From positions 434,001 through 498,000 of the forward strand of contig JAFLKK010000004.1 of NCBI GenBank assembly GCA_019163375.1: 64,000 nucleotides of DNA, in the 5' to 3' direction. The notes beneath the pieces are model-generated. The model saw only the letters and a list, made by a program, of their open reading frames with translations. It made no database searches and was not told where the DNA came from. A program made the translations under genes and the position numbers. The stretch comes from Paludibacter sp. (GTDB taxonomy: Bacteria > Bacteroidota > Bacteroidia > Bacteroidales > Paludibacteraceae). This document shows, piece by piece, positions 1 through 64,000 of this stretch (position 1 is its first letter; the number at the start of each line of letters is the position of its first letter).

Positions 1-1072
1 TTGCTTCCAGATTGAAATATTTGAAGTAAACGTGATTAGGATCAAATGACTTTTTAAGTACGGGAGTGTTTGCCACATTATAGCCGAAGGAGTTGTCTGT
101 AAGTTCAACTCCTTTTACATTCACATCCCAGTCATTTGCAACTACAACGGCAGGTTCAGCATTTTTAGGTTTTGTTTTTGAGCTTGAATTTACGCTGCTG
201 TATTTTACATCGCTTTTCGTCAAATGAATTTTATCCAGTGTCACCAACTGTTTTCGTAAATCTACAGAACCATCGTTTAATTCAAACTCCTGAATACCAG
301 CAAAAACAGATTGGTGTTGAACGGAATCCTCGTAGGTGATGGTGGAATTGTTGATTCGAATTTTATGAGCTGAAATTAATGGCAGAACAGTTCCTGAACT
401 CTGTGTCTTTACTTTTTGTGATACTTTCATTATCACCTTTGCCTTTATACCGTCCACCAACAAATTATCGATGCCATAAACGGCATTTTTCAGGTCGAGT
501 TTATCTACCTTCAATTCCAGATTTTTGAGAAATGCATTCACATCTGTTCCCCCAAACTCGTCATCGTAACGAAGTTGGATATTTTTCAGGCTCACATTAT
601 CTATTGAGAATGTCCACTTGGAAGGTGTTTTGGTTGTGTCCTTTTTGGTAGAATCCGCAAAAGCGGTTATCAGAAAATTGTAATTAAACAGCGAATCAGT
701 TTTGGTGCTGTACAAGTTTAGCTTCACATTTTCCAAGCTAACATTATTGATATTTATTCTGCTGACGAATAAATCTTTGATGGCTATATTGATGTCAGCC
801 GCCCCGGCATATATCATGGTGTCCTTTTTTTGATCTTCCAGAAAAAGGCCTTCCAGCACTACCGTTTTGGGGAAAGAGATACTGACGCTTTCAATTTCAA
901 CGCGCGTATGCGTTTTGTTACTCACAAAGGTAGTTGCATAATTTACAATCCGGGTTTGAACAAAGGGGATTTGAATGATGGCGGCTATGAGGAGGAAGAT
1001 AAGCACGAAGATGACAACCACCCACAAGATTGCTTTCAGTATTTTCTTTATGATAGGAAGCGCTTTATTCAT
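1..1072 (-). CDS. TamB/AsmA-like translocation and assembly protein, N-terminal part
   Basis: This is the first 357 codons of a gene that runs off the left edge. It opens with a basic N-terminus and one membrane anchor (residues about 12-33, rich in V, I, F and L), followed by repetitive beta-rich sequence with phrases such as VSLENVKLNLYS and VSLKNIQLRYDD that recur at intervals. This is the look of AsmA/TamB-type proteins that bridge the periplasm from the inner membrane and help transport lipids or assemble outer-membrane proteins. The diagnostic C-terminal DUF490 domain lies outside the window, so AsmA-like is the safe reading and TamB the likely one. The start ATG at 1070-1072 is the only one before the anchor. 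Confidence 0.7.
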   Translation of the reverse strand, partial: MNKALPIIKKILKAILWVVVIFVLIFLLIAAIIQIPFVQTRIVNYATTFVSNKTHTRVEIESVSISFPKTVVLEGLFLEDQKKDTMIYAGAADINIAIKDLFVSRININNVSLENVKLNLYSTKTDSLFNYNFLITAFADSTKKDTTKTPSKWTFSIDNVSLKNIQLRYDDEFGGTDVNAFLKNLELKVDKLDLKNAVYGIDNLLVDGIKAKVIMKVSQKVKTQSSGTVLPLISAHKIRINNSTITYEDSVQHQSVFAGIQEFELNDGSVDLRKQLVTLDKIHLTKSDVKYSSVNSSSKTKPKNAEPAVVVANDWDVNVKGVELTDNSFGYNVANTPVLKKSFDPNHVYFKYFNLEA

Positions 1073-1188
1073 TGAAAATTAAATTGTTCATTGGCAGATC
1101 GCAACAATCGCCGGTATGTTTTATGCGAAGGATAAGTTGATCATTTTGAAATTGGCTATGACCACTTAGCTTTCCTTAAATTGATTCG

Positions 1189-1479
1189 TTATTCATAAAT
1201 TCCCAGCCTGTTTTTGAGCATTGTCAGTTCGTCTTGCAAAGCATTAACGCGCTCTAATAAATGACTGATGGTTTCAATACCTTCGAGATTGATATCCAGT
1301 TCGTAATAGAAGCGAACAAATTTCTCCAACTGAAGAAGTTGCTTGGAATCAATGAACCATGCATTTTCAATCATAGTAATTTCAATCAGTCCGTTTTGTT
1401 GTAACGAATCGACAAATGAAATTTCAATTTCGTGTTTAGCACAAAATTCGTCCAGGGCTATCAAACTTTCTATTTGCAT
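1189..1479 (-). CDS. cbpM: CbpM-type chaperone modulator
   Basis: A 96-residue all-helical protein with a MerR-like helix-turn-helix look in the first half (FCAKHEIEISFVDSLQQNGLIE) and a coiled-coil tail (LLERVNALQDELTMLKNRL). Its length and its place directly downstream of the DnaJ-like cbpA gene match CbpM, which binds the J-domain of CbpA and blocks its co-chaperone and DNA-binding activity. The two genes are 87 bp apart on the same strand and probably form one operon. The gap is made of degenerate 7-bp purine-rich repeats described separately. The functional assignment rests on gene order and size as much as on sequence. Confidence 0.75.
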   Translation of the reverse strand: MQIESLIALDEFCAKHEIEISFVDSLQQNGLIEITMIENAWFIDSKQLLQLEKFVRFYYELDINLEGIETISHLLERVNALQDELTMLKNRLGIYE

Positions 1480-1566
1480 TTTTTTTCGTCTATGGTCAAA
1501 GGTCTATTGTCTATGGTCTTGATTGTTAATGCCTATCTTTGTTCTTTAATCTTTGCTCTTTCGTCT
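1480..1566 (-). repeat. Degenerate heptamer repeat (ATAGACC/AAAGACA type)
   Basis: The gap between cbpA and cbpM consists of short purine-rich units on the minus strand, such as ATAGACC, ATAGACA and AAAGATT, spaced about seven bases apart. A closely similar block occurs at 49205-49320. It looks like a slippage-prone simple repeat and no coding signal is visible. Confidence 0.55.
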
Positions 1567-2463
1567 TTAATCTTTTGTCTTTCTTAGTTCTTCGAACAAA
1601 GCCTTTTGTTTTTCAGTCAGGTTTGTCGGGATCTTAATGTTGAACGTTAGCTGTAAATCGCCAAATTGTCCTTCGCTTTTGTAAACAGGAAATCCCTTGC
1701 CTTTCAAATTTACTTTCGTTCCATTTTGTGTTTCGGGTTTTATTTTCAATTTTACTTTTCCATCCAGCGTGTCGATGGTAATTTCTCCACCCAGCACAGC
1801 CGTGTACATATCTACATCCACCGTTTGAAACAAATTATGTCCTAAGCGTTTTATCTTGGAATGGTTGCCAATGACGAATGAAATATACAAATCACCGTTG
1901 GGAGCACCATTAATTCCCGGACCACCATGGCCTGAGATTTTAATCGTCTGCCCGTTTTCCACGCCTGCAGGAATGGTGATACGGATGGTTTTACCATTTA
2001 CCGTTAGCGTTTGTTTATGAGTGCTGTAGGCATCTATCAGTTCCAGGCGCATCTCGGTAGTGTAATCTTCGCCGCGGTACTTTACCTGTCGGCCTCTGTT
2101 GCTACCTCCACCTCCAAACATTGATTCAAAAAAATCGGAAAAATCACTTCCACGCTGTCCGCCGGAGAAACCACCACCATACGAACCTGCCGATTGAGCT
2201 TGTGATTGCTGTTGTTTTTGCTTTTCAAACTCTTCAGCATGTTGCCAGTCTTTACCGTATTGATCGTACTTCTTCCGTTTTTCAGGATCGCTCAGTACTT
2301 CGTTGGCTTCATTTATTTGCTGAAAATTAGTCTTTGCATCGGCATTGTTCGGATTTAAATCGGGGTGATATTTACGAGCCAACTTTCTGTAGGCATTCCT
2401 GACATCTTTTGCCGATGCCGATTTATCCAATCCTAATACCTTATAGTAATCTATGAAATTCAT
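1567..2463 (-). CDS. cbpA: CbpA-type DnaJ co-chaperone
   Basis: A 298-residue J-protein. Residues about 4-70 form a J-domain with the HPD motif (KYHPDLNP) that stimulates DnaK ATPase. A Gly/Phe/Ser-rich linker follows (about 90-125), then the two C-terminal substrate-binding beta-barrel domains (from about 128), with GVENGQTIKISGHG typical of DnaJ_C. There is no CxxCxGxG zinc finger, which separates CbpA from DnaJ. CbpA works with DnaK in stress and can bind curved DNA. The downstream cbpM supports the call. A TACCTTTG-type box on the minus strand at 2537-2544 could be its -7 element, but it lies inside a repeat. Confidence 0.9.
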   Translation of the reverse strand: MNFIDYYKVLGLDKSASAKDVRNAYRKLARKYHPDLNPNNADAKTNFQQINEANEVLSDPEKRKKYDQYGKDWQHAEEFEKQKQQQSQAQSAGSYGGGFSGGQRGSDFSDFFESMFGGGGSNRGRQVKYRGEDYTTEMRLELIDAYSTHKQTLTVNGKTIRITIPAGVENGQTIKISGHGGPGINGAPNGDLYISFVIGNHSKIKRLGHNLFQTVDVDMYTAVLGGEITIDTLDGKVKLKIKPETQNGTKVNLKGKGFPVYKSEGQFGDLQLTFNIKIPTNLTEKQKALFEELRKTKD

Positions 2464-2530
2464 AATTATACAATTAATTAAGACAAACAGAAAAATTGTT
2501 TGCGGTCAAATAAAACAAAGGAATACGTGT

Positions 2531-2645
2531 AACCGCAAAGGTACTAATAGTTTAATATAAATACAGTGCACTAAGATAAAACCAGAGAATGTCAGAAGTT
2601 TTAAACTTTGTGTCACTAGGTGTCCTTAGTGACTTAGTGTTGTGT
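2531..2645. repeat. CACTAAG-type inverted-repeat element, copy 1
   Basis: A short non-coding element whose right arm reads as tandem TTAGTGAC and CTTAGTG units, with a weaker matching CACTAAG arm on the left. Fuller copies are at 27761-27966, 42581-42900 and 55367-55500. Confidence 0.5.
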
Positions 2646-2650
2646 TTTTG

Positions 2651-2842
2651 TTAATTATCCCTGATAGTTTGTATCAAACTGATGCCCGAAATGAAGAATA
2701 CAAGTCCGAGTATAGTAAAAATAACAACTTCTTTGATGGCGTGTGTGCCACCTGACAAATTTACAAATAAAATCGCAGCATAAATCAGGCCGCCAATTCC
2801 GAGCACAGTTAGTAATGCTCCAAAAATTCTCTTGATATTCAT
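2651..2842 (-). CDS. Small two-helix membrane protein, stress regulon member
   Basis: A 63-residue protein that starts MNIKRIFGALLTVLG and holds two hydrophobic helices (about residues 5-25 and 35-55) with a short loop between. I do not recognise a named family. The start at 2842 is chosen over an upstream in-frame ATG at 2893 because that one lies on the probable transcription start: a CATCTTTG -7 box sits at 2891-2898. The 21-bp-spaced regulon boxes (2920-2956) lie directly upstream, so the gene probably responds to the same stress signal as its many neighbours in this window. Small membrane proteins of this sort often accompany envelope stress genes. Confidence 0.65.
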   Translation of the reverse strand: MNIKRIFGALLTVLGIGGLIYAAILFVNLSGGTHAIKEVVIFTILGLVFFISGISLIQTIRDN

Positions 2843-2919
2843 ATTGTTTGGTTTAATAAAAATCAGTTTGAATGGAAATATCCCACGGTACAAAGATGAT
2901 ATATATCAGAGGGTTTTGT

Positions 2920-2956
2920 GTTACATAATTTCACAACAAACTTACATAATTCACAC
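2920..2956 (-). promoter_or_regulatory. Regulon element 1 (two boxes, 21 bp apart)
   Basis: Boxes TTACATAAT begin at 2921 and 2942, the second followed by TCACAC. The -7 box (minus strand CATCTTTG) is at 2891-2898, 23 bp from the proximal box. It serves the 63-residue membrane protein at 2651-2842. Confidence 0.75.
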
Positions 2957-3009
2957 TTGCTTTTGGATGCACTTCGGGAACGTTGACTGCCTATCTATTT
3001 AAACAACCT

Positions 3010-3492
3010 TTATTTCTTATTGTTTATTGTAATGGCTTTTAATTCAATACCTATTTCATCTACATGTTGATTCATTGTAGCCTTAAACAATTCCCACTTT
3101 AGTTTTTCGTCTTTGTTGTATTCGTCCAGCAATATGGATAAACCGTTGTTTTGCTTTTCCAGTTCGGTTATTTTCTTACTCCAATCTCCGCTGTTATTGC
3201 TACTTTTCTTTATCTCAATAATTCTGTTTTGATTGATTTGAATTCTTGTTGATATTTCCTGTTTAAATTCGGTTCGTTCGTCAATAATTTCTTTTTTTAC
3301 CACCGACTTGGGTTTGGAAATTTCAAAAGTCATGGCTTCATTCACCACAGCACTATCGTTTGTCTGTTTTTTTTCCTGCTTCACACGATTGAAGGCGGCA
3401 TCGTTTCTCTGTTCGCGCGAAGTGCATGAAACAACCATCGCCATCAGGAATAGGGCAGCAACTTTTGTAAGTATTTTCTTTTTTAAATGCAT
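3010..3492 (-). CDS. Coiled-coil lipoprotein, paralogue A
   Basis: A 160-residue lipoprotein: signal peptide with lipobox VVSC (Cys at about residue 23), then a charged helical body. The C-terminal part carries a pattern (KITELEKQNN, then W-x-x-FK-x-x-x-N) shared with the lipoproteins at 51386-51832 and 54520-54987. Those three are clearly paralogues with the same order of parts: lipobox, coiled coil, W..FK..N end. No enzymatic motif is visible. It lies 66 bp downstream of the DUF4239 gene and is probably co-transcribed from the regulon promoter at about 4440. Likely role (inferred): an envelope structural or sensing lipoprotein. Confidence 0.7.
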   Translation of the reverse strand: MHLKKKILTKVAALFLMAMVVSCTSREQRNDAAFNRVKQEKKQTNDSAVVNEAMTFEISKPKSVVKKEIIDERTEFKQEISTRIQINQNRIIEIKKSSNNSGDWSKKITELEKQNNGLSILLDEYNKDEKLKWELFKATMNQHVDEIGIELKAITINNKK

Positions 3493-3558
3493 ATGTTTAT
3501 ATTTATGTGACTAGTAAGCCGGTTGTTCTTGTAACTATTTACAAAAACTGTATTGTAG

Positions 3559-4386
3559 TTACTTCTGCTGTGTGGCATTCGTAGCGTGAGGATCGGGAGT
3601 CCATTGTTCCATGGTAAATATCTCTTTGTACGATTTTGGTTCAATACCCAGACTGCCCGAATAGGGGTGATCCAGCATAATGATGATAAAGAAGATCATG
3701 CCAATAAAGACACCCATTAATCCATTGAGGGTGATGTGCATGATGGAATGTTCGATATCCATGAGCATGGCACAGAGCAAGGTAATCAACGCTCCGAAAA
3801 GAATGGGCAACCACAAAGGTCCGGGGATCTCGGTTTCCATAGAGCTAATCCTAAGTTGGCGATAAGCGGCCAGCTGATTTAAATGACTAAACATCTCGGC
3901 AACCAATTGTACCTGAAAAGGATTTTTCGGGTTGAGATTTTCCATTTTATTAAAAACACGATTTAAGGACACAGTCGTTTTGCGACTGGTATTGAGGTGC
4001 TCCATTTTTGGAAATTCATCGTCAATGACATTATACACAAAATCGAGGTACACGATCATAAGTTGTTTGGATTCCAATGTGTCAGGATAATATTTTATGT
4101 CGCGGTACATGCCCATGGCCGAGCTACCCTCTTTTACCACATTGCCCCGCGTATCGTTCAGTTGCCCCCACACCATAAACACCACAAAACTAAGAAACAT
4201 AGAATAGAAACTGGCGATGGCCAGAAACAAAAAGCCTGTAACTTCATTGTGCGAGCGTAAAATTCTGACGTTGATGTTTCTGCGAAAGAAATAGGTTCCC
4301 AATCCCGCCACTACACCTCCAAATAAGAGTAGCAACAGAAAAAGTAAAAAAGGCGGTATCTGCAACATATAGTAAGTAATGGCCAT
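3559..4386 (-). CDS. DUF4239 (bestrophin-like) membrane protein
   Basis: A 275-residue membrane protein. Two N-terminal helices (about 10-30 and 50-72) and two C-terminal helices (about 195-215 and 220-240) flank a soluble middle part. The phrases SHNEVTGFLFLAIASFYS and LDHPYSGSLGIEP are characteristic of DUF4239, a family of unknown function distantly likened to bestrophin anion channels. It is the first gene behind regulon element 2 and is followed by lipoprotein A, so the pair is probably one operon. The family is uncharacterised and transport activity is only a guess. Confidence 0.8.
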   Translation of the reverse strand: MAITYYMLQIPPFLLFLLLLLFGGVVAGLGTYFFRRNINVRILRSHNEVTGFLFLAIASFYSMFLSFVVFMVWGQLNDTRGNVVKEGSSAMGMYRDIKYYPDTLESKQLMIVYLDFVYNVIDDEFPKMEHLNTSRKTTVSLNRVFNKMENLNPKNPFQVQLVAEMFSHLNQLAAYRQLRISSMETEIPGPLWLPILFGALITLLCAMLMDIEHSIMHITLNGLMGVFIGMIFFIIIMLDHPYSGSLGIEPKSYKEIFTMEQWTPDPHATNATQQK

Positions 4387-4461
4387 TTGTTTCTCTGATT
4401 TTCCGGTGAAAATAAAATAATAATCTGTGTCACAAAGGTAGTGGCGGAGGTGTCAAATCGT

Positions 4462-4498
4462 GTTACAGAATAATGGGCGGGATTTACATGATTCACAT
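4462..4498 (-). promoter_or_regulatory. Regulon element 2
   Basis: Boxes begin at 4463 (TTACAGAAT) and 4484 (TTACATGATTCACA), 21 bp apart. A perfect TACCTTTG -7 box lies at 4433-4440, 23 bp from the proximal box. It serves the DUF4239 and lipoprotein A operon. Confidence 0.8.
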
Positions 4499-4607
4499 GT
4501 TTATCGGGGAGTAGACAGTTTCCTGATTTCTATGTATTTTCGCAGCAGCTTACACACAAAAAATGCTCTTTGGCATTTCCATAAGCCAAATCAGATGAAA
4601 ATGAATT

Positions 4608-4686
4608 GAAGAATAGAACCTGCCTGCGGTAGGCAGGTTCTATTCTTTAGAATAAATACGACAATCTATTCTGACCACTACTAAGC
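4608..4686. repeat. Hairpin repeat GAATAGAACCTGCC, copy 1
   Basis: A perfect 15-bp stem (4611-4625 with 4631-4645, loop of 5) is followed by AATAAATACGACA and TATTCTGACCACTACTAA. The whole unit recurs at 42722-42800, and a related stem at 39812-39846. Here it lies just downstream of the uspA-like gene, where it could also end transcription, though the minus strand shows no T-run. Confidence 0.7.
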
Positions 4687-4690
4687 TCAG

Positions 4691-5140
4691 TTAAGAACTA
4701 ATCTTTTTTGTAGGTATAATGTAAAGTGGGATAGATGTTTTCTTTAGTACTTCTTCAGTAGCACTTCCCAAAAGAATATTTTCCAACCACTTACGGCTGT
4801 GCGATCCCATAACGATAATGTTAGCATTCAGGTCTTTTGCTGTTTTCAATATTGTTTCAGCAACATCTCCTTCTTTGATAACGATTTTTATGGACTCATC
4901 GCCGAGATGATTTTTGGCCTTGTTGAGAAACGCTCCGGTTGATTTATGTAAGTCATTCAAAATCTCCACATGGAACGTGTGCATATAACTATATCCCGAG
5001 TAATAGACCATTTGTTCGGAGATTACATGCAGCAATATTGTTTCGGCATTCATAGCGTTTGCCATCAAATAGCCTTCATCGGCGACTTTAAGCGATGTTT
5101 CATCGTAGTCCAATGCAATCAAAACTTTCTTTGTTTTCAT
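4691..5140 (-). CDS. Universal stress protein (UspA family)
   Basis: A 149-residue Usp domain starting MKTKKVLIALDYDETS; an extra upstream ATG adds only two residues. The fold markers are the first beta strand with the D of LDYDE, HVISEQ, and the C-terminal loop GSHSRKWLENILLGS. The usual nucleotide loop is G-x2-G-x9-G-S/T; here the second Gly is Ser, as in two other Usps of this window, so ATP binding may differ. It is closest in sequence to the Usp at 34795-35253. No regulon boxes are visible upstream, unlike for that paralogue. Usps support survival in stress and growth arrest. Confidence 0.9.
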   Translation of the reverse strand: MKTKKVLIALDYDETSLKVADEGYLMANAMNAETILLHVISEQMVYYSGYSYMHTFHVEILNDLHKSTGAFLNKAKNHLGDESIKIVIKEGDVAETILKTAKDLNANIIVMGSHSRKWLENILLGSATEEVLKKTSIPLYIIPTKKISS

Positions 5141-5263
5141 GACCATTGAGTGTTTAAGATTTGATAATATGTTTCAGGCCGCAACTATGTATATATGAAA
5201 CAATTCTCAGCCAATTATTGCCGTGAAAATTAAAAAAAGATGTCACATTTAACGTGAATTATT

Positions 5264-8251
5264 TCATTTACCAATACCTCCCGGATTGGAAAAATCCAGA
5301 TTGAATACTACACGTACCCTGTCCTTAATAGATCCGGTTACCGATTGGATATTTGAACTAACCAGCAATGGAAAATGAATCTCGAAGAAATGCCATAAAC
5401 CCACCTTTATACCTGCTTCTGCAAAAAAAGGAGAGCGATGATTTGCGTCGAGTCCATGGTCGTTAAGCAATAGATTGACAAATGGTTTGACTCCTAATTT
5501 ACTTGCCCTACCGGGTAGGCTGCTTGACAAAGAAAGTGACACCAACCATTTACTATACCCAAGTTTCTCATTAATTGGCGATACCAGCCCACCTTCCGAA
5601 ATCGTCATTTGTCGCGAGAAAAAAGTGGTTGGATAAACTGCAAAACGGTCGGGATACATCCCTTCGAAGAGGTATTGTTCACGTCCGCTTCTGCCACTAG
5701 GTGCAAGTGCGTAAAAGGTATTAGAAGCTGTATTTTTCAACATAGCACCGGCGAATAATCGCAGTTCCAATCCATTGTTTCTGCCATTGTAGCTCTGCAG
5801 ATAATTGAAATCGACTGCAGCTTTTTGAAATGAACTGCCCGACTCTAATGAAACCAATAAATTGTAAGGATTGACCCAACTTGTTTTCTGCAAATTATAA
5901 CCCAACTGAACATATCCATTCATACTTGCTTTTTCCTTGTTTTCTATCTGATAAAGATCGGAAGCCAAAATATAACGTCCGTATATCTTTTGGCGCATGG
6001 GGTTAGTTGGCTGCTTGGTTCTGAAATGAATATCCAAACCGGCCATCACTTTTCGGTAGTTCTGATTGCCGGGAGCACCAAACTGTGTTCCTTCAAGGGT
6101 TATCTTTGCCAGACGAATAAAATTATTATAAGGCGTTATGTTGTATGAAATTTTCCCAAAACCGACTATATCCGAAGTGTTGAAGGTATAAAAAGGCATC
6201 ACAAAATACTGAAGCCGTTTGGGAATAACAAACCCGTTGTGCAATGCCACCCCCAGCATAAAACCATTTTCGCGGTTCCAGTTGGCAGCGGGCAGATACA
6301 TGAGTGAATGTTTCTCCGTATCTTCAATACTGAGTAAAAGCTGAGGTTGTATAGGATCAGCTTTGGGGAAAAGACCGGATGTATGAATATTGTTATTGAG
6401 CCTATATAGTTCAGGCATAACATGCCCGGGGTCAATTTTCAATTCAGTAAAATGACCTTGTGGAATGTCTATCCATTTCTGTTCTATAAAACCATCTTCC
6501 CATTTTTCAAAATGTACCGAATCATCCACCAATCCGGCAATAACTAAGGGCGAAGCCAGTTCACCTACATTTTCAATAAGTACCCGCTGGTTTTCGTAGC
6601 GAACCATTTTATAATCGAGTCGCTTGGTAGTGCGCAATACATCATCAAAAAACCAACTCAGATTTTTATTCGTGCGCGACTGAAAGGCTTGTCGAAGATC
6701 ATCAGGTTGTGGGTGCTTGAATTTCCAATTCCCATAATAATCATGCATTATCGCATCGAATAAGGTGTCACCCAGATAGGCTCGCAGGTAATTGAAAGCG
6801 ATGGCTGACTTATTGTACAGCATCAGGCTGTAATTCATATTGTCAAAATCGATAGAGCTTATATCTATGGGCTGCTCCAGATTATTGCGCGCAGACACCA
6901 ACCACTCCAGCTCCATCATCCTTTGTTCGGGAATCTTGTCGATATGAAAGAATTTTGCCTGCTTTTGCTTACTCAGATAATTCTCCCATAGTTTTTTGTC
7001 GGGATACCTTTTGGCCAGATAGCGCACTTCATAAGCCGTTGTAATTCCCTCGTCCATAAACGGAAACCTCCGTTCGTTAGAACCCAGTGCTGCATAAAAC
7101 CAGTTGTGACAGGCTTCGTGCGCTATAACTTTGTCCAACGAGTATGCATCTTTGGTGAGTCCAATAACCGTAATACCCGGATATTCCATTCCCAGACCGG
7201 CATTGAGAGCACTTTGCACAGCGGTAAAACTGTTGTAGGGATAATCGCCTATCCATTCCGAAAAATCGGCAATAGCATGATTAATATACGGTATTGCTTT
7301 TTTCCAAAGTGCGGATTGTTGATTGGTGAACATCAACCAGGTGGTTACTTCTTTGCCCGATGTAGGGAGCAGCACTTTTCCTTTCAATACATGAAAGCGT
7401 TTGTCGGCAAACCATGCAAAGTCATGAATGTTAGAGCCGGTGTAGTGCAGCGTTTTGGTTTGTGAGGAGGAGATGGGAAAGCTCACTGTTCCTTTCTTTG
7501 GATTGTTCATCCAACTGGTGTCGGCAGCAAGTTTGTTGAGTCGTACCAGTTCTTGTTTTGTTTGCAAATCTCCGGTTGCACCCACGGTGTAATTCTCGGG
7601 TAGCGTGATGCGAACATCAAAGCTTCCAAATTCCGAATAAAACTCGCCCTGATCGAGATAGGGCATTTGATGCCAACCGGTTTTGTCGTAAACAGCCGGT
7701 TTGGGGTACCATTGCGATACCTGATACGATTCGCCAATATGCCCCAGACGAGAAGTCACTCCTTTGGGAATATTGACATGAAAAGGCGTAGAGATAATAA
7801 TAGACTGACCGGGGTAAAGCGGTTTGTTCAATATGATTTTGCAAATGTCCGGTTGGTCGGGGAGGAGATCCCAACTCACTTTTTGGTTATCAACTTTGAA
7901 GTTTAACGAGTCCACGGATCCTCGCAGTTGTGGGTCGTCGAACAAGCGCTGCTTGCCTTTTTTTTCGAAAAGTTGTTTTGCCAGGTCGGTTGTATTGTTC
8001 GAATAGGCGTTAGGCCACAGATGAAAATACAGAAACAGCAGTGTGTCCGGTGAATTATTGAAATATTCCACCTTTTCGAAAGCCGACAACTCATGACGGT
8101 TATCATTGAGTGTAACGTCGATGCTGTAGTTTACTTTTTGCTGAAAGTACTGTTGCGAAAAAACCTTCGGAAGCATTCCAACTATCATCAAAAAAACGAA
8201 TAATGTCTGTATCCGTTTTCCGGTATTGAAATGTAGGCATGTGTTTTTCAC
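5264..8251 (-). CDS. M1-family zinc metallopeptidase with a C-terminal barrel-like extension
   Basis: A large secreted aminopeptidase-like protein. The gluzincin site HEACHNW, with the downstream Glu in MDEGITTAYE, marks family M1, and the substrate-side motif is GLGMEYPG instead of GAMEN. After the peptidase part (to about residue 620) come roughly 350 residues of alternating aromatic and hydrophobic strands ending in VRVVFNLDF, which resembles an outer-membrane barrel. Start: an ATG at 8323 lies inside a palindromic repeat and gives a poor N-terminus. The GTG at 8249-8251 gives a typical signal peptide ending VFSQQ, so it is preferred here. The gene is monocistronic as far as can be seen. 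Confidence 0.85.
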   Translation of the reverse strand: MKNTCLHFNTGKRIQTLFVFLMIVGMLPKVFSQQYFQQKVNYSIDVTLNDNRHELSAFEKVEYFNNSPDTLLFLYFHLWPNAYSNNTTDLAKQLFEKKGKQRLFDDPQLRGSVDSLNFKVDNQKVSWDLLPDQPDICKIILNKPLYPGQSIIISTPFHVNIPKGVTSRLGHIGESYQVSQWYPKPAVYDKTGWHQMPYLDQGEFYSEFGSFDVRITLPENYTVGATGDLQTKQELVRLNKLAADTSWMNNPKKGTVSFPISSSQTKTLHYTGSNIHDFAWFADKRFHVLKGKVLLPTSGKEVTTWLMFTNQQSALWKKAIPYINHAIADFSEWIGDYPYNSFTAVQSALNAGLGMEYPGITVIGLTKDAYSLDKVIAHEACHNWFYAALGSNERRFPFMDEGITTAYEVRYLAKRYPDKKLWENYLSKQKQAKFFHIDKIPEQRMMELEWLVSARNNLEQPIDISSIDFDNMNYSLMLYNKSAIAFNYLRAYLGDTLFDAIMHDYYGNWKFKHPQPDDLRQAFQSRTNKNLSWFFDDVLRTTKRLDYKMVRYENQRVLIENVGELASPLVIAGLVDDSVHFEKWEDGFIEQKWIDIPQGHFTELKIDPGHVMPELYRLNNNIHTSGLFPKADPIQPQLLLSIEDTEKHSLMYLPAANWNRENGFMLGVALHNGFVIPKRLQYFVMPFYTFNTSDIVGFGKISYNITPYNNFIRLAKITLEGTQFGAPGNQNYRKVMAGLDIHFRTKQPTNPMRQKIYGRYILASDLYQIENKEKASMNGYVQLGYNLQKTSWVNPYNLLVSLESGSSFQKAAVDFNYLQSYNGRNNGLELRLFAGAMLKNTASNTFYALAPSGRSGREQYLFEGMYPDRFAVYPTTFFSRQMTISEGGLVSPINEKLGYSKWLVSLSLSSSLPGRASKLGVKPFVNLLLNDHGLDANHRSPFFAEAGIKVGLWHFFEIHFPLLVSSNIQSVTGSIKDRVRVVFNLDFSNPGGIGK

Positions 8252-8308
8252 GGGTATGGTTTGGTTAGTTTGAATAGGGTCTGCTGAGAAACTCAAATGT
8301 TTTATTAG

Positions 8309-8455
8309 TTCGGTGCTCTGCACCTTTTGTAATCTATTAAATCAACTATTTCTACCAATGGTTTGCTGCTCTGCAGCTAATTTTAAGGTGCAGAGCACCG
8401 TACTATTTGTAGAAATAATTTTCCACCAAAAACAAAGGTGCAGAGCACCGAACCT
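8309..8455. repeat. Palindrome GGTGCAGAGCACC, three copies
   Basis: The sequence GGTGCTCTGCACC or its complement appears at about 8311-8323, 8389-8401 and 8440-8452, with a degenerate copy (GCTGCTCTGCAGC) near 8367. The copies form a cluster upstream of the M1 peptidase gene. Each can fold as a small hairpin. Confidence 0.65.
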
Positions 8456-8610
8456 TTGACGCAAGCTATTTTATCTTTTTCACTGTTTTCTCTTGCGCTC
8501 ATCACCCTAAACAGTGTCGCAACAGTCTTATTGTTAATGCAATAATTGTTTTTCAGCAGATACTAAGTAGTAAAAATCAATTGCTATTGCATTATAAACA
8601 TTAAATCAAC

Positions 8611-8844
8611 AACACATAGTAAAAACGTTGGATATCTATTGAATTGAAGATTAGTCTAATCGTTTAACAAGCATCAAACAATCAGTACACATAGTAAAAA
8701 CACCTATCGGTATTTTTGAAAGACAAGCTATCCTTCTATGTGTAAACACTAGAAGTGTTTCTATATAAACTTCAAAAAAAGACTATGTGGTACTATGTGA
8801 AAAATGGTACATCCCGAGCATCGGGGCTATGATAACTATGTGTT
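8611..8844. repeat. Inverted element with ACACATAGT ends
   Basis: AACACATAGT at 8611-8620 and ACACATAGTA at 8687-8696 face ACTATGTG at 8783-8790 and 8792-8799 and ACTATGTGTT at 8835-8844. The layout is like the CACTAAG elements but with another core. The inner part contains ACATCCCGAGCATCGGGG, a small palindrome also found inside the CACTAAG copies. No coding potential is visible in this 690-bp gap. Confidence 0.5.
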
Positions 8845-8882
8845 GAAAATCTGATATTGTTTCAACTCAACTGCTTTTATCT

Positions 8883-8922
8883 AAAAATAGAGCTCTGCAT
8901 AAACACAGAACTCTATTTTTTT
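8883..8922 (-). terminator. Hairpin terminator after the 8943-9254 gene
   Basis: A near-perfect stem AAAAATAGAGxTCTG with its complement and T-runs on both sides, so it could act in both directions. It sits just past the stop of the minus-strand gene. Confidence 0.7.
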
Positions 8923-8942
8923 ATGTGAAATAACCTTATTGA

Positions 8943-9254
8943 TTATAGAATCAACAAGATAATGATAATAACAAGGAGTGTACTACCACCAATGTAAATG
9001 TAACTACCATCTTTACGCATGGTTTCTTTAATTTCTTTCAATTCGGATTTCAATTCCTTTTTTTCAGTTGATGAAAGTTCCGATTTGTCCATTTCACGAA
9101 TTTCTTCTACGCGTGCTCTGTAGTTGCTTACTTCTTCCTCTGTCAATTTAGTAGTCGCTTCAGTAGTTTTACTGGCCGAAGTTTTAGCTGCAAAAGCCGG
9201 TGCTGCACTCAACGAAAATATCGCTAATAGTGCAATAAAAATAGTTTTTTTCAT
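8943..9254 (-). CDS. Secreted coiled-coil protein with C-terminal membrane anchor
   Basis: A 103-residue protein: signal peptide ending APAFAAK (about residue 23), a Thr/Ser-rich stretch, a highly charged helix (EEVSNYRARVEEIREMDKSELSSTEKK in outline), then a C-terminal transmembrane helix GGSTLLVIIIILLIL. The layout suggests a periplasmic coiled coil anchored in the inner membrane. I do not recognise a functional family. It has its own regulon element at 9321-9356 and a strong terminator behind it, so it is a single-gene unit of the stress regulon. Confidence 0.7.
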   Translation of the reverse strand: MKKTIFIALLAIFSLSAAPAFAAKTSASKTTEATTKLTEEEVSNYRARVEEIREMDKSELSSTEKKELKSELKEIKETMRKDGSYIYIGGSTLLVIIIILLIL

Positions 9255-9320
9255 TTTCGAATATTTTAAATTAGATGTTCATTAATCGTTGTAAAAGTAG
9301 TTGGGCGTGCTACCGAAGTT

Positions 9321-9356
9321 GTTACATAATTTCAGAAATGAATTACATAATTCACA
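9321..9356 (-). promoter_or_regulatory. Regulon element 3
   Basis: Boxes TTACATAAT at 9322 and 9343, the second followed by TCACA. The -7 box is a weak TACTTTTA (9292-9299), 23 bp from the proximal box. It serves the 103-residue anchored coiled-coil protein. Confidence 0.75.
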
Positions 9357-9397
9357 GATAGCTGTTGCCGGATGATAGCCGATAAGTCGAAGCTTAT

Positions 9398-9619
9398 TTA
9401 ATCTCTGTCGTAACCACGCTTGTCTGATCGGTGTCCACGATGATTGTCATCACCCACAATTATTACTGCTTTGGTTTTATGACGGTGGTTGTCATGTTTT
9501 TGAAACCAACCTCTATGTCTTCCATTATTGGTATGGCTTGTTACTGTGCATGATGTCATACCTCCCAACAATAGGGCAAAAAACAAAACCGTTAACATAC
9601 TTCTTAGCTTTTTCATCAT
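9398..9619 (-). CDS. Small histidine-rich lipoprotein
   Basis: A 73-residue lipoprotein with lipobox GMTSC (Cys at about residue 24). The mature part is short, basic and rich in His, Arg, Asn and Asp (HNHRHK-like runs, GDDNHRGHRSDKRG), which could bind metal or simply be disordered. I do not recognise the family. It is a single gene under regulon element 4. Either of two adjacent Met codons may be the start. Confidence 0.65.
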   Translation of the reverse strand: MMKKLRSMLTVLFFALLLGGMTSCTVTSHTNNGRHRGWFQKHDNHRHKTKAVIIVGDDNHRGHRSDKRGYDRD

Positions 9620-9747
9620 ATTTGTTTTTAAGTTGTGATATGGAACGTGTAAAATTATTTTTCAGACTTGCCAGTGAATGCCTGTATTATACCCGTTTCA
9701 TATCATTTATACTGTTTACAAAGATCGGTCAATTGCGCAGCTGATGT

Positions 9748-9783
9748 GTTACATAATTAGCGGAATAAGTTACATGATTCACA
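9748..9783 (-). promoter_or_regulatory. Regulon element 4
   Basis: Boxes TTACATAAT at 9749 and TTACATGATTCACA at 9770. The -7 box on the minus strand is GATCTTTG (9719-9726), 23 bp away. It serves the His-rich lipoprotein. Confidence 0.75.
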
Positions 9784-9841
9784 GTTCAGGTAAATAGAAT
9801 GGTGTAACGTCATTACTGAGTATTAACAGCCCTTACTCTGT

Positions 9842-10930
9842 CTACAATTTGTAATCCGGATAATCGGTATAGCCTTTTTCGCCGGCAGTGTAAAACAAAT
9901 CGGTTTTCAATGATTTAGATAGCGGCCAGTCGTTTTTCAATCGATTCACTAAATCCGGGTTATTGATAAACGGACGCCCAAATGCAATCAAATCGGCTCT
10001 TCCATTTTCAATATCCGATGCTGCCCGCTCTTTATCATATCCTCCCGAAAGAATAAGTGTGTTTTTAAACCGAGAACGAATAATACCTTTTATTTCGGAC
10101 GGCACTTCGGGAGCACCCATGGATGAATGATCAACCAAATGTAAATAAGCGATACCCAACTTATTCAACTCTTCGGCCAGATAAGTGTACGTTTCATTTA
10201 TTTCAGGATAGGCAGGCATATCGCCGGCCACTCCATAAGGAGATAGACGAACCCCTGTTTTCTCTTTGCCAATGCTGTCGGCAACTGCGCTCACCACTTC
10301 AATTACAAATCGACATCGATTTTCAATACTTCCACCATACTTGTCGGTTCTGACATTGCTTATGGGCGAAAGGAACTGTTCCAACAAATATCCATTGGCA
10401 GCATGTAGTTCCACCCCATCAAAACCGGTTCCGACAGCATGTACAGCCGACGCAATATATTCAGTCAGGGTAAGTAATATATCTTCGTCATTCATTTGCT
10501 TTGGAATGGGGAAATCCTGCATTTGCTCGGAGTCTGTCCACATCTGTCCGGCCGCTTTTACTGCCGAAGGTGCAATGATTTGTGCACCTTCGGGTAAGTT
10601 AAGTGCATGGCTTATTCTTCCCGTGTGCATAAGTTGTATAAAAATCTTTCCGCCGGCTTTATGTACAGCCGTTGTGGTTAGCTTCCAACCGTCTACCTGT
10701 TGCTTACTAAAACAACCGGGGATGCGCGAATAACCTAATCCATTGGGTGAAGGTGCAGTGCCTTCGGTAATAATTAATCCGGCACTTGCACGCTGACAGT
10801 AGTATTCTGCCATCAATGCGTTGGGCACATTATCAATAGCACGACTACGTGTCATAGGTGACATTACTATTCGATTCTTTACTTCTAAATCTCCCAGCTT
10901 AGTAGGTTCAAACAATTCATAATTTTCCAT
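9842..10930 (-). CDS. Old yellow enzyme family NADH:flavin oxidoreductase
   Basis: A 362-residue FMN-dependent TIM-barrel ene-reductase. It opens FEPTKLGDLEVKNRIVMSPMTRSRA, the standard start of the family, and carries GFDGVELHAANGYLLEQFLSP and SGGYDKERA for FMN phosphate binding. These enzymes reduce activated C=C bonds in electrophiles such as quinones, enones or nitro compounds, using NAD(P)H. It is full length and closest in style to the NemA/alkene reductase group. It belongs to the stress regulon through element 5, which fits a detoxification role. No partner gene is adjacent. Confidence 0.92.
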   Translation of the reverse strand: MENYELFEPTKLGDLEVKNRIVMSPMTRSRAIDNVPNALMAEYYCQRASAGLIITEGTAPSPNGLGYSRIPGCFSKQQVDGWKLTTTAVHKAGGKIFIQLMHTGRISHALNLPEGAQIIAPSAVKAAGQMWTDSEQMQDFPIPKQMNDEDILLTLTEYIASAVHAVGTGFDGVELHAANGYLLEQFLSPISNVRTDKYGGSIENRCRFVIEVVSAVADSIGKEKTGVRLSPYGVAGDMPAYPEINETYTYLAEELNKLGIAYLHLVDHSSMGAPEVPSEIKGIIRSRFKNTLILSGGYDKERAASDIENGRADLIAFGRPFINNPDLVNRLKNDWPLSKSLKTDLFYTAGEKGYTDYPDYKL

Positions 10931-11028
10931 AACTAATTTATTTATAATGACGTAATTGCATGCCGTATTTGGGATACAAGTATGCGAATTTCAACGAAAC
11001 AAATGTAAGAATGGATCCGACTTTATTT

Positions 11029-11065
11029 GTTGCAAAATTTTCGGGAATAGTTATATGATTCACAC
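11029..11065 (-). promoter_or_regulatory. Regulon element 5
   Basis: Boxes TTGCAAAAT at 11030 and TTATATGATTCACAC at 11051, 21 bp apart, with TACATTTG as -7 at 11000-11007 (23 bp). It serves the old yellow enzyme gene. Confidence 0.75.
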
Positions 11066-11096
11066 CTTGGGAGGAGGATGAAGGGTGGTTATAATA

Positions 11097-11152
11097 CAAA
11101 AACCTGAATACGAATATCTGCCGATGGACGGATATTCGTATTCAGGTTTTTA
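11097..11152. terminator. Long perfect hairpin with flanking A and T runs
   Basis: A stem of about 20 bp (AAACCTGAATACGAATATC and its complement) around an 11-nt loop, ending in TTTTT on the plus strand and in a matching T-run on the minus strand. It is a likely bidirectional terminator between the PAS gene and the old yellow enzyme. Confidence 0.7.
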
Positions 11153-11243
11153 TATTATTTCCCGGAGGGAATATATAAGTAATAAGTATTATTTATTGAT
11201 ATGTTTGTTAAGTTGATTTTAGTTTATTCAATCTCAACACAAG

Positions 11244-11369
11244 AGACCTCTATCCCTAACCCTTTCTCCCAAGGAGAAAGGGGACACAGCATCTCAGTTA
11301 AGAGACTCTGCCGTTAATTCTCACTCAGCAAAGTCCCTCTCCTCGGGAGAGGGATTTAGGGAGAGGTCG
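11244..11369. repeat. Inverted repeat of GACCTCTCCCTAAxCCC type
   Basis: Outer arms of about 27 bp (GACCTCTATCCCTAACCC against its complement GGGATTTAGGGAGAGGTC), each with an inner small hairpin (CCTTTCTCC CAA GGAGAAAGG and CCCTCTCC TC GGGAGAGGG). It is a palindromic intergenic repeat of the kind common in Bacteroidota. Two smaller palindromes (CCCCGT...ACGGGG and GCCTGCCTGCCGCAGG) follow at 11437-11530. Confidence 0.6.
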
Positions 11370-11611
11370 AAATTAAGAAATATATCAATGAATTATTTAC
11401 GGCATTTATATATAGAAAATAAAACAACCTCAATCAATTCCCCGTAGGCTTCGGCGTGAGCTCAGTCGAACGGGGATAAATATGTATATTAAAGCCTGCC
11501 TGCCGCAGGTAGGTCCTACGGACTATTTTTCAACTCCTGATTAGTACTAACAATAAGATGTTAATCTGGATGCGCTTGATTTAATTGACTAACGCATATC
11601 TACCAGTTATT

Positions 11612-12151
11612 TTAATATCTAACCAGTGATAACAGGCAATTCTGTTCACCCGCTATAACTACTCCTTCCATGTGTACATGGTTAAGGGTTTTATTATCAT
11701 AGCCAAGTGCTATCTCACACGACACTTTACTTTTTTCAGTATATACTTTTTTGAAAAAATCATTAAACACATCTCTCGATTGTTCCGAAACATATAACTT
11801 GAAGTTACTGTTTACCAAACTAAAACGTCTGTCACCCAACATTTCGGCACCCGTAAAGTTTAATTCCAAAATGGTACCATCGGCAGCCAACGTAAAATAG
11901 CCCATTGGTGCCAGATCGTACAACACGGTGTATTTTTTTAATGCCGACTCCGCAATCTCATTTGATTCGCGTAACTCCTCGTTCTGCATTTCCAGTTCTA
12001 TCTGCTGCACTTGTAATTCGTGCAGCAGTTTTTTTATATCCAGCTCGGCTTCGGTCAGACCTTCATCCTGTTGTTTTACCTTCAGTTGTTCTTCTGCTCT
12101 GATTCGAAGCAATTCGGCATCAGTCGAATTATTTTGTATATCATTGTTCAT
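11612..12151 (-). CDS. PAS-domain signalling protein
   Basis: A 179-residue protein starting MNNDIQNNS. Residues about 15-75 form a helical coiled coil (LLHELQVQQIELEMQNEEL), followed by one PAS domain (YDLAPMGYFTLAADGTILELNFTGAEMLG). It has no kinase, GGDEF or output domain. Its ATG overlaps the TGA stop of the CheB-CheR-PAS gene by four bases (ATGA at 12148-12151), so translation is probably coupled and the two proteins likely act together. A longer reading from 12229 would overlap the upstream gene by 80 bases and is rejected. Ligand unknown. Confidence 0.85.
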   Translation of the reverse strand: MNNDIQNNSTDAELLRIRAEEQLKVKQQDEGLTEAELDIKKLLHELQVQQIELEMQNEELRESNEIAESALKKYTVLYDLAPMGYFTLAADGTILELNFTGAEMLGDRRFSLVNSNFKLYVSEQSRDVFNDFFKKVYTEKSKVSCEIALGYDNKTLNHVHMEGVVIAGEQNCLLSLVRY

Positions 12152-15078
12152 AACGCTTTTGTGTTTTTTGCAATTAAGATTACTCCCGATGGAACGTTTG
12201 TACCATTGAACAGTACATTTACATTCCATTCCAGTTCAGCAGAAACAGCTTTTGCTGCTATGACCGACATTTTGTAACTGCCATCTTCGCCGTCATTGAG
12301 TATTTTAGATAAGTCCTTTTCAATCGTTTCTTGTTGTTCGCAGGGAACAAAAAGTTGGAAAAAACTTTTATCCAGCACATCTCCGCCCTTTTTTCCAAAA
12401 AAGGTTTCGGCGGCTTTATTGAACTCTACCACTTTCCATTGGTTCGATAATTTGACAATAATATCAGTAGATAAGTTCAACAATAAATTATGCATTTGTC
12501 GTTTTTCGTTCAGCTCTACTTCCAACTTTTTGTGATCGGAAATATTAAAGAACGTAATCACCAATCCATCTATTCTATCGTCGAAAGTGCGGTAAGGCAT
12601 AATACGTGTAGAGAACCAACGACCATCGGAAGTGGTAATCTGTTTTTGAATAAAAGCCAATGTGCGCAATACTTCCAGTGCATCGGTTGCCAGTTCGGGA
12701 TACATTAAATCCGATACCTGATCGGTAAATGGTCTTCCAATGTCACTTTTAATAAGTTTGAAAATCTTAGTTGCCTGATTGGTATATCGTCGGATATTTA
12801 AATCTTTATCCAGAAACAGGGTGGCAATATCGGTGCTGTTCAGCAAGTTTTTCATATCATTGTTCACCCGCGAGAAATCATCCACTTTCGATAGTAGTTC
12901 GGCATTTACTGTTTGCAGTTCTTCGTTCAGACTTTGCATTTCTTCTTTCGAAGTAGTGAGCTCTTCGTTTGTTGATTGCAGTTCCTCATTGGTCGATTGC
13001 AGTTCTTCGTTGGTCGATTTCAATTCTTCCTGCGAAGTTTGCATTTCTTCCAGCGTGGTTTGCATCTCTTCACGGGCATGTTGCAATTCTTTTTCCAGTT
13101 CCAGTTGTCGAGCCGAGTTCGAACTTTTATCTCCTTTTTTCCCTGATGCAGGCACTCCTTCAACCCGGGCAATATCTTTAAAGATAATCATCACCATACC
13201 TGCCAATGCCTCCGGTTTTTCTATACATTGGATAGTAACATCGAGGTACTGAGTACCTCCGTTGGTGCCTACTTTGATATTTCGCAGTTGCACCAATTCC
13301 TTTTTCGTTAGTGCCTGACGAAATGCTGCCGGGAAATCATTGCGTAATCCATCACGCAGCATGGCAAATATGTTCATATTGGCCTTACCAACTGCCGGTT
13401 CGAGATATTTTCCGGTACGACCACTTATATAAATAATATCACCCTGATTGTTTACTAACACACCGGGAGGCGAAAACTGTTGTAGCAACAACTGATCGGC
13501 CAGTGTTTGTATGTTTGGCGGTGGTTTAATGGGGGTTTGCTGTTCTATATAGGTTTGTTTTGTTCGTGAAAAGGAAGATGGAAAATCAAACAAATCGGGA
13601 GTTCGATTGCTAATGGTTCGTTGATAGATTTTTAATTTACTATCAATAGCGGTAAAAAAATGGCTTTGCGCTCCAAGTGTTTCGGCACTTCCAAGCACCA
13701 TAAATCCTTCGCGGTTTAGGCTGTAGTAAAACAATCCAAGAATCTTCTTTTGCAATTCGCTATCCATGTAAATAAGCAAATTACGACAAGTGAGAATGTC
13801 TATTTTGGTAAACGGCGGATGTAAAATGATGTTATGCTTGGCAAACACCACCATTTCACGAATCTCATTATTGACACGATAACCCTCTTCGGTTGGGGTA
13901 AAGAAACGCGTTAAACGTTTTGGCGAAACATTGGCTTTAATATCACCGGGGAATAATCCTTTTCGAGCCGTTTCGATGGCTTCATTATCCAAATCGGTGG
14001 CAAATATCTGCATAGAGATACCACCATGCGGATTTATCTTTTCGAGCAGCTCTTTAAATACAATAGCCAACGAATATGCTTCTTCGCCGGTAGAACAACC
14101 CGGCACCCATGCTCTTAATAGCGCACCTTCCTGTTGGTTGACAATCAATTGAGGTATCACCACTTTCTCCAATTTTTCCCAAACAGTGGGGTCGCGAAAG
14201 AAATTAGTTACACCTATCAATAATTCTTTGAAAAGGATGTCTACCTCTTTTGGATTTGTTTGTAAAAATGTGACATAAGCTCCTATTCTATCAATTTTAT
14301 GCACGCTCATTCGTCTTTCTATTCGACGATAGACCGTATTTTTTTTATACAACGAAAAATCATTACCTGTTTGCGTGCGTAAAAGAATAATTATTTTGTC
14401 GAGAGCACTTTGATCTTTAAATTCAGTCTCCATCCCGGATGTTGTTTCTGGTATATATTTTAGAAATGTAAGTAGTTTCACTGGCAATTCACTTGCCGGA
14501 GCCGTTATGTCAGCCGATACAGCATCGATGGCATTACGGGGCATGCTGTCGTATTTTGCTTCAGCAGGATCCTGTACTAACACAACGCCATTCATTTCTT
14601 TTATCTTCCTTACACCCGCGCTACCGTCCGAACCCATTCCCGAAAGGATGACACCTATTGCATTTTCGTGCTGATCCTCGGCCAGTGAAAACAGGAAGTA
14701 ATCGATGGGTAGCCTTAGTCCCCGGGTTTCCAATGGTTCGAATAAATAAAGTACGCCATTTAAAATAGACATACTCTTATTGGGCGGAATGACATACACA
14801 TAGTTTGGTTGCACGGTCATACGATCTTCTACCTGCACTACTTCCATATTGGAAATGCGTCGAAGCAATTCGGGCAGCATCCCTTTTTGTGTCGGATCCA
14901 GATGTTGAATAACGATGTAGGCCATGCCGCTATCTTTTGGCACGTTGCAGAGGAATTGTTCAAACGCTTCTAAGCCACCCGCCGAAGCACCAATACACAC
15001 GATGGGGAATTGGCTGGAATAAGCATCAGAAGCTTTTGCTTTTGAAACACCTTTCGATTTTGTATTTTGGGGTTTCAC
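12148..15078 (-). CDS. CheB-CheR-PAS fusion sensor protein
   Basis: A 976-residue multidomain protein. Residues about 25-205 form a CheB methylesterase domain with the catalytic Ser in GASAGGLEAF, His in IQHLDP and Asp in GMGSDGSAG. Residues about 225-490 form a CheR methyltransferase (GCSTGEEAYSLAI for SAM, CRNLLIYMD). A PAS-like part follows, then a long Glu-rich coiled coil with repeated STNEELQ units, then two PAS domains. No receiver domain precedes CheB and no histidine kinase follows. Such fusions act in non-chemotactic signalling and usually feed a separate kinase. The PAS gene overlaps its end and a stand-alone CheB gene lies upstream. Confidence 0.92.
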   Translation of the reverse strand: MKPQNTKSKGVSKAKASDAYSSQFPIVCIGASAGGLEAFEQFLCNVPKDSGMAYIVIQHLDPTQKGMLPELLRRISNMEVVQVEDRMTVQPNYVYVIPPNKSMSILNGVLYLFEPLETRGLRLPIDYFLFSLAEDQHENAIGVILSGMGSDGSAGVRKIKEMNGVVLVQDPAEAKYDSMPRNAIDAVSADITAPASELPVKLLTFLKYIPETTSGMETEFKDQSALDKIIILLRTQTGNDFSLYKKNTVYRRIERRMSVHKIDRIGAYVTFLQTNPKEVDILFKELLIGVTNFFRDPTVWEKLEKVVIPQLIVNQQEGALLRAWVPGCSTGEEAYSLAIVFKELLEKINPHGGISMQIFATDLDNEAIETARKGLFPGDIKANVSPKRLTRFFTPTEEGYRVNNEIREMVVFAKHNIILHPPFTKIDILTCRNLLIYMDSELQKKILGLFYYSLNREGFMVLGSAETLGAQSHFFTAIDSKLKIYQRTISNRTPDLFDFPSSFSRTKQTYIEQQTPIKPPPNIQTLADQLLLQQFSPPGVLVNNQGDIIYISGRTGKYLEPAVGKANMNIFAMLRDGLRNDFPAAFRQALTKKELVQLRNIKVGTNGGTQYLDVTIQCIEKPEALAGMVMIIFKDIARVEGVPASGKKGDKSSNSARQLELEKELQHAREEMQTTLEEMQTSQEELKSTNEELQSTNEELQSTNEELTTSKEEMQSLNEELQTVNAELLSKVDDFSRVNNDMKNLLNSTDIATLFLDKDLNIRRYTNQATKIFKLIKSDIGRPFTDQVSDLMYPELATDALEVLRTLAFIQKQITTSDGRWFSTRIMPYRTFDDRIDGLVITFFNISDHKKLEVELNEKRQMHNLLLNLSTDIIVKLSNQWKVVEFNKAAETFFGKKGGDVLDKSFFQLFVPCEQQETIEKDLSKILNDGEDGSYKMSVIAAKAVSAELEWNVNVLFNGTNVPSGVILIAKNTKAL

Positions 15079-15249
15079 CGGAGTAGGATTTATAGGTTGA
15101 GGATAAATTATTGAATGTATGAGTGTTTTACATAAAAGTTTTACAAATGTAACTAAAATTAAATGAGTAGTGCGTAAATATTTTACTTATTAGCGGTATA
15201 TCTCTGCAAGAGTTTTCATTTTGTCAGTATTATCTGAGTTTCATTCCTT

Positions 15250-15840
15250 CTATTTCGTTTCTGCACGTACTATTTTTACTATTTGCGATGCAATATCTTC
15301 GGGCGAAAGGATATAATCGATACAACCACTGGCTATTGCGCTCTCGGGCATATCGGGTTGAGTTGCGGTATGAGGCTTTTGAGCAATGGTTACACCACCT
15401 ACTTCTTGTATGCTACACATGGCATCTGCACCATCGCCATCATAACCCGAAACAATGACCGCAATAAGTTTTCCATCGCAGTTTTGGGCCAGCGAAAGCA
15501 TAAATACTGTAATCACATCCGGCCAGCCATGAGGTTTGGATATCGGTTTCAGTCGAAACTCGCCATCAAGCACGTGCAAGTCACGTTTTTCGGGAATAAT
15601 AAATACATGATTGGGCTCAAGATCCAATTTCTCGGTAATCAACTCAACAGGCATTTTGGTGTATCGCGGCAAGATTTCGTGAAGCATGGTGGGCACTGTT
15701 CGCAGGTGATTGACAATCACAAAAGCCACTCCCATATCGGCCGGGAGATGTGTCAATAATCGAATATAGGCATCCAATCCGCCGGCAGAACCACCAATAC
15801 AAACCACCGGAAAATTTTTTTTTTGTTGTTCTGTTTTCAT
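15250..15840 (-). CDS. Stand-alone CheB methylesterase domain protein
   Basis: A 196-residue CheB catalytic domain with nothing fused. The catalytic set is complete: Ser in GGSAGGLDAY, His in VNHLRT, Asp in GYDGDGADA. CheB removes methyl groups from glutamates of receptors; here no methyl-accepting receptor is nearby and no receiver domain is present to control it. It lies 171 bp upstream of the CheB-CheR-PAS gene on the same strand. The two CheB domains differ enough that this is an old duplication, not a recent split. A TACATTTG box at 15144-15151 may start the downstream gene separately. Confidence 0.88.
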   Translation of the reverse strand: MKTEQQKKNFPVVCIGGSAGGLDAYIRLLTHLPADMGVAFVIVNHLRTVPTMLHEILPRYTKMPVELITEKLDLEPNHVFIIPEKRDLHVLDGEFRLKPISKPHGWPDVITVFMLSLAQNCDGKLIAVIVSGYDGDGADAMCSIQEVGGVTIAQKPHTATQPDMPESAIASGCIDYILSPEDIASQIVKIVRAETK

Positions 15841-16256
15841 AATCGTCTATTTTATCAATTGAAGTAAGGCGGGTAAAATAGTTGTACTGTTACCCTTTGA
15901 TATCAATGGCATGTAAATGATACATATAGCTATTTTATAAACCTGTTTTAGCCACTTTAGATTTGTTTGGTCTTATTTCGTTAGTAGCCGGAGCTGCAAA
16001 AGAAACCAACACCAACATGCCCGGCACAAAGAGAGTACGGGCAGACCACTTACGCTTTTTTATCGGCAGGTTGGCGCGGTTTATATCTTAATAGTACTAT
16101 TTTTTTAATAATCCGTCGTTGAGTGATGCCTAAGCCGAAGTCCAACCTTATTACATTGCCGTAAATCCTGTTTGTTTAATGTAATAATATGAGCTTATAT
16201 CAAGCTTATGTACCTTGTAGCGCCGGTTTACCTGTCTAAACATCTATCTTCCTCAT
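15841..16256. other. Gap with one possible small secreted ORF
   Basis: This stretch between CheB and the minisatellite shows no promoter box I trust and no repeat. On the minus strand, 15935-16063 reads KKRKWSARTLFVPGMLVLV then SFAAPATNE, which looks like a signal peptide, but the only fitting start codon is ATA. It may be a decayed gene or use a non-standard start. Confidence 0.35.
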
Positions 16257-16497
16257 CAGTAATGACCTTTTCCTTACTATTAATAGAGCATTACTAACTA
16301 TTAATAAAACATTCATAACAAGTAATGCTGTATTACTAACCATTAATAAAGCATTCATAACAAGTAATAGAGCATTCATAACCATTAATAAGGCATTACT
16401 GACAAGTAATAGAGCATTAATGATCATGAATAAGACATTACTAACCATTAATGAAGCATTAATGACAAGTAATGAAGCATTAATGACCATTAATAAG
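16257..16497. repeat. 21-bp minisatellite, about 12 units
   Basis: About twelve 21-bp units follow each other with the consensus (plus strand) CATTAATAAAGCATTAATGAC and variants that swap CATTAAT for AAGTAAT. On the minus strand one frame is open for all 84 codons and encodes twelve heptads of the form LLMVSNA, purely hydrophobic with one Asn per heptad. The block begins 9 bp past the stop of the YihY gene. I treat it as a repeat; translation is possible but unsupported. Confidence 0.85.
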
Positions 16498-16505
16498 CCT
16501 GTATG

Positions 16506-17414
16506 CTACACCTTCTTGGGCTTCACAGGTGCTTTCACCTGTGCAATTTCATTTGGTGCTACTCTACCCGAAAACATATTGGCATAAGCATGGGTGAACT
16601 CGGCGCCATAGAGCACTATGGCCGACGAATAGGTTACCCAAAGCATAATAAGAATAATGGAACCGGCAGCACCGTATCCGATACCGGGATTCACGCGACT
16701 AAAATAGATACCCAGTGCATATTTTCCTAAACCAAACAGCAAAGCCGTAACAAATGACCCTATCCATACATGCTTCCATTTGATGTTGGCATCGGGCAAT
16801 ATCTTAAACATAATGGCAAAAAGCGCCGATAGAATCAAAAATGACAATAAGGTGTTTAGCCCCTGTAGTAATAATAAAAACGAATCGGAAAAATGACCGC
16901 TCAACCACGCTCCAAACCCGGCAATCAATGCCGAAACCAATAAAGATATGATAAGCAAAAAGGCAATGGAGATGATGAGTCCGAATGAAAATAAACGGAT
17001 GCGTATCACTTGCCAGATACCCGATTTGGTAGTATCCACTTTTACTTCCCAAATAGAATTCAGCGCATTCTGAAACTCTGCAAACACACCTGTAGCTCCT
17101 ATCAGAATAGTAATGATACCCACCACGGTAGCCAGTAAGGAATTGCGCATTCTACTGGCTTGAACGATAATGTCCTGAATCTGATTAGCAGTTTCCACTC
17201 CCATGGTAGCCGTAAACTCTGCCGCCACCTGATGATTCACCGCCTCACGACCAAAGAAGTAACCCGCCAGTGAGAGGATAGCCACCAATAATCCAGGCAA
17301 AGAGAAAATGGCATAATAGGCAATGATACCACTCTCGCGAAGCGGATCCTTGGCATACCATTTAATAAAAGCATTTTTCAGAACGGTGAATATCTTTTGA
17401 ATATGAGTTCTCAT
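16506..17414 (-). CDS. YihY/BrkB family inner-membrane protein
   Basis: A 302-residue membrane protein with about six helices. Markers are the N-terminal RESGIIAYYAIFSLPGLL, the NSIWEV box and the C-terminal YGAAGSIILIMLWVTYSSAIVLYGAEFTHAY, all typical of YihY/virulence factor BrkB. The family was once called RNase BN, which is wrong; its true function is unsettled. The start MRTHIQKIF at 17414 is preferred to a Met ten residues upstream (17444) because family members begin close to the first helix. Regulon element 6 lies 130 bp upstream, so it belongs to the stress set. Confidence 0.9.
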   Translation of the reverse strand: MRTHIQKIFTVLKNAFIKWYAKDPLRESGIIAYYAIFSLPGLLVAILSLAGYFFGREAVNHQVAAEFTATMGVETANQIQDIIVQASRMRNSLLATVVGIITILIGATGVFAEFQNALNSIWEVKVDTTKSGIWQVIRIRLFSFGLIISIAFLLIISLLVSALIAGFGAWLSGHFSDSFLLLLQGLNTLLSFLILSALFAIMFKILPDANIKWKHVWIGSFVTALLFGLGKYALGIYFSRVNPGIGYGAAGSIILIMLWVTYSSAIVLYGAEFTHAYANMFSGRVAPNEIAQVKAPVKPKKV

Positions 17415-17544
17415 CTGTAGAAAGTAAGTATAAAAAATAGGCAATAGTCAGGACACCACAACCGGAGTCTCACTATCATTTCACTCAAGCATGAATGCAC
17501 CTGACTATTACTTTACAAATTTAGGAGGATTCGGTTCTGCAATT

Positions 17545-17580
17545 GTTACATAAATTTCGGTAAAAGTTACATAATTCACA
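17545..17580 (-). promoter_or_regulatory. Regulon element 6
   Basis: Boxes TTACATAAA at 17546 and TTACATAATTCACA at 17567, with TAAATTTG as -7 at 17516-17523 (23 bp). It serves the YihY gene. Confidence 0.8.
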
Positions 17581-17593
17581 TGTTCCACTTTTG

Positions 17594-17630
17594 ATTAGTG
17601 GGGGTGCGACTCAAAGTCGCGCTCCCACTA
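17594..17630. repeat. Hairpin AGTGGGnGnGCGACT, copy 1
   Basis: An imperfect 15-bp stem around CAA. Related hairpins at 35511-35543 and 37094-37125 share the layout GTGGxAGTxxGACTTT with its complement. Confidence 0.55.
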
Positions 17631-17690
17631 AAGACCCCATTCACCTAAGCACACGGATTAAACGGAATGTACAAAAAGATGCAATACACA

Positions 17691-17760
17691 TAAACCATAA
17701 TTCATTAAGAATATGTATTACGAATGGAAAATACTTTTCACCTTTGGGGATTAAATGATC
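17691..17760 (+). promoter_or_regulatory. Promoter-bearing repeat, copy 1
   Basis: About 70 bp nearly identical to 24718-24788, starting AAACCATAATTCATTAAG. It ends with CACCTTTGGGGATTAAAT, whose CACCTTTG (17739-17746) fits a Bacteroidota -7 box on the plus strand. Confidence 0.5.
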
Positions 17761-17874
17761 TTTTGGACATTACTATTTTTCGTATACTCAATTGTATAAA
17801 AATGCAATGTATTGGGGTGTAATAGATAAAAAAAACGCAACCATCAAGTAGTATGATGATTGCGTTTTTTTTTC
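17753..17874 (+). ncRNA. Candidate small RNA (putative)
   Basis: A plus-strand transcript of about 120 nt is predicted from the promoter-like box at 17739-17746 to the hairpin at 17828-17874 (ACGCAACCATCA...TGATGATTGCGT followed by a nine-T run). No ORF fills the interval. The hairpin also has a T-run on the minus strand, so it may only end the 17996-18691 gene; the RNA is therefore tentative. Confidence 0.3.
17828..17874. terminator. Bidirectional hairpin terminator
   Basis: AAAAAACGCAACCATCA pairs with TGATGATTGCGTTTTTT across a 7-nt loop, with T-runs on both strands. It lies 120 bp past the minus-strand gene at 17996-18691. Confidence 0.75.
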
Positions 17875-17995
17875 GTTTAGCGTAGATTGTTACTGTCCGA
17901 ATCACGATTGTATCAGATAAAAGGATGTATCTGATTTCATTCTTTTTTATCTGATGTATCAGCTGAATGTAAGTTCAGACAATTGCCCACCTGTT

Positions 17996-18691
17996 TCAGT
18001 TTTCGCTTTTAATTTTTCTAAAATAATCGGAAATTAAAAGTAGCAATTTATTTGTAATGGTACTCTCATCATCGTCAGGCGACAAAACAATATGAGTATT
18101 ACAATATATTATGCATTTATCTAAGTCCTCAGCTTTTAGTTTACTTATTTCTTCAATTAACTGGCGATTGATTTCCCAGTATATATTTTCAGAGAAAAAG
18201 ACATTGTTCGACTTGAGTTTTGCAAATCTGCGCTTGAATTTTTCTTCTCTACTGAAATAAGTGAAGGGGTGCGACATGTCAGACAGCGTATTCAAAGCCT
18301 TTGAGATTTTAGTTTTCTTTTTTTCGGCAACTACCTGTACCGAACGAAGCTGATAAGTAAGTGGTTGCATAAGCACATTACACTTTGACGAATCAGTAAG
18401 CAAATCATGAACGCTCAACAAACGAGGACTATAACCTATTGCAGTGATCATAATAGTATCCTCGCGCAAACAGCTGAATTCGAACTTTCCATCAAACTCA
18501 ACTACAGTTATCCTATTTTTCGACAACTTGATTGTTGCATTAGGAACAGAATTTTTAGTCATTCCATTCAACACAAAACCCCTGATTTTTATGAGTTGTT
18601 GAGCAGAGATATGATCTACTAAAACAATTTGTCCAATTAGAAATAAAATGCATGTAAAAGTGACAGCCCAACGACTACTTACTGAATTCAT
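17996..18691 (-). CDS. Secreted carboxypeptidase-regulatory-like domain protein
   Basis: A 231-residue protein with a signal peptide (cleavage near SAQQ) followed by a beta-sandwich of the CarboxypepD_reg-like type (IRGFVLNGMTKNSVPNATIKL, then DGKFEF and AIGYSPR), as found at the N-terminus of TonB-dependent receptors. After about residue 125 comes a charged helical tail (KKKTKISKALNTLSDM, YFSREEKFKRRFAKLKS). No plug or barrel follows, so it is a stand-alone protein, a form common in Bacteroidota with unknown role. The gene is single, with a terminator behind it. Confidence 0.8.
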   Translation of the reverse strand: MNSVSSRWAVTFTCILFLIGQIVLVDHISAQQLIKIRGFVLNGMTKNSVPNATIKLSKNRITVVEFDGKFEFSCLREDTIMITAIGYSPRLLSVHDLLTDSSKCNVLMQPLTYQLRSVQVVAEKKKTKISKALNTLSDMSHPFTYFSREEKFKRRFAKLKSNNVFFSENIYWEINRQLIEEISKLKAEDLDKCIIYCNTHIVLSPDDDESTITNKLLLLISDYFRKIKSEN

Positions 18692-18837
18692 ATATACTTT
18701 TGATGTTTATTTATGTATATAAAGTAAAATGACTATCGGCTTTTGCAGCAACAGAAAATTCTTAACTTTGCAAGTGAAAAAACATGAATTTACTCCCGTC
18801 CTACCGGATTTACTCATTAAATGGACAAAGCCTCACA

Positions 18838-18915
18838 CCCGCTGCCGCACGATTGCATCGTGTGGCAAATCTAAATTCCAATATCTTTCCCCCCACGCGA
18901 TACAATCGTGCGGGA
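18838..18915. repeat. Inverted repeat GCTxCCGCACGATTG
   Basis: Arms GCTGCCGCACGATTGCATCG and its near complement enclose a short spacer. It sits just past the stop of the HNH-STAND gene at the island edge. Confidence 0.6.
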
Positions 18916-18951
18916 GCTGTGGTGTGGTTCGTAGTTTCTTTTTGTCGTTTT

Positions 18952-21411
18952 TTAATTCAAACCTAACCGAGCTTCTTCTCTAACTCTATAATCCTCTCTT
19001 TCATCTTTAGAGATTATTTCTAATATAGGTAAAATCTTATTTTTAGTATCTATTCTACGCGCTAAGCTTCTCAGAGAGATGATTATTGCTTTTCTTGAAG
19101 AAATGCTTTGTTCTATTTTAAGTCTTGCCAATAATGGATCAATAGCTTCTTCGAGGATAAGTGTATAGCTAAAAACACCAGCCGCCTCTCTACGAACTTC
19201 AGTTTTTGAATCATTTAATGCTTCGAAAATTACATTAATTTCTTTCTTGATTAATTTAGGATTTGATTTAATATTTTTCGCAAAGGCATAAATTGCATTT
19301 TTTCTTAATTTTGATGTTTTACAGTGTTTGATAATTTCTCTTAATGTATCAAGTACTTTTGTGTCTAGGATGTCAAAAGAGAATTGATAGATTGCAGCAC
19401 CCTTAATTAAATCGGATGTTTTATTTGAATTGATAATTTTAATCAAAATAGGAGTGACTTTCTTACCTTCAATTTTACCTAATGCATGGATTGATTGTTC
19501 GACAATTTTCTCTTGTTTGTCCTGTAGCAATTCAATACAGATAAACGATAATTTTTCTTTCCGAATTAAGTCTATCCAGACATTATCAAAATACCAATAA
19601 ACACTAAAGCTACTTTTGATGAGGAATGTCCACTCTTCATTATTTAGATTAAGCTGATTTATATTGGGAAGTAGAATTTCTAGTCTGTCTTTACTTGCTA
19701 GTACTTCATGCTGTTTCCATTCTCTAAATGCTTTTCGAAAGATGTCAATTGTTGTTTTTGATCTTTTCGCTTCTGGACCAAGCATATCAAAAAATTTTCT
19801 AGATAAGAAATCATGTACTAATTCATAACCAATAACTTTATCACTCTCAATTACTGCATGAACTATCTTCTTTTTTATCAAATGTTCGATTACATGTTGT
19901 ACATTTATAGACGCTATATTAAGATATCTACTAATATCTTCAACGCTCAAGAATGTTCTTAATCCTTCTGAACCAGTCAGTAAGTCTAAAATGTTTTGAG
20001 CAGAGATTTTCTCTTCATCTGTCAAGTCCTTTAACATAGAATCGCTTAAATAATCTGCAATTATCGTTTCCGCTGTGTCACCGCCTTTGTAAAGACTTTG
20101 TCCGAACTCCGTTATTTTTTTCGGTGATGGATTTTGTTTTTTATATTCTTCAAATAATTCAGTACAAACTATTTGTAAATATGGAGGATAAATTAATCCA
20201 TCTCCTATGATTTTCAATTCGGAAATAAGCTGAAGAATGAAATTATTCTCAATTTTAATTCCTAATTTAACAAGAGGTTGAACTATTGCATCAAAGGCTT
20301 TTTTTTCATCTAATCTTTTAATTCGGTATTGATGAATCCAAGCATCTTCAAGGTTATATAAATGTGCCCAATCCCATAATTCGCCAATATAATCTTCTCT
20401 TAACGATAACAAAAAGTATAATTTGCCCTTAATTGTAGTTGATAGTAATGCTTCGGAAATTCCTTTTGATAGCCGTTCTTGTTCTGTTTCAGTCGCTCGT
20501 GTAAAGAGTTCTTCAAATTGGTCAATTATAATAATGAGATTTAAATCCTCTTTTTCAATAATTGATTTGAGTTTTATTATTAAATGAGGAAAAGTATCTG
20601 TATAAGCCAATTCATCAACAAGAAGATTGGATATTTTTTTCTCTTTTAATATTTTAAGTAGCTCTTCTTTAATTCTTTTAATAGGTTCATCGAAACATCT
20701 AACAGATATTGTCACAAAACCTTCTCTTTTAAAGTTTGGAATTAAACCTGCATTAACTAATGAAGTTTTACCAGTTCCTGATTCTCCAAAAAGACCAATG
20801 ATATTATATTTGTTGATTTTATTTATGAGTTCTTCTATTTCAATAGTTCTACCAAAGAAGTAGTTTTGGTCTCTTTCAGTAAATGATTGAAGTTCCTTAT
20901 ATAGTGTTTTGTTTTCCCAATTTAGTTTTGTTCCTCTTATGGGTTTATTTATTGCAACTTCTCTGTTTGCTTTTTGTACCTCAATTTCCCAATTCTTTTT
21001 TGCTTCCTTGATTTGGTCGCCACTGATTTTATTTGTTAGTGCAATACCATTTCTATGAGCTAAATCATGGTGGTTAGGGCAAAGGACTGCTAGATTAGAA
21101 TAACTGTTATCTTTAGTTATTGAGTATTCTGTTATGTGATGAATTATGTAGGCAGCACTTTTTGTCCCTTTACATAAACAACAAACAAAATTGTTATTTT
21201 CTAACAACTTACATATGACAGCTTCATCTATTGGTTGTCTTATTAAGCAATTCTTTACAAAATCAATCTGAGTCTTAGCAATATTGTATTTTCCAAATAG
21301 ATTTTTCTTTGATGTCTGTTTAAAAGTTGATGAAGAAATACCAATTAGTTCATAGTCGTGAGCCCAGTTACTTGGAACACCATATTGTATGTAAGTATCT
21401 TTTATTGACAT
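18952..21411 (-). CDS. HNH nuclease - STAND NTPase - HEAT repeat protein (candidate phage defence)
   Basis: An 819-residue multidomain protein. Residues about 75-122 form an HNH nuclease (CxxC at 77-80, HH at 91-92, CPNHHDLAH at 111-119). Residues about 175-195 read SFTERDQNYFFGR, the signature ahead of nSTAND1 ATPases, followed by Walker A GESGTGKTS (209-217) and Walker B LIIIIDQFEELF (about 292-303). A winged-helix-like part follows (about 440-540), then HEAT-like helical repeats (about 640-819). STAND proteins with a nuclease at one end and a repeat sensor at the other are the plan of Avs-type antiviral proteins, which cut DNA after sensing a phage protein. The gene is AT-rich beside its neighbours and lies between cassette-like repeats. 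Confidence 0.85.
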   Translation of the reverse strand: MSIKDTYIQYGVPSNWAHDYELIGISSSTFKQTSKKNLFGKYNIAKTQIDFVKNCLIRQPIDEAVICKLLENNNFVCCLCKGTKSAAYIIHHITEYSITKDNSYSNLAVLCPNHHDLAHRNGIALTNKISGDQIKEAKKNWEIEVQKANREVAINKPIRGTKLNWENKTLYKELQSFTERDQNYFFGRTIEIEELINKINKYNIIGLFGESGTGKTSLVNAGLIPNFKREGFVTISVRCFDEPIKRIKEELLKILKEKKISNLLVDELAYTDTFPHLIIKLKSIIEKEDLNLIIIIDQFEELFTRATETEQERLSKGISEALLSTTIKGKLYFLLSLREDYIGELWDWAHLYNLEDAWIHQYRIKRLDEKKAFDAIVQPLVKLGIKIENNFILQLISELKIIGDGLIYPPYLQIVCTELFEEYKKQNPSPKKITEFGQSLYKGGDTAETIIADYLSDSMLKDLTDEEKISAQNILDLLTGSEGLRTFLSVEDISRYLNIASINVQHVIEHLIKKKIVHAVIESDKVIGYELVHDFLSRKFFDMLGPEAKRSKTTIDIFRKAFREWKQHEVLASKDRLEILLPNINQLNLNNEEWTFLIKSSFSVYWYFDNVWIDLIRKEKLSFICIELLQDKQEKIVEQSIHALGKIEGKKVTPILIKIINSNKTSDLIKGAAIYQFSFDILDTKVLDTLREIIKHCKTSKLRKNAIYAFAKNIKSNPKLIKKEINVIFEALNDSKTEVRREAAGVFSYTLILEEAIDPLLARLKIEQSISSRKAIIISLRSLARRIDTKNKILPILEIISKDEREDYRVREEARLGLN

Positions 21412-21467
21412 TGTTTCTACCGTTAATTAATCTTGTAATCATCTGTTTTTCTTTTTTATGCAATGTT

Positions 21468-21622
21468 GCCTAACGACCGAGACTATGGGTATTTGGCGGT
21501 ATCCGTTGCACGGAATGTTCCATTTGCGAGAGCATTCGCTGTCGTGTAACGACAAAGTGAATGCGGGAGCAAAACCTCCGGAATTCACATCAGCCAGCCA
21601 ATGAACAAAAGTGTGTGTTAGC
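21468..21622. repeat. Cassette-boundary-like element A
   Basis: Begins GCCTAACGACCGAGACTATG and ends GTGTGTTAGCAG, with an inner GCCAAAT/ATTGGC pairing on the minus strand. It separates the HNH-STAND gene from the membrane-protein gene. Element B at 22407-22470 shares both ends, giving the look of integron attC-type sites. Confidence 0.5.
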
Positions 21623-21629
21623 AGTGGTA

Positions 21630-22385
21630 TTAGTTTCTTTTTAATATTAATTTTAAAACTTTCTCTCTAGGAATAGAAATGTTCGTTTTCTCCTTTTTGT
21701 TATACAAGAATATGTATCCTTTTGTTTGACCAATATAAGTTGTGATTGAATCTGATTTTAAAATTTCGTTTTCTAAGTAGATTTCAGTACCTAAAAATAC
21801 ATTTTTTAATTTAACTTCTTTTGCATCTTCAATAGTCAAAAAAGTCATAATACTTGTTACCATGTAAAGCAAATAAAAAATATTAATATAGGTCACAGGA
21901 ATTGTATAACTATATTGTTTCCAATATGTAATACGTAATTCTCTAACTAAAAAAAACAAAATACTTATTCCTGGGAACATTACAAAATAGATAATCATTT
22001 CCCATTGCCAGTGTCCCCAAATGAGAAAAATAGAAATTAATATAATATTTAGAATTACTAAAAAAGTATTTCCTTTTATATCAAGTTTTAGTCTGCTCCA
22101 GAAACTTGTCTCTAATTGATTTTCGAAGATTTCACTATTTACGTTTCCAATAGTTTTGCCCAAAAAACTAATAAACAAAAGACAAGGTACAATAATTATG
22201 AAAATTAATAATATAAGTGAATCAGTGAAAGATAATAGAACTTCCGAAAAGTCAAGATATTCTACAATTCTTATATCAAAACATTTATAGTAAATTACCA
22301 ATTTAAGAATTCCTAACACAGCAATGTATCCTGGAAGGAACTTCAAGATTCTCTTTAATATATTTTTATCAAATAAATCTATCAT
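21630..22385 (-). CDS. Multi-pass membrane protein of unknown function
   Basis: A 251-residue protein starting MIDLFDKNILKRILKFLPG. About five hydrophobic helices (near residues 15-30, 45-70, 105-125, 130-150 and 170-190 of this reading) are followed by a soluble C-terminal part of about 60 residues. I recognise no family. A longer start at 22415 would run into the boundary element B and is rejected. It is AT-rich like the flanking genes of the island. It could be a membrane effector or partner of the neighbouring defence-like genes, but nothing in the sequence shows this. Confidence 0.65.
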   Translation of the reverse strand: MIDLFDKNILKRILKFLPGYIAVLGILKLVIYYKCFDIRIVEYLDFSEVLLSFTDSLILLIFIIIVPCLLFISFLGKTIGNVNSEIFENQLETSFWSRLKLDIKGNTFLVILNIILISIFLIWGHWQWEMIIYFVMFPGISILFFLVRELRITYWKQYSYTIPVTYINIFYLLYMVTSIMTFLTIEDAKEVKLKNVFLGTEIYLENEILKSDSITTYIGQTKGYIFLYNKKEKTNISIPREKVLKLILKRN

Positions 22386-22406
22386 AGTCTTGTTTTTTAG
22401 TATGCC

Positions 22407-22470
22407 GCCTAACAACCGAGGCTATGGCCATTTGTTCGTCAGCCGCCAACTGCGCTTAGGCGTGTGTAAT
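22407..22470. repeat. Cassette-boundary-like element B
   Basis: Begins GCCTAACAACCGAGGCTATG and ends CTTAGGCGTGTGTAATC. It separates the membrane-protein gene from the FRG gene. A third GCCTAAC lies at 23513-23519 upstream of the FRG gene. Confidence 0.5.
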
Positions 22471-22476
22471 CTGTAG

Positions 22477-23340
22477 TTATTTTTTAAGTTCAATCTGTTC
22501 TTTTTTTCTTATTTTCCCAATAAAATCCTCAGAATACTTCATTCTAAGCTCCTCGGCGACACCAGTTATTTCGGGGAAAATAACGCTATATGTAATTCCC
22601 ATTTTTGTAAGTTCTTTAAGCATACTTAATTTACTGTTACCATCAATAATTATTTTGCCAAGCTTTACTTTATTTGAACCATTATTTCTTTTCTCCTCAA
22701 TTATATTTTCTAAGGAACTGGAGTTTCTTCCATGGATTGTAAAAGTTGCTTTTTGTGCAATACTTCTTGGTGAATTTCGAGTTGGCATTACACAAATAGG
22801 CCATTCTGCTTCAACTTGTCTTGATATTTCGTAGTTCGTAATTGAAAAATTATCATCCAAAAGAATTGGTTCATCAATAAAATATGATCTCAAAATCGTA
22901 TGAGAAAAAGATGGTACAAATTGTTCTCCAATTGTTGCTTGATTTAAAGTAATTGGGTCTAACATCCATATTATTCCATCTTCTTGATTTTGATAATCAT
23001 TTATACAAAAAAATAAAGCAACTAAATAACTCTCTGTCCAATCTAAAATTCTAGTAGGTAAGCCATAATGCTGCATTAGAAAAAGCCATTCAAAGTTATT
23101 TCTAGGATAGCTATTTTTATGATATTGAGTTGTTTGATTCTTAAAATCTCTCAGCAACTCTCTTTCATAAAAATTTAGATTATGATTTCTATATAATTGT
23201 GGTTTTAGTTGCCAATTATGGCTTGATTGTCCTCTAAACCATGGTGTATAGGTACTATTTCCTGCTTTCCAACTATGTATAAGAATCTCATTTATTTTTC
23301 CAATCAGACTTTCAACAGATTTAATGGATTCGTCGTTCAT
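22477..23340 (-). CDS. FRG-domain protein
   Basis: A 287-residue protein with the FRG domain: TPWFRGQSSHNWQLKPQLYR near residues 32-51 and LFLMQHYGLPTRILDWTES near 86-104. The domain is named for its Phe-Arg-Gly motif and occurs in many phage, plasmid and defence contexts; its activity is not settled. The rest is soluble, with no signal peptide or membrane segment. It is the first gene of the low-GC island on the minus strand, bounded by cassette-like element B downstream. A role in defence is suggested by neighbourhood only. Confidence 0.85.
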   Translation of the reverse strand: MNDESIKSVESLIGKINEILIHSWKAGNSTYTPWFRGQSSHNWQLKPQLYRNHNLNFYERELLRDFKNQTTQYHKNSYPRNNFEWLFLMQHYGLPTRILDWTESYLVALFFCINDYQNQEDGIIWMLDPITLNQATIGEQFVPSFSHTILRSYFIDEPILLDDNFSITNYEISRQVEAEWPICVMPTRNSPRSIAQKATFTIHGRNSSSLENIIEEKRNNGSNKVKLGKIIIDGNSKLSMLKELTKMGITYSVIFPEITGVAEELRMKYSEDFIGKIRKKEQIELKK

Positions 23341-24079
23341 ATATTCTTTTAATTTGGACTCAGTTTTTTATTTGATTTTTATGTCTCACTAGCTTTTTCT
23401 ATAATTACACATAACCCCAATATCTGCGAACTTAATGTTCGTATATTCCTTTAGTTGGCAGGATATGCGAAATAGAGTTGCGCATAGTTCTATTTTATAA
23501 GTACTTGTTTTTGCCTAACTTATTTTTTCGCACTCCAAAAGTACAAACTATAATTAACTTACACACCAATAGTTATGTTTATTTAGGGATTTAAATTAAT
23601 AATGATTATTTATCTTAGATTTTAGTACGTTTAGAAGCTATAGGGATATATAGTTCTGTTTCTGTAGTAGATAGATGTTTCGTACAGGCATACAGCTGTT
23701 GCTACAATCTACAAGGATAGGATGTGCTAGTACCAGGGTGATATAAAATAGTGCTATTTCAGCGCTACATAGTGTAATTTTAAAACGGTTTAGTGCTTTT
23801 TCAAGTCTACGTAGTGGCTGGAAGAAATGAATAGTGGCTTGAAGAAATGAAAAACCGGGGTTTATTCAGTAAACAGTCTCAGAGAAAAGAAATCGAAAAG
23901 AAAAGGCTTCTTAGCACTAAAACGAACACGCATAATGGGTCTGAACAAAAGAAATAGAGGATTGTTAGGTGCTTATATGTAAAAACGTCGTTGCATTTCA
24001 CTCGCTTATGAAACGAGCTTTTATCTAAGCCATGAAATTTAAAATAAAGTGAGTTCGATATAAGCAAACAACTTATAAT
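23341..24079. other. Long AT-rich gap without a convincing gene
   Basis: It holds a GCCTAAC motif (23513-23519), a short tandem repeat of AGTGGCTTGAAGAAATGAAx (about 23812-23850) and related AGTGCTATTTC-like phrases. Small open frames here start without support. It looks like decayed DNA at the island edge. Confidence 0.5.
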
Positions 24080-24290
24080 CAATTAAAATTGGATTTTGGA
24101 ATCCTGAAGGGATTCAATGTGAATAACCGCGGGTGTAACCCGTGGTTCTTGTAGAAAATAATTAGAACCCCGAATGGGGTTCAATATCAAATATTTATAT
24201 ATTGAACCCCATTCGGGGTTCGCATTCAGGTTCTGTCTTTTCCACGGGTTTCACCCGCGGTTATTCACATTCAAGTCCTTCGGACTTGTA
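24080..24290. repeat. Nested palindromic element (about 210 bp)
   Basis: The outer arms AATAACCGCGGGTGTAACCC and its complement enclose inner arms GAACCCCGAATGGGGTTCAA and its complement around an AT loop. AATCCTGAAGGGATTC and its counterpart AAGTCCTTCGGACTT flank the whole. The whole stretch could fold as one long hairpin. No coding sequence is visible. Confidence 0.75.
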
Positions 24291-24345
24291 AAAGAGTGAG
24301 ATTCAAAAGAATCTTATTTCGAATTCACATTAAAATAAATTCGTA

Positions 24346-24714
24346 GTGAAAATAGTATTAGCGTTATTAGGTTTAATCAGTCTGGGACTGGGAATCATAG
24401 GAGCTTTTCTGCCCTTGCTTCCCACCGTTCCTTTTGTGCTGCTTTCTGCTTATCTATTTGCCAAAAGCTCCGACAGATTACATAACTGGTTAATAAACCA
24501 TAGAATATTCGGACAGATGATTCGGGATTTTAGTGAAGAAAGAGGCATTTCTATTTGGGGAAAAGTTACTGCCATCGGCATGATGTGGATTTCCAATATT
24601 ATAAGTATTTGCTTTATAGTCGATGATAAACTCTGGATGCAAATTTTGCTGACGCTTATTTCTATCGGGGTTACGATACAGATTTTACGGTATAAAACAA
24701 AGAAAGAGCAGTGA
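24346..24714 (+). CDS. YbaN-like DUF454 membrane protein
   Basis: A 122-residue inner-membrane protein starting with GTG at 24346. It has two N-terminal helices (LLGLISLGLGIIGAFLPLLPTVPFVLLSAYLFA) with the family motif LPLLPTVPF, then KSSDRLHNWL and two more C-terminal helices. This is DUF454 (E. coli YbaN type), of unknown function. It is one of the few plus-strand genes in this half of the window. Its downstream flank is the promoter-bearing repeat, copy 2. Confidence 0.88.
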   Translation: MKIVLALLGLISLGLGIIGAFLPLLPTVPFVLLSAYLFAKSSDRLHNWLINHRIFGQMIRDFSEERGISIWGKVTAIGMMWISNIISICFIVDDKLWMQILLTLISIGVTIQILRYKTKKEQ

Positions 24715-24717
24715 GGC

Positions 24718-24788
24718 ACACAAACCATAATTTATTAAGAATATGTATTGTGAATGAAAAATAGTTTTTACCTTTGGGGATTAAATAA
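24718..24788 (+). promoter_or_regulatory. Promoter-bearing repeat, copy 2
   Basis: A near copy of 17691-17760. TACCTTTG (24769-24776) is a perfect -7 match, with TTG 18 bp upstream. It points at the DUF2867 gene 300 bp further on. Confidence 0.55.
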
Positions 24789-24850
24789 TTAAAAGGCTGC
24801 AACTGTAACTTCCTCGTCCAAGTCTATTGAAAATTTGTAGTTAGCCTATA

Positions 24851-25025
24851 ACCACCCCAAACCCCTGAAGGGGCTTAAGAGTGGTTTTCGAGAATATATA
24901 CCTTTAATAGAACTGGGTAGTAGGAGACGGTACTAACTACAAGTCCCCTTCAGGGGATTTAGGGGTGGTAGTAGGAGACGGCACTAACTTCAAGTCTCCG
25001 TCAGCTGACGGAGATTTAGGGGTGG
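24851..25025. repeat. CCACCCC...GGGGTGG palindromic repeats
   Basis: Arms ACCACCCCAAACCCCTGAAG, CCCCTTCAGGGGATTTAGG and CTCCGTCAGCTGACGGAG, with two copies of GTAGGAGACGGxACTAACT. Related pieces occur at 35446-35500, 38582-38610 and 59957-59999. Confidence 0.55.
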
Positions 25026-25079
25026 ACTTAGATATACATTTAATCAAACCTATTGATAAGCAAAAGTAATCATCAAAAC

Positions 25080-25628
25080 ATGAAAATCGTCAAAACAAAA
25101 ATTCCGGAAAGCTCACTACTCTATCCGGATCGGAACCACTATCACTATATTGATAGTTATGAGGGTGCTGTAAAGGATAAGAATAATATGATAGGTATTG
25201 ATGATGTAGCAAAAGCATTTTTAAAACCCGGATCAAAGTGGGTGGGTACGCTTATGACCTTACGAAATAAAATTGTATCATTGTTTGGACTAAAAACTCC
25301 CAATAATAAGATGGATGCAGATCGTCCTGCCAACTTTAAATTTGAGGTGGGAGAACGTGTTGGCATATTCAGGATTTTTAGCAGAACTACGAATGAACTT
25401 GTAATGGGAGAGGATGATAAACATCTGAACTTTAGGGTGTCCTTGCTTTTAGAAACGCCGGAAAATGACAGCTCAACAAAAACCATAACAGTTACAACAT
25501 TAGTGATTTATAATAACCGGTTTGGTCGACTTTACTTTTTCCCGGTGAAGCCGTTTCATAAACTGATCGTTAGGAGTGGGCTAAAAATAAGTTTACACGA
25601 ATTGGAAATGAATGCTCAAAAAGGATAA
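25080..25628 (+). CDS. DUF2867 domain protein
   Basis: A 182-residue soluble protein starting MKIVKTKIPESSLLYPD, preferred to a Met nine residues upstream. The sequence DSYEGAVKDKNNMIGIDDVAKAFLKPG and the end YNNRFGRLYFFPVKPFHKLIVRSGLK fit DUF2867, a family with a SRPBCC-like (lipid-binding-type) fold and no proven function. It has no signal peptide. It stands alone on the plus strand, next to a convergent alpha/beta hydrolase gene. Confidence 0.82.
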   Translation: MKIVKTKIPESSLLYPDRNHYHYIDSYEGAVKDKNNMIGIDDVAKAFLKPGSKWVGTLMTLRNKIVSLFGLKTPNNKMDADRPANFKFEVGERVGIFRIFSRTTNELVMGEDDKHLNFRVSLLLETPENDSSTKTITVTTLVIYNNRFGRLYFFPVKPFHKLIVRSGLKISLHELEMNAQKG

Positions 25629-25708
25629 CAAAAACGACCGCTTAATACTCCGTTTTAATGACGAAGAATCAGGGGCGGTAGTTTATTAATAATATATTTG
25701 CTTATTGT

Positions 25709-26560
25709 TTATTCCAATGCAAATTTGATTAATTCTGCGTTGAACTTCTTTGTTTCTTCCAGGAACAGACTATGACCGCTTTTCTCAAAAGCTACAAGTT
25801 CGGCATTCGGGATGAGTTTCAGGGTCTGTTCGGCCAAATCGAAAGAACATATTTTGTCTTTCTTTCCGTGCATGATCAGGGTTGGAATTTCTATTTTTTG
25901 CAAGTCGCGTCGCAAATCGGTATCGCGCAAAGCCATTAAACATTTACCCGTAGCATAGGATGATGCGCTTAGATTGATAGCCGTCAACCAATTGCCGATT
26001 CCTTCGTTTAAAGTGGTTTCGGTGGCCGAGAATATCTTTGCAAAATTGGACAACAGTTTTGGTCTGTCGGTGTTATTCAATGCGATTAAATCGTCAACAT
26101 CGCTTTTTGGGATGTTGTACGGAAAGTCTTCGCGTTGCGTCCAACTTGGTGTGGCAGCTCCTGCCAATACCAACTTCACCACCCGCATAGAACCATACAA
26201 CGAAACATAACTAACGGCAATGGCTCCTCCCATCGAAAAACCGCAGAGTGTAGCATCTTTTATGTCCAGATGGTCTAACACCCGTTTGATGTCCAATGCA
26301 TGAGTATCGTAATTGTACGCACCGTAGGGTTTATCCGATTTGCCGAAACCACGCAGGGTGATACCGATAACACGAAAACCCGCGTTTATCAAATCATTGT
26401 ATTGGTATTCGTACATCTCGTCGCTCAACGGCCAACCGGGTATAAGCACTATGGCCTGACCTTCGCCGGCATCGGTAACATGAAGTCGCACATTTGGCTC
26501 CACTTCTATATATTCAGCTCTTGCTGCTTTAGGTTCAATATCTTTTTTTATCTTATCCAT
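25709..26560 (-). CDS. Alpha/beta hydrolase (haloperoxidase-like)
   Basis: A 283-residue alpha/beta hydrolase. The oxyanion stretch is PGWPLSDEM, the nucleophile elbow is CGFSMGGAI, the acid lies in MHGKKDKICSF and the His in KSGHSLFLEE, so the triad is complete. The general look is that of non-heme chloroperoxidase/esterase proteins; substrate unknown. It has no signal peptide. No regulon boxes are seen upstream, in contrast to the other hydrolase at 27972-28886. Confidence 0.9.
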   Translation of the reverse strand: MDKIKKDIEPKAARAEYIEVEPNVRLHVTDAGEGQAIVLIPGWPLSDEMYEYQYNDLINAGFRVIGITLRGFGKSDKPYGAYNYDTHALDIKRVLDHLDIKDATLCGFSMGGAIAVSYVSLYGSMRVVKLVLAGAATPSWTQREDFPYNIPKSDVDDLIALNNTDRPKLLSNFAKIFSATETTLNEGIGNWLTAINLSASSYATGKCLMALRDTDLRRDLQKIEIPTLIMHGKKDKICSFDLAEQTLKLIPNAELVAFEKSGHSLFLEETKKFNAELIKFALE

Positions 26561-26691
26561 GATTTCTAATTTATAAATTGTTACTATTTCCTGCCGGATA
26601 CACGTATAGTTGTCCGAATCGTCAAAAATTCATCTGACAATAATATCAATAAAAAGGAAATTAATAATTTACCGCTAATACTATCCTCCGG

Positions 26692-26892
26692 TTATTTATC
26701 GGGTTCAGAGCCTGCGTTTCTTTTGTGCTCTTTAGCCGTAGCCAGTTGAACCTCTTTTTCTTTCCTTTTTCTACTTTTTGTAATCGTACCGTTGAGTTTA
26801 GAGATAATCTTAGTGCTGACTCTTTTACCTTCCAGCAAAAAACTATACATGTCTTCACCCAGCGACGAACCGTTTTTGCCTGAATTACTCAT
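26692..26892 (-). CDS. Small basic protein of unknown function
   Basis: A 66-residue, Lys-rich soluble protein (ISKLNGTITKSRKRKEKE). No family is recognised. It lies 30 bp downstream of the 86-residue gene and follows the same strand, so it is likely the last gene of a three-gene operon. A different frame over the same bases (26661-26858) is also open; this frame is preferred for its start directly behind the upstream gene. Confidence 0.5.
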   Translation of the reverse strand: MSNSGKNGSSLGEDMYSFLLEGKRVSTKIISKLNGTITKSRKRKEKEVQLATAKEHKRNAGSEPDK

Positions 26893-26922
26893 AATGTAGT
26901 TATTACTTATTGATTAAATCGA

Positions 26923-27183
26923 TTATACCTTTTTATCGGGTTGCTCCGAAATATATTTACTGAGCATCGTATTCAGCGAATCATAATATGATTTCAGATT
27001 TCTGAGCGTGACTTCCACGTTTGTTTCGTCCGTTGCGGCCATGGGCATTTCTTCCAAAAACCGTGTCAACTGCGGATAGTGATCTTTTATCCTGGTGGTG
27101 ATTTCAATAATCTTCAGGTTCAAATCAGTCTCCATGTCATCGTGCGCCTTGCTATTTGCCGGCTTATCTGTTGAATTTTCCAT
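26923..27183 (-). CDS. Small helical protein of unknown function
   Basis: An 86-residue, acidic, probably helical protein (LNLKIIEITTRIKDHYPQLTRFLEEMP, then LRNLKSYYDSLNTML). Its ATG shares a base with the TAA of the upstream lipoprotein gene (TAATG at 27181-27185), so translation is probably coupled. No family is recognised. Confidence 0.65.
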   Translation of the reverse strand: MENSTDKPANSKAHDDMETDLNLKIIEITTRIKDHYPQLTRFLEEMPMAATDETNVEVTLRNLKSYYDSLNTMLSKYISEQPDKKV

Positions 27184-27710
27184 TACTGTACTACTTGAAT
27201 TGAATCCTTAATATCAAATAATTGGCAAGCTTCCGCATAGGGCATGTTTAATAATGCGCTTTGAGTTGGGTATTTTGTTGCTGCCGACTTTAAGGCTGCC
27301 GAGGTGCCCGGTATAACCACAAATCTGAATTTATGTGTAGTAAGCGGTTGATTTATCATATCGCTGGTAAACTCTATATTTCCGTACTCGTGAATCAGAT
27401 AACTCCAGTTTCCACCCACGGCAAAAGCGGGTAATGGTCTGATAGCCGTTGAACTGTACACATCACCGGCCAACCATATATACGCCAAAACGACTCCATT
27501 CTCAACATTATTCTGAGTAAGATCGGGGGCAGATGCACTAAAGAACCAATCGCCGGCATTTCCTGACCAGTTAGTTGGAGTAAACCATTCGGAGTAGTAC
27601 ACTGCAGCATTTTCGCCATTCGTTCCCGGCGCTCCATCTTTTCCACATCCTGTGAAAGTGAGTAATGCAAATGCTATCAATAAATAGGTTGTTTTCATTT
27701 TTGTGTTCAT
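27183..27710 (-). CDS. Lipoprotein with collagen-like start
   Basis: A 175-residue lipoprotein: lipobox TFTGC, then the short collagen-like GKDGAPGTNGEN and a beta-rich domain rich in aromatic residues (YYSEWFTPTNWSG, WFFSASAPDL). Proteins of this build are frequent in Bacteroidota and of unknown function. It is first of a tightly linked set with two small genes. A second Met (27698) is an equally good start. Confidence 0.75.
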   Translation of the reverse strand: MNTKMKTTYLLIAFALLTFTGCGKDGAPGTNGENAAVYYSEWFTPTNWSGNAGDWFFSASAPDLTQNNVENGVVLAYIWLAGDVYSSTAIRPLPAFAVGGNWSYLIHEYGNIEFTSDMINQPLTTHKFRFVVIPGTSAALKSAATKYPTQSALLNMPYAEACQLFDIKDSIQVVQ

Positions 27711-27760
27711 AATAGATTGAATTATTTGTTAGTGTTATTTTGTTGTTTTAGAAATAAGAG

Positions 27761-27966
27761 TAACCACTAAGGTACAAATGGAACATCCCGAGAATCGGGA
27801 GGGCACTTAGGATCACTAAAGTTTCAGACAAATACAGGAAACTAAGATAAAAACGGGTTAGAAATAAATATTTAGGTTTCATCTTCGTGCTCTTTCTGCT
27901 ATAGCTACAAAGACTATCATAAACTTAAACCTGGTCTTACTCTGTGTTCTTAGTGCCTTAGTGGTA
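27761..27966. repeat. CACTAAG-type inverted element, copy 2
   Basis: Begins TAACCACTAAGGTACAAATG and ends CTTAGTGCCTTAGTGGTA. It contains GGAACATCCCGAGAATCGGG, as does copy 3. Confidence 0.7.
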
Positions 27967-27971
27967 AAATC

Positions 27972-28886
27972 TTAAATTGTCAATAGAGCAATGACCGACT
28001 TCATTTTGTCTCTTAACTGCTCCACGAAAGAAGTGATTACTTCAGAGGGGATCGTTCGCTGGTCTTTATACACCGAAGCAAAAAATGTTTTCAGTTGTTT
28101 GTTGAAGTCAGCCGAATTCTCCAGATTACTTAAATGCCCGGCGTGCTTGATAACATGCAGAATAGACTGTTTGATATTTTCGTGCATATAGGTGGCGGTA
28201 ACCGGTGGTGTAATTGTATCCTCTTCACCTACCATTATAAGTACCGGTACCTGAATGTGGGGTAACAGGGTGCATGTTTCTTTCCGAACGCACAAGGCAA
28301 GTAATGTTTTGCTGAGTGATTGGATAGAGGTAGCGAGTATCATTTCCTTTACCGCTGCTATTTCCGCCACTTTTGTTGTCTGCGATTGAGGAGCAAAAAG
28401 GATTTTTACACTGTTGTCGGCATAATTCAGGAGCCCGTTTTTTTCAATACTTTCGACGGTTTTCATACGTTTTTCTATTGTTTCCGGCGTATCGGGGAAG
28501 CAACTGGTATCACATAAAACAAGTGACTCGAAACGGTGCGGATAGTTCTCGATGGCATTTAAAGCGATATATCCGCCCATTGATAATCCGCAAAGCGATG
28601 CCTTGTCAATTTTCAGTGCGTCCATAAAGTAAATCAGATCATGCGCAAAATTCTCAATACTGAATGTGGTTTCATCTGTCGATTCCGATTCACCATGCCC
28701 ACGAACATCATAAGCTATGACACGGTACTGTTCTTTCAGCGCTTTCAGTTGTTTTTTCCACATGGATTTATTTAGTGGAAAACCATGAATAAATATGAGA
28801 ACAGGAGCATCATCGGGTCCATCATCCGTGTAACAAACCATTAGATTATTTAAAAATAAGTTTATATTTTTTCCGAAGTAACGCAT
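27972..28886 (-). CDS. Alpha/beta hydrolase, stress regulon member
   Basis: A 304-residue alpha/beta hydrolase with oxyanion stretch HGFPLNKSMW, nucleophile elbow CGLSMGGYI, acid in VGEEDTITPP and His in HAGHLSNLE. It resembles 3-oxoadipate enol-lactonase/haloperoxidase-type proteins, but no aromatic-degradation genes are near, so the substrate is open. Compared with relatives it has about 35 extra residues at the C-terminus. Regulon element 7 places it with the stress genes. Confidence 0.88.
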   Translation of the reverse strand: MRYFGKNINLFLNNLMVCYTDDGPDDAPVLIFIHGFPLNKSMWKKQLKALKEQYRVIAYDVRGHGESESTDETTFSIENFAHDLIYFMDALKIDKASLCGLSMGGYIALNAIENYPHRFESLVLCDTSCFPDTPETIEKRMKTVESIEKNGLLNYADNSVKILFAPQSQTTKVAEIAAVKEMILATSIQSLSKTLLALCVRKETCTLLPHIQVPVLIMVGEEDTITPPVTATYMHENIKQSILHVIKHAGHLSNLENSADFNKQLKTFFASVYKDQRTIPSEVITSFVEQLRDKMKSVIALLTI

Positions 28887-29005
28887 AGGAATAGAGTTTT
28901 TTTATGTTTTATTAAAGGAGAAATACCTGATTCTATTTGAAATATCGGTTCGAATATTCAGTAAAAACAAGCAAGGCAAAATTATATACCATAGGCATCC
29001 TAAAT

Positions 29006-29042
29006 GTTATACAATACTTGGATATACTTACATGATTCACAC
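29006..29042 (-). promoter_or_regulatory. Regulon element 7
   Basis: Boxes TTATACAAT at 29007 and TTACATGATTCACAC at 29028, with TAATTTTG as -7 at 28977-28984 (23 bp). It serves the hydrolase at 27972-28886. Confidence 0.78.
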
Positions 29043-29091
29043 ATCCGCTCCTCATAACTCGCATTTGAATATAGGCAGATGTCATTTATCC

Positions 29092-29187
29092 GAAATGAAA
29101 CAGTGGGAAAGAAGCTTTTAGATGCGAAGTTCAAATTTTATTTATGACCTTCTGTTCTTAGCTTCACCCTCCCATTGTTTCATTAGA
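29092..29187 (-). terminator. Possible long hairpin at operon end
   Basis: AATGAAACAGTGGGA pairs with TCCCATTGTTTCATT over a long loop, just past the last Usp gene of the bacterioferritin operon. There is no clear T-run, so this is a weak call. Confidence 0.35.
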
Positions 29188-29211
29188 ATAGTATGCACAA
29201 ATAAGCAAAAT

Positions 29212-29673
29212 TTAATCTTCTTCTCTTTTTTTTGTTGGCACAATAAACATAGGGATAGTGGTGTGTTTCAATACATCGGCGGTAACGCTTCCAAGCAGGA
29301 TATGCTCCAACCACTTGCGACTGTGCGACCCCATCACGATGACGTCGATGTCCATTTCTTTGATGGTATCTAAAATACAAGTGGCAAAATCACCCTCGCG
29401 TACCACGGTTTGAATATATTCATCCTTCAAATGTCGTTTTGTTTTTTCTAGAAATTGCTCTGAAGCATCTTTCAGTTCAGTAACGGTATCTAATTGCATG
29501 GGACCTAAATTGAGATAGGTTAACGAATAAGCTACCAAATCAACCACTACGTGGATAAGGATTACTTCGGCATGCATAGAGTTTGCAAAAGTGAACCCCA
29601 CTTCAGCTACCCTTTTCGCCGTTGGGTCATAATCCAGTGCAATCAGAACTTTTTTTATTTTAGTTGTTTCCAT
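29212..29673 (-). CDS. Universal stress protein, last gene of the Bfr-PKS operon
   Basis: A 153-residue Usp domain starting METTKIKKVLIALDYDP; a longer reading from 29721 adds non-Usp residues and is rejected. The nucleotide loop is GSHSRKWLEHILLGS, again with Ser at the second Gly. It lies 44 bp past another Usp gene, and the two may form a heterodimer. It is the fifth gene of the probable operon that starts with bacterioferritin. Confidence 0.9.
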   Translation of the reverse strand: METTKIKKVLIALDYDPTAKRVAEVGFTFANSMHAEVILIHVVVDLVAYSLTYLNLGPMQLDTVTELKDASEQFLEKTKRHLKDEYIQTVVREGDFATCILDTIKEMDIDVIVMGSHSRKWLEHILLGSVTADVLKHTTIPMFIVPTKKREED

Positions 29674-29717
29674 AGTTATGTGTTTTTTAATTCGTTCATT
29701 TAAAATTATCCAAATAT

Positions 29718-30233
29718 TCATTCTACTAATTTACCTATCCCCTGAGCATTATCTTCTAACGAAATAAAAGTGTTGCTACTGTCATTCTTTCGTGTAGGCG
29801 CAATGAGAATTGGTATTTTTGATTGTTGCAATACCTTGTTGGTAACCCTTCCCAGTACTATTTCTTCCAACCAACGGGTTCTGTTCGACCCCATCACAAT
29901 AAGGTCAATAGCCATCTCTTTTGCTGCGTCCAATATCGATATAGCAAAATCACCTTCTTTTACCAATGTCTTTACAAGATCCTCACTAAGCTTATGTTTT
30001 GAGTTTTTTAGAAAGTGTTCTGCTGCCAGTGCCAACTCCTCCACGGTTTCTAATTTCAGCGACCCCATTTTTTTATAAATCAATGAATAGTCTACCACCC
30101 GAACTTTTACGTGCAAGAGCACCACTTCCGCTCCTAAGGATTTGGCCATGGCAAATCCAACCTCAGCCACTTTTTCGGAGGTAGGATGGAAATCCATTGC
30201 GATCAGTATCTTTTGGACCTTATTTTTTTTCAT
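29718..30233 (-). CDS. Universal stress protein with altered nucleotide loop
   Basis: A 171-residue Usp starting MKKNKVQKILIAMDFHP. The loop reads GSNRTRWLEEIVLGR: the second Gly is Arg and the closing Ser/Thr is Arg too, so classic ATP binding seems unlikely. It has about 20 extra residues at the C-terminus (NTFISLEDNAQGIGKLVE). Fourth gene of the bacterioferritin operon, 35 bp past the methyltransferase-like gene. Confidence 0.88.
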   Translation of the reverse strand: MKKNKVQKILIAMDFHPTSEKVAEVGFAMAKSLGAEVVLLHVKVRVVDYSLIYKKMGSLKLETVEELALAAEHFLKNSKHKLSEDLVKTLVKEGDFAISILDAAKEMAIDLIVMGSNRTRWLEEIVLGRVTNKVLQQSKIPILIAPTRKNDSSNTFISLEDNAQGIGKLVE

Positions 30234-30268
30234 TGTTGTCAAGTTTGAATGATGAATCGACTTATGTG

Positions 30269-30763
30269 TCACTCTATTTTCAATACCTTATTTTCTTCTT
30301 TAATCCTTACAGATAACATAATTGCATTCAGCATCGTAAAAACAATAGCCGTATAATACAAATGAAATACCAACGGAATAACAGCTATTTCGGCAATTAC
30401 AATCAGGTAGTTCGGATGTTTGATGTAGTTGTACACTCCCTTTTTTATCAACGGCAATCCTGAGACATGATAAATCTTGGTGTTCCAAAATTTACCCAAC
30501 GAAGCAATAACCCCGGCTTTAAAAGCCAACAGCAATAAATAGAGGACAAGAAAGAACAGACTGAAATGCGCTGTTGATGTTGTCAGATATTCAACAAGTA
30601 ACGAGACGATAAACAAGACATGAAGTGCTACAATGTATGGATAATGTTTCTGACCATATTCGATGGCGCCATTCTGCAATAACCATTTTTCATTCCTTCG
30701 CGAAAGGATTAATTCTCCTATTCTCAGCAGGATAATAAATGATATGAAAAGGATAAAAGCCAT
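30269..30763 (-). CDS. Isoprenylcysteine-methyltransferase-like protein (BpsB type)
   Basis: A 164-residue membrane protein with four to five helices and the ICMT signature KKGVYNYIKHPNYLIVIAEI, which binds SAM in this family. It starts 4 bp past the stop of the type III polyketide synthase gene. In Bacillus subtilis the pair bpsA-bpsB has the same make-up: BpsA builds alkylpyrones and BpsB methylates them. By analogy this protein likely O-methylates the product of its neighbour. The family assignment is firm; the substrate is inferred from gene order. Confidence 0.82.
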   Translation of the reverse strand: MAFILFISFIILLRIGELILSRRNEKWLLQNGAIEYGQKHYPYIVALHVLFIVSLLVEYLTTSTAHFSLFFLVLYLLLLAFKAGVIASLGKFWNTKIYHVSGLPLIKKGVYNYIKHPNYLIVIAEIAVIPLVFHLYYTAIVFTMLNAIMLSVRIKEENKVLKIE

Positions 30764-30767
30764 CGTA

Positions 30768-31829
30768 TCAGTTGTTCATTTGAAGTAAAACCATTTCACA
30801 CGAGAATCCGGGACCCATAGATACCATTAAGCCGTAACCGTTTTCGAAGTCCTGCTTAAAGAACCGTTCCAATACATACAAAACGGTTGCACTTGACATA
30901 TTACCATTATCGTTCATCACCTCGCGGGTGTTTAATAGAAAATCGCCTTCCACTCCCAAGGCTTCTTCATAAGCCGCCAGGACTTTCTTGCCGCCGGGAT
31001 GGAAAATGAAATTTTTAATATCAGACAGCTTCAAACCATGTTTATCCAAAAAGGAAGTAAGATCATTTCGTACATTCTTTGAGATAATGGTTGGAATATC
31101 CGACGAGAACAATACTTTAAATCCGGTGTCCATAAACTGCCAACCCATAACGTCCAACGAATCGTAATACAATTTACTTTCATTCGCCAGAAATGTGATT
31201 GCCTTATTGGTTTTAGGTGCATGATTATCGCCCGTAATAATACAGGCAGCCACTCCATCGGCAAATAAACTGGAGCCAATGAAATTACTCTTGCTGAAAT
31301 CGTTTCGCAGAAAAGTCAACGAACATAATTCCACTGCAACAAGCAAAACCACCGCATCGGGATTGGCTTTTGCCAACGTGCAGGCTTTTGAATAACCCGA
31401 AACACCTCCGCCACAGCCTAAGCCGAATATTGCCATTCGATTAATGGTTTGGCTTAGTCTCATTTTATTAATGATCAGCGCATCTAAACTGGGCGTGGAA
31501 AGTCCGGTAGTGGAAATAAAAATAATATCCGTGATGTCTTCCTTCCGAATATGTGCCGAAGAAATACATTCCTCTGTTGCTTTTACCGAATACTCCAGCG
31601 AAATACGGATATATTCTGCATTTTGTTCTTCAAAAGTATGCAGGTCGGCGTAGTACTCGAGCGGTTTACAGAAATTACGGGTAATTATTTCGGTATTATC
31701 AAAGGCGCTCAGCATCCGTTCCACTTGCGGGTACGAAGGTGCAAATAAGCTATTGGCATATTGTTTCACTTCCTGCTGATCAGTTTTAAAAGGAAAATCA
31801 ATGGTAGATATGGCAGCTAATGTTGGCAT
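30768..31829 (-). CDS. Type III polyketide synthase (chalcone/stilbene synthase family)
   Basis: A 353-residue thiolase-fold enzyme with the complete triad: Cys139 in GLGCGGGVSG, His277 in FHPGGKKV, Asn310 in DNGNMSSA. These enzymes extend an acyl-CoA starter with malonyl-CoA to give pyrones, resorcinols or phloroglucinols. With a BpsB-like methyltransferase behind it, an alkylpyrone or alkylresorcinol lipid is the best guess. It lies in a stress operon between bacterioferritin and two Usp genes, which suggests a membrane lipid made in growth arrest. Confidence 0.92.
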   Translation of the reverse strand: MPTLAAISTIDFPFKTDQQEVKQYANSLFAPSYPQVERMLSAFDNTEIITRNFCKPLEYYADLHTFEEQNAEYIRISLEYSVKATEECISSAHIRKEDITDIIFISTTGLSTPSLDALIINKMRLSQTINRMAIFGLGCGGGVSGYSKACTLAKANPDAVVLLVAVELCSLTFLRNDFSKSNFIGSSLFADGVAACIITGDNHAPKTNKAITFLANESKLYYDSLDVMGWQFMDTGFKVLFSSDIPTIISKNVRNDLTSFLDKHGLKLSDIKNFIFHPGGKKVLAAYEEALGVEGDFLLNTREVMNDNGNMSSATVLYVLERFFKQDFENGYGLMVSMGPGFSCEMVLLQMNN

Positions 31830-31919
31830 AAATTGGTGTTTTAAATAATTCTTCTCTGTCGAAATAGCTGCAAAAAGACAAAGTCTTCAGGCAGCTATTC
31901 CGATAACAAAGACTACGCT

Positions 31920-32399
31920 TTAGACAGCAGCTCCTGTGGTTTGATTAACAAGGTAATTCTCCAACCCCATTTGTTCAATCTGTGCACGTTGCATTTCTGC
32001 CCAGTCTACATGCGCTTCTTCCATGATGAGTATTTTAGAAAGCAAATCCACTGTACCCTGGTCATTTACTTCGCGACCTAAATTTATGGCAGCATTGTAT
32101 TTCTTCACAGCGTCAAGTTCATCGCCATTATCGTTTTTAATCATTTCCAACACCGTTTTCCCAATCTTCATAGGGTTGAGTATAGAAACAGTTGGAGCAC
32201 CATCCAAAAAAATGATACGTTCAATAAGCCACTCGGCATGGAACATTTCGTCCATTGCCTGTTTTCTGATGGCCTGATGAAGCTTGGTGTAACCCCAGCT
32301 AGCACACATTTCCGAATGAACCATGTATTGATTTATTGCAGTTAATTCATCTGCCAACAGCGAATTTAATACCGTAATTAATTTTTCATTCCCTTTCAT
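31920..32399 (-). CDS. bfr: Bacterioferritin
   Basis: A 159-residue four-helix ferritin. Ferroxidase ligands are visible: Glu in LLADELTAINQY, Glu and His in DEMFHAEWLIERI, and EEAHVDW near the C-terminus. The heme-ligand Met lies in QAMDEMFHAE, typical of Bfr. It stores iron as ferric mineral and so limits Fenton chemistry. It is the first gene behind regulon element 8, followed by the polyketide synthase, the methyltransferase-like protein and two Usps. Confidence 0.93.
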   Translation of the reverse strand: MKGNEKLITVLNSLLADELTAINQYMVHSEMCASWGYTKLHQAIRKQAMDEMFHAEWLIERIIFLDGAPTVSILNPMKIGKTVLEMIKNDNGDELDAVKKYNAAINLGREVNDQGTVDLLSKILIMEEAHVDWAEMQRAQIEQMGLENYLVNQTTGAAV

Positions 32400-32474
32400 A
32401 ATCGTATTTTTTTTAATAAATAATTCTTATTACTAAATCTGAAAAGCAAAGTTAGGGTCAGTCTCACAGAAAAT

Positions 32475-32511
32475 GTTACATAATTATGTCGTAAAGTTGT
32501 ATTATTCACAC
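32475..32511 (-). promoter_or_regulatory. Regulon element 8
   Basis: Boxes TTACATAAT at 32476 and TTGTATTATTCACAC at 32497, with TAACTTTG as -7 at 32447-32454 (22 bp). It drives the five-gene bacterioferritin operon. Confidence 0.8.
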
Positions 32512-32545
32512 ATTTATAACAGTCTTACGGTTTGGTGTTCACTGC

Positions 32546-33619
32546 TTAGTAACGCACCTTCAATACAATATCTCCCAGTGTTTTCAGCTCTTCCTGAGTG
32601 GTAAACATGGCTCTTCCTTTCTTGGAAATTACTTCCCAGGCAATGTCGCTAGTGATGTCGTCAATCACACCGGGCAAGGTAACATCAGTCACCAAATCCA
32701 ACGAGAACTCATCAGTAACCCTCACGGCTTGATGAAAATTGTCGTTTACAATCAGTAAATCTCCTCTGCCATCTTTTGCGGCACGGTAAATCTCCGATAG
32801 TTCGGTAATAACAAGTCCTTTCCCAACCGCTTCCTGCATTTCCTGTATAGCTTCCGCACGTCCAAGTGCTTGCTGAGCACTCACTATTTTCCATGCATCT
32901 TTGGCTACCGAGGTATTTCCTTTGTTATCCTGCGACAGATTTGTCCACCCAAGATAAACAGAAGGCTTATCGGCCATTTTCAAAAAACGATTGTAATTAT
33001 CACTGGTAGAAATCACCACACATTTCATCTCCGTTTTATTATTCACTCTCACCACCGCTTTGTCTATCTTATTGAAAAACTCGCGGGTTTGACTCTCTGT
33101 CTGTTTCGCATCACTGACGGTTTCGGTATCGGCCAGTTCATTTACATCATTCGTAAATGGAAAATCATCATTGTTTATCTCGCCCACAATTGCATCATTC
33201 ACTGCCATCAGCAAGCGAACATTGGATTGAGTAAGCATCAACATCATATATTCTTCAGTCCGGTTAAACATTTTTACTAAAGGCTTCACTGCAAAACTCT
33301 CCGACACATGCACTGCATCAACGGTAGGCCATGCAGAACGTACAATTTCATCCGTTGCATTCGACAGAAAAATGTGTAAGCTCTCTAAGTTGTAGTTCAC
33401 ATCAATCTGCGATTCAACGCGATTGATTTTCCCGATTAATTCAATTACCGGATGTTGACCAAACTCTTTTATCACACGCTCTTTAGCTTCTTCCAACAGC
33501 GTTTTAAGCACAATAATATCTTTCTGATTATCCGGGTAATTCTTGTTTGTATTCATCGAAATAGTAACACAAGGACAATTTTTCTCTGTTGCCAGTTTTT
33601 CTAATTTTTCTCTTTTCAT
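32546..33619 (-). CDS. aeRF1-family protein, Balon/baeRF-like ribosome hibernation factor
   Basis: A 357-residue soluble protein with no membrane segments. It has the layout of bacterial relatives of archaeal-eukaryotic release factor 1 (baeRF families): an N-terminal part starting KREKLEKLATEKNCPCVTISMNT, a central RNase H-like part and a C-terminal pelota/eRF1-like domain (DLLIVNDNFHQAV). No GGQ motif is visible, so peptide release is unlikely. Balon, a hibernation factor of Psychrobacter, belongs to the same superfamily and docks in the ribosomal A site. Third gene after a Usp and aldolase, 143 bp from the latter, probably the same operon. The Balon link is by family, not proven. Confidence 0.65.
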   Translation of the reverse strand: MKREKLEKLATEKNCPCVTISMNTNKNYPDNQKDIIVLKTLLEEAKERVIKEFGQHPVIELIGKINRVESQIDVNYNLESLHIFLSNATDEIVRSAWPTVDAVHVSESFAVKPLVKMFNRTEEYMMLMLTQSNVRLLMAVNDAIVGEINNDDFPFTNDVNELADTETVSDAKQTESQTREFFNKIDKAVVRVNNKTEMKCVVISTSDNYNRFLKMADKPSVYLGWTNLSQDNKGNTSVAKDAWKIVSAQQALGRAEAIQEMQEAVGKGLVITELSEIYRAAKDGRGDLLIVNDNFHQAVRVTDEFSLDLVTDVTLPGVIDDITSDIAWEVISKKGRAMFTTQEELKTLGDIVLKVRY

Positions 33620-33762
33620 CTTCTGATTTGGTTGTATAAGTAATTGATCTATATATGCAGTCTGACCTCTCCAAAATTATCTCCCTTTGGTTGCTGACCG
33701 TTGGTTATTTATTGATATGCTACTTGAAACTATTTTAGGACAAGACACTCGTAACTATCTAC

Positions 33763-34770
33763 CTATTCAAGATATTCGCCACGTCGTGCTGATAAGTTGC
33801 ATGAAGCGCGATGATACAATGCCTCCTGGGCTTCCCCAACATTTGCTTCTTCGCCATGCCATATTCCTAAGGCAGGTTGCTGAATGGCACGGCCAAACGA
33901 GAATGACAATTCCCATGGCAATTTAGACTTATACCGTGCATTCATAGCATTCAACCGGGCAGAGGCTAACTCTGAAGTTTGTCCACCCGATAAAAAGGCT
34001 ATTCCGGGAACAGCTGCAGGAACTACCCGCATCAGGCATTTTACGGTTGCATCCGCTACTTCCTCCACTGTTTTTTGTTGTAGGCAATCCAAGCCCGGCA
34101 CAATCATATTTGGTTTTAAAATCATCCCTTCCAGCAGTACGCCCTGTGTATACAGTTGTTCGAAAACAACGTGCAATACTTGTTCGGTAACACGGAAACA
34201 GCGTTCCAACGAATGATCGCCATCCATCAATACTTCGGGCTCCACAATCGGAACCAATCCTGCCTCCTGACACAAAGCGGCATAGCGTGCCAATGCCTGT
34301 GCATTTGCTTTGATACATGCCCATGTTGGGATACCTTTGCCAATGGTAATCACAGCCCGCCACTTGGCAAAGCGGAGTCCCATTTTAGCATATTCCTCTA
34401 GTCTGTCGCGCAGGTTATCCAGTCCTTCGGTAATCTTTTCGCCCGGGTGTCCGGCCATATCCACTGTACCGGCATCTACTTTTATTCCGGGAATAATTCC
34501 TTTGTTGGTAAGTGTTTTGATAAATGAAGTTCCATCTTTAAGATGCTGACGAATGGTTTCGTCGAAAAGAATGACTCCACTGATGCTCTCGTTGAGCCCT
34601 TCGGTAGTCACTATCATTTCACGATAATCGCATCGCGATTCAGCCGTTTCGGGAATTCCCAGTTTTGCAAATCGTTTGTTGCAGGTTGGATAACTTTCAT
34701 CCATTGCCAGCAGACCTTTGTTGTCGGCAACCATCGCTCTAGCGGTGTCTATCAGTTTTTGTACATCCAT
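33763..34770 (-). CDS. Class I fructose-bisphosphate aldolase
   Basis: A 335-residue eukaryotic-type class I aldolase. Start GLLAMDESYPTCNKRF, then GVILFDETIRQ; active-site Lys in FAKWRAVI and Schiff-base Lys in GMILKPNMI; C-terminal FLSGGQTSE. It splits fructose 1,6-bisphosphate into DHAP and GAP without a metal. It sits 24 bp after a Usp gene in a stress operon, so this is likely a stress or stationary-phase isozyme; the housekeeping aldolase would be elsewhere. Confidence 0.93.
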   Translation of the reverse strand: MDVQKLIDTARAMVADNKGLLAMDESYPTCNKRFAKLGIPETAESRCDYREMIVTTEGLNESISGVILFDETIRQHLKDGTSFIKTLTNKGIIPGIKVDAGTVDMAGHPGEKITEGLDNLRDRLEEYAKMGLRFAKWRAVITIGKGIPTWACIKANAQALARYAALCQEAGLVPIVEPEVLMDGDHSLERCFRVTEQVLHVVFEQLYTQGVLLEGMILKPNMIVPGLDCLQQKTVEEVADATVKCLMRVVPAAVPGIAFLSGGQTSELASARLNAMNARYKSKLPWELSFSFGRAIQQPALGIWHGEEANVGEAQEALYHRASCNLSARRGEYLE

Positions 34771-34794
34771 TTTGAGTTGTATTTTTTCGAATGA

Positions 34795-35253
34795 TTATTC
34801 TATGTGTTTTCGGGTAGGAACAATGTACAGCGGAATGGTGGTACTTTTCAATACATCCTGCGCTTCACTTCCTAGAATGATGTTTTCCAACCACTTCCTA
34901 CTGTGCGAACCCATAACAATCAGATCCACATTCATTTCTTTGGCGGTTTTTAATATCGTGTCGGCGACTTCGCCTTCTTTCAACACCGTTTTGATGGATT
35001 CACTCCCCAACTTTGCTTTCGCTTTGTTGAGGAAATGCTGAGTCGCCACTTTTAAATCACCCATAACATCTACCTGCAATTCGCGCATATAGGTGTACGA
35101 CGAATAATAAACCGGTTGCTCGGAGATAACATGCAGCAATATCGTTTCGGCATTCATGGTCTGTGCCATCGAGAAACCTACTTCGGCCACCTTAATGGAT
35201 GTTTCGTCGTAATCCATTGCAATCAGCACCTTATCAATTTTGTTTGTTTTCAT
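34795..35253 (-). CDS. Universal stress protein, first gene of the aldolase operon
   Basis: A 152-residue Usp (MKTNKIDKVLIAMDYDETS) with loop GSHSRKWLENIILGS. It is very similar to the Usp at 4691-5140 over its full length, so the two are recent paralogues. It is the first gene behind regulon element 9, with the aldolase 24 bp downstream. Confidence 0.92.
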   Translation of the reverse strand: MKTNKIDKVLIAMDYDETSIKVAEVGFSMAQTMNAETILLHVISEQPVYYSSYTYMRELQVDVMGDLKVATQHFLNKAKAKLGSESIKTVLKEGEVADTILKTAKEMNVDLIVMGSHSRKWLENIILGSEAQDVLKSTTIPLYIVPTRKHIE

Positions 35254-35375
35254 AATCGTAACGTATTTAAATGTCGATGAATGCCCGGTTTGTCCGGGGA
35301 AAAGACAATACGCCTTTCTTCAAAAGAAACGCGTACTGTCAGGAAGCAAAGTTCTATTTTTCGAGCCTGCCATGT

Positions 35376-35412
35376 GTTACAAAATTGTAGAAGAAAGTTG
35401 TATGATTCACAC
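35376..35412 (-). promoter_or_regulatory. Regulon element 9
   Basis: Boxes TTACAAAAT at 35377 and TTGTATGATTCACAC at 35398, with GAACTTTG as -7 at 35347-35354 (23 bp). It drives the Usp-aldolase-baeRF operon. Confidence 0.78.
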
Positions 35413-35510
35413 ATTACATTTGGAGAGAGGAGAGCTGTAATCCACCCCTAACCTCCGCCAGTAGTCGGGACAAGCTCTGAAGGGACTTGAAGTTAGTTGT
35501 AGGCGACAAA

Positions 35511-35552
35511 AGTGGTAGTACGATTTGAAATCGTGCTACCACATTCTTTTTT
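35511..35552 (+). terminator. Hairpin GTGGTAGTACGATTT with T-run
   Basis: A 13-bp stem followed by ATTCTTTTTT on the plus strand. It is part of a composite repeat that recurs at 37094-37197. Confidence 0.55.
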
Positions 35553-35633
35553 ATAAACCCTTCCCCCGCCAATGGCGGGTACTTTCTCCCGATACATCGG
35601 GATGTTCCACTTCCAAAAGGGAAGAGTATCCGT

Positions 35634-35678
35634 ACCCGTAAATCAACTCATTTTAATAAAATGATATGTAGTATTTCA
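35634..35678. repeat. 45-bp direct repeat, left copy
   Basis: Starts ACCCGTAAATCAACTCATT and ends GTATTTCA. It matches 37153-37197 in 42 of 45 positions. The two copies bracket the ECF sigma unit. Confidence 0.8.
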
Positions 35679-35981
35679 GGTTTGTACTACGATTGAATAG
35701 TTACAAAATTTCGGACTTTGGAAATGTCCCCTCTCTTGCTCCCTCACTATCCACTACAAGCCACTTTGAAAATTAAAAATGATATCTTGAAAATGATACA
35801 GTCGTAGACTTGTGCCGGTCGAAGTTTTTCTATTTCTTTATAAAAAAAACACCTTGCGTGTAATTTTTTCAACATTTCTGCGACTAAGGTTGAAAACAAG
35901 AGTAATTTGCAGAACGTTTTTCGGTAAAATTGAAAGGATCCTGTACCAAAAACCTGAAAATACTCCAATAATTAGAATTTC

Positions 35982-36461
35982 ATGGAAGAACAAAAGAAAC
36001 AATTTGTAAAGCTGATAGAGCAGAACAAAGCTTTGATTTATAAGTTTTGCTACATGTATGCCAATGAAACGGAAACTCCGGACGATCTGTTTCAGGAAGT
36101 GGTTATCAACTTATGGAAAGGCTATCCTGACTTCAGGGGCGAAAGTAAAATTCAGACATGGATGTATCGTATTTCGTTGAATACCTGTATCACTTTTTTG
36201 CGAAAGTCGGGTAAGAGACCAAAAACGCAAGCGCTGACTGATGAACAGCTGGAATACACCGAGAGTGGCGATATGACTGCGATCAGAGAGTTGTACATCC
36301 TTATCAATAAACTGAATGCCTTTGAAAAAGCGATTATTCTGCTTTACCTCGAAGACCGGTCGTACGACGAGATTGCTCATATAGTGGGGATTACCAAAAG
36401 CAATGTGGGAGTTCGCATTAGTCGAATCAAGGAAAAATTATCTCAGATGACAAACAATTAA
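35982..36461 (+). CDS. ECF-type RNA polymerase sigma factor
   Basis: A 159-residue sigma-70 family protein with region 2 (YKFCYMYANETETPDDLFQEVVINLWKGYPDFRG, then WMYRISLNTCITFLRK) and region 4 (YLEDRSYDEIAHIVGITKSNVGVRISRIKEKL). This is the two-domain ECF plan. The next gene starts 13 bp later and encodes a membrane protein that may be its anti-sigma partner. The unit is on the plus strand and bounded by direct repeats. Its targets are unknown; nothing links it to the 21-bp regulon. Confidence 0.93.
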   Translation: MEEQKKQFVKLIEQNKALIYKFCYMYANETETPDDLFQEVVINLWKGYPDFRGESKIQTWMYRISLNTCITFLRKSGKRPKTQALTDEQLEYTESGDMTAIRELYILINKLNAFEKAIILLYLEDRSYDEIAHIVGITKSNVGVRISRIKEKLSQMTNN

Positions 36462-36474
36462 AAAAACAACTAGT

Positions 36475-37050
36475 ATGGAAATAGATGAAATAAAATCAAT
36501 CTGGAGCGATATGAATGCCAGACTTGAAAAAAACGAATCACTGAACAAAAAAATACTGAATGAGATTATGGACAACAGACATCAAACAGCTAAAGAAAAG
36601 CTAATGAAATACGAAGTGAGATACTTGATTTTAAGCGCCGTATTTTCACTGATTACTCCGTTATATTATTATGCCGGCATCTTTTCGCTAGTCGGATCTA
36701 TTATGTTCTCCGGACTATTTGTTCTGGCAGCACTTTGGCAGGTATATAAAATAGTGTTATTACGAGAAATGAAAATGGATGTGGTTTCAACCACAGAATT
36801 GCTTCAGAAATCATTAAAATTCAAAATCATCACACGATTGCGAACCATTGTCGGCCTGGCATTAATGATTCCGTTTTTTGTAGTATTCTTTATGATTAGC
36901 CCCCAGTTAATAAAGCCGGAAATTCTAATCGGAATGGGTGTTGGATTGGTTGTAGGATTGATTATCGGTCTGACAGATTATTTCAGAAATCAAAAAGACA
37001 TTGACAAGCTGATCAACTGCTATAAAGACATACATGAACTTAAATACTAA
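36475..37050 (+). CDS. Membrane protein, likely anti-sigma partner
   Basis: A 191-residue protein: a helical cytoplasmic N-terminus (IDEIKSIWSDMNARLEKNESLNKKILNEI), two closely spaced helices (about 48-90) and two more (about 120-165), with a short tail. Proteins of this shape often follow ECF genes in Bacteroidota and are taken as anti-sigma factors or modulators. No zinc anti-sigma motif (HxxxCxxC) is visible. Confidence 0.65.
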   Translation: MEIDEIKSIWSDMNARLEKNESLNKKILNEIMDNRHQTAKEKLMKYEVRYLILSAVFSLITPLYYYAGIFSLVGSIMFSGLFVLAALWQVYKIVLLREMKMDVVSTTELLQKSLKFKIITRLRTIVGLALMIPFFVVFFMISPQLIKPEILIGMGVGLVVGLIIGLTDYFRNQKDIDKLINCYKDIHELKY

Positions 37051-37093
37051 GTAGAATAACTCTATAAGGAGATATATTGCAGAGAATATCCAT

Positions 37094-37131
37094 AGTGGGA
37101 GTGTGACTTTAAGTCGTACTCCCTCTTTTTT
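37094..37131 (+). terminator. Hairpin terminator after the ECF unit
   Basis: AGTGGGAGTGTGACTTTAAG pairs back onto AGTCGTACTCCCT and is followed by a six-T run. It lies 43 bp past the stop of the membrane partner. Confidence 0.7.
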
Positions 37132-37152
37132 AGGTAAATTATTCCCCTCCGG

Positions 37153-37197
37153 ACCCGTAAATCAACTTATTTTAATGAAATGATATGTCGTATTTCA
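37153..37197. repeat. 45-bp direct repeat, right copy
   Basis: Right-hand match of 35634-35678, 1519 bp away, with the same order of hairpin and repeat on both sides. Confidence 0.8.
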
Positions 37198-37269
37198 TGA
37201 TTGTATGCTGAAATGCTACCAAAGTTTGAACCCTCCCACCATAAATTTGGACAAAAAACAGCATTATCT

Positions 37270-37320
37270 CTAAAATATGTTGTAAAACATGTTTTAGAGA
37301 GGTTTTATTTGATAATTTTG
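37270..37320 (+). promoter_or_regulatory. 28-bp palindrome and promoter P1
   Basis: A palindrome built on ATGTTGTAAAACAT (37277-37290), extended on both sides by CTAAAA and TTTTAG, is followed 22 bp later by TAATTTTG (37313-37320). It may be an operator-controlled promoter of the two small secreted genes. Confidence 0.5.
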
Positions 37321-37440
37321 TTTGGGCTGAAAATGTGCAGTCAAATATCTATATATCAACACATTGACGAGATGTCCAAACAGGGCTTATAGTTAATCTT
37401 TTACTTCAACATAAATCTTTAACACAAAACATGCGATTTT

Positions 37441-37464
37441 TATGTTGTAAAACATATAATTTTG
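37441..37464 (+). promoter_or_regulatory. 16-bp palindrome and promoter P2
   Basis: TATGTTGTAAAACATA (37441-37456) directly abuts TAATTTTG (37457-37464), 127 bp ahead of the first small secreted gene. It is the same core as at P1. Confidence 0.5.
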
Positions 37465-37590
37465 CATCGTCAATCAAAGATAAATTGATATGACAAATCT
37501 AATACAAAGAAAGCCCAGTTAAAAAATCACATGGGAATTCTTTGTTTTTTTATTAATAGGCATAAGGTATTAAATTTAAAAAGTTTGGTT

Positions 37591-37959
37591 ATGAAAAAGA
37601 TTTTAGTTCTAATTGCGGTTTGTATCGGATATTCGGTATCAACCTTTGCATTTAATCCCAGTGATTACAAGAGCTTTTACAAGTTGAACAACAAAGCAAC
37701 CTTCACAGGCTTGGTTGGATATATAGATGCTGACCAAGAGCAAGCTGCTTTCTTACAACGTGTATTTAAAGTTACGGAAGAAGAATTGTCAAATGCGGCA
37801 AAAAAAGAAAATATTGCTGCTGCTGAGAATGTAGTTAATTACAATTTGCGAAATGCAAAATGTATTCTATCGGAAGAACAATACAAAAAGTATTTAGTTT
37901 TTGTAAATGTTTATTTGAATAACGACAATAATTTCGCTATGTTCTCAGAGAACAAATAA
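37591..37959 (+). CDS. Small secreted protein, tandem paralogue 1
   Basis: A 122-residue protein with a signal peptide (MKKILVLIAVCIGYSVSTFAF) and a helical mature part. It shares about half its residues with the next gene, including SEEQYKKYLVxVNV at the end. The start MKKILV is chosen over an ATG 20 codons earlier since it opens the signal peptide and matches the paralogue's start. No family is recognised. Two palindrome-linked promoters precede it. Confidence 0.78.
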   Translation: MKKILVLIAVCIGYSVSTFAFNPSDYKSFYKLNNKATFTGLVGYIDADQEQAAFLQRVFKVTEEELSNAAKKENIAAAENVVNYNLRNAKCILSEEQYKKYLVFVNVYLNNDNNFAMFSENK

Positions 37960-37999
37960 GTAAGGTAAAAAGAAAAAGGTATATTTAAAAGTTAAGGTT

Positions 38000-38365
38000 A
38001 TGAAAAAGATTTTAGTTGCTGTTTTAGTTTTAGTTGCCAGCACAACTAGTGTATTTGCTGTTGATACAAACAAATACGAAGTGTTTAACAAGATGAATAA
38101 CGCAAGTACTTTCAATGGCTTGGTACGTTATTTAGAGGCTGATTACGATCAAGCCGAACAATTGGAGTTAGTATTCACAATGACAGAAAAGAAAATGAAA
38201 TCTGCATTGAAAGGTGATGACGAAGTTGCTGCAGAGAAAGCAATGTATTTCAACTTAGGAAATGTAAAATCGGTATTAAGCGAAGAACAATACAAAAAGT
38301 ACCTTGTACTTATCAATGTATCTGTTTATAACAACAATAACGATACATTTATTGCAGGTTTATAA
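38000..38365 (+). CDS. Small secreted protein, tandem paralogue 2
   Basis: A 121-residue protein with signal peptide MKKILVAVLVLVASTTSVFA and mature helices (FNGLVRYLEADYDQAEQLELVF, SVLSEEQYKKYLVLINV). It is a tandem duplicate of the gene before it, 40 bp away, and ends in a strong terminator, so the two form one unit. Function unknown. Confidence 0.8.
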   Translation: MKKILVAVLVLVASTTSVFAVDTNKYEVFNKMNNASTFNGLVRYLEADYDQAEQLELVFTMTEKKMKSALKGDDEVAAEKAMYFNLGNVKSVLSEEQYKKYLVLINVSVYNNNNDTFIAGL

Positions 38366-38395
38366 ATCTGACCTGAATACATTGTATTTAAATAT

Positions 38396-38433
38396 AAAAG
38401 AGGGTGTTACATGTTTTGTAACACCCTCTTTTT
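38396..38433 (+). terminator. Strong hairpin terminator
   Basis: AAAAGAGGGTGTTACA and its exact complement around a 5-nt loop, ending in seven Ts. It ends the tandem small-secreted-protein unit. Confidence 0.9.
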
Positions 38434-38642
38434 TTGTGTCATTTTCCCTTGTTAGCCCTTTTTTCTCGTTCATTTCCCCGAATTCGTCTGAGAATATTGG
38501 CACTTAACCCGAACTGAGGTTAATAAGATATATTCGTAGCGGTAAGATTCTAATAGTTGTTGCTTATTTATAGACTCGGCTTGTAGGAGGCGATACTAAC
38601 TTCAAATCCTTCGATCCACGTATTAGGCTTAGTCTTACAACA

Positions 38643-38688
38643 AAAAAAAGAATGCAATGGGCGACAGTGTCGGTTATTGCATTCTTTA
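38643..38688 (-). terminator. Hairpin terminator after the SHOCT operon
   Basis: AAAGAATGCAAT pairs with ATTGCATTCTTT; the minus strand continues in an eight-T run. It lies 18 bp past the acidic protein gene. Confidence 0.85.
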
Positions 38689-38705
38689 TCTATAAAGGCT
38701 CTTCA

Positions 38706-39062
38706 CTAGTCTTTATTTTCATCGAGATTATCGTGATCATCGCCTCCCAGGCTATAATAGTTGTTTTCTTCGTCTTCGCTGCCAATGCTTTCCTGCGCAT
38801 CGTCCAGTTCGGAGCCCGGCACATCGAGGTCGTCGCCCGACATGTGATTTTCGAAATCGTTGACATTGAATTCATCAAATCCATCGCCTCGCTCTATATT
38901 CTTTTTCAACTCAATTTCTTCGGGATTTATTTCCGACTCTTCCTTGCACTGGCTATAAATATCTTCGCTGGCAGGATAGGTAGGATAACCGGGAAGCAGC
39001 TCTTGCTCTTCGATACTTTCAATTTTCACAATAAGGTATTTCTTTTCTACTATTTCTTTCAT
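38706..39062 (-). CDS. Very acidic protein of unknown function
   Basis: A 118-residue, soluble and strongly acidic protein with little hydrophobic content after a short ordered start (KKYLIVKIESIEEQELLPGYPTYPA). The rest is Asp/Glu/Ser/Asn-rich and probably disordered. Its ATG overlaps the stop of the SHOCT gene by four bases. No family is recognised. It shares regulon element 10 with its neighbour. Confidence 0.75.
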   Translation of the reverse strand: MKEIVEKKYLIVKIESIEEQELLPGYPTYPASEDIYSQCKEESEINPEEIELKKNIERGDGFDEFNVNDFENHMSGDDLDVPGSELDDAQESIGSEDEENNYYSLGGDDHDNLDENKD

Positions 39063-39295
39063 AATATTGGGGGTTGTTTAGGTGCTTCATATTCAATAAT
39101 TGATTTCTTTTCGTAATATTCTTTTTCGGTGATCTCACCATTTGCAAATCGTTTTTTCAGAATATCGAGTGGAGTATCTTTTTTTCGTCGCTGACCGGGA
39201 ATGTCGTAAGGAGTGGCAAAAATCCAAATGAGCATAATTATCCATACTGCCCACCAAATGAAAGCCATTCCTCCAAAATGATTGTTGTAAAACAT
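39059..39295 (-). CDS. SHOCT-domain membrane protein
   Basis: A 78-residue protein with one N-terminal membrane helix (MAFIWWAVWIIMLIWIFA) and a C-terminal SHOCT motif (LDILKKRFANGEITEKEYYEKK), a short helical hairpin common in stress and envelope proteins. First gene behind regulon element 10. Start ATG at 39295 is the first in frame and coincides with the core TGTTGTAAAACA. Confidence 0.85.
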   Translation of the reverse strand: MFYNNHFGGMAFIWWAVWIIMLIWIFATPYDIPGQRRKKDTPLDILKKRFANGEITEKEYYEKKSIIEYEAPKQPPIL

Positions 39296-39393
39296 TGAGT
39301 TGTGATGTTAGATGTGAATACTAATTGTTTTTTCTGTTGCTCTTAGCAAGTGCTGGCGAGTGAGTCAAAGGTCTGACTTTCTGCGGCAAGATA

Positions 39394-39430
39394 ATTACAT
39401 AATTACGTCAAAATGTTGCAACATTCACAT
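39394..39430 (-). promoter_or_regulatory. Regulon element 10
   Basis: Boxes TTACATAAT at 39395 and TTGCAACATTCACAT at 39416, with GACCTTTG as -7 at 39366-39373 (22 bp). It serves the SHOCT and acidic-protein genes. Confidence 0.75.
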
Positions 39431-39478
39431 ATTGCTTTTGCAATTGAGGAGGATTGATAAAAAACTAAGTATATCTTT

Positions 39479-39727
39479 TTAAAATATTGAATTGCACACA
39501 GTGTGTCTTCTACTGACCTCGTCCGATGAACCGAAAAACAAGTGAAGTTGGCGTTTGAAACTGTCCTGTTTGAGCGACGAAGGAGCGAGTTTGGACGGTT
39601 TCAGCCAACTGAGCGCAAGTTTTTCGAGTGAAGCGGGCGCAGTCTTGACTTTTTTGCTTACTTTTTGTGTTAAGACAAAAAGTAAGTCAGGGTTTGGGGC
39701 GGAAGCCCCTACTAAACAACATAACAT
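39479..39727. repeat. Intergenic repeat-like block around CTTACTTTTTGT
   Basis: CTTACTTTTTGTGTTAAG and ACAAAAAGTAAG form a hairpin at about 39658-39686. The rest reads in one minus-strand frame with no stop, but its composition is unlike the neighbouring genes, and I recall similar blocks between genes in other Bacteroidota. I treat it as a repeat rather than a gene. Confidence 0.4.
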
Positions 39728-39811
39728 TTTCTAAATGCCCTACGCATTATAGTATTATATATCTTTACAAATACCTAAGCGTTACCAAAAGTGAAGACGG
39801 TGTTAAAAAGA

Positions 39812-39846
39812 GAATAGAACCTGTCTTCCTCAGTCAGGTTCTATTC
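39812..39846 (-). terminator. Hairpin GAATAGAACCTG after the glycosidase gene
   Basis: GAATAGAACCTG pairs with CAGGTTCTATTC around 11 nt. It is related to the repeats at 4611-4645 and 42722-42800. It lies directly past the stop at 39853. Confidence 0.6.
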
Positions 39847-39852
39847 TTCTAT

Positions 39853-41034
39853 TCAATCAACATTTTTCTCCCGCATCTCGTCAAAAAACGGGGTGCATTT
39901 GTCTTCCACACATTTGGCGGCATAGAGGTAAAGGGCGGCACTCCATGTTTGCCAGTCTTGCCCCATCGGTTTCCCATCCTGTGCTTTTATCCATTCATTA
40001 AATCCGAAATCAACATTACTGGTTCGCGATGTTTTTACAAAAAAAGTAAGTATGTCCAGTTTTTCCTGCGCCAGTTTAAACTTTTTAGCGGCTACCAATG
40101 CGGCAATATATATTCCACTGATAAATGGCCAAATACCACCGTTGTGATAATCGCCGGGATTATTGTATAAAGCATACCGTTCGTTCCAGTCGGGGTCCTG
40201 TGGTTGTACGTACGGAAAGAAGTTGGGTGGCAACCCTACTACCAAATCTCCATTTTCGCGCATAGCAGCACATTCATCTTCTATCCATTTTATCATGTCG
40301 TTGGCACGCGACGGTGATGCAATGCCGGATAAAATAGCAAGACTATTCCCCAGCAAATCGAAACGTTCGCTACTGAGTATTTTGTACGACCAAAGGGCAT
40401 AATAGGGCTTGTGTTTTACCACCAATCCTTCGTGAACATGATGATGACCTGTTCCGGCAATTATGGTGAATTTACTCATCTCACTGCGAACCGCTTCGGC
40501 TCTTTCGTCCAACCCAAACAGTCGGAGGTAACTATACACTATGGTATTTACAAACAATCCGTAACCAAGTACCCATTGTTCATCGCGCCAGTCGCTGGTA
40601 GGTTGTTGTGCCACCAGATACCGATCGGACGGACTTTGATATTCCATCCAGGAGAGCGCTTTTTCTACAGCTTCGTGCAAAAACTCTGACTCACCGCTTA
40701 CCTTACGGAAAATACCAACACCCAGTAGAAACAAAGGGGTGGTATCACTTGCACCACGATCATCTTTGTCGTGTACCAATGACGGAATATGTCCGTGTTC
40801 AGTTTGGTTCTTTGCCAATGTCTGCAATACTTTACGAATACTATCCAACAACACTTTATTGCCGGATACTGCAATTCCAAAGATAGAAAACATTAAATCG
40901 CGCGTGTACGGTTCGGGATAACCCCAACCGGCCGTACGTGGAAGTCCCATATAAGGACCATGTGCATTATGCAGCAACACTTCCAGTGCCGCCTTTTTTG
41001 CATCTTCAATTTCTTGTAAACTTGTTGATTTCAT
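39853..41034 (-). CDS. GH100-like (alpha/alpha)6 glycosidase
   Basis: A 393-residue soluble enzyme starting MKSTSLQEIEDAKKAALEVL; an upstream reading from 41115 is rejected as low-complexity. Motifs WGYPEPYTRDLMFS, TEHGHIPSLVHD, GASDTTPLFLLGVG and NNPGDYHNGGIWPF are those of helical-barrel glycosidases related to invertase (GH100) and amylo-1,6-glucosidases. The acid/base residues are likely the Asp of RDLM/ASDTTP and a C-terminal Glu. No signal peptide, so it acts in the cytoplasm. Last gene of the glycan cluster. Confidence 0.8.
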   Translation of the reverse strand: MKSTSLQEIEDAKKAALEVLLHNAHGPYMGLPRTAGWGYPEPYTRDLMFSIFGIAVSGNKVLLDSIRKVLQTLAKNQTEHGHIPSLVHDKDDRGASDTTPLFLLGVGIFRKVSGESEFLHEAVEKALSWMEYQSPSDRYLVAQQPTSDWRDEQWVLGYGLFVNTIVYSYLRLFGLDERAEAVRSEMSKFTIIAGTGHHHVHEGLVVKHKPYYALWSYKILSSERFDLLGNSLAILSGIASPSRANDMIKWIEDECAAMRENGDLVVGLPPNFFPYVQPQDPDWNERYALYNNPGDYHNGGIWPFISGIYIAALVAAKKFKLAQEKLDILTFFVKTSRTSNVDFGFNEWIKAQDGKPMGQDWQTWSAALYLYAAKCVEDKCTPFFDEMREKNVD

Positions 41035-41130
41035 TTTATAATGTGATGATATGGTAATGTGATGATGTGTGAATGCAATAATATTGAAATTGCGAAACCA
41101 ACAGATGACCATCAAATTATCATCAATTAA

Positions 41131-41298
41131 TTACTTCTTCTCTGCCATATCAAAAGCGATGGCAATAGCTTGTTTCTGTGCTTTATCGTTAGATGCGGGG
41201 GTGGAGGTTCCTATCGTTCCCGTCTTGTGATAACTGTGCATTATCTCTTTGATATTGGCAGAAATCACCTTTTTCGACTTTCCTTTTTTTAGTGGCAT
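41131..41298 (-). CDS. DUF6496 small basic protein
   Basis: A 55-residue protein too short for simple gene finding. It reads MPLKKGKSKKVISANIKEIM, then HSYHKTGTIGTS, and ends AIAIAFDMAEKK. This pattern matches the DUF6496 family of short proteins with a SxNIxExMxSY motif. The gene lies between the glycosidase and glycosyltransferase genes of the glycan cluster on the same strand. Function unknown. Confidence 0.8.
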   Translation of the reverse strand: MPLKKGKSKKVISANIKEIMHSYHKTGTIGTSTPASNDKAQKQAIAIAFDMAEKK

Positions 41299-41392
41299 AA
41301 TATGATGATTTAGAGACCCCCAACCCCCAAATGGGGCTCAAAGAATTTCTCAGAGAGTGTCTTAGAACCCCCATTGGGGGCAGGGGGTTTAA

Positions 41393-42535
41393 TTATTTTA
41401 TTCCCAGTTTATCGCTCATTATCTGTATAAACTTTTGAGCTACTACGCGGTAGTCGAAATTGGCCACAACGCGTTCGCGTCCGGCTTTTCCCAATATATC
41501 ACGTAGCTCGCTATCGTTCATAAGGAGTTCCATATAGTTGGCAATATCCGGTACATCGGCACGGTAATCGACAATGCGCGGCGTATCAAACACTACTTTA
41601 TGTCCTTCTTCATATCCTGCTGCGGCACCAAGGGTTACTTCATTCACCACTATTTTACGGGCAACTCCTGCCAACAGGGCTGTTTCGCCATGCACCAATG
41701 TGTCTAACATACCCATGGCATTGATACTCAAAACAGGTTTCCCACAGGCTCCGGCTTCCACCTGCGGCATTCCGAATCCTTCTAACCGTGATGGAGCAGC
41801 GTAAATGTCACAAGCTCCAATGAGATAAGGCATAAAGCTGCGCGAAATGGTATTGACTGCATAAATCACTTTTTTGTCGATGCCTAAGCTCTCAGCTAAC
41901 TCCTCGTCAGATGCATCCTGAATGCTGGTGCGCTGCTGTGGCCAAACTTTGCACACATATTTCCATTTGGGAACTTTTTTATCAATTTGAGCAAGTGCCC
42001 GCATCACTTCCCGACCACCTTTCGAAGCAGCATCACCACCAACGGTCAAAATCATCAATTCATCAGGTTTTATGCCCAACGCTTCACGCACGGCTAGCAC
42101 TTTGGGGTCGGATTTACTGACGGGCTCGAAGCTATCCGTATCGCAACCAACGGGTAAAACCACAATGTTATCGCCTTTAATTCCGTCGCGCACATACATT
42201 TCTTTCACCCAATTGGAAGTTACCAATATGAGTGGAAGTTTATTTAGCACATCCTGATAGTTGGCAATATATCCGTCGGAAACCAACCATGGAACAGCCA
42301 GGGCACCAAACTTCTGCGGATTGAGGATGATATGTGGAGCGTATCCCCAGTATCCGATTCCAACTACCACATCGGGTTTAAACCAACGATAATACCACTC
42401 TTTTTCCTGATCCGATTGCCAGTGTGCTGCATGAACATCAACACCCAGTTCGAGCAATCCTTTGTAAAGTAAATCACCCTGTGTAGCAAGTCCGCCCGGG
42501 GTGGGAGGGTATTCAAATAAGATAAGTACTTTCAT
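41393..42535 (-). CDS. GT4 family glycosyltransferase
   Basis: A 380-residue GT-B enzyme: N-terminal LFEYPPTPGGLATQGDLLYKGL, a C-terminal nucleotide-sugar domain with TVGGDAASKGGREVM and the EX7E motif in SRLEGFGMPQVEAG. No signal peptide. It retains the anomeric configuration of the donor sugar; acceptor unknown. It forms part of the cluster with GH130, a second GT4 and PIG-L, separated from PIG-L by a repeat element of about 390 bp. Confidence 0.9.
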   Translation of the reverse strand: MKVLILFEYPPTPGGLATQGDLLYKGLLELGVDVHAAHWQSDQEKEWYYRWFKPDVVVGIGYWGYAPHIILNPQKFGALAVPWLVSDGYIANYQDVLNKLPLILVTSNWVKEMYVRDGIKGDNIVVLPVGCDTDSFEPVSKSDPKVLAVREALGIKPDELMILTVGGDAASKGGREVMRALAQIDKKVPKWKYVCKVWPQQRTSIQDASDEELAESLGIDKKVIYAVNTISRSFMPYLIGACDIYAAPSRLEGFGMPQVEAGACGKPVLSINAMGMLDTLVHGETALLAGVARKIVVNEVTLGAAAGYEEGHKVVFDTPRIVDYRADVPDIANYMELLMNDSELRDILGKAGRERVVANFDYRVVAQKFIQIMSDKLGIK

Positions 42536-42580
42536 TATATGTTTATATGAAAAAATGTCGTCAAATTAAGAATTATAGGA

Positions 42581-42900
42581 ATAAGAGTAAACGCTAAGGT
42601 ACTGATGGAACATCCCGAGTATCGGGAGGCACAACCCCGATAGCTATCGGGGCACTAAGAGTTTTTATGCAATGCATTACACTAAGTATTTGGAAAGATG
42701 TAATGCTCTATGGTTAAAATAAATAGAAGAATAGAATCTGCCTGCAGTAGGCAGGTTCTATTCTTTCTGATAAATACGACATTATATTCTGACCACTACT
42801 AAAGATAAAATCACAAGCGTTCTTTATGTTACTTGCAACAAAGACTATCAGAAGCTTTAAACTGTGTGTAGCTCTGTGCACTTAGTGCCTTAGTGGTAAG
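42581..42900. repeat. CACTAAG-type element, copy 3, with a nested hairpin repeat
   Basis: Matches copy 2 at both ends (GAGTAAACGCTAAGGTAC; CTTAGTGCCTTAGTGGTAA). Inside it, 42722-42800 is a copy of the hairpin repeat at 4608-4686. This looks like one repeat inserted into another. Confidence 0.75.
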
Positions 42901-42928
42901 TATTATAGATTCAATCCTTTGTAGCAAG

Positions 42929-44035
42929 CTATTTTGAGCCTGTTTTAGAAGATACATTGGCTTTCCAATTACTTTTTTCGAACGTGAGTCCTCCGTTTCT
43001 GAAATAACCTGTTCTCAGTCTTTTGATATTTGGTATTGAGAATATCTTTAGTTCGGAACTAAAAAAACCTCCTATCGTTTTTATAATTGCTCCCAAACTA
43101 ATATTATAGAAAAAAGCCGGCATCAAAAACATGTTTTTATACCATTTTTGGGGATTAAATACGTGGGCTATACTTTTATAATATAATTGTTTGAACGATT
43201 CAATATTGATGGGTTTGAATATCCTCAGTTCATTGTCGGGTGTGAAATAGCGTAGCTTCTTTCTACTTTTTAGCCAATGCATCCTTCCTGTATTCCGACG
43301 GGAGTAGATGTTTAAATTCCAAAAGTTCTTTTGAAACAAAACCGAATAATTCTTTTTAGTCAGCAAGTTGAAAATGGTTGATTTGGAAACAGCGATCTTG
43401 TTTTCAAATATGCTTTTTGTTCTGAACCCATTTGTTGGTTCTTTAAACTGCCAAAAGGCTTCTGCCAAGGGCGTTGTTTCGGCTTCCCAACTGTGTTTCC
43501 CGAAAGCATATGTTTCGGTCATGATGCTGTATTTCTGTTGCCAGATAGATTCCGACAATACTTCATAGCGTGTAGCCGATTCCATTGCTTTGGGGAAGTA
43601 AGTTGCATTTCCATCTTCGTAGGCAAAAGTCCATACTTCCCTGGTCGAAATCTGTTTCGTTTCCCAAAGTTGAAAAACAGCTCTGTTTACTTCCTCATGA
43701 CGGATATGTCGGGTGTATTCTCCCGAAGCGTTGTGAGTAATAATAATGTCGTAATCAACTGCAGGAAGTAACTCAAGTATGGTACTCTCTATCTCATCCG
43801 ATTCGAGAATGTGTTGTTCCGGCCCATCGTCCAAATCACCCATTATCCCTTCAGCGCCCAGTTGCTTGATGCAGATGTAGAACTTTGGTGCCCTATCTAC
43901 ATCGCGCGAACGCGACAGACATACCACGAAGCAATCCCATTCAGGATGACTGAGTATCGTTCCACCCGCCCACAATGTCTCATCGTCGGGGTGTGCCACA
44001 ATGATGGCTACTGATTTTCTGCTGTCATTTTTCAT
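42929..44035 (-). CDS. PIG-L family deacetylase with a C-terminal extension
   Basis: A 368-residue protein. The N-terminal 230 residues have the zinc motif AHPDDE (residues 14-19) and a later HIRHEE that supplies the third ligand, typical of N-acetylglucosaminyl deacetylases of the PIG-L/LmbE family. A C-terminal part of about 135 residues has no clear relatives. The gene overlaps the GT4 fusion gene by 11 bases (44025-44035). It likely deacetylates an amino-sugar in the glycan made by the cluster. Confidence 0.88.
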   Translation of the reverse strand: MKNDSRKSVAIIVAHPDDETLWAGGTILSHPEWDCFVVCLSRSRDVDRAPKFYICIKQLGAEGIMGDLDDGPEQHILESDEIESTILELLPAVDYDIIITHNASGEYTRHIRHEEVNRAVFQLWETKQISTREVWTFAYEDGNATYFPKAMESATRYEVLSESIWQQKYSIMTETYAFGKHSWEAETTPLAEAFWQFKEPTNGFRTKSIFENKIAVSKSTIFNLLTKKNYSVLFQKNFWNLNIYSRRNTGRMHWLKSRKKLRYFTPDNELRIFKPINIESFKQLYYKSIAHVFNPQKWYKNMFLMPAFFYNISLGAIIKTIGGFFSSELKIFSIPNIKRLRTGYFRNGGLTFEKSNWKANVSSKTGSK

Positions 44036-46367
44036 TTTTATATTTTTCTATTGTGAGCCTTGCCATAAGGTAACTTACGGTCGACTCAGCACCTTGATTC
44101 AAATTTACATGCGTTTCTTCCAGTCCATCATAACAGCCACCCGTACACGGATTATAGATAATCTGTTGCAAGCGGTTATTGCCCAGGAACCAGTTGAAAG
44201 CTACTTCCATTTTTTGATGATAATTTTCGTCCATAAACACATCGTAGAACTTACTTAAGGTCATGATGGTGTAAGCCACATCAATGGGCTGCTCGCCAAA
44301 ATGACCTGCCTCCTGACCTTTCTGCAACCAACCTTTGTTGGAAATAACTTCTATCCCATTTTTATTGAAGATAAGGGTCAACAGAAAATTAAACGACGTG
44401 CGGGCTATGTCTTTATATAGGTTTTCGCCGGTCATTAACCATGCATACAGCATGGCTTCAGGTAGAATACTGTTGGCATAGGTCATATAGCCTTCGTACC
44501 ATTCCCATATAATGTTCGACTCTTTTTTGTACAGTTCGAGCAAGCGGTTGGCAAATATTTTTACCATGTCTAAGTGATCTGTTGCTTTTTTCCCTTTATG
44601 AAAATAGAATATTCCTTTCATGCCAAAAGCCATTGCACGTGGAGATTTCACCAATAGCATGCATGGCAAAGCATTTTCGAAAACGGATATTGCTTCTTTG
44701 ATTATTGATTTTGGCAAGATATCCTTTAATGAAACCACGTATCCCAATGACCAAAGAGCTCTTCCGTTTGAATCATCTAAATTGACTTCCTGATTTTGAT
44801 CCGTGAAATTGCGTTCCTTGTCAACATAATTCAGGAAATCACCATTCGGCTGCTGGCAGAATTTTATAAAATCGAGGTACTTCCGAATCTCATTTATCCG
44901 CTCTTTATCGCCCGACAGCTTAAAGCTCATACAGGTTGCCACCAATGCCCGCGCATTATCGTCGAGCGTATAGCCCGATTTGATATTAGGTTGATTGATT
45001 TTCGAAAACTGGATGATACCTACATCCGTTGTCATTGCTTGTATATGATTCAGGTTTATGACAGGTAGATTATAGTGTAGTTCTATTTTATTTCCAGTCA
45101 TATACTGGAATAATTTAGCATGCGCCACTGCCGAGTTTTCCCAGGCGGTAGATACAATTTTCTGTAGCGTATTGTTTATAATACTTTTACGCAAAGGGTA
45201 ATCGCCGAGCAATTTGATAGCTGCTTCGGCCAGTTGTTTTGAATTCCGGAAATCGAATATGATGCCGGTATCTTTTGTCAATACTTCCTTGGCATGAGGT
45301 ATAGGTGTGGAAATAATAGGGCAACCACAACTCATAGCGTATGCAAAGGTGCCACTCACGGCCTGATTGGGATCGTTGGTAGTGAAAAGATAAATATCGG
45401 TAAGTTGTAAATAGTCAAGTAATTCGGGTAATGCCAGGTATTTATTTATAAACTTCACATTGTCTTTTATGCCTAGCTCTTTTACTTTTTGTTCAAGACT
45501 TTTCCGATATACTTCGCCATCATTCTTCACTACTTCGGGGTGTGTTTTTCCCATCACCAGAAACATTACTTCAGGGCATTTTTCTATTATGGCAGGCAAA
45601 GCATCCAATGTTGTTTCAACGCTTTTCCCGGCACTAAGAAGTCCAAAGGTAGTAAGTACTTTTTTGCCGGTCAGTCCGTATTTCTCTTTTAGAAACTTTT
45701 CGCTTAAGTGAGGCACAAGGTGTGTTCCGTGAGCAATAATGGTTATCTTTTGACTAGAAATACCATAATCACTCATCAGTATTTCAGCCGAAGTCTTTGT
45801 CATTACAACAATAGACTTACATGCTGCCACTATATTCTTCACTTCCAGTTTTAATTGAGCATCAGGATCTGGAAGTACGGTGTGAAACACCACTACTACC
45901 GGTTTTGTAAGTCCGTACAGCATTTGCAAAAATGCATTTTCCTGACGCTTGTAGAACCCAAATTCATGCTGAATTAAAACAAGCTGAATATGCTCGTCGT
46001 CATTCAACTTTTCGGTCAAATCGTGATAGGCTCCGATATGTGATGTATCCAGCGTATATTTCACTTCTGCGGGATACACGTAATTCATAGCTCCATCTTC
46101 CAATGCACACACATTGATGGACAGTGAATTGCTGAACTTATTATTTAATGCGCTAATCAAATCCTGCGAATAAGTGGCTATGCCGCACTCGCGGGGAGGG
46201 TAGGAGGTTATAAATACAACCTCAGCCTGACTCTGTATATGATTTACCTTGACATGATGTCTGTTCTTGCGTATAGTATTTGGTGATAGGGATGTGCTGC
46301 TATGTGAGAATATAGCTTCCTGACTAATAAGCCTGTCGAGCATTCCCGGGAAGTTTTCATTTTTCAT
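44025..46367 (-). CDS. GT4 glycosyltransferase fused to an (alpha/alpha) toroid domain
   Basis: A 780-residue fusion. Residues about 50-420 form a GT4 domain (TSYPPRECGIATYSQDLI, GLLSAGKSVET, NQAVSGTFAYAMSCGCPII). Residues about 445-780 form an all-helical toroid of glycosidase/epimerase type (GYTLDDNARALVATCMSF, LDDSNGRALWSLGY, GHFGEQPIDVAY). Both halves are complete. This build allows a coupled transfer and binding or cleavage of the product. It overlaps its GH130 neighbour by 4 bases. Confidence 0.85.
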   Translation of the reverse strand: MKNENFPGMLDRLISQEAIFSHSSTSLSPNTIRKNRHHVKVNHIQSQAEVVFITSYPPRECGIATYSQDLISALNNKFSNSLSINVCALEDGAMNYVYPAEVKYTLDTSHIGAYHDLTEKLNDDEHIQLVLIQHEFGFYKRQENAFLQMLYGLTKPVVVVFHTVLPDPDAQLKLEVKNIVAACKSIVVMTKTSAEILMSDYGISSQKITIIAHGTHLVPHLSEKFLKEKYGLTGKKVLTTFGLLSAGKSVETTLDALPAIIEKCPEVMFLVMGKTHPEVVKNDGEVYRKSLEQKVKELGIKDNVKFINKYLALPELLDYLQLTDIYLFTTNDPNQAVSGTFAYAMSCGCPIISTPIPHAKEVLTKDTGIIFDFRNSKQLAEAAIKLLGDYPLRKSIINNTLQKIVSTAWENSAVAHAKLFQYMTGNKIELHYNLPVINLNHIQAMTTDVGIIQFSKINQPNIKSGYTLDDNARALVATCMSFKLSGDKERINEIRKYLDFIKFCQQPNGDFLNYVDKERNFTDQNQEVNLDDSNGRALWSLGYVVSLKDILPKSIIKEAISVFENALPCMLLVKSPRAMAFGMKGIFYFHKGKKATDHLDMVKIFANRLLELYKKESNIIWEWYEGYMTYANSILPEAMLYAWLMTGENLYKDIARTSFNFLLTLIFNKNGIEVISNKGWLQKGQEAGHFGEQPIDVAYTIMTLSKFYDVFMDENYHQKMEVAFNWFLGNNRLQQIIYNPCTGGCYDGLEETHVNLNQGAESTVSYLMARLTIEKYKNEK

Positions 46368-47473
46368 TTTTTTTTCATTTTAGAGGGTGATTTTGACTTG
46401 TGCAGCTTCGTAATATCAACTGCCTTAACAATCGTAGGTTCACTGGTCGAATTCATCAATAACTCATCGATCAACGCCTTCAATTTCAACGACGCACAGG
46501 CAATATGCGAATCGGCTGCACCATAATAGATAAATAAAGTATCGCCAAACAAAGCGGTTCCGGTAGGGAAACAAACATTATCCACCTCACCGAATAATTC
46601 CCATTCATGTTCGGGTCTAAATAACACTTCCGGCAATCGTGCCAGTTCTTTTGTAGGATCATTCAGATCCAGTAATGCGGCGCTGGCAGAATAAATAATT
46701 CGATTCTCCGTGGTTTCCACTCCGTGGTAGATCAGTAACCAGCCGTGTTCTGTTTCGATAGGTGGACAACCACCTCCAATATAACTCGATTCGTGATTGT
46801 AGAGAGGATCCATCACAATATGATCCTTAAAATTTAGGAAATAATCTCTCCAGAACTTCTCCGTCAAATCTTCAATATTATTGATGGATACAAGTTGAAT
46901 TCCCGGCCTGATACGGTGTAGAAATACAAGTTTACCATTAATTCTTCGTGGGAAGAAAATCACATTTTTATCCCACAATAACATTTTTGTTTCCGCATCT
47001 GCTTCCTGATAATAGAACTTATGGTTTTGGCAGTAGTTCTCGTGCACAGCAGCGCCCGATTGAAGCAGAGACACAAATTCCGGATACGAAATAGTTGGAA
47101 CTACCAGACCATGTTTCGTAAAATGAATCAAATCTTTCGATGTGGCCAGGGCGCCACGGGCATTTGTTCCATCATATCCGGTATACGACATGTAATAAGT
47201 ATCTTCGATTTTTACAATACGTGGATCTTCAACCCCATGAGATTCATAATCAAATTCAGGAACCATTAGCGGTTTAGTCCACCGCTCGGCGATGTTCAGC
47301 GGTCCATCCAACCGGCAATATCCGATGGTGGATTGATTCCATAATTGAACTGCCCGGTAATAAATATGAACACTATCACCTTCACGAATAATAGCCGGAT
47401 TCAAAACGCCTTCATTGTCAAACTCCAAACCGGATTTAGTCAGCAACAAACCTTCTTTCTTTACGTCAATCAT
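46364..47473 (-). CDS. GH130 family mannoside phosphorylase-like enzyme
   Basis: A 369-residue five-bladed beta-propeller. DNEGVLNPAIIREGD, GVEDPRIVKIEDTYYMSYTGYDG and IYYGAADSHIACASL match GH130, enzymes that split beta-mannosides with phosphate or water. The proton-donor Asp lies in EDPR. No signal peptide, so a cytoplasmic phosphorylase is likely. It is the first gene of the four-gene overlapping set and suggests a mannose-containing product or substrate. Confidence 0.9.
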   Translation of the reverse strand: MIDVKKEGLLLTKSGLEFDNEGVLNPAIIREGDSVHIYYRAVQLWNQSTIGYCRLDGPLNIAERWTKPLMVPEFDYESHGVEDPRIVKIEDTYYMSYTGYDGTNARGALATSKDLIHFTKHGLVVPTISYPEFVSLLQSGAAVHENYCQNHKFYYQEADAETKMLLWDKNVIFFPRRINGKLVFLHRIRPGIQLVSINNIEDLTEKFWRDYFLNFKDHIVMDPLYNHESSYIGGGCPPIETEHGWLLIYHGVETTENRIIYSASAALLDLNDPTKELARLPEVLFRPEHEWELFGEVDNVCFPTGTALFGDTLFIYYGAADSHIACASLKLKALIDELLMNSTSEPTIVKAVDITKLHKSKSPSKMKKK

Positions 47474-47544
47474 CAGTGAGTATATTAAAAGTGAATATCA
47501 ATTTATTTTACTAAGACAATAGCGAACAGTCGCTATATTTCATT

Positions 47545-48693
47545 CTATTTTTTCGAAACACTATCTGAAGCGGCTATCCCACTTTCGGGTTTTACCACTT
47601 CTTTTCGAAGCTTGGACTTTCTAGGTCTTCTCAAAGGCGGCATGGTGTCACCCAACAAAAAGCCCCAGGGTTTTAGTGATTCAATATGGTCGAAAATAAG
47701 TTTCAGGATGGCCAACAACGGAATGGAAAGAAACATGCCCGGGATTCCCCACAGCATATTGCCTACAAGCACCACGATGATCGAAAAAAGGGCATTTATC
47801 TTTACTTTCGAAGCCACTATCTTGGGCACTACATAATTATTATCAAAGAGCTGAATAATGTAGTACAGAATTAAAACATATACTGCCGACCAGGCTGATT
47901 CTTTGGTGGCTAATGCTACCATCATGGGCAATGCCACTGCTACTAATCCACCTATATATGGAACCATATTCAGGAATGCAGCAATAATGCCGAGCAAAAT
48001 AGCATAGTCAATTCCCAGAATAAGTAATGCACTTGCATCCAGAGTAGCAATAATGGCAGCCTCAATAATTAATCCGACCAAATAGCGTTGTACTACTGTT
48101 TTGGTTTGCGATACTATTTCCGTTACCTCCGTTTGATGATTGTCGGCAAACAGTCGACGTATAAACTCCATTAATAAAGGTTGGTAGTATAGAATTACAA
48201 AAATATACACCGGGATAATAAATAAAACAGCCACTGCACCTCCTACCGACATCAGAGTCTGACCGACTGCCGCACCATTGAAGTTGATGAGTTCGCCCTG
48301 CGTTTTATTGATCCACTCGTGTATATGTTGCGGTTGCACATCTAAATAAGTAGCCGCCTGACTGATGGTATTGTTGAGCAACAGCGTAAACTTTTCGACA
48401 ACTGTTGGCCACGAATCGGCAAACAGGCTTGCTTGCGAAACAATGAAAGCACCACAAGCAAAAATGATAATAATACTAAGTAAAAGTGTTATGCTTATAG
48501 CCAGTAATCTGTTTACTTTCATTCTCACAAATATACTGACCACCGGACTTAGTAAAATGGCAATGATAAATGCAAAAACGATAGGAATGAGAATGCTTTG
48601 AGCCACATACAGTATGGCTATTAAAGCACATAAGCCCATAAAAAATAGGCTTGATTTAATGTAAAATGGCAATGTGTAGTCTTTGTTTGTCAT
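47545..48693 (-). CDS. AI-2E family transporter (PerM/UPF0118)
   Basis: A 382-residue membrane protein with about eight helices. SILIPIVFAFIIAILLSPVV and the C-terminal PYIGGLVAVALPMMVAL and FDNNYVVPKIVASKVKINAL are family signatures. Members move small metabolites or ions; the AI-2 name is historical. A basic C-terminal tail (RRPRKSKLRKE) follows the last helix. It lies 71 bp upstream of the GH130 gene and may belong to the same operon. Confidence 0.92.
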   Translation of the reverse strand: MTNKDYTLPFYIKSSLFFMGLCALIAILYVAQSILIPIVFAFIIAILLSPVVSIFVRMKVNRLLAISITLLLSIIIIFACGAFIVSQASLFADSWPTVVEKFTLLLNNTISQAATYLDVQPQHIHEWINKTQGELINFNGAAVGQTLMSVGGAVAVLFIIPVYIFVILYYQPLLMEFIRRLFADNHQTEVTEIVSQTKTVVQRYLVGLIIEAAIIATLDASALLILGIDYAILLGIIAAFLNMVPYIGGLVAVALPMMVALATKESAWSAVYVLILYYIIQLFDNNYVVPKIVASKVKINALFSIIVVLVGNMLWGIPGMFLSIPLLAILKLIFDHIESLKPWGFLLGDTMPPLRRPRKSKLRKEVVKPESGIAASDSVSKK

Positions 48694-48805
48694 TATTAGA
48701 AACTGAAAAACTATAAGATAGTTTAATTCTCCGATAGTGTTATGAACTTATATTTTACTGATAGTTTGCATAATATTAGATTAACGTTTATTTTAAAACA
48801 GTTTC

Positions 48806-49198
48806 TTATACAATGTTTTCTTTCTTCTTATGAAAAATCAGATCCATTAGAAAATTCCCAACAGATTTGAACATTTCGGGATGCTGAGCCACAATATTGG
48901 TAACTCCAAACTGCACAACCGATCCCAGCAGTTTTTTTACTATGCTGTTCGAACCGCCCACTGCTACCAGTTTCGATAGGTATCCGGTGGCAAGACCCAT
49001 GGCTGAGCCAATAATGTTATCAATCAGATAAGGTGATCTCGCAATTTCATTCAGTGCATTCTTTAAAAGGTTTATGGGCGTAAAACCTTCAATAGTAACT
49101 AAGAACTGATCTTTCAGAACTTCTCCCTGAATGGTATGTTGTAATTCCAATTGCTGAATAGCAAGTTTCAGTTCGGCTGCGGAGTTTATTGTTTTCAT
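48806..49198 (-). CDS. Hypothetical protein linked to YtxH and YqjE-like genes
   Basis: A 130-residue protein with a helical start (MKTINSAAELKLAIQQLELQ), a Gly-rich hydrophobic centre (IIGSAMGLATGYLSKLVAVGG) and a short basic end. It has one or two weak membrane segments. No family is recognised, but it follows a phage-holin-like protein and YtxH, an order common in stress operons. Confidence 0.7.
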   Translation of the reverse strand: MKTINSAAELKLAIQQLELQHTIQGEVLKDQFLVTIEGFTPINLLKNALNEIARSPYLIDNIIGSAMGLATGYLSKLVAVGGSNSIVKKLLGSVVQFGVTNIVAQHPEMFKSVGNFLMDLIFHKKKENIV

Positions 49199-49204
49199 GT
49201 TTTT

Positions 49205-49320
49205 TTTATTTGTCTATGGTCAAAAGTCTATTGACTATGGTCTATAGTTTTAGTCCTTCATCTTTGTTCTTTGTTCTGTTGTCTGTTGTCTGTCGTCTGT
49301 CGTCTGTTGTATCTTAAGAT
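49205..49320. repeat. Degenerate heptamer repeat, second block
   Basis: On the plus strand TCTATGGTC, GTCTATTG and then GTCTGTCGTCTGTTGTCTG follow each other. The block covers the gap and the 3' end of the holin-like gene, whose last residues (QQTTDDRQQTTEQR) derive from it. Confidence 0.7.
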
Positions 49321-49654
49321 CATAACTTCTGATCAGGAAATCGTAGAATATACGTTTCAACCATTTGCGCAAAAAGAGATGCATTACCAAAGCAATAAAT
49401 GCGTAAGCACCTGCCAGCACGAAGAATCCAAAATAGATGCGACCCAACAATTCACCCACCCAAAATGCCAGTCCGAGATTGGCAAACAGCAGGAAGGATA
49501 CAATGATAAAAGCCACAATGGTGTGTGGGAAAAATGACGACAGCTTATCCGACGTTTTATCGAGGACTTTAAGTTTCACAAGTTCAAAACTTGTTTTACC
49601 ATATGTCGCGGTATTTTCGAGTAGTGTTTCTATATTGTTTAAATTATTTTCCAT
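49250..49654 (-). CDS. Phage-holin-like (YqjE-type) membrane protein
   Basis: A 134-residue protein with two adjacent helices (about 45-65 and 70-95) and a helical cytoplasmic start (LLENTATYGKTSFELVKLKVL), as in the YqjE/phage_holin_3_6 group. The C-terminal tail is read through a 7-bp repeat and looks unlike the rest of the family, so the tail length may vary between strains. Second gene behind YtxH. Confidence 0.8.
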   Translation of the reverse strand: MENNLNNIETLLENTATYGKTSFELVKLKVLDKTSDKLSSFFPHTIVAFIIVSFLLFANLGLAFWVGELLGRIYFGFFVLAGAYAFIALVMHLFLRKWLKRIFYDFLIRSYDLKIQQTTDDRQQTTEQRTKMKD

Positions 49655-49707
49655 AAAATATGATTGTTGGCAAGTCCTTATTTTTGAATAAAGAGATTTG
49701 AAAAACG

Positions 49708-49793
49708 ATTATAAAAAATAAAGTCTGGTCCGGGAGTCAAAACGGCAACATCATCTCGCCTGAAAATTTAGACCCGAAGCAGACTTTATTTTT
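49708..49793 (-). terminator. Hairpin between YtxH and YqjE-like genes
   Basis: AAATAAAGTCTG pairs with CAGACTTTATTT, extended by CGGGTC/GACTCCCG, with a T-run on the minus strand. It may end most YtxH transcripts before the next two genes. Confidence 0.6.
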
Positions 49794-49806
49794 AGTTCCA
49801 ATAGAA

Positions 49807-50088
49807 CTATTTTACTTTTGAAGCTTTCACTTCTTTTTCTACATCTTCGACACTGTTCATTGCATCTTCAGCGAAATCAACAACATCTTCTTTTACTTTG
49901 TCGAATTTTTGAGTGATATTATCAACGAAATCATTGAATTTATCTTTCAAATCATCTACTTGTCTTTCGCCTTTGCGTACAATCGTTCTGCGGGTCACTG
50001 TACCTTTGGCAGGTGCAAACAAAACTCCTAACAATGCACCGGTGGCTGCGCCGGCCAATACGCCTAATACTACTTTTCCTGTACTCAT
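49807..50088 (-). CDS. YtxH domain protein
   Basis: A 93-residue protein: an N-terminal Gly/Ala-rich helix (VVLGVLAGAATGALLGVLFAPAKG) with the YtxH hallmark LFAPxxG, then a long charged helix (DDLKDKFNDFVDNITQKFDKVKEDV). YtxH proteins are general-stress proteins at the membrane. First gene behind regulon element 11. Confidence 0.92.
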   Translation of the reverse strand: MSTGKVVLGVLAGAATGALLGVLFAPAKGTVTRRTIVRKGERQVDDLKDKFNDFVDNITQKFDKVKEDVVDFAEDAMNSVEDVEKEVKASKVK

Positions 50089-50162
50089 AATGTTGTTGTA
50101 TTTAAATTAAACTTCTATTTGTTTTGAATAATACAAATGTAGGGCAAACTCAGGTCGTATAA

Positions 50163-50199
50163 GTTACAATATTCTGTCTATGAGTTGTATAATTCACAC
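50163..50199 (-). promoter_or_regulatory. Regulon element 11
   Basis: Boxes TTACAATAT at 50164 and TTGTATAATTCACAC at 50185, with TACATTTG as -7 at 50134-50141 (23 bp). It serves YtxH and the two genes after it. Confidence 0.8.
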
Positions 50200-50226
50200 A
50201 TTAATAATATCCTTGCGTACTATAAA

Positions 50227-50271
50227 AAAGGAAAACCCTCTCAATAGCACGGGTGGGTGCTATCGAGAGGG
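50227..50271 (-). terminator. Hairpin terminator after the 50300-50926 gene
   Basis: CCCTCTCxATAGCAC pairs with GTGCTATxGAGAGGG around 6 nt; the minus strand continues TTTTCCTTTTTT. Confidence 0.85.
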
Positions 50272-50299
50272 CAAACCTCACTGTAAACAAAACAACGGT

Positions 50300-50926
50300 T
50301 TATAAGCGAATACCTACTGTGGCTTGTGCCCAAACATTTTTGTAACGTGGAGTGGTTGATGTTCCATCGCCATTGTTGTTGAATAAATCCCAACCTACTC
50401 TTGCACCTACCACAAAACTACTAATGTTGATATCTAATCCTGTAACTAAACACAAAGTGTTCTTACGGATGTTATCGTTGTCGAAATCATCAATGGTAGT
50501 AATATCTGTAATCGGACTAGAGAACACATCTTTTTGTTTCATCAAAAATGAGTATTGTGGCCCTACAAGGATAGTCACCATTTCACTTGGTTTCACGGCA
50601 AGAAAAATAGGCACATCGATATAACTGCTGGTACGGGTTAAACTTACATCGTTACCCAAAATACTGCTTGTGGCTTTAAATCCTTTTTGTGAGAACAGTA
50701 ACTCCGGTTGAATACCAAAATAAGTACCAATGGGGATGCTTACAAAAGCACCGGCAGCAAAACCAATTTTACCATCTGCAGTGTACTCCTTATTTTGGGA
50801 GTCGTACATGTTCGAATAATTGGCACCTGCTTTTACTCCAAAGTGAAGTAGATCGCTCGAAGATTGAGCATACATGCTGCTTCCACCCATGATAGAAACA
50901 ATTAACGCAAACATAATTTTTTTCAT
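50300..50926 (-). CDS. PorT-like outer-membrane beta-barrel protein
   Basis: A 208-residue protein: signal peptide (cleaved near SMYAQSS), then alternating strands starting HFGVKAGANYSNMY and ending AQATVGIRL with the closing aromatic/hydrophobic pattern of an outer-membrane barrel. It matches the OMP_b-brl_2 (PorT-type) group. Third gene of the operon that starts with coiled-coil lipoprotein B. Confidence 0.88.
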   Translation of the reverse strand: MKKIMFALIVSIMGGSSMYAQSSSDLLHFGVKAGANYSNMYDSQNKEYTADGKIGFAAGAFVSIPIGTYFGIQPELLFSQKGFKATSSILGNDVSLTRTSSYIDVPIFLAVKPSEMVTILVGPQYSFLMKQKDVFSSPITDITTIDDFDNDNIRKNTLCLVTGLDINISSFVVGARVGWDLFNNNGDGTSTTPRYKNVWAQATVGIRL

Positions 50927-50970
50927 TTGATTTGTTTTTTAGTTTATAATAATAAGAAAAATTATTCTTT

Positions 50971-51378
50971 TTAAAATTTAATACGCGATATTTCAACACC
51001 CTTTGGGTACGATATATCAGCGCGGTCCTCGGCAGTGATAAAAACCTCCGTAAATTTAAAGGGAACCAGGGTTTTTATTTCAGCCTTTTTTGCATTATCG
51101 GAGTTTAATTGTCCGATGTTCCGGACTTTGTTTGACTCCAATATAATCCACGCTACATACATTTTCTTTGGTGGAGTTAACCTTTCGGCTGCCGCCAGGT
51201 TCTTTGCTGTAATTGTAAGTTTAGTATTTCCATTGTTATCCTGTTGAGTGCGCATTTCTATATTAGCAGCCGGACTTACAGAAGAAACCGGAAATTTCGA
51301 TACATTAGCACATGATGACAGTGCTAGGATAATTACTAAACAGATTCCTGTTTTTAGATTTTTTATTAGATTATTCAT
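50971..51378 (-). CDS. Lipoprotein of unknown function
   Basis: A 135-residue lipoprotein starting MNNLIKNLKTG with lipobox LSSC. The mature part is beta-rich (NTKLTITAKNLAAAERLTPP, YVAWIILESNKVRNIGQL). The start at 51378 is chosen because a longer one (51402) would overlap the upstream gene. No family is recognised. It lies between coiled-coil lipoprotein B and a PorT-like barrel. Confidence 0.75.
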   Translation of the reverse strand: MNNLIKNLKTGICLVIILALSSCANVSKFPVSSVSPAANIEMRTQQDNNGNTKLTITAKNLAAAERLTPPKKMYVAWIILESNKVRNIGQLNSDNAKKAEIKTLVPFKFTEVFITAEDRADISYPKGVEISRIKF

Positions 51379-51385
51379 CTCTAAG

Positions 51386-51832
51386 CTATTTTTCATTCTC
51401 AATTAGTATACCTTTAAGTTCATTTTCCAAATCGTACATGTCCTCATTATATTCTGTTTTAAACGAGTCCCATTGTTCCTGACTTTCATCGTAATAGTTG
51501 TCGAGTCGGATCACTAAATCATTATTCCGAAGTTCGAGTTCCGCTATTTTCTTGTCATCTTTGATTTTTTGTTTCTCATTCTCCGCTGCAATTTTGGCTT
51601 TGAACAGTACAATCTCTTCATTATTCAGTCGAATTTGCTTTTCCGAATGTTTTTTGAATTGGTCAATAGAATCTTTTAATGTTGTTTTTGAATTCTGATC
51701 AATATAAATTACAGTGTCGGGCATTTCTTCTGCACGGGCTTTTTCTCTTTTAGTTGTCGACGATTGGCAAGCTGTCAATATCACTCCTGTCACCACCATT
51801 GTTGTGATCAGGTAATACATCATCCTTTTCAT
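51386..51832 (-). CDS. Coiled-coil lipoprotein, paralogue B
   Basis: A 148-residue lipoprotein with lipobox LTAC and a long charged helix (EIVLFKAKIAAENEKQKIKDDKKIAELELRN in outline). The end WDSFKTEYNEDMYDLENEL matches paralogues A and C. It is the first gene behind regulon element 12, followed 7 bp later by another lipoprotein gene and then a barrel. Confidence 0.78.
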   Translation of the reverse strand: MKRMMYYLITTMVVTGVILTACQSSTTKREKARAEEMPDTVIYIDQNSKTTLKDSIDQFKKHSEKQIRLNNEEIVLFKAKIAAENEKQKIKDDKKIAELELRNNDLVIRLDNYYDESQEQWDSFKTEYNEDMYDLENELKGILIENEK

Positions 51833-51892
51833 TTTGGTTTGTTTCTTTCATCTATTCACCCTACAAAGGTCGTACTATTTAGTACGTCAAAA

Positions 51893-51929
51893 CTTACACA
51901 ATACAGCAAATAACTTGCAATATTCACAT
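51893..51929 (-). promoter_or_regulatory. Regulon element 12
   Basis: Boxes TTACACAAT at 51894 and TTGCAATATTCACAT at 51915, with GACCTTTG as -7 at 51864-51871 (23 bp). It serves the lipoprotein B operon. Confidence 0.8.
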
Positions 51930-51960
51930 GTTTGAGTAATTAGAATGCCAACCCGGCTAA

Positions 51961-52007
51961 AACAAAAACACCCACCGAAAATTGCTGTCAGACAATAGTT
52001 GGTGGGT
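51961..52007 (-). terminator. Hairpin terminator
   Basis: ACCCACC...GGTGGGT stem with an inner ATTG/CAAT pair; the minus strand continues GTTTTTGTTTTA. It ends the 42-residue protein gene. Confidence 0.75.
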
Positions 52008-52026
52008 GAAGTTATACTGGTTTAAA

Positions 52027-52155
52027 TTAAAGGGCAGGCAACGTTGCTTTTAGTTTTTCGATACGTTTTGCTGCTTTTTCAGCTCGTTTCTCTTTCAAGT
52101 TCTTTTCGGGCGCAGTTTTGTCCGAATGACTTTTTCCTTCTTTTTCTTTCGACAT
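52027..52155 (-). CDS. Small Lys/Glu-rich protein
   Basis: A 42-residue highly charged protein, MSKEKEGKSHSDKTAPEKNL at the start and RIEKLKATLPAL at the end. It is probably helical and disordered in part. Support is its clean start and stop, a terminator 20 bp past the stop and its place as last gene of the operon under element 13. No family is recognised. Confidence 0.65.
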   Translation of the reverse strand: MSKEKEGKSHSDKTAPEKNLKEKRAEKAAKRIEKLKATLPAL

Positions 52156-52215
52156 AATATTAATTATTAATTGTAAATTATAAATTATCAATCATTGATC
52201 ATTGATCATTAACTA

Positions 52216-52761
52216 TTAATGTATAGCTATACCGATGGTAGAAACCCCGGTAGATAAATCTAAGAATGCTCCTATATGACTATTGAAGTGGTATTCCGTA
52301 CCAATATGAAAATCCAGAAACAATGGACTGGCTTCGTTATAATACGTTCTGTCGCCATTGTAGTTGGCATCCCAAGTGGTGGTTCTAAGTGCAAAGCCCA
52401 AAGAGCCTGCGCCATAGAAATCCCAGTCGCTACCGGCATGTAATAACTTGTCAAGATAGAGGGTACCTTTCACTCCCAGCGGAATAACTGTTTCGCGATA
52501 ATTATTGTCGCGAAACGAATACAAGGTGGCAAAGGGTGCTAACGTGAAGTTTTGAGCTACGTCAAATTCATAATTGGCACTAAATACCGGTAAGGTATGT
52601 CCAATGTAACCGTAGTAACCCGAATATCCTCCAATACCTAATCCTAAGTTCAAGGTATGACCATATCCTTCGGAATAGGTGCGATGGCGGGTTTGTGCCG
52701 AAAGACTAGAGACTGAAAGGACTAATGCCAATGAGATGGCTAAGAATGTTTTTGTTTTCAT
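52216..52761 (-). CDS. Outer-membrane barrel-like protein
   Basis: A 181-residue protein: signal peptide ending SSLSAQT, then Tyr/Gly-rich strands (LNLGLGIGGYSGYYGYIGH, NYEFDVAQNFTLAPFATLYSF) typical of small outer-membrane barrels. Second gene of the operon that starts at 53319. No specific function can be read from the sequence. Confidence 0.8.
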   Translation of the reverse strand: MKTKTFLAISLALVLSVSSLSAQTRHRTYSEGYGHTLNLGLGIGGYSGYYGYIGHTLPVFSANYEFDVAQNFTLAPFATLYSFRDNNYRETVIPLGVKGTLYLDKLLHAGSDWDFYGAGSLGFALRTTTWDANYNGDRTYYNEASPLFLDFHIGTEYHFNSHIGAFLDLSTGVSTIGIAIH

Positions 52762-52797
52762 ATTGCTATTTATTTATCCTGATTATTAATGTTCAAA

Positions 52798-53319
52798 TTA
52801 TTTTCTTCCGTGTTTATCGTTATTACCACGATTCCCTTTTTCATTTCTTTTGTTATCGTTTTTGTAGCCCTGATTTCTATCGTTTCTAGGCGAATTGTGT
52901 TGATAGCCCTGGTTGGAGTTGTGATTCCTATTGGCCGGACGAACGCCGATATTGCGTTGTTCATGACCACGGTACCCTCTGGCATATTTCATTTTATGAG
53001 TTCTGAAATATGAATAGGGACGGTTGCCGCGATAATCGGTCATCACTACTTTGTAGCCATTGTACAAATCGTAGTTTCTATATCTGGCCGGTAAGCTGGT
53101 TCTATGTACCCATGTTCTACCATTGAAATAAATAAATCGGGATGCTTGTACATCATAATAAGATTCTACATCGGGAAGGTAATAATATCGTACTTGGGAA
53201 TGACCTGCAGGACCCCACTGAGGAGGTGTTCCAAGATGGACGTTTATTGAGACCTGACCTTGCACTGATCCGGCAAGTAACAAGAATAATCCAAATGCGA
53301 GTAACTTAAATGTTTTCAT
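52798..53319 (-). CDS. Secreted basic protein with Asn/Arg/Gly-rich tail
   Basis: A 173-residue protein: signal peptide (cleaved near GSVQGQVS), an ordered part (YYYLPDVESYYDVQASRFIYFNGRTWV) and a long low-complexity basic tail rich in N, R, G and H. The ordered part resembles proteins with a YYY-x-DxxxYYD motif seen in Bacteroidota envelope operons. First gene behind element 13. Confidence 0.75.
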   Translation of the reverse strand: MKTFKLLAFGLFLLLAGSVQGQVSINVHLGTPPQWGPAGHSQVRYYYLPDVESYYDVQASRFIYFNGRTWVHRTSLPARYRNYDLYNGYKVVMTDYRGNRPYSYFRTHKMKYARGYRGHEQRNIGVRPANRNHNSNQGYQHNSPRNDRNQGYKNDNKRNEKGNRGNNDKHGRK

Positions 53320-53384
53320 TTTGATTGTTTTAATTATGAATTAATTTTCACTTCACAAAGGTGAGGGTTTATAAGAAAAAATGC

Positions 53385-53422
53385 GTTACACAATTTTTGT
53401 GAAGAGTTGTAAGATTCACACA
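53385..53422 (-). promoter_or_regulatory. Regulon element 13
   Basis: Boxes TTACACAAT at 53386 and TTGTAAGATTCACAC at 53407, with CACCTTTG as -7 at 53356-53363 (23 bp). It serves the operon 53319-52027. Confidence 0.8.
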
Positions 53423-53532
53423 TTTATTGTGAAAATGCAACAGTTTTATGTTTGGTTATATGCTTATAAATAGCTAGTTATGGCTATTCCTATCTGTCGA
53501 GGATACCTGCGGAATACTCGCACAAGACAGAA

Positions 53533-53573
53533 TCACCCTGCTGCGATGCCGAAACGACATGGCAGCAGGGTGA
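53533..53573 (-). terminator. Hairpin terminator
   Basis: TCACCCTGCTGC and its exact complement around 17 nt. It ends the CsbD operon after the small membrane protein gene; a T-run is weak. Confidence 0.6.
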
Positions 53574-53602
53574 AGCAAGATTAGGCGAAGTTTACATGAA
53601 AC

Positions 53603-53749
53603 TTATCGTCCCCTGATAACTCTGAACAGAATGGATACTATTGCAATGACCAACAGGATATGTATGATACCCCCGGCGCTATATGCAAAGAAGCCAATGG
53701 CCCAAAATATAACAAGAATTAATGCTATTAAATAAAGTAGATTGCTCAT
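53603..53749 (-). CDS. lmo0937-family small membrane protein
   Basis: A 48-residue protein, MSNLLYLIALILVIFWAIG and then GGIIHILLVIAIVSILFRVI, with two helices joined by a Gly-rich turn. The pattern YxxGGxIHxLLVIAxI is that of the lmo0937/YqaE-like small membrane protein family. It is the last gene of the CsbD operon. Function unknown, but members often respond to envelope stress. Confidence 0.85.
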   Translation of the reverse strand: MSNLLYLIALILVIFWAIGFFAYSAGGIIHILLVIAIVSILFRVIRGR

Positions 53750-53793
53750 ACGATTGTGGTTTTTAAATGTTTTGTTTGTTATGTTAGTGATAT

Positions 53794-54435
53794 TTAATTT
53801 ACCGGAACGGATAAATAGAAATTAATAATGCCGTTGCTGGCATTGGGTATGGTGTACGACTGATCTAAAAGCGTTCTTTTTCGTCCTACTTTGGTGAGTC
53901 CGTAATTGTAACGAACACCCATAGTCATTGAATGAGCTTCGACTCCTACACCCAGCACAAGCCCGGCATCGACGCGATTGTAATTACTCATAGTGATGTT
54001 CTTTTCGAGGTCGAGAAGATGAACGTTAGCCATATTGGTTACTTTTCCGGCCAATAGATAAGATACATAGGGTCCAAACTGAAGGTTTATGTGATCCGAC
54101 ACTCTCAGCAAGCCAAGCACCGGCAGCTCCATATAAGTAAGATTGAAATTCGCAGTGCCGTCCACCAAAAGACTATTGTAAGTTACTGATGCCCCTTTTG
54201 TAGTGACATATAATTCGGGCTGTACAGACAAAAGACTCATGGTAGGTATTTTGGCAAAAACCCCGAGGTTAAAACCAAAAATCATATCGGCCGTTGACGC
54301 ATCGTTGGTGTAAAGATTTGAAATATTGATACCACCAATAAAACCGTACTTAGCAGGCACTTTTTCCTGAGCCTGACATGGGATTACACTTGTAATCAGA
54401 ATCAGAAGCATTGCTCTTAGAATTAGCTTTTTCAT
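53794..54435 (-). CDS. PorT-like outer-membrane beta-barrel protein
   Basis: A 213-residue protein: signal peptide ending CQAQEK, barrel strands starting GFIGGINISNLYT and closing in GIINFYLSVPVN. It has the same type as the barrel at 50300-50926 and the same place after a coiled-coil lipoprotein. Third gene of the CsbD operon. Confidence 0.87.
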   Translation of the reverse strand: MKKLILRAMLLILITSVIPCQAQEKVPAKYGFIGGINISNLYTNDASTADMIFGFNLGVFAKIPTMSLLSVQPELYVTTKGASVTYNSLLVDGTANFNLTYMELPVLGLLRVSDHINLQFGPYVSYLLAGKVTNMANVHLLDLEKNITMSNYNRVDAGLVLGVGVEAHSMTMGVRYNYGLTKVGRKRTLLDQSYTIPNASNGIINFYLSVPVN

Positions 54436-54519
54436 GCGTTTGGTTTTAAACAGGTTGTATTTCGGCAGAAGGAGGATAGAAAGTTAACATTTCAGTTGTC
54501 TGTTTACCCCCGACGCTCT

Positions 54520-54987
54520 TTATTTCGACTTTGAGTTTACGATCTTAGTTATCGAGCGTCCTAAATCGTCCATGTCGCGATTGAAATCTTGTTTGAATTT
54601 AGTCCAGTCGCTATGGGTTCTTTCGTAATCGCTTACGCGGGTCTTCAGGTTTTTGTTTTTGATTTCGATGGAATCAATCCTTCTGGCGTAAACTTCGTCA
54701 AGTGCACTACCCGACTTGTTCATTTTTAGTTTTAATGCGGCAATAGCTACCTCATTGTTTTTGATTTTTAATTCCGACTCCAGTTTAAACGTTTTGAGTT
54801 CCTCTTCGGTAGCCGCTTTTTGTTCAACGATAGCGGCATTTACTTTTACTTTGTCTAAATTGGCCTGAGCCGACTCAACTTTTGCTTGTGCGGCCTCTTT
54901 TTTTTGATTGTCAGACAAACAAGCGGTGAGTAAACTTCCCGCCAGGCAGATAACTGCCAGCGAGACAGGTAGGGTTATCTTTTTCAT
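54520..54987 (-). CDS. Coiled-coil lipoprotein, paralogue C
   Basis: A 155-residue lipoprotein with lipobox LTAC, a long Ala/Lys/Glu-rich coiled coil (KKEAAQAKVESAQANLDKVK) and the end WTKFKQDFNRDMDDLGRSI, matching paralogues A and B. It lies 56 bp past the CsbD gene and before a PorT-like barrel. Confidence 0.8.
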   Translation of the reverse strand: MKKITLPVSLAVICLAGSLLTACLSDNQKKEAAQAKVESAQANLDKVKVNAAIVEQKAATEEELKTFKLESELKIKNNEVAIAALKLKMNKSGSALDEVYARRIDSIEIKNKNLKTRVSDYERTHSDWTKFKQDFNRDMDDLGRSITKIVNSKSK

Positions 54988-55043
54988 TTTATATTTTTTT
55001 TAATAGTTGAATGTCCGCCTCCTGTTGTAGGAAGCCAATGCCT

Positions 55044-55229
55044 TTAGAGTGAAGATATGATTTTGTGTAATTCCTCTTTTGTTTTGCCAAGTTTTATTTG
55101 TAACCGGCCTAACATTTCTTCTTTTTTGCCTTCGGAAAACATTAAATCATTATCTGTTAATGCAGCAAATTTTTGTTTTAGTTTGCCCTTTTGTTCTTCC
55201 CAGGTTCCTTTTAGTTCAGTAGTGTTCAT
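55044..55229 (-). CDS. CsbD family stress protein
   Basis: A 61-residue hydrophilic protein: MNTTELKGTWEEQKGKLKQK, then LTDNDLMFSEGKKEEMLGRLQ, the standard CsbD pattern. CsbD belongs to sigB-type stress responses in other bacteria; its molecular role is unknown. First gene behind element 14. Confidence 0.93.
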   Translation of the reverse strand: MNTTELKGTWEEQKGKLKQKFAALTDNDLMFSEGKKEEMLGRLQIKLGKTKEELHKIISSL

Positions 55230-55296
55230 TATAGTTTTGTATTTGTAGTGAAAGTAGTATCACTTCACAAAGGTGGTACATTTTCATTAAGTTTGT

Positions 55297-55332
55297 CTTA
55301 CATAATTTAGGGAAAGAGTTACATTATTCACA
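55297..55332 (-). promoter_or_regulatory. Regulon element 14
   Basis: Boxes TTACATAAT at 55298 and TTACATTATTCACAC at 55319, with CACCTTTG as -7 at 55268-55275 (23 bp). It serves the CsbD, lipoprotein C, barrel and small membrane protein genes. Confidence 0.82.
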
Positions 55333-55366
55333 CCTTGAGAAGAAGCGGTAAGAAAGTAAGAAAAGA

Positions 55367-55500
55367 TTAGCACTAAGGCACTGAGAGCACTAAGTATCAA
55401 AAAGATAAAATCAGCTTTTATTGTTTTTAAACAAAGAACACAAAAGATAAAATTTATATTTTCTTAGTGATGCTTAGTGTTCTCAGTGACTTAGTGGTAA
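55367..55500. repeat. CACTAAG-type inverted element, copy 4
   Basis: Terminal arms of 28 bp: left TTAGCACTAAGGCACTGAGA then GCACTAAG; the right arm is the near-perfect complement. No coding sequence is present between them. Confidence 0.8.
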
Positions 55501-55512
55501 TGAATATTGCAT

Positions 55513-55550
55513 AAAAAAAAGACAGAGACCTCCTCTAAAGATCTCTGTCT
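55513..55550 (-). terminator. Hairpin terminator after the OmpA fusion gene
   Basis: AGACAGAGA pairs with TCTCTGTCT; the minus strand ends in an eight-T run. Confidence 0.85.
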
Positions 55551-55582
55551 AACCAAAAAATGTAAACAAATAGAGAGAAAAA

Positions 55583-57628
55583 TTATTTCTTAGCTACAAT
55601 ATCAATTACCACAGTACGGTTGTAATAACGTTCTTCGGGGAATTTATTTTCAAACGGTGATTTGGCAACATCTTCGCCATATCCGTTTACTTCAAAGCTC
55701 ACGTCCGAGCGTCCTGCTTTTCTTAAACTGTTTTGCATAATACCCTTCACATCATTTGCACGATCCAGCGACAATTGTTGATTATGCACTTCGCTACCTG
55801 TGATATCGGCATGTCCGTGAATAATAACTGTTCCGTTCATTGGAATTTTAGGAACCACTACATCGTTGATATATTTTTCGTACATCTTGATGGTTTTCGA
55901 TCTGTTGAATTCGTAGATAACGCTGAAACGCATTGCTTCGTCGGTTGTAGATGGTGCCCAACGTACCAGGTGAGCAGTAGTTTCTTTTCTCAAAACTTTA
56001 CCACTTTTAGTTTGACCAACTAAGGTTACTTTATAGTCACCTTCGGGACGGGTTCCTAATACTGTGTTGCCCGGAATGCTGATTTTATCTTTAGTATACG
56101 GACCAAAGTTTTGTACAGCACCTTGTTCGTCTTTAAATTCTACCGACCATGAAGTATAAGCCTGAGTTCCACCATCGGCATTTATAAATACATAACTATC
56201 CGGAGGAGCTACTTGTCCCGAAACGATTTCAACCGGACGCATAGCATTTTTGCCGCTATAGAATTCAGTGAGTAGTTCGGGTGAATTACTTTCGATGGTT
56301 ACGCGGCGATCGCCTTCTTGCAAAAGCACTAAATCCACAGTACCACCTACCTGCACGGATGCAATCAATGGTTTGGTACGACCTTCGGTAACAATTCTGC
56401 CCGGGGCAATTCCAAATACATTTACCAGATATGCTTTTGTTGATTCCGCCATTTCACGACCTTCTTTAGGACCTTGTTCAGATGAACCAATCATTCTGAT
56501 AGTAGAATTAGGACTCTTTACCATACGATCGCCAATAATATTCAATACATTGTAATAAACAATCATCTGACGGCTTGAACGACCCGAGAAATTCTCGGGA
56601 GTAGTAAGTTCCACCTGATCTTGTCTGAAATCTTTTACCTGATCTTTCTGAAGCAATACATATCGTTTTGGTATTTCTGTCGATCCCAAATCGAAATACA
56701 CGTAGTTGCCAAGTGGGAATACTTCCCTTACATTGGATACTGCTACAGTGTTCTTGGCAGGGTCAACATAGAATTTTACTTCCGGCTCCACCACCACAGG
56801 AGCAGCAAAAGCGTCTTCTTTTACTTTCGATTCAATTTTGCGACCGCTACCCAGTTTTAGTGCAGCACCAACTCGTATTGTTGTCAGGTTCCATGTTTCA
56901 ATGCTACGTGGATCTTGTCCGAAGTAAGGTTGAAAAGAAACAAATGGCGACAGCACAAATTGAGTGCGATGGTTTTGCGATGAAAGTGGGATGTCATATC
57001 CGGCACCTACCTGCATAGAGATAAGATTGTTGTTGACGTCGCTGAAATCGCCTTCCACTGCGGGTAAAAGAGCTTGATTAGGGATAGCCGGATTCAATCC
57101 AACCTGATAGGTATATGATTTCGACATATTAAATGCAAAACGAGGGCCTGCATACATGTAGAAATTAGATTTGAACGGAGCAAAACGAAGGCTCGGCTCA
57201 ATGGTAATGTATCCAAGATCGGTTTTTAAATCGGCCGGACAGTTGCAAGGTGTTTTTACCTGATCGAATTTACCACCGCGGTTGTCATAACCTGCCTGAA
57301 GCATAATACCCCAGCGGGAAGAGCCCGGACGATATTCGATAAGTGGTGCAACAAAAAGACCTACACCGCTACCATCCTGAAATCGGGTTGGAACAATCAC
57401 ACCTGCATCCAACTGCTGGGTAGAACCACGGTGAAAATTTACATTAGCACCGGCAGCAACTCCAAAAAACCATGCAGGTTTAGCGTATTGAACCGAATCT
57501 TGCGTTTGGGCAGCAACTGTTTGAACTCCCATCATAGCAAAAGCAATCAGTGCAACATTTTTTATGCTCTTGGCATAAGGGAACCGCGCCAGATGCGATT
57601 CCTTATTATACATATTGTTTGTTTTCAT
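55583..57628 (-). CDS. OmpA-family protein with N-terminal barrel
   Basis: A 681-residue outer-membrane protein: signal peptide (cleaved near TVAAQTQ), an N-terminal barrel (about 45-265), a middle beta-rich linker and a C-terminal OmpA peptidoglycan-binding domain (HGHADITGSEVHNQQLSLDRAND). A repeated outer motif ARNxxSR is absent. Second gene behind element 15, 75 bp past the Ig/DUF3494 lipoprotein gene. It probably ties the outer membrane to peptidoglycan. Confidence 0.9.
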   Translation of the reverse strand: MKTNNMYNKESHLARFPYAKSIKNVALIAFAMMGVQTVAAQTQDSVQYAKPAWFFGVAAGANVNFHRGSTQQLDAGVIVPTRFQDGSGVGLFVAPLIEYRPGSSRWGIMLQAGYDNRGGKFDQVKTPCNCPADLKTDLGYITIEPSLRFAPFKSNFYMYAGPRFAFNMSKSYTYQVGLNPAIPNQALLPAVEGDFSDVNNNLISMQVGAGYDIPLSSQNHRTQFVLSPFVSFQPYFGQDPRSIETWNLTTIRVGAALKLGSGRKIESKVKEDAFAAPVVVEPEVKFYVDPAKNTVAVSNVREVFPLGNYVYFDLGSTEIPKRYVLLQKDQVKDFRQDQVELTTPENFSGRSSRQMIVYYNVLNIIGDRMVKSPNSTIRMIGSSEQGPKEGREMAESTKAYLVNVFGIAPGRIVTEGRTKPLIASVQVGGTVDLVLLQEGDRRVTIESNSPELLTEFYSGKNAMRPVEIVSGQVAPPDSYVFINADGGTQAYTSWSVEFKDEQGAVQNFGPYTKDKISIPGNTVLGTRPEGDYKVTLVGQTKSGKVLRKETTAHLVRWAPSTTDEAMRFSVIYEFNRSKTIKMYEKYINDVVVPKIPMNGTVIIHGHADITGSEVHNQQLSLDRANDVKGIMQNSLRKAGRSDVSFEVNGYGEDVAKSPFENKFPEERYYNRTVVIDIVAKK

Positions 57629-57703
57629 ATATTTCTTTATTGTAATTCGTTTACTTGTATATTGGTCAACCGGGTTATCAATTGACTTGCTTACGGGTAT
57701 ACA

Positions 57704-59743
57704 TTACGGTTTGTTGATTGTATTTGTACTGGTCATAACTACAGCTCCATTGCGGGCCAGCATGCGGCCTGTCATTACTGCGTACGAGTCCATGGTGATA
57801 GATTGTAAAGCCAGGATACTACCATTAAAAGTGGTATACGTTCCTATGGTTGCGGAACTACCGGTTTGCCAAAATACGTTCTTCGCTTGTGCACCACCTG
57901 TTAGTTTAATATTACCACCGGTGGTAGTTGTAAGCGTTGAAGCTACCTGAAAAATCCAATAAGCATTAGGGTCACCTTGCGCATCCAGTGTCAAATCGCT
58001 TCCATCAACCGATAGGGTAGAGGTAGACTTATAGATACCCGGAGCAAGTGTTTTACCACCCTGATTACCGGCCACTGTTTGTGGTGGCATAGCAATACAT
58101 GATTCGGCAAAAAGATAAGCAACCACCAGGTCTAATTTAGCCTGATTAAGCATGGCTGCAGTAGCGGCTCCATCATCGGCGGCATAGATATTTCCATTTA
58201 CAATAGTTGCAGGAGGAAAGCCGGTTACAGATGAACGGGCACCCGGATAGATACCTACATCCATATTGTTGACCACGCTGGCACCGGCATTGTTGCTAAC
58301 GCCTACGCCCGAAATAATCGCGAATCGAGCTACAGATCTAAGGTTTACAAACGAAGGGGCAGAAGCGATCAACGGAACACTGAATGTCCACACATAGTCG
58401 CTGGCTAAGGCTTTGTTCGAAGCGCTTTTAGCACCTGTAGTAATGGTAGCGGTGTAGGTTGTACCTGCTATTAAATTACTATTTGGAGTAAAAGTGGCAA
58501 TGTTGCCCAAATAGCTTACATTACCCAATACATTGGTAGCTCCGGCCTTAACCGTAAACGTAGCATTGGAAATGGTAAGCGGGTTCATCGTTACACTGAA
58601 AGTAGCAGCTATGGCTTTATCAACAGCCACGTTAGCATCCAGATTCGCCGGGTCGGTAAAGATAACCGCCGGTGTAAAGTCTCCTGTAGAGAATGTCCAC
58701 GAATAATCGCTAGCCAATGCTGCGCCTGTACCGGTTTTAGCTCCAGTAGTAATAGTGGCAACATAGGTGGTGTTAGGTAGAAAATCGGTGGTTGGATTAA
58801 AGCTAGCAGTTGTTCCCGAATAGTTCAACGTACCCACAATATTCGTTGTGCCTACTCTTACAGTGAATGTAGCAGCAGTGATAGTTGTAGGATCCATAGC
58901 TTTGCTAAAGCTTACCGAAACTGTTTTGTTCAACGGAACATTGGCTGTCAGGTTTACCGGATTGGTCGACAATACTGTTGGAGCAACTTCTCCGGTAGTA
59001 AATGTCCAGGTAGTGTCTTTCGCAATTGAGCTACCATCCAAATTTTTAGCTGCCATTGTAATTTGAGCGGTATACACAGTGGTAGGACTAAGACCAAGAG
59101 TTGGTGTAAACGATACACTGTTTCCTGTTCCCGAAACTAATCCTAAAACAGGCGTTGTACCATTTTTAAGTGTAAAGGTTGTGCCGGTAATAGTAGCCTG
59201 ATCCATAGGCACACTAAAGGTGGCGGTGATGGTTTGGTTTAATACTACATTGGTAGCTAGGTTTAGTGGGCTGGTTGCAATCACCACCGGTAAAATAGTA
59301 GTACCGGTACTAAACACCCACACATAGTCGGCTTGTAAGGTATTTCCCATTACATCTTTTACTGCAGTAGTTACTCTGGCTGTAAAAGTGGTGTTGTCGG
59401 CAAATTTACTGGAAGCCGTAAAGGTAGCAGTAGAATCTGCATCCGAATAAGTAACTGTTCCTGCTACGGCTGCCGAAGTTCCTGTCACCGTAAATGACGT
59501 TTCGTTGATGGTTTCAGGATTCATTTTTTTATTGAACTTGGCAGTAACAATAGTTGTTCGTATTGCCAGTTCTGCAGCACTCACAGCCTTACGTCCTACA
59601 AGAGTTGCACCACTTGCCGGTGTAACCGATACCACAGCAGGGCAAGGTCCGCCGTCGATGGCAACATAATCGTCACTCTTACAGCCTGCAAACAATACAA
59701 CCGCCAGGATGGCAAGGGTTGAAAGTAGCTTTATCTTTTTCAT
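57704..59743 (-). CDS. Lipoprotein with four Ig-like repeats and a DUF3494 (ice-binding-like) domain
   Basis: A 679-residue lipoprotein starting MKKIKLLSTLAIL with lipobox FAGC. Four Ig-like Big_5 repeats follow (each about 105 residues, with NTTYTAxITTGAK and DYVWTFSTG), then a C-terminal DUF3494 beta-solenoid (about 470-679; ending GSILALQSITMDSYAVMTGRMLARNGAVVM). DUF3494 includes ice-binding proteins, but most bacterial members have unknown ligands and may be adhesins. The start at 59743 beats one 13 codons earlier. First gene behind element 15. Confidence 0.9.
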   Translation of the reverse strand: MKKIKLLSTLAILAVVLFAGCKSDDYVAIDGGPCPAVVSVTPASGATLVGRKAVSAAELAIRTTIVTAKFNKKMNPETINETSFTVTGTSAAVAGTVTYSDADSTATFTASSKFADNTTFTARVTTAVKDVMGNTLQADYVWVFSTGTTILPVVIATSPLNLATNVVLNQTITATFSVPMDQATITGTTFTLKNGTTPVLGLVSGTGNSVSFTPTLGLSPTTVYTAQITMAAKNLDGSSIAKDTTWTFTTGEVAPTVLSTNPVNLTANVPLNKTVSVSFSKAMDPTTITAATFTVRVGTTNIVGTLNYSGTTASFNPTTDFLPNTTYVATITTGAKTGTGAALASDYSWTFSTGDFTPAVIFTDPANLDANVAVDKAIAATFSVTMNPLTISNATFTVKAGATNVLGNVSYLGNIATFTPNSNLIAGTTYTATITTGAKSASNKALASDYVWTFSVPLIASAPSFVNLRSVARFAIISGVGVSNNAGASVVNNMDVGIYPGARSSVTGFPPATIVNGNIYAADDGAATAAMLNQAKLDLVVAYLFAESCIAMPPQTVAGNQGGKTLAPGIYKSTSTLSVDGSDLTLDAQGDPNAYWIFQVASTLTTTTGGNIKLTGGAQAKNVFWQTGSSATIGTYTTFNGSILALQSITMDSYAVMTGRMLARNGAVVMTSTNTINKP

Positions 59744-59808
59744 ACATTTGAATTTATTTGTGAATTCATTTTCACATGGCAAAGGTGATACATTTAAAGA
59801 ATGATAAT

Positions 59809-59845
59809 GTTACACAATATTTGGTAAGACTTACAATATTCACAC
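59809..59845 (-). promoter_or_regulatory. Regulon element 15
   Basis: Boxes TTACACAAT at 59810 and TTACAATATTCACAC at 59831, with CACCTTTG as -7 at 59780-59787 (23 bp). It serves the DUF3494 lipoprotein and OmpA genes. Confidence 0.8.
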
Positions 59846-59956
59846 GTGGGGAAAAAGAGGACGTAGCGTGCTGTAGTAAGTAGTGGAAAGTAAGTAGTGA
59901 TTAGTGGGGAGTTAGTGGTTGGTAGTTAGTAATTGGTAGAAGAATGGTATTCGTAT

Positions 59957-59999
59957 AACTACCCCAAATCCGTCAGCCGACGGAGATTTAGGGGTGGTT
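59957..59999. repeat. CCGTCAG...CTGACGG palindromic repeat
   Basis: ACTACCCCAAATCCGTCAGC and its near complement fold on each other. Same family as 24851-25025. Confidence 0.55.
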
Positions 60000-60008
60000 G
60001 AAGGAATG

Positions 60009-60056
60009 AAAAAGAGCGTTATCCTTCTTATTGAAAGATAACGCTCTTTTCTTATT
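60009..60056. terminator. Hairpin terminator
   Basis: AAAAGAGCGTTATC pairs exactly with GATAACGCTCTTTT. T-rich on both sides, so bidirectional. It ends the small membrane protein gene at 60100. Confidence 0.85.
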
Positions 60057-60099
60057 TTCACGGATCGTTTTATCCCTGCAAATAAGTAATATTTAATGA

Positions 60100-60252
60100 T
60101 TAAACTACTATAGCAACAGTTACAATAACTGCTATTGTCAATACTACATTTAAAATGGTTCTGATTTTACTGTATCTTGGAATAAGGGTGTTTATACCCC
60201 ACAGAAGAACCACTACCAGGCAAACAAACGAGAAAATAAGAGATTGTGACAT
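60100..60252 (-). CDS. Small two-helix membrane protein, paralogue of the next gene
   Basis: A 50-residue protein: MSQSLIFSFVCLVVVLLWGIN, then PRYSKIRTILNVVLTIAVIV. The layout and the phrase KIRxILNVV are shared with the upstream 61-residue gene. It has the helix, short PxxxKI loop and second helix of the Thivi_2564-like group. It was too short for simple gene finding. Confidence 0.75.
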   Translation of the reverse strand: MSQSLIFSFVCLVVVLLWGINTLIPRYSKIRTILNVVLTIAVIVTVAIVV

Positions 60253-60273
60253 AATGATTTATTTAAAAATAAT

Positions 60274-60459
60274 TTAGACCTGAATACTCATCAAATTGCT
60301 GAATATTCCAAATACTCTGAGAAGCCATACGATAAGAAGAATCACAACTACAATGTTTAAGATATTTCTAATCTTACGATCCATCGGAATGTAGGTATTG
60401 GCACCCCATAGGATGACACCCACTAAGATAATGACGAGTAATACGGTTAATAGTGGCAT
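60274..60459 (-). CDS. Thivi_2564-like small membrane protein
   Basis: A 61-residue protein with two helices around NTYIPMDRKIRNILNIVVV, the signature of the Thivi_2564 family of unknown function. It lies 120 bp past an OmpA gene and may be co-transcribed with it under element 16. A tandem paralogue follows 21 bp later. Confidence 0.82.
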   Translation of the reverse strand: MPLLTVLLVIILVGVILWGANTYIPMDRKIRNILNIVVVILLIVWLLRVFGIFSNLMSIQV

Positions 60460-60579
60460 AATTTTATATTTAAAGGGTGAAGAGTAAGATAGTTTAGTAT
60501 GGTATTAGGATTTGCTTTTTTATATCAATTGCCGTCCCACTTATGGGGACGGACGAATTGATAAGCTGTATCTGTAATT

Positions 60580-61878
60580 TTACTTCGTCAATTGAAATTC
60601 AACGCGACGGTTTAATTCACGACCTTCGGAAGTATTATTAGGGGCAATCGGATCTTTTTCTCCGTAACCAACTATAGTAACACTTGATGAAGGAACGTTT
60701 TTACCCAACAAATAACGTTTTACGGCATTGGCTCTTCTTTCCGATAAACCTTGATTGAATTCGTTTGTTCCAACATAATCGGTATAACCGGCTACATTCA
60801 ATCGTACAGTTGAATTATCATTTTTCAAAGTGGCGGCAATTTGATCCAACGCTCTGTATGAACCTTGAGTCAATTGATCCGATCCAAATTCAAACTCGAT
60901 ATTTTCGTACGTTGGAAGATTAGCTTCATCTTGGTACGCCGAAAGAGAATCGACCTGACTGTTTAGCTTGTTGATTTTGTTATTCAATGCAGCATTTTCG
61001 GCTTCAATCGCTTTCAGACGATCCATTGTTTCAACGGTATTGTCTTTTACAATTTTGTTGATAATAACAGGAGCTGGTTTTGGATAATACTCACACATGC
61101 TAATGTTGCGTGCATGTTGTTTTTGTCCGTTAGCACCAAGTTTAAAGCGCAGACCAATGGTTGCTGTCAACGCATCACTATTGCCTTTAGTCATTTGGTA
61201 ACCACCCAGGTTGGTTCTGTCGTAATAACGGTATTGAACTTCGCCACCCAACGCAACTGATTTGCTAATGTTGTATTCAAGGTTCAATCCTAATTTCCCC
61301 ATTACGGTTTCAGGCACGCCATCACCGGCGTCGCGCGAATCAACAATCACGTTGTTGGCCGCATCCATTAGTTTGAACTGATAAAATCCAACACCCACAC
61401 CGGCGTCGCCGTAGATATTCATTTTACTCCAGAATTTGGTTCTGTTAGGCACCAACAGGTTCATTAAATTAATAGAAGCATATACCACAGCATCATGAGT
61501 ACGTCCTTCCATTGTTCCTATTTGATTGGCATTAAGTTGGTAAGTATGTCCGTAAGGATTATACATATATTCCACTCCTAATCCTACCAACGGATTAATG
61601 CTGTACTCGATGGCAGCACCACCTACCCAGTGAAACTGATCGCTACGTGACATAGAACCCGGAGCCACGCGGAAATAATTTCCACCACCCTTTAAACCAA
61701 TCGACCAGTGCGATACCGGAACAAAATCGCAAGCAGTAGATGCTTTCAAAATACTTGAATCAGACATTACTGTCACAGCTTCCTGAGTAGACACAGTTGT
61801 TGTAGTAGTAACTTCCTGAGCAGTGGCAGATCCAACTGCAGCAGCAACAAGCATAATGCTTAATAATTTTCTTTTCAT
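60580..61878 (-). CDS. OmpA-family outer-membrane protein
   Basis: A 432-residue protein: signal peptide (cleaved near GSATAQE), N-terminal barrel (about 50-250), a coiled-coil linker (DRLKAIEAENAALNNKINKL in outline) and a C-terminal OmpA domain (AGYTDYVGTNEFNQGLSERR, VGYGEKDPI). It anchors the outer membrane to peptidoglycan. It has element 16 upstream. Confidence 0.93.
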   Translation of the reverse strand: MKRKLLSIMLVAAAVGSATAQEVTTTTTVSTQEAVTVMSDSSILKASTACDFVPVSHWSIGLKGGGNYFRVAPGSMSRSDQFHWVGGAAIEYSINPLVGLGVEYMYNPYGHTYQLNANQIGTMEGRTHDAVVYASINLMNLLVPNRTKFWSKMNIYGDAGVGVGFYQFKLMDAANNVIVDSRDAGDGVPETVMGKLGLNLEYNISKSVALGGEVQYRYYDRTNLGGYQMTKGNSDALTATIGLRFKLGANGQKQHARNISMCEYYPKPAPVIINKIVKDNTVETMDRLKAIEAENAALNNKINKLNSQVDSLSAYQDEANLPTYENIEFEFGSDQLTQGSYRALDQIAATLKNDNSTVRLNVAGYTDYVGTNEFNQGLSERRANAVKRYLLGKNVPSSSVTIVGYGEKDPIAPNNTSEGRELNRRVEFQLTK

Positions 61879-62011
61879 TGTTTTGTTTTAATTTAATAAG
61901 ATTGTTTTTATAAATAAGAATAAGTTTATAAATACATTTCAGTTGTATTGTTTTGGTTACAGAATGTATTTTTTGATCGTGACAAAGGTAGGGAAGGGGT
62001 CTGTTAGCAGA

Positions 62012-62048
62012 GTTACACAACTTTTTATATTTATTGCATTATTCACAC
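62012..62048 (-). promoter_or_regulatory. Regulon element 16
   Basis: Boxes TTACACAAC at 62013 and TTGCATTATTCACAC at 62034, with TACCTTTG as -7 at 61983-61990 (23 bp). It serves the OmpA gene at 60580-61878. Confidence 0.8.
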
Positions 62049-62580
62049 ATAGTGCTTCAGTCAGCAGTTATCAGTAAACAGTAATCAATGAGCGGTAATA
62101 GGCAAGGAGTATGCTGTAGTCACTAAGTATTTTTCACCAATGGGCAATAATACCCCTGTTCGCTGCAAGTTGGCGGCGTTGAGTTCGGCGAAGTATCCAG
62201 ACTTCGCCGTGCTAGTACTTGTCCGTCCACCGACTTAAGCAAGGCTCTTGCCTTGCAAATCAAAAATAGAATATGGAAAGCAAGAGCTTTTCTTCAAGCT
62301 TTGACAGTTCATTTGTAGAACAGTACGCAAGTGCTGCACTACTTTTTTCGTTTTCTAAAAAATAATAGGAAGAATGGAAGTTTAGGTTAATTGTTTTTTG
62401 TATGTTTGTGGGATGAAAAAAGAAACAAGAACCAATGCACCAGCCATAAAGCGAAAATATGCGCAATTGAACAGCGCATATCCCAATAGAATAGCGCATA
62501 TATAGGTGTTATGGGCAACAGCAAAAAACGTTGGTGGATAATTTCGCACCAATTTGAGAAGTTACATTTGACTGATAAAT
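62049..62580. other. Gap with repeat remnants
   Basis: It holds small palindromes (GCAAGG...CCTTGC near 62240; ATATGCGC...GCGCATAT at 62457-62481). A plus-strand TATGTTTG box near 62399-62406 precedes a 30-codon ORF (62413-62505) of no known kind. I see no convincing gene. Confidence 0.45.
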
Positions 62581-62976
62581 ATGAATATAATAGAACAACA
62601 CTTTCTTGACTTAAAACGCATCGACAAACTCTCGTTGCTGATAAATTCTCGTTGGATAGGAAAAGCTTATCCAGAAAATACGAATCTAAATATTCGATTA
62701 AATTGTAAGTTTGAACAAATCGACAACAAAATAATCGGATTTATGGATGTTGACGACGAAGGAGAAATTTTAATAATTAAATTGGAAGGAGGAATTGTTC
62801 AATTGCCATTTCTAATTTTTGACTATTTTAGCACAAATCCGCTGATAACAAATTACGGTCGGATAATGTACGAGATAAATGATAATTGGACTGAATTAAA
62901 CGGACGAGTTGTTGGATTCAGCGGTGAGAGAAGTTTACTAGTAATTGCTAAACACGAATTGACAATTGAAATATAA
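62581..62976 (+). CDS. Hypothetical protein of unknown function
   Basis: A 131-residue soluble protein (MNIIEQHFLDLKRIDKLSLL; GEILIIKLEGGIVQLPFLIF; GRVVGFSGERSLLVIAKHEL). Probably alpha/beta with a Glu/Gly-rich core. No signal peptide and no recognised family. A hairpin element (62978-63059) follows immediately, so the gene may have been trimmed or moved with it. Confidence 0.55.
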   Translation: MNIIEQHFLDLKRIDKLSLLINSRWIGKAYPENTNLNIRLNCKFEQIDNKIIGFMDVDDEGEILIIKLEGGIVQLPFLIFDYFSTNPLITNYGRIMYEINDNWTELNGRVVGFSGERSLLVIAKHELTIEI

Positions 62977-62977
62977 C

Positions 62978-63059
62978 TAGCCCGCACTGTCGCGAATCTG
63001 TGATCCGTGACAAACAAAATAGAAAGAAACACAAGTCACAGACCTTGGCTAGCGGGGGC
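62978..63059. repeat. Hairpin element CTAGCCCGC...GGCTAGCGGG, copy 1
   Basis: About 80 bp with inverted ends and an inner CTGTGATCCGTGACAAAC block. Copy 2 is at 63799-63876. The two flank the membrane-protein gene between them. Confidence 0.75.
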
Positions 63060-63173
63060 ATTTTAGAAAAAAATAACAGAAGAAATCTTGCATCTTGTGT
63101 TAAATTGAACAGACCAATTAATACGAAACGAAAAGATTAAAATTCAACTTTATACGATTACGAAAAGGATAAA

Positions 63174-63689
63174 ATGAGACTTGACAATAATAGAAAACCC
63201 AAGAACAAAAGATATAAACATATTCTAATATCTATTTTTATTCTTTTAACCTCGACAATATACTTCTTCGCTGCTTATTTAGGATACAAGCACCAAAATA
63301 TAAATTTATCAGATTTCTCAAATCATATTGGAATTGTTGAAAATACTGGTGAAACTTATCGAATTGGAAGTAAAGGTAGAAGGTCTTTAGTCTTCTTTGT
63401 TGACTTAAGCGGTTTAAATCAAAGACTTGGTATTTATAGAATGTGCGAAAATTATGAAGACTTACATAAGAGCATTAAATATGGAGACGAAATCAGTATC
63501 TTTTATGAGTCGCATAAATCTAAAGAAAATGTAAATATTGATATTATTCAAATTGAGGAAAAAGGTAGAATCATTTATTCCAAAGAAGAATATGAAAAAA
63601 AAGAGAGTGCTTTAATTTGGATTGGATTAATAGCTGGATTTCTTTCAGTTATTTATTCTTGGATTTACTTTAGAAAAAATGTAAGATAA
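63174..63689 (+). CDS. Membrane protein of unknown function
   Basis: A 171-residue protein with a basic N-terminus, one helix near residues 18-38, a soluble domain (about 45-140) and a second helix near 145-165. It lies between two copies of the CTAGCCCGC element. I recognise no family. Confidence 0.6.
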   Translation: MRLDNNRKPKNKRYKHILISIFILLTSTIYFFAAYLGYKHQNINLSDFSNHIGIVENTGETYRIGSKGRRSLVFFVDLSGLNQRLGIYRMCENYEDLHKSIKYGDEISIFYESHKSKENVNIDIIQIEEKGRIIYSKEEYEKKESALIWIGLIAGFLSVIYSWIYFRKNVR

Positions 63690-63701
63690 AATCGAATAAA
63701 A

Positions 63702-63770
63702 ATGATAACAATTGAGGAAATAAAAAGAGACTTTTCATTTATCGAAGCTTTAACTGGTAATTCTGAATGA
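63702..63770 (+). pseudogene. Truncated gene fragment
   Basis: An ATG opens MITIEEIKRDFSFIEALTG and stops after 22 codons, just ahead of repeat copy 2. It looks like the start of a gene cut by the repeat insertion. No family can be named. Confidence 0.35.
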
Positions 63771-63798
63771 TACATGAATTCTGAAACTTTTGAAGGTT

Positions 63799-63876
63799 CC
63801 CCCGCTGTCGCGAATCTGTGACCCGTGACAAACAAAATAGAAAGAAACACAGGTCACAGACCTGGGCTAGCGGGGG
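63799..63876. repeat. Hairpin element CCCCGCTGTCGCG, copy 2
   Basis: Shares the block CGAATCTGTGACCCGTGAC and the ending GGCTAGCGGG with copy 1. Confidence 0.75.
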
Positions 63877-63940
63877 AGACTCAAAACTATCCACATTTTA
63901 TAGATTTGTAGAAAGCGTACAAAAAAGACATTACAAAAAC

Positions 63941-64000
63941 ATGGAAAAGATTATTGAACTCAACAAATTCAACATTGAAAAGGAACACATTTGTTGTGCT
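63941..64000 (+). CDS. YoaP-like GNAT acetyltransferase, N-terminal part
   Basis: Twenty codons before the window ends. The phrase NIEKEHICCA is typical of the start of YoaP-type GNAT proteins. The catalytic part lies outside the window, so the call is tentative. Confidence 0.5.
   Translation, partial: MEKIIELNKFNIEKEHICCA

Follow-up and report, generated by a model that had tools for sequence, protein, structure and literature searches.

We propose that a two-box promoter element in Paludibacter sp. is the operator of an AraC/XylS-family activator, which is encoded in the same gene cluster and would control its own operon together with a regulon of stress and envelope genes; on the sequence evidence, we put the probability of this reading at about 0.85. 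The observations behind it are the element itself, its geometry and where it is placed, the way it is linked to one group of AraC genes and co-occurs with them, the operon of the AraC gene, and the domain matches of the encoded proteins.

The window, that is, the whole stretch of 64,000 nucleotides analysed (C1:434001-498000), contains the following copies of the element:

2891..2955, minus strand: element 1, ahead of a 63-aa membrane protein ORF (2651-2842), 0 mismatches
4433..4497, minus strand: element 2, ahead of a bestrophin-like gene (3559-4386)
9292..9356, minus strand: element 3, ahead of a 103-aa exported protein (8943-9254), -7 box ending in TTTA
9719..9783, minus strand: element 4, ahead of a 73-aa lipoprotein-like ORF (9398-9619)
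11000..11064, minus strand: element 5, ahead of an NADH:flavin oxidoreductase gene (9842-10930)
17516..17580, minus strand: element 6, ahead of a BrkB-family gene (16506-17444)
28977..29041, minus strand: element 7, ahead of an alpha/beta hydrolase gene (27972-28886)
32447..32510, minus strand: element 8, ahead of a bacterioferritin gene (31920-32399), -7 box one base closer
35347..35411, minus strand: element 9, ahead of a universal stress protein gene (34795-35253)
39366..39429, minus strand: element 10, ahead of a 78-aa SHOCT-domain ORF (39059-39295), -7 box one base closer
50134..50198, minus strand: element 11, ahead of a YtxH gene (49807-50088)
51864..51928, minus strand: element 12, ahead of a 148-aa lipoprotein-like gene (51386-51832)
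53356..53420, minus strand: element 13, ahead of a 173-aa exported protein (52798-53319)
55268..55332, minus strand: element 14, ahead of a CsbD gene (55044-55229) and a lipoprotein-like gene (54520-54987)
59780..59844, minus strand: element 15, ahead of a Big_5/ice-binding-like surface protein (ORF 57704-59782; ATG form 679 aa)
61983..62047, minus strand: element 16, ahead of an OmpA-family gene (60580-61878)

The full element reads TGTGAATnnTRYAA, 12 bases, RTTnTRYAA, 21-22 bases, and nAnnTTTG. Its 35-nt core, TGTGAATNNTRYAAN(13)TNNTRYAA, matches the window 16 times at 0 mismatches and still 16 times when up to 2 mismatches are allowed, all on the minus strand; in 100 dinucleotide shuffles of the window, the mean number of matches was 0.00, 0.01, and 0.14 at no more than 0, 1, and 2 mismatches, respectively. 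A first-pass annotation had reported sixteen such elements ahead of minus-strand genes, with box starts 21 bp apart and a fixed distance to the -7 box, and these observations hold. All sixteen are present and oriented towards minus-strand genes, the 21-bp period is found in 16/16, and the end of the proximal box is separated from nAnnTTTG by 22 bases in 14 elements and by 21 in two (39424 and 32505); the 23 bp, or 22 bp in two cases, given earlier are the same gaps counted base to base. The boxes and their spacing thus stand as described, but the distal unit had been drawn too short, since all sixteen elements have TGTGA ahead of the distal box. When the exact distal unit is held fixed, the proximal box occurs 151 times at one offset and at most 4 times at any other offset from 15 to 60. 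The arrangement fits the suggested binding of a tandem dimer to the two boxes. No -33 element is evident at the sixteen window promoters, and their -7 box is loose, ending in TTTA in the element at 9351. A sigma-70 promoter scan of the window was set aside as unsuited to this phylum, and the window gave no Rfam or tRNA matches.

The element lies almost entirely outside coding DNA. In the window, 15 of the 16 copies overlap no ORF of a non-overlapping set (at least 90 aa); the remaining one, at 59839, shares 3 nt with the part of an ORF that begins upstream at a TTG, the ATG of this ORF being 36 nt beyond the element. Across the loci of 80 relatives, 201 of 214 sites are outside ORFs of at least 100 aa and 13 are inside.

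The downstream genes are stress and envelope genes, as had been proposed from the window, and include CsbD, Dps, bacterioferritin, Usp, YtxH, and envelope proteins. In the 12 family genomes that carry the element, it stands directly upstream of CsbD genes in 8 of 9 cases, of Dps genes in 2 of 2, and of YtxH genes in 5 of the 16 above the cut-off. BON-domain genes are also targets, and Big_5/ice-binding surface proteins form the second largest group (36 of 209 downstream genes). CsbD, Dps, Usp, YtxH, and BON-domain genes occur in general stress sets elsewhere, and the targets found here are of this general stress kind, with bacterioferritin and Usp lying in the window itself.

A scan of the genome (4.66 Mb) places 24 of the 25 known sites within one 90-kb cluster; element 10, with its -7 box one base closer, was missed by the search pattern. 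One site of the cluster outside the window, C1:508341, has the opposite (+) orientation. The same cluster contains the candidate regulator and its operon:

G000:C1:506845-507402, minus strand: AraC-family protein, 186 aa, candidate regulator, about 9 kb past the window end
C1:507428-507492, minus strand: the AraC gene's own upstream element, 25 nt ahead of the AraC gene
C1:503265-506780, minus strand: PAS hybrid histidine kinase, 1171 aa, in the same operon as the AraC gene
C1:502834-503268, minus strand: receiver-only protein, 144 aa, in the same operon as the AraC gene

The earlier statement that the window contains no regulator gene is therefore correct for the AraC candidate, but a regulator-like MerR_2 gene does lie inside (1189-1479). 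It adjoins a DnaJ gene, its product resembles a CbpM-type chaperone partner, and nothing ties it to the element.

The 186-aa protein has the C-terminal double helix-turn-helix domain of the AraC/XylS family, and its structure model contains an AraC-type DNA-binding domain (VIA-align comparison); no DNA-binding domain was found by Pfam in the kinase or the receiver-only protein. The N-terminal domain of the AraC protein resembles copper chaperones, the structure model being among the evidence, but the two-cysteine (CxxC) metal site of HMA domains is lost in most close orthologues. A serine replaces the first cysteine of that site in 10 of the 12 family orthologues and, among 37 named orthologues, in at least 90%; two family orthologues and many more distant relatives keep the cysteine.

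In the search for the regulator by co-occurrence, among 150 family genomes, those with the element (at most 1 mismatch) are exactly the 12 with the closest AraC matches (best matches 62-99% identity). The genomes have common ancestry, so formal probabilities come out too small. Within the family genera, the element is patchy (7/13, 4/8, and 1/4 genomes). In a phylum sample of 198 genomes, it is found in 8/8 genomes with an AraC profile score of at least 300 bits, in 7/36 at 200-300 bits, and in 3/154 below 200 bits or with no match. Several matches in the 200-300 bit class resemble another site near a paralogue, which counts against the AraC reading.

In 80 named loci chosen by AraC similarity only, the element occurs in 72, with 215 copies, against 0 in 1.31 Mb for the reversed control. 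The core (up to 2 mismatches) lies no more than 300 nt ahead of the AraC gene in 58 of 79 named loci and inside the gene in 0 of 80. The operon partners are also retained, the kinase being matched in 76 of the 80 loci and the receiver protein in 72; in the first protein downstream of the AraC gene (n = 79), the PAS part is matched in 70 and the kinase core in 65. A figure of 10/77 for kinases at most 400 nt from the AraC gene reflected partial alignments, and this ORF-based count replaces it.

Several observations count against the AraC reading. A close copy ahead of the AraC gene is absent in 21 of 79 named loci, and 8 of 80 contain no element within the stretch examined at up to 1 mismatch. 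The 12 family AraC genes have a clear upstream copy in 8 cases, a decayed one in 1, and none in 3. Genomes G160 and G165 have good sites, yet their AraC homologue is a distant one. In G341 there are three sites but no homologue at 1e-12; the two of these sites that were read are close to contig ends. In 15 loci with mostly more distant AraC genes, G182 carries three copies with AGTAAAT instead of TGTGAAT, a few others have single weak copies, and several have none; the shifted copies are too few to claim co-variation of operator and AraC protein.

The operator and operon occur in Paludibacter, Flavobacterium, Prolixibacteraceae, Cytophagales, and others. A phylogeny built from 90 AraC proteins leaves 45 of its 86 inner branches open, and the orders are mixed, yet clustered above chance (Flavobacteriales, 6 changes vs. 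17.4 in shuffles), so we make no call for or against horizontal transfer.

In the mechanism that we infer, each box would hold one AraC monomer, both facing the same way and separated by two helical turns, and the proximal one would lie beside RNA polymerase on the relaxed -7 box (nAnnTTTG), replacing a -33 element and presumably activating rather than repressing. The activator would also control its own operon, and the hybrid kinase and receiver-only protein probably set its activity by a phosphorelay in response to an inducing signal, with the stress and envelope regulon as the output.

SigB, RpoS, and EcfG are sigma factors that run general stress regulons with similar CsbD, Dps, Usp, YtxH, and BON-domain targets; those regulons are sigma-driven, whereas here an AraC-type protein acting at a promoter of the normal -7 type is proposed. 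Unlike in the copper chaperones Atx1 and CopZ (HMA), the N-terminal domain is here fused to a DNA-binding domain and its first cysteine is mostly Ser. AraC at araI1-I2 occupies two direct sites, each made of two sub-boxes, beside the core promoter with its monomers in the same orientation, and the site spacing at both XylS/Pm and AraC/araI1-I2 is 21 bp. XylS and AraC have a ligand-binding regulatory domain, while the present protein has a metallochaperone-like one, a different site sequence, and many targets. XylS at Pm likewise uses two directly repeated sites of two sub-boxes each, adjoining the core promoter, with the same monomer orientation (PMC5481539). The Bacteroides HTCS share the AraC-type DNA-binding domain, predicted direct repeats on average 21 bp apart, and a kinase and receiver upstream in signalling, but combine sensor, kinase, receiver, and DNA-binding domain in one protein and serve polysaccharide use (PMC3878776, PMC11253607). 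Here, separate genes encode the AraC protein, the hybrid kinase, and the receiver; no receiver domain is part of the AraC protein, and the targets are stress and envelope genes.

Of the original interpretation, the two-box site, its 21-bp period, the fixed -7 distance, and the position outside genes and ahead of stress and envelope genes stand; the LytTR-domain regulator named as a candidate does not. LytTR proteins bind direct repeats about 21 bp apart, and the genome of the window has 6 LytTR matches. However, the three listed of these lie on contigs C2, C9, and C4, not on that of the cluster. LytTR, taken as a whole family, has matches in 131 of the 150 family genomes, while 12 of these genomes carry the element; its distribution thus does not follow that of the element and makes this regulator very improbable. 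The AraC protein fits better because it shares the cluster, has its own element 25 nt ahead, co-occurs with the element, and agrees with the pattern of Bacteroides AraC-type domains in hybrid regulators, whose predicted direct repeats are on average 21 bp apart (PMC3878776).

The AraC protein could also bind the element as a repressor that blocks the promoters under good conditions, and the proximal box is indeed close to the core promoter. We consider this unlikely, since the lack of an evident -33 element and the loose -7 box are expected of activator-dependent promoters, and AraC-type proteins at such tandem sites mostly activate. It is quite possible, although we lean away from it, that, with the AraC protein still the factor bound at the element, its target genes answer a single narrow stimulus, such as surface attachment, cold, or a metal, instead of making up a general stress response. 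The prominence of Big_5/ice-binding surface proteins, the copper-chaperone-like N-terminal domain, the absence of the element from 180 of 198 phylum genomes at the stringency used, and the 11 of 16 YtxH genes above the cut-off without an element directly upstream all point that way, but the CsbD (8/9), Dps (2/2), bacterioferritin, Usp, and BON-domain targets resemble general stress sets.

We found no earlier description of the operator by topic or sequence word in a search whose scope excluded most subscription journals and all bioRxiv preprints; the matches listed for the sequence words appeared from their titles to be unrelated. The proposal bears on how general stress responses may be arranged in Bacteroidota, which to our knowledge do not use for them the sigma factors of better-known bacteria. 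Our broader suggestion, which we hold tentatively and at just under even odds, is that this response may be run by an AraC-type activator instead of a sigma factor, with an N-terminal domain derived from copper chaperones and switched by two other products of its operon, the receiver-only protein and the PAS hybrid kinase, the latter mostly cytosolic. Autoregulation would amplify the response, and the system would be scattered over several orders, with its targets often around the regulator. With a defined regulator, operator, and operon, it is directly testable, and the operator pattern can be used for predicting target genes.

Read along the gene strand, the element is rTGTGAATnnTRYAA followed by 12 bases, RTTnTRYAAc, 21–22 bases and nAnnTTTG (the −7 box). 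The window contains 16 elements, each preceding a minus-strand gene, and the 35-nt core gives 16 matches with 0 mismatches versus 0 in 100 dinucleotide shuffles. These matches bear out the geometry described in the first-pass annotation, namely two boxes with a 21-bp period at a fixed distance from the −7 box; its boxes, however, were named on the opposite strand, and it left out TGTGA, which lies directly before the distal box in 16/16 elements.

The window corresponds to C1:434001–498000 of the genome (4.66 Mb, 29 contigs). The whole genome was scanned with a 65-nt pattern at up to two mismatches, the same pattern reversed being the control. There were 24 matches to the pattern and none to its reverse, and C1:426067–516483 contains 23 of the 24. 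The window copy at 39424, with a spacer shorter by one base, escaped this pattern; counting it, 25 sites are known, 24 of them within 90 kb. The single site outside the cluster, C1:752670, precedes a Dps-like gene by 99 nt (match to the NCBIfam Dps model at 2e-24, which is below the model cut-off; Pfam Ferritin match). Other features in and near the cluster are as follows:

Window 1189–1479, MerR_2 gene, adjoining the next gene; we take the pair to be like CbpM/CbpA
Window 1567–2463, DnaJ-type gene
Window 16279–16497, array of a 21-bp unit repeated about 10 times (also seen as a 63-bp unit), mostly inside an 84-aa ORF
Window 30768–31829, chalcone/stilbene-synthase-like (type III polyketide synthase) gene, within the stress cluster
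C1:525732–526238 (L028), 168-aa ORF of near-identical SRAFERHSRAFERP-type repeats, just beyond the cluster

In the scan of window proteins, the MerR_2 gene was the sole regulator-like one. A candidate regulator and its operon lie in the window flanks, within the element cluster:

C1:506845–507402, minus strand, 186-aa protein with an AraC-type domain (HTH_18, 6e-16)
C1:503265–506780, minus strand, 1171-aa hybrid kinase after the AraC gene, with PAS domains, HisKA, HATPase, a receiver and a weak HPt match (0.0027)
C1:502834–503268, minus strand, 144-aa receiver-only protein, past the hybrid kinase

The end of an element is 25 nt upstream of the start of the AraC gene. An AraC paralogue with 45% identity is encoded in the same genome (C6:117770–118312).

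Element and AraC gene occur together. At up to one mismatch, the element is present in 12 of 150 Paludibacteraceae genomes, the same 12 that rank highest for AraC match (62–99% identity); the next-best match, at 61%, is in a genome where the element is absent, and the reversed control gave 0 in all 150. Inside genera the distribution is patchy (7/13, 4/8 and 1/4 genomes). Among 198 Bacteroidota genomes, 18 carry the element: 8/8 at an AraC profile score of at least 300 bits, 7/36 at 200–300 bits, and 3/154 below 200 bits or with no match. Because the genomes share ancestry, formal probabilities for this co-occurrence come out too small and should not be read literally.

Part of the seven matches at 200–300 bits look like a different site. 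A related conserved site starting TGGGAATTATATAACG occurs in one genus (G319:C1:2453652, G174:C29:28900, G170:C20:393415, G323:C13:107048), 2.3–2.9 kb from an AraC paralogue, and is perhaps the operator of that paralogue itself. Three phylum genomes (G160, G165 and G341; loci L185–L188) carry good elements but no close orthologue of AraC: G160 and G165 have only a distant AraC homologue, and G341 has three sites and 0 AraC homologues at 1e-12, both of the two sites read being close to contig ends. At L198 (G182:C1:4553001–4572000), an AraC gene that is more distant is followed downstream by three drifted operator copies, with AGTAAAT replacing TGTGAAT.

An AraC profile search of candidate stretches gave at least 548 relatives, and the best 80 of these, 72–87% identical, were retained; they come from Flavobacterium, Lutibacter, Mucilaginibacter, Prolixibacteraceae, Cytophagales, Saprospiraceae, Paludibacter and others, one carrying the label Ignavibacteria. 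The core (up to one mismatch) was found in 72 of the 80 loci, in 215 copies, and the reversed control gave 0 in 1.31 Mb. When the distal unit was required to be exact, one offset accounted for 151 occurrences of the proximal box, and no other offset from 15 to 60 for more than four. Among the 214 sites with enough flank, nAnnTTTG was at one offset in 133 and one base closer in 23; 201/214 sites lie outside ORFs of at least 100 aa and 13 inside. In the 300 nt upstream of the AraC gene, a core with up to two mismatches is present at 58 of 79 loci, and the remaining 21 have none under five; inside the AraC gene, no core with up to two mismatches was found in the 80 loci. For the family AraC genes, the upstream copy is clear in 8/12, decayed in 1/12 and lacking in 3/12. 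The kinase was matched in 76 and the receiver protein in 72 of the 80 loci, numbers that may include other genes because such domains are common; the first protein downstream of AraC (n = 79) matched the PAS part of our kinase in 70 cases, the kinase core in 65 and the receiver in 66.

The window targets include bacterioferritin (backed by a model match), Usp, YtxH, CsbD, bestrophin-like, BrkB, flavin oxidoreductase, hydrolase, OmpA, Big_5/ice-binding, SHOCT and small membrane or lipoprotein-like genes; beyond the window, the cluster adds an ice-binding-like protein, MlaE, DUF6600, DUF6629, OmpA and the AraC gene. In the 80 loci, mechanical assignment placed 209 downstream genes in 53 groups, led by the AraC gene (55, in 51 loci), Big_5/ice-binding (36) and CsbD (17), with an unnamed small exported protein (10) and glycine-zipper OmpA (9) following. 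As these loci were picked by the AraC gene, targets were also checked genome-wide in the 12 family genomes. The element is directly upstream of 8/9 CsbD genes (found in 8 genomes), 2/2 Dps genes (2 genomes) and 5/16 YtxH genes that pass the cut-off; one of these five elements has two mismatches. This last proportion shows that the regulon consists of particular gene copies and not of whole families such as YtxH.

Tandem operators of the AraC type are already known, and a 21-bp period is found at XylS/Pm sites and at those of AraC. The XylS site at Pm consists of two homologous direct repeats of 15 bp, each made up of a box A and a box B (PMC5481539). Direct repeats about 21 bp apart on average, a spacing like that of the element, are predicted for the AraC-type domains of Bacteroides hybrid regulators (PMC3878776). 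In view of the XylS/Pm, AraC and Bacteroides hybrid-regulator repeats, we propose that two AraC-protein monomers on the same DNA face would activate the element promoters and that the protein would autoregulate. In the literature searched, we found no description of this AraC regulator, its operon or its regulon. In Bacteroides, a receiver fused to the AraC domain is reported to inhibit it in a phosphorylation-dependent manner (PMC11253607), whereas the receiver here is a separate protein, so that its control of the AraC protein through contact is a guess. Under a simple hydropathy cut, our kinase has 0 membrane helices and 16/67 orthologues have one; such a mostly cytosolic PAS kinase would point to an internal inducing signal.
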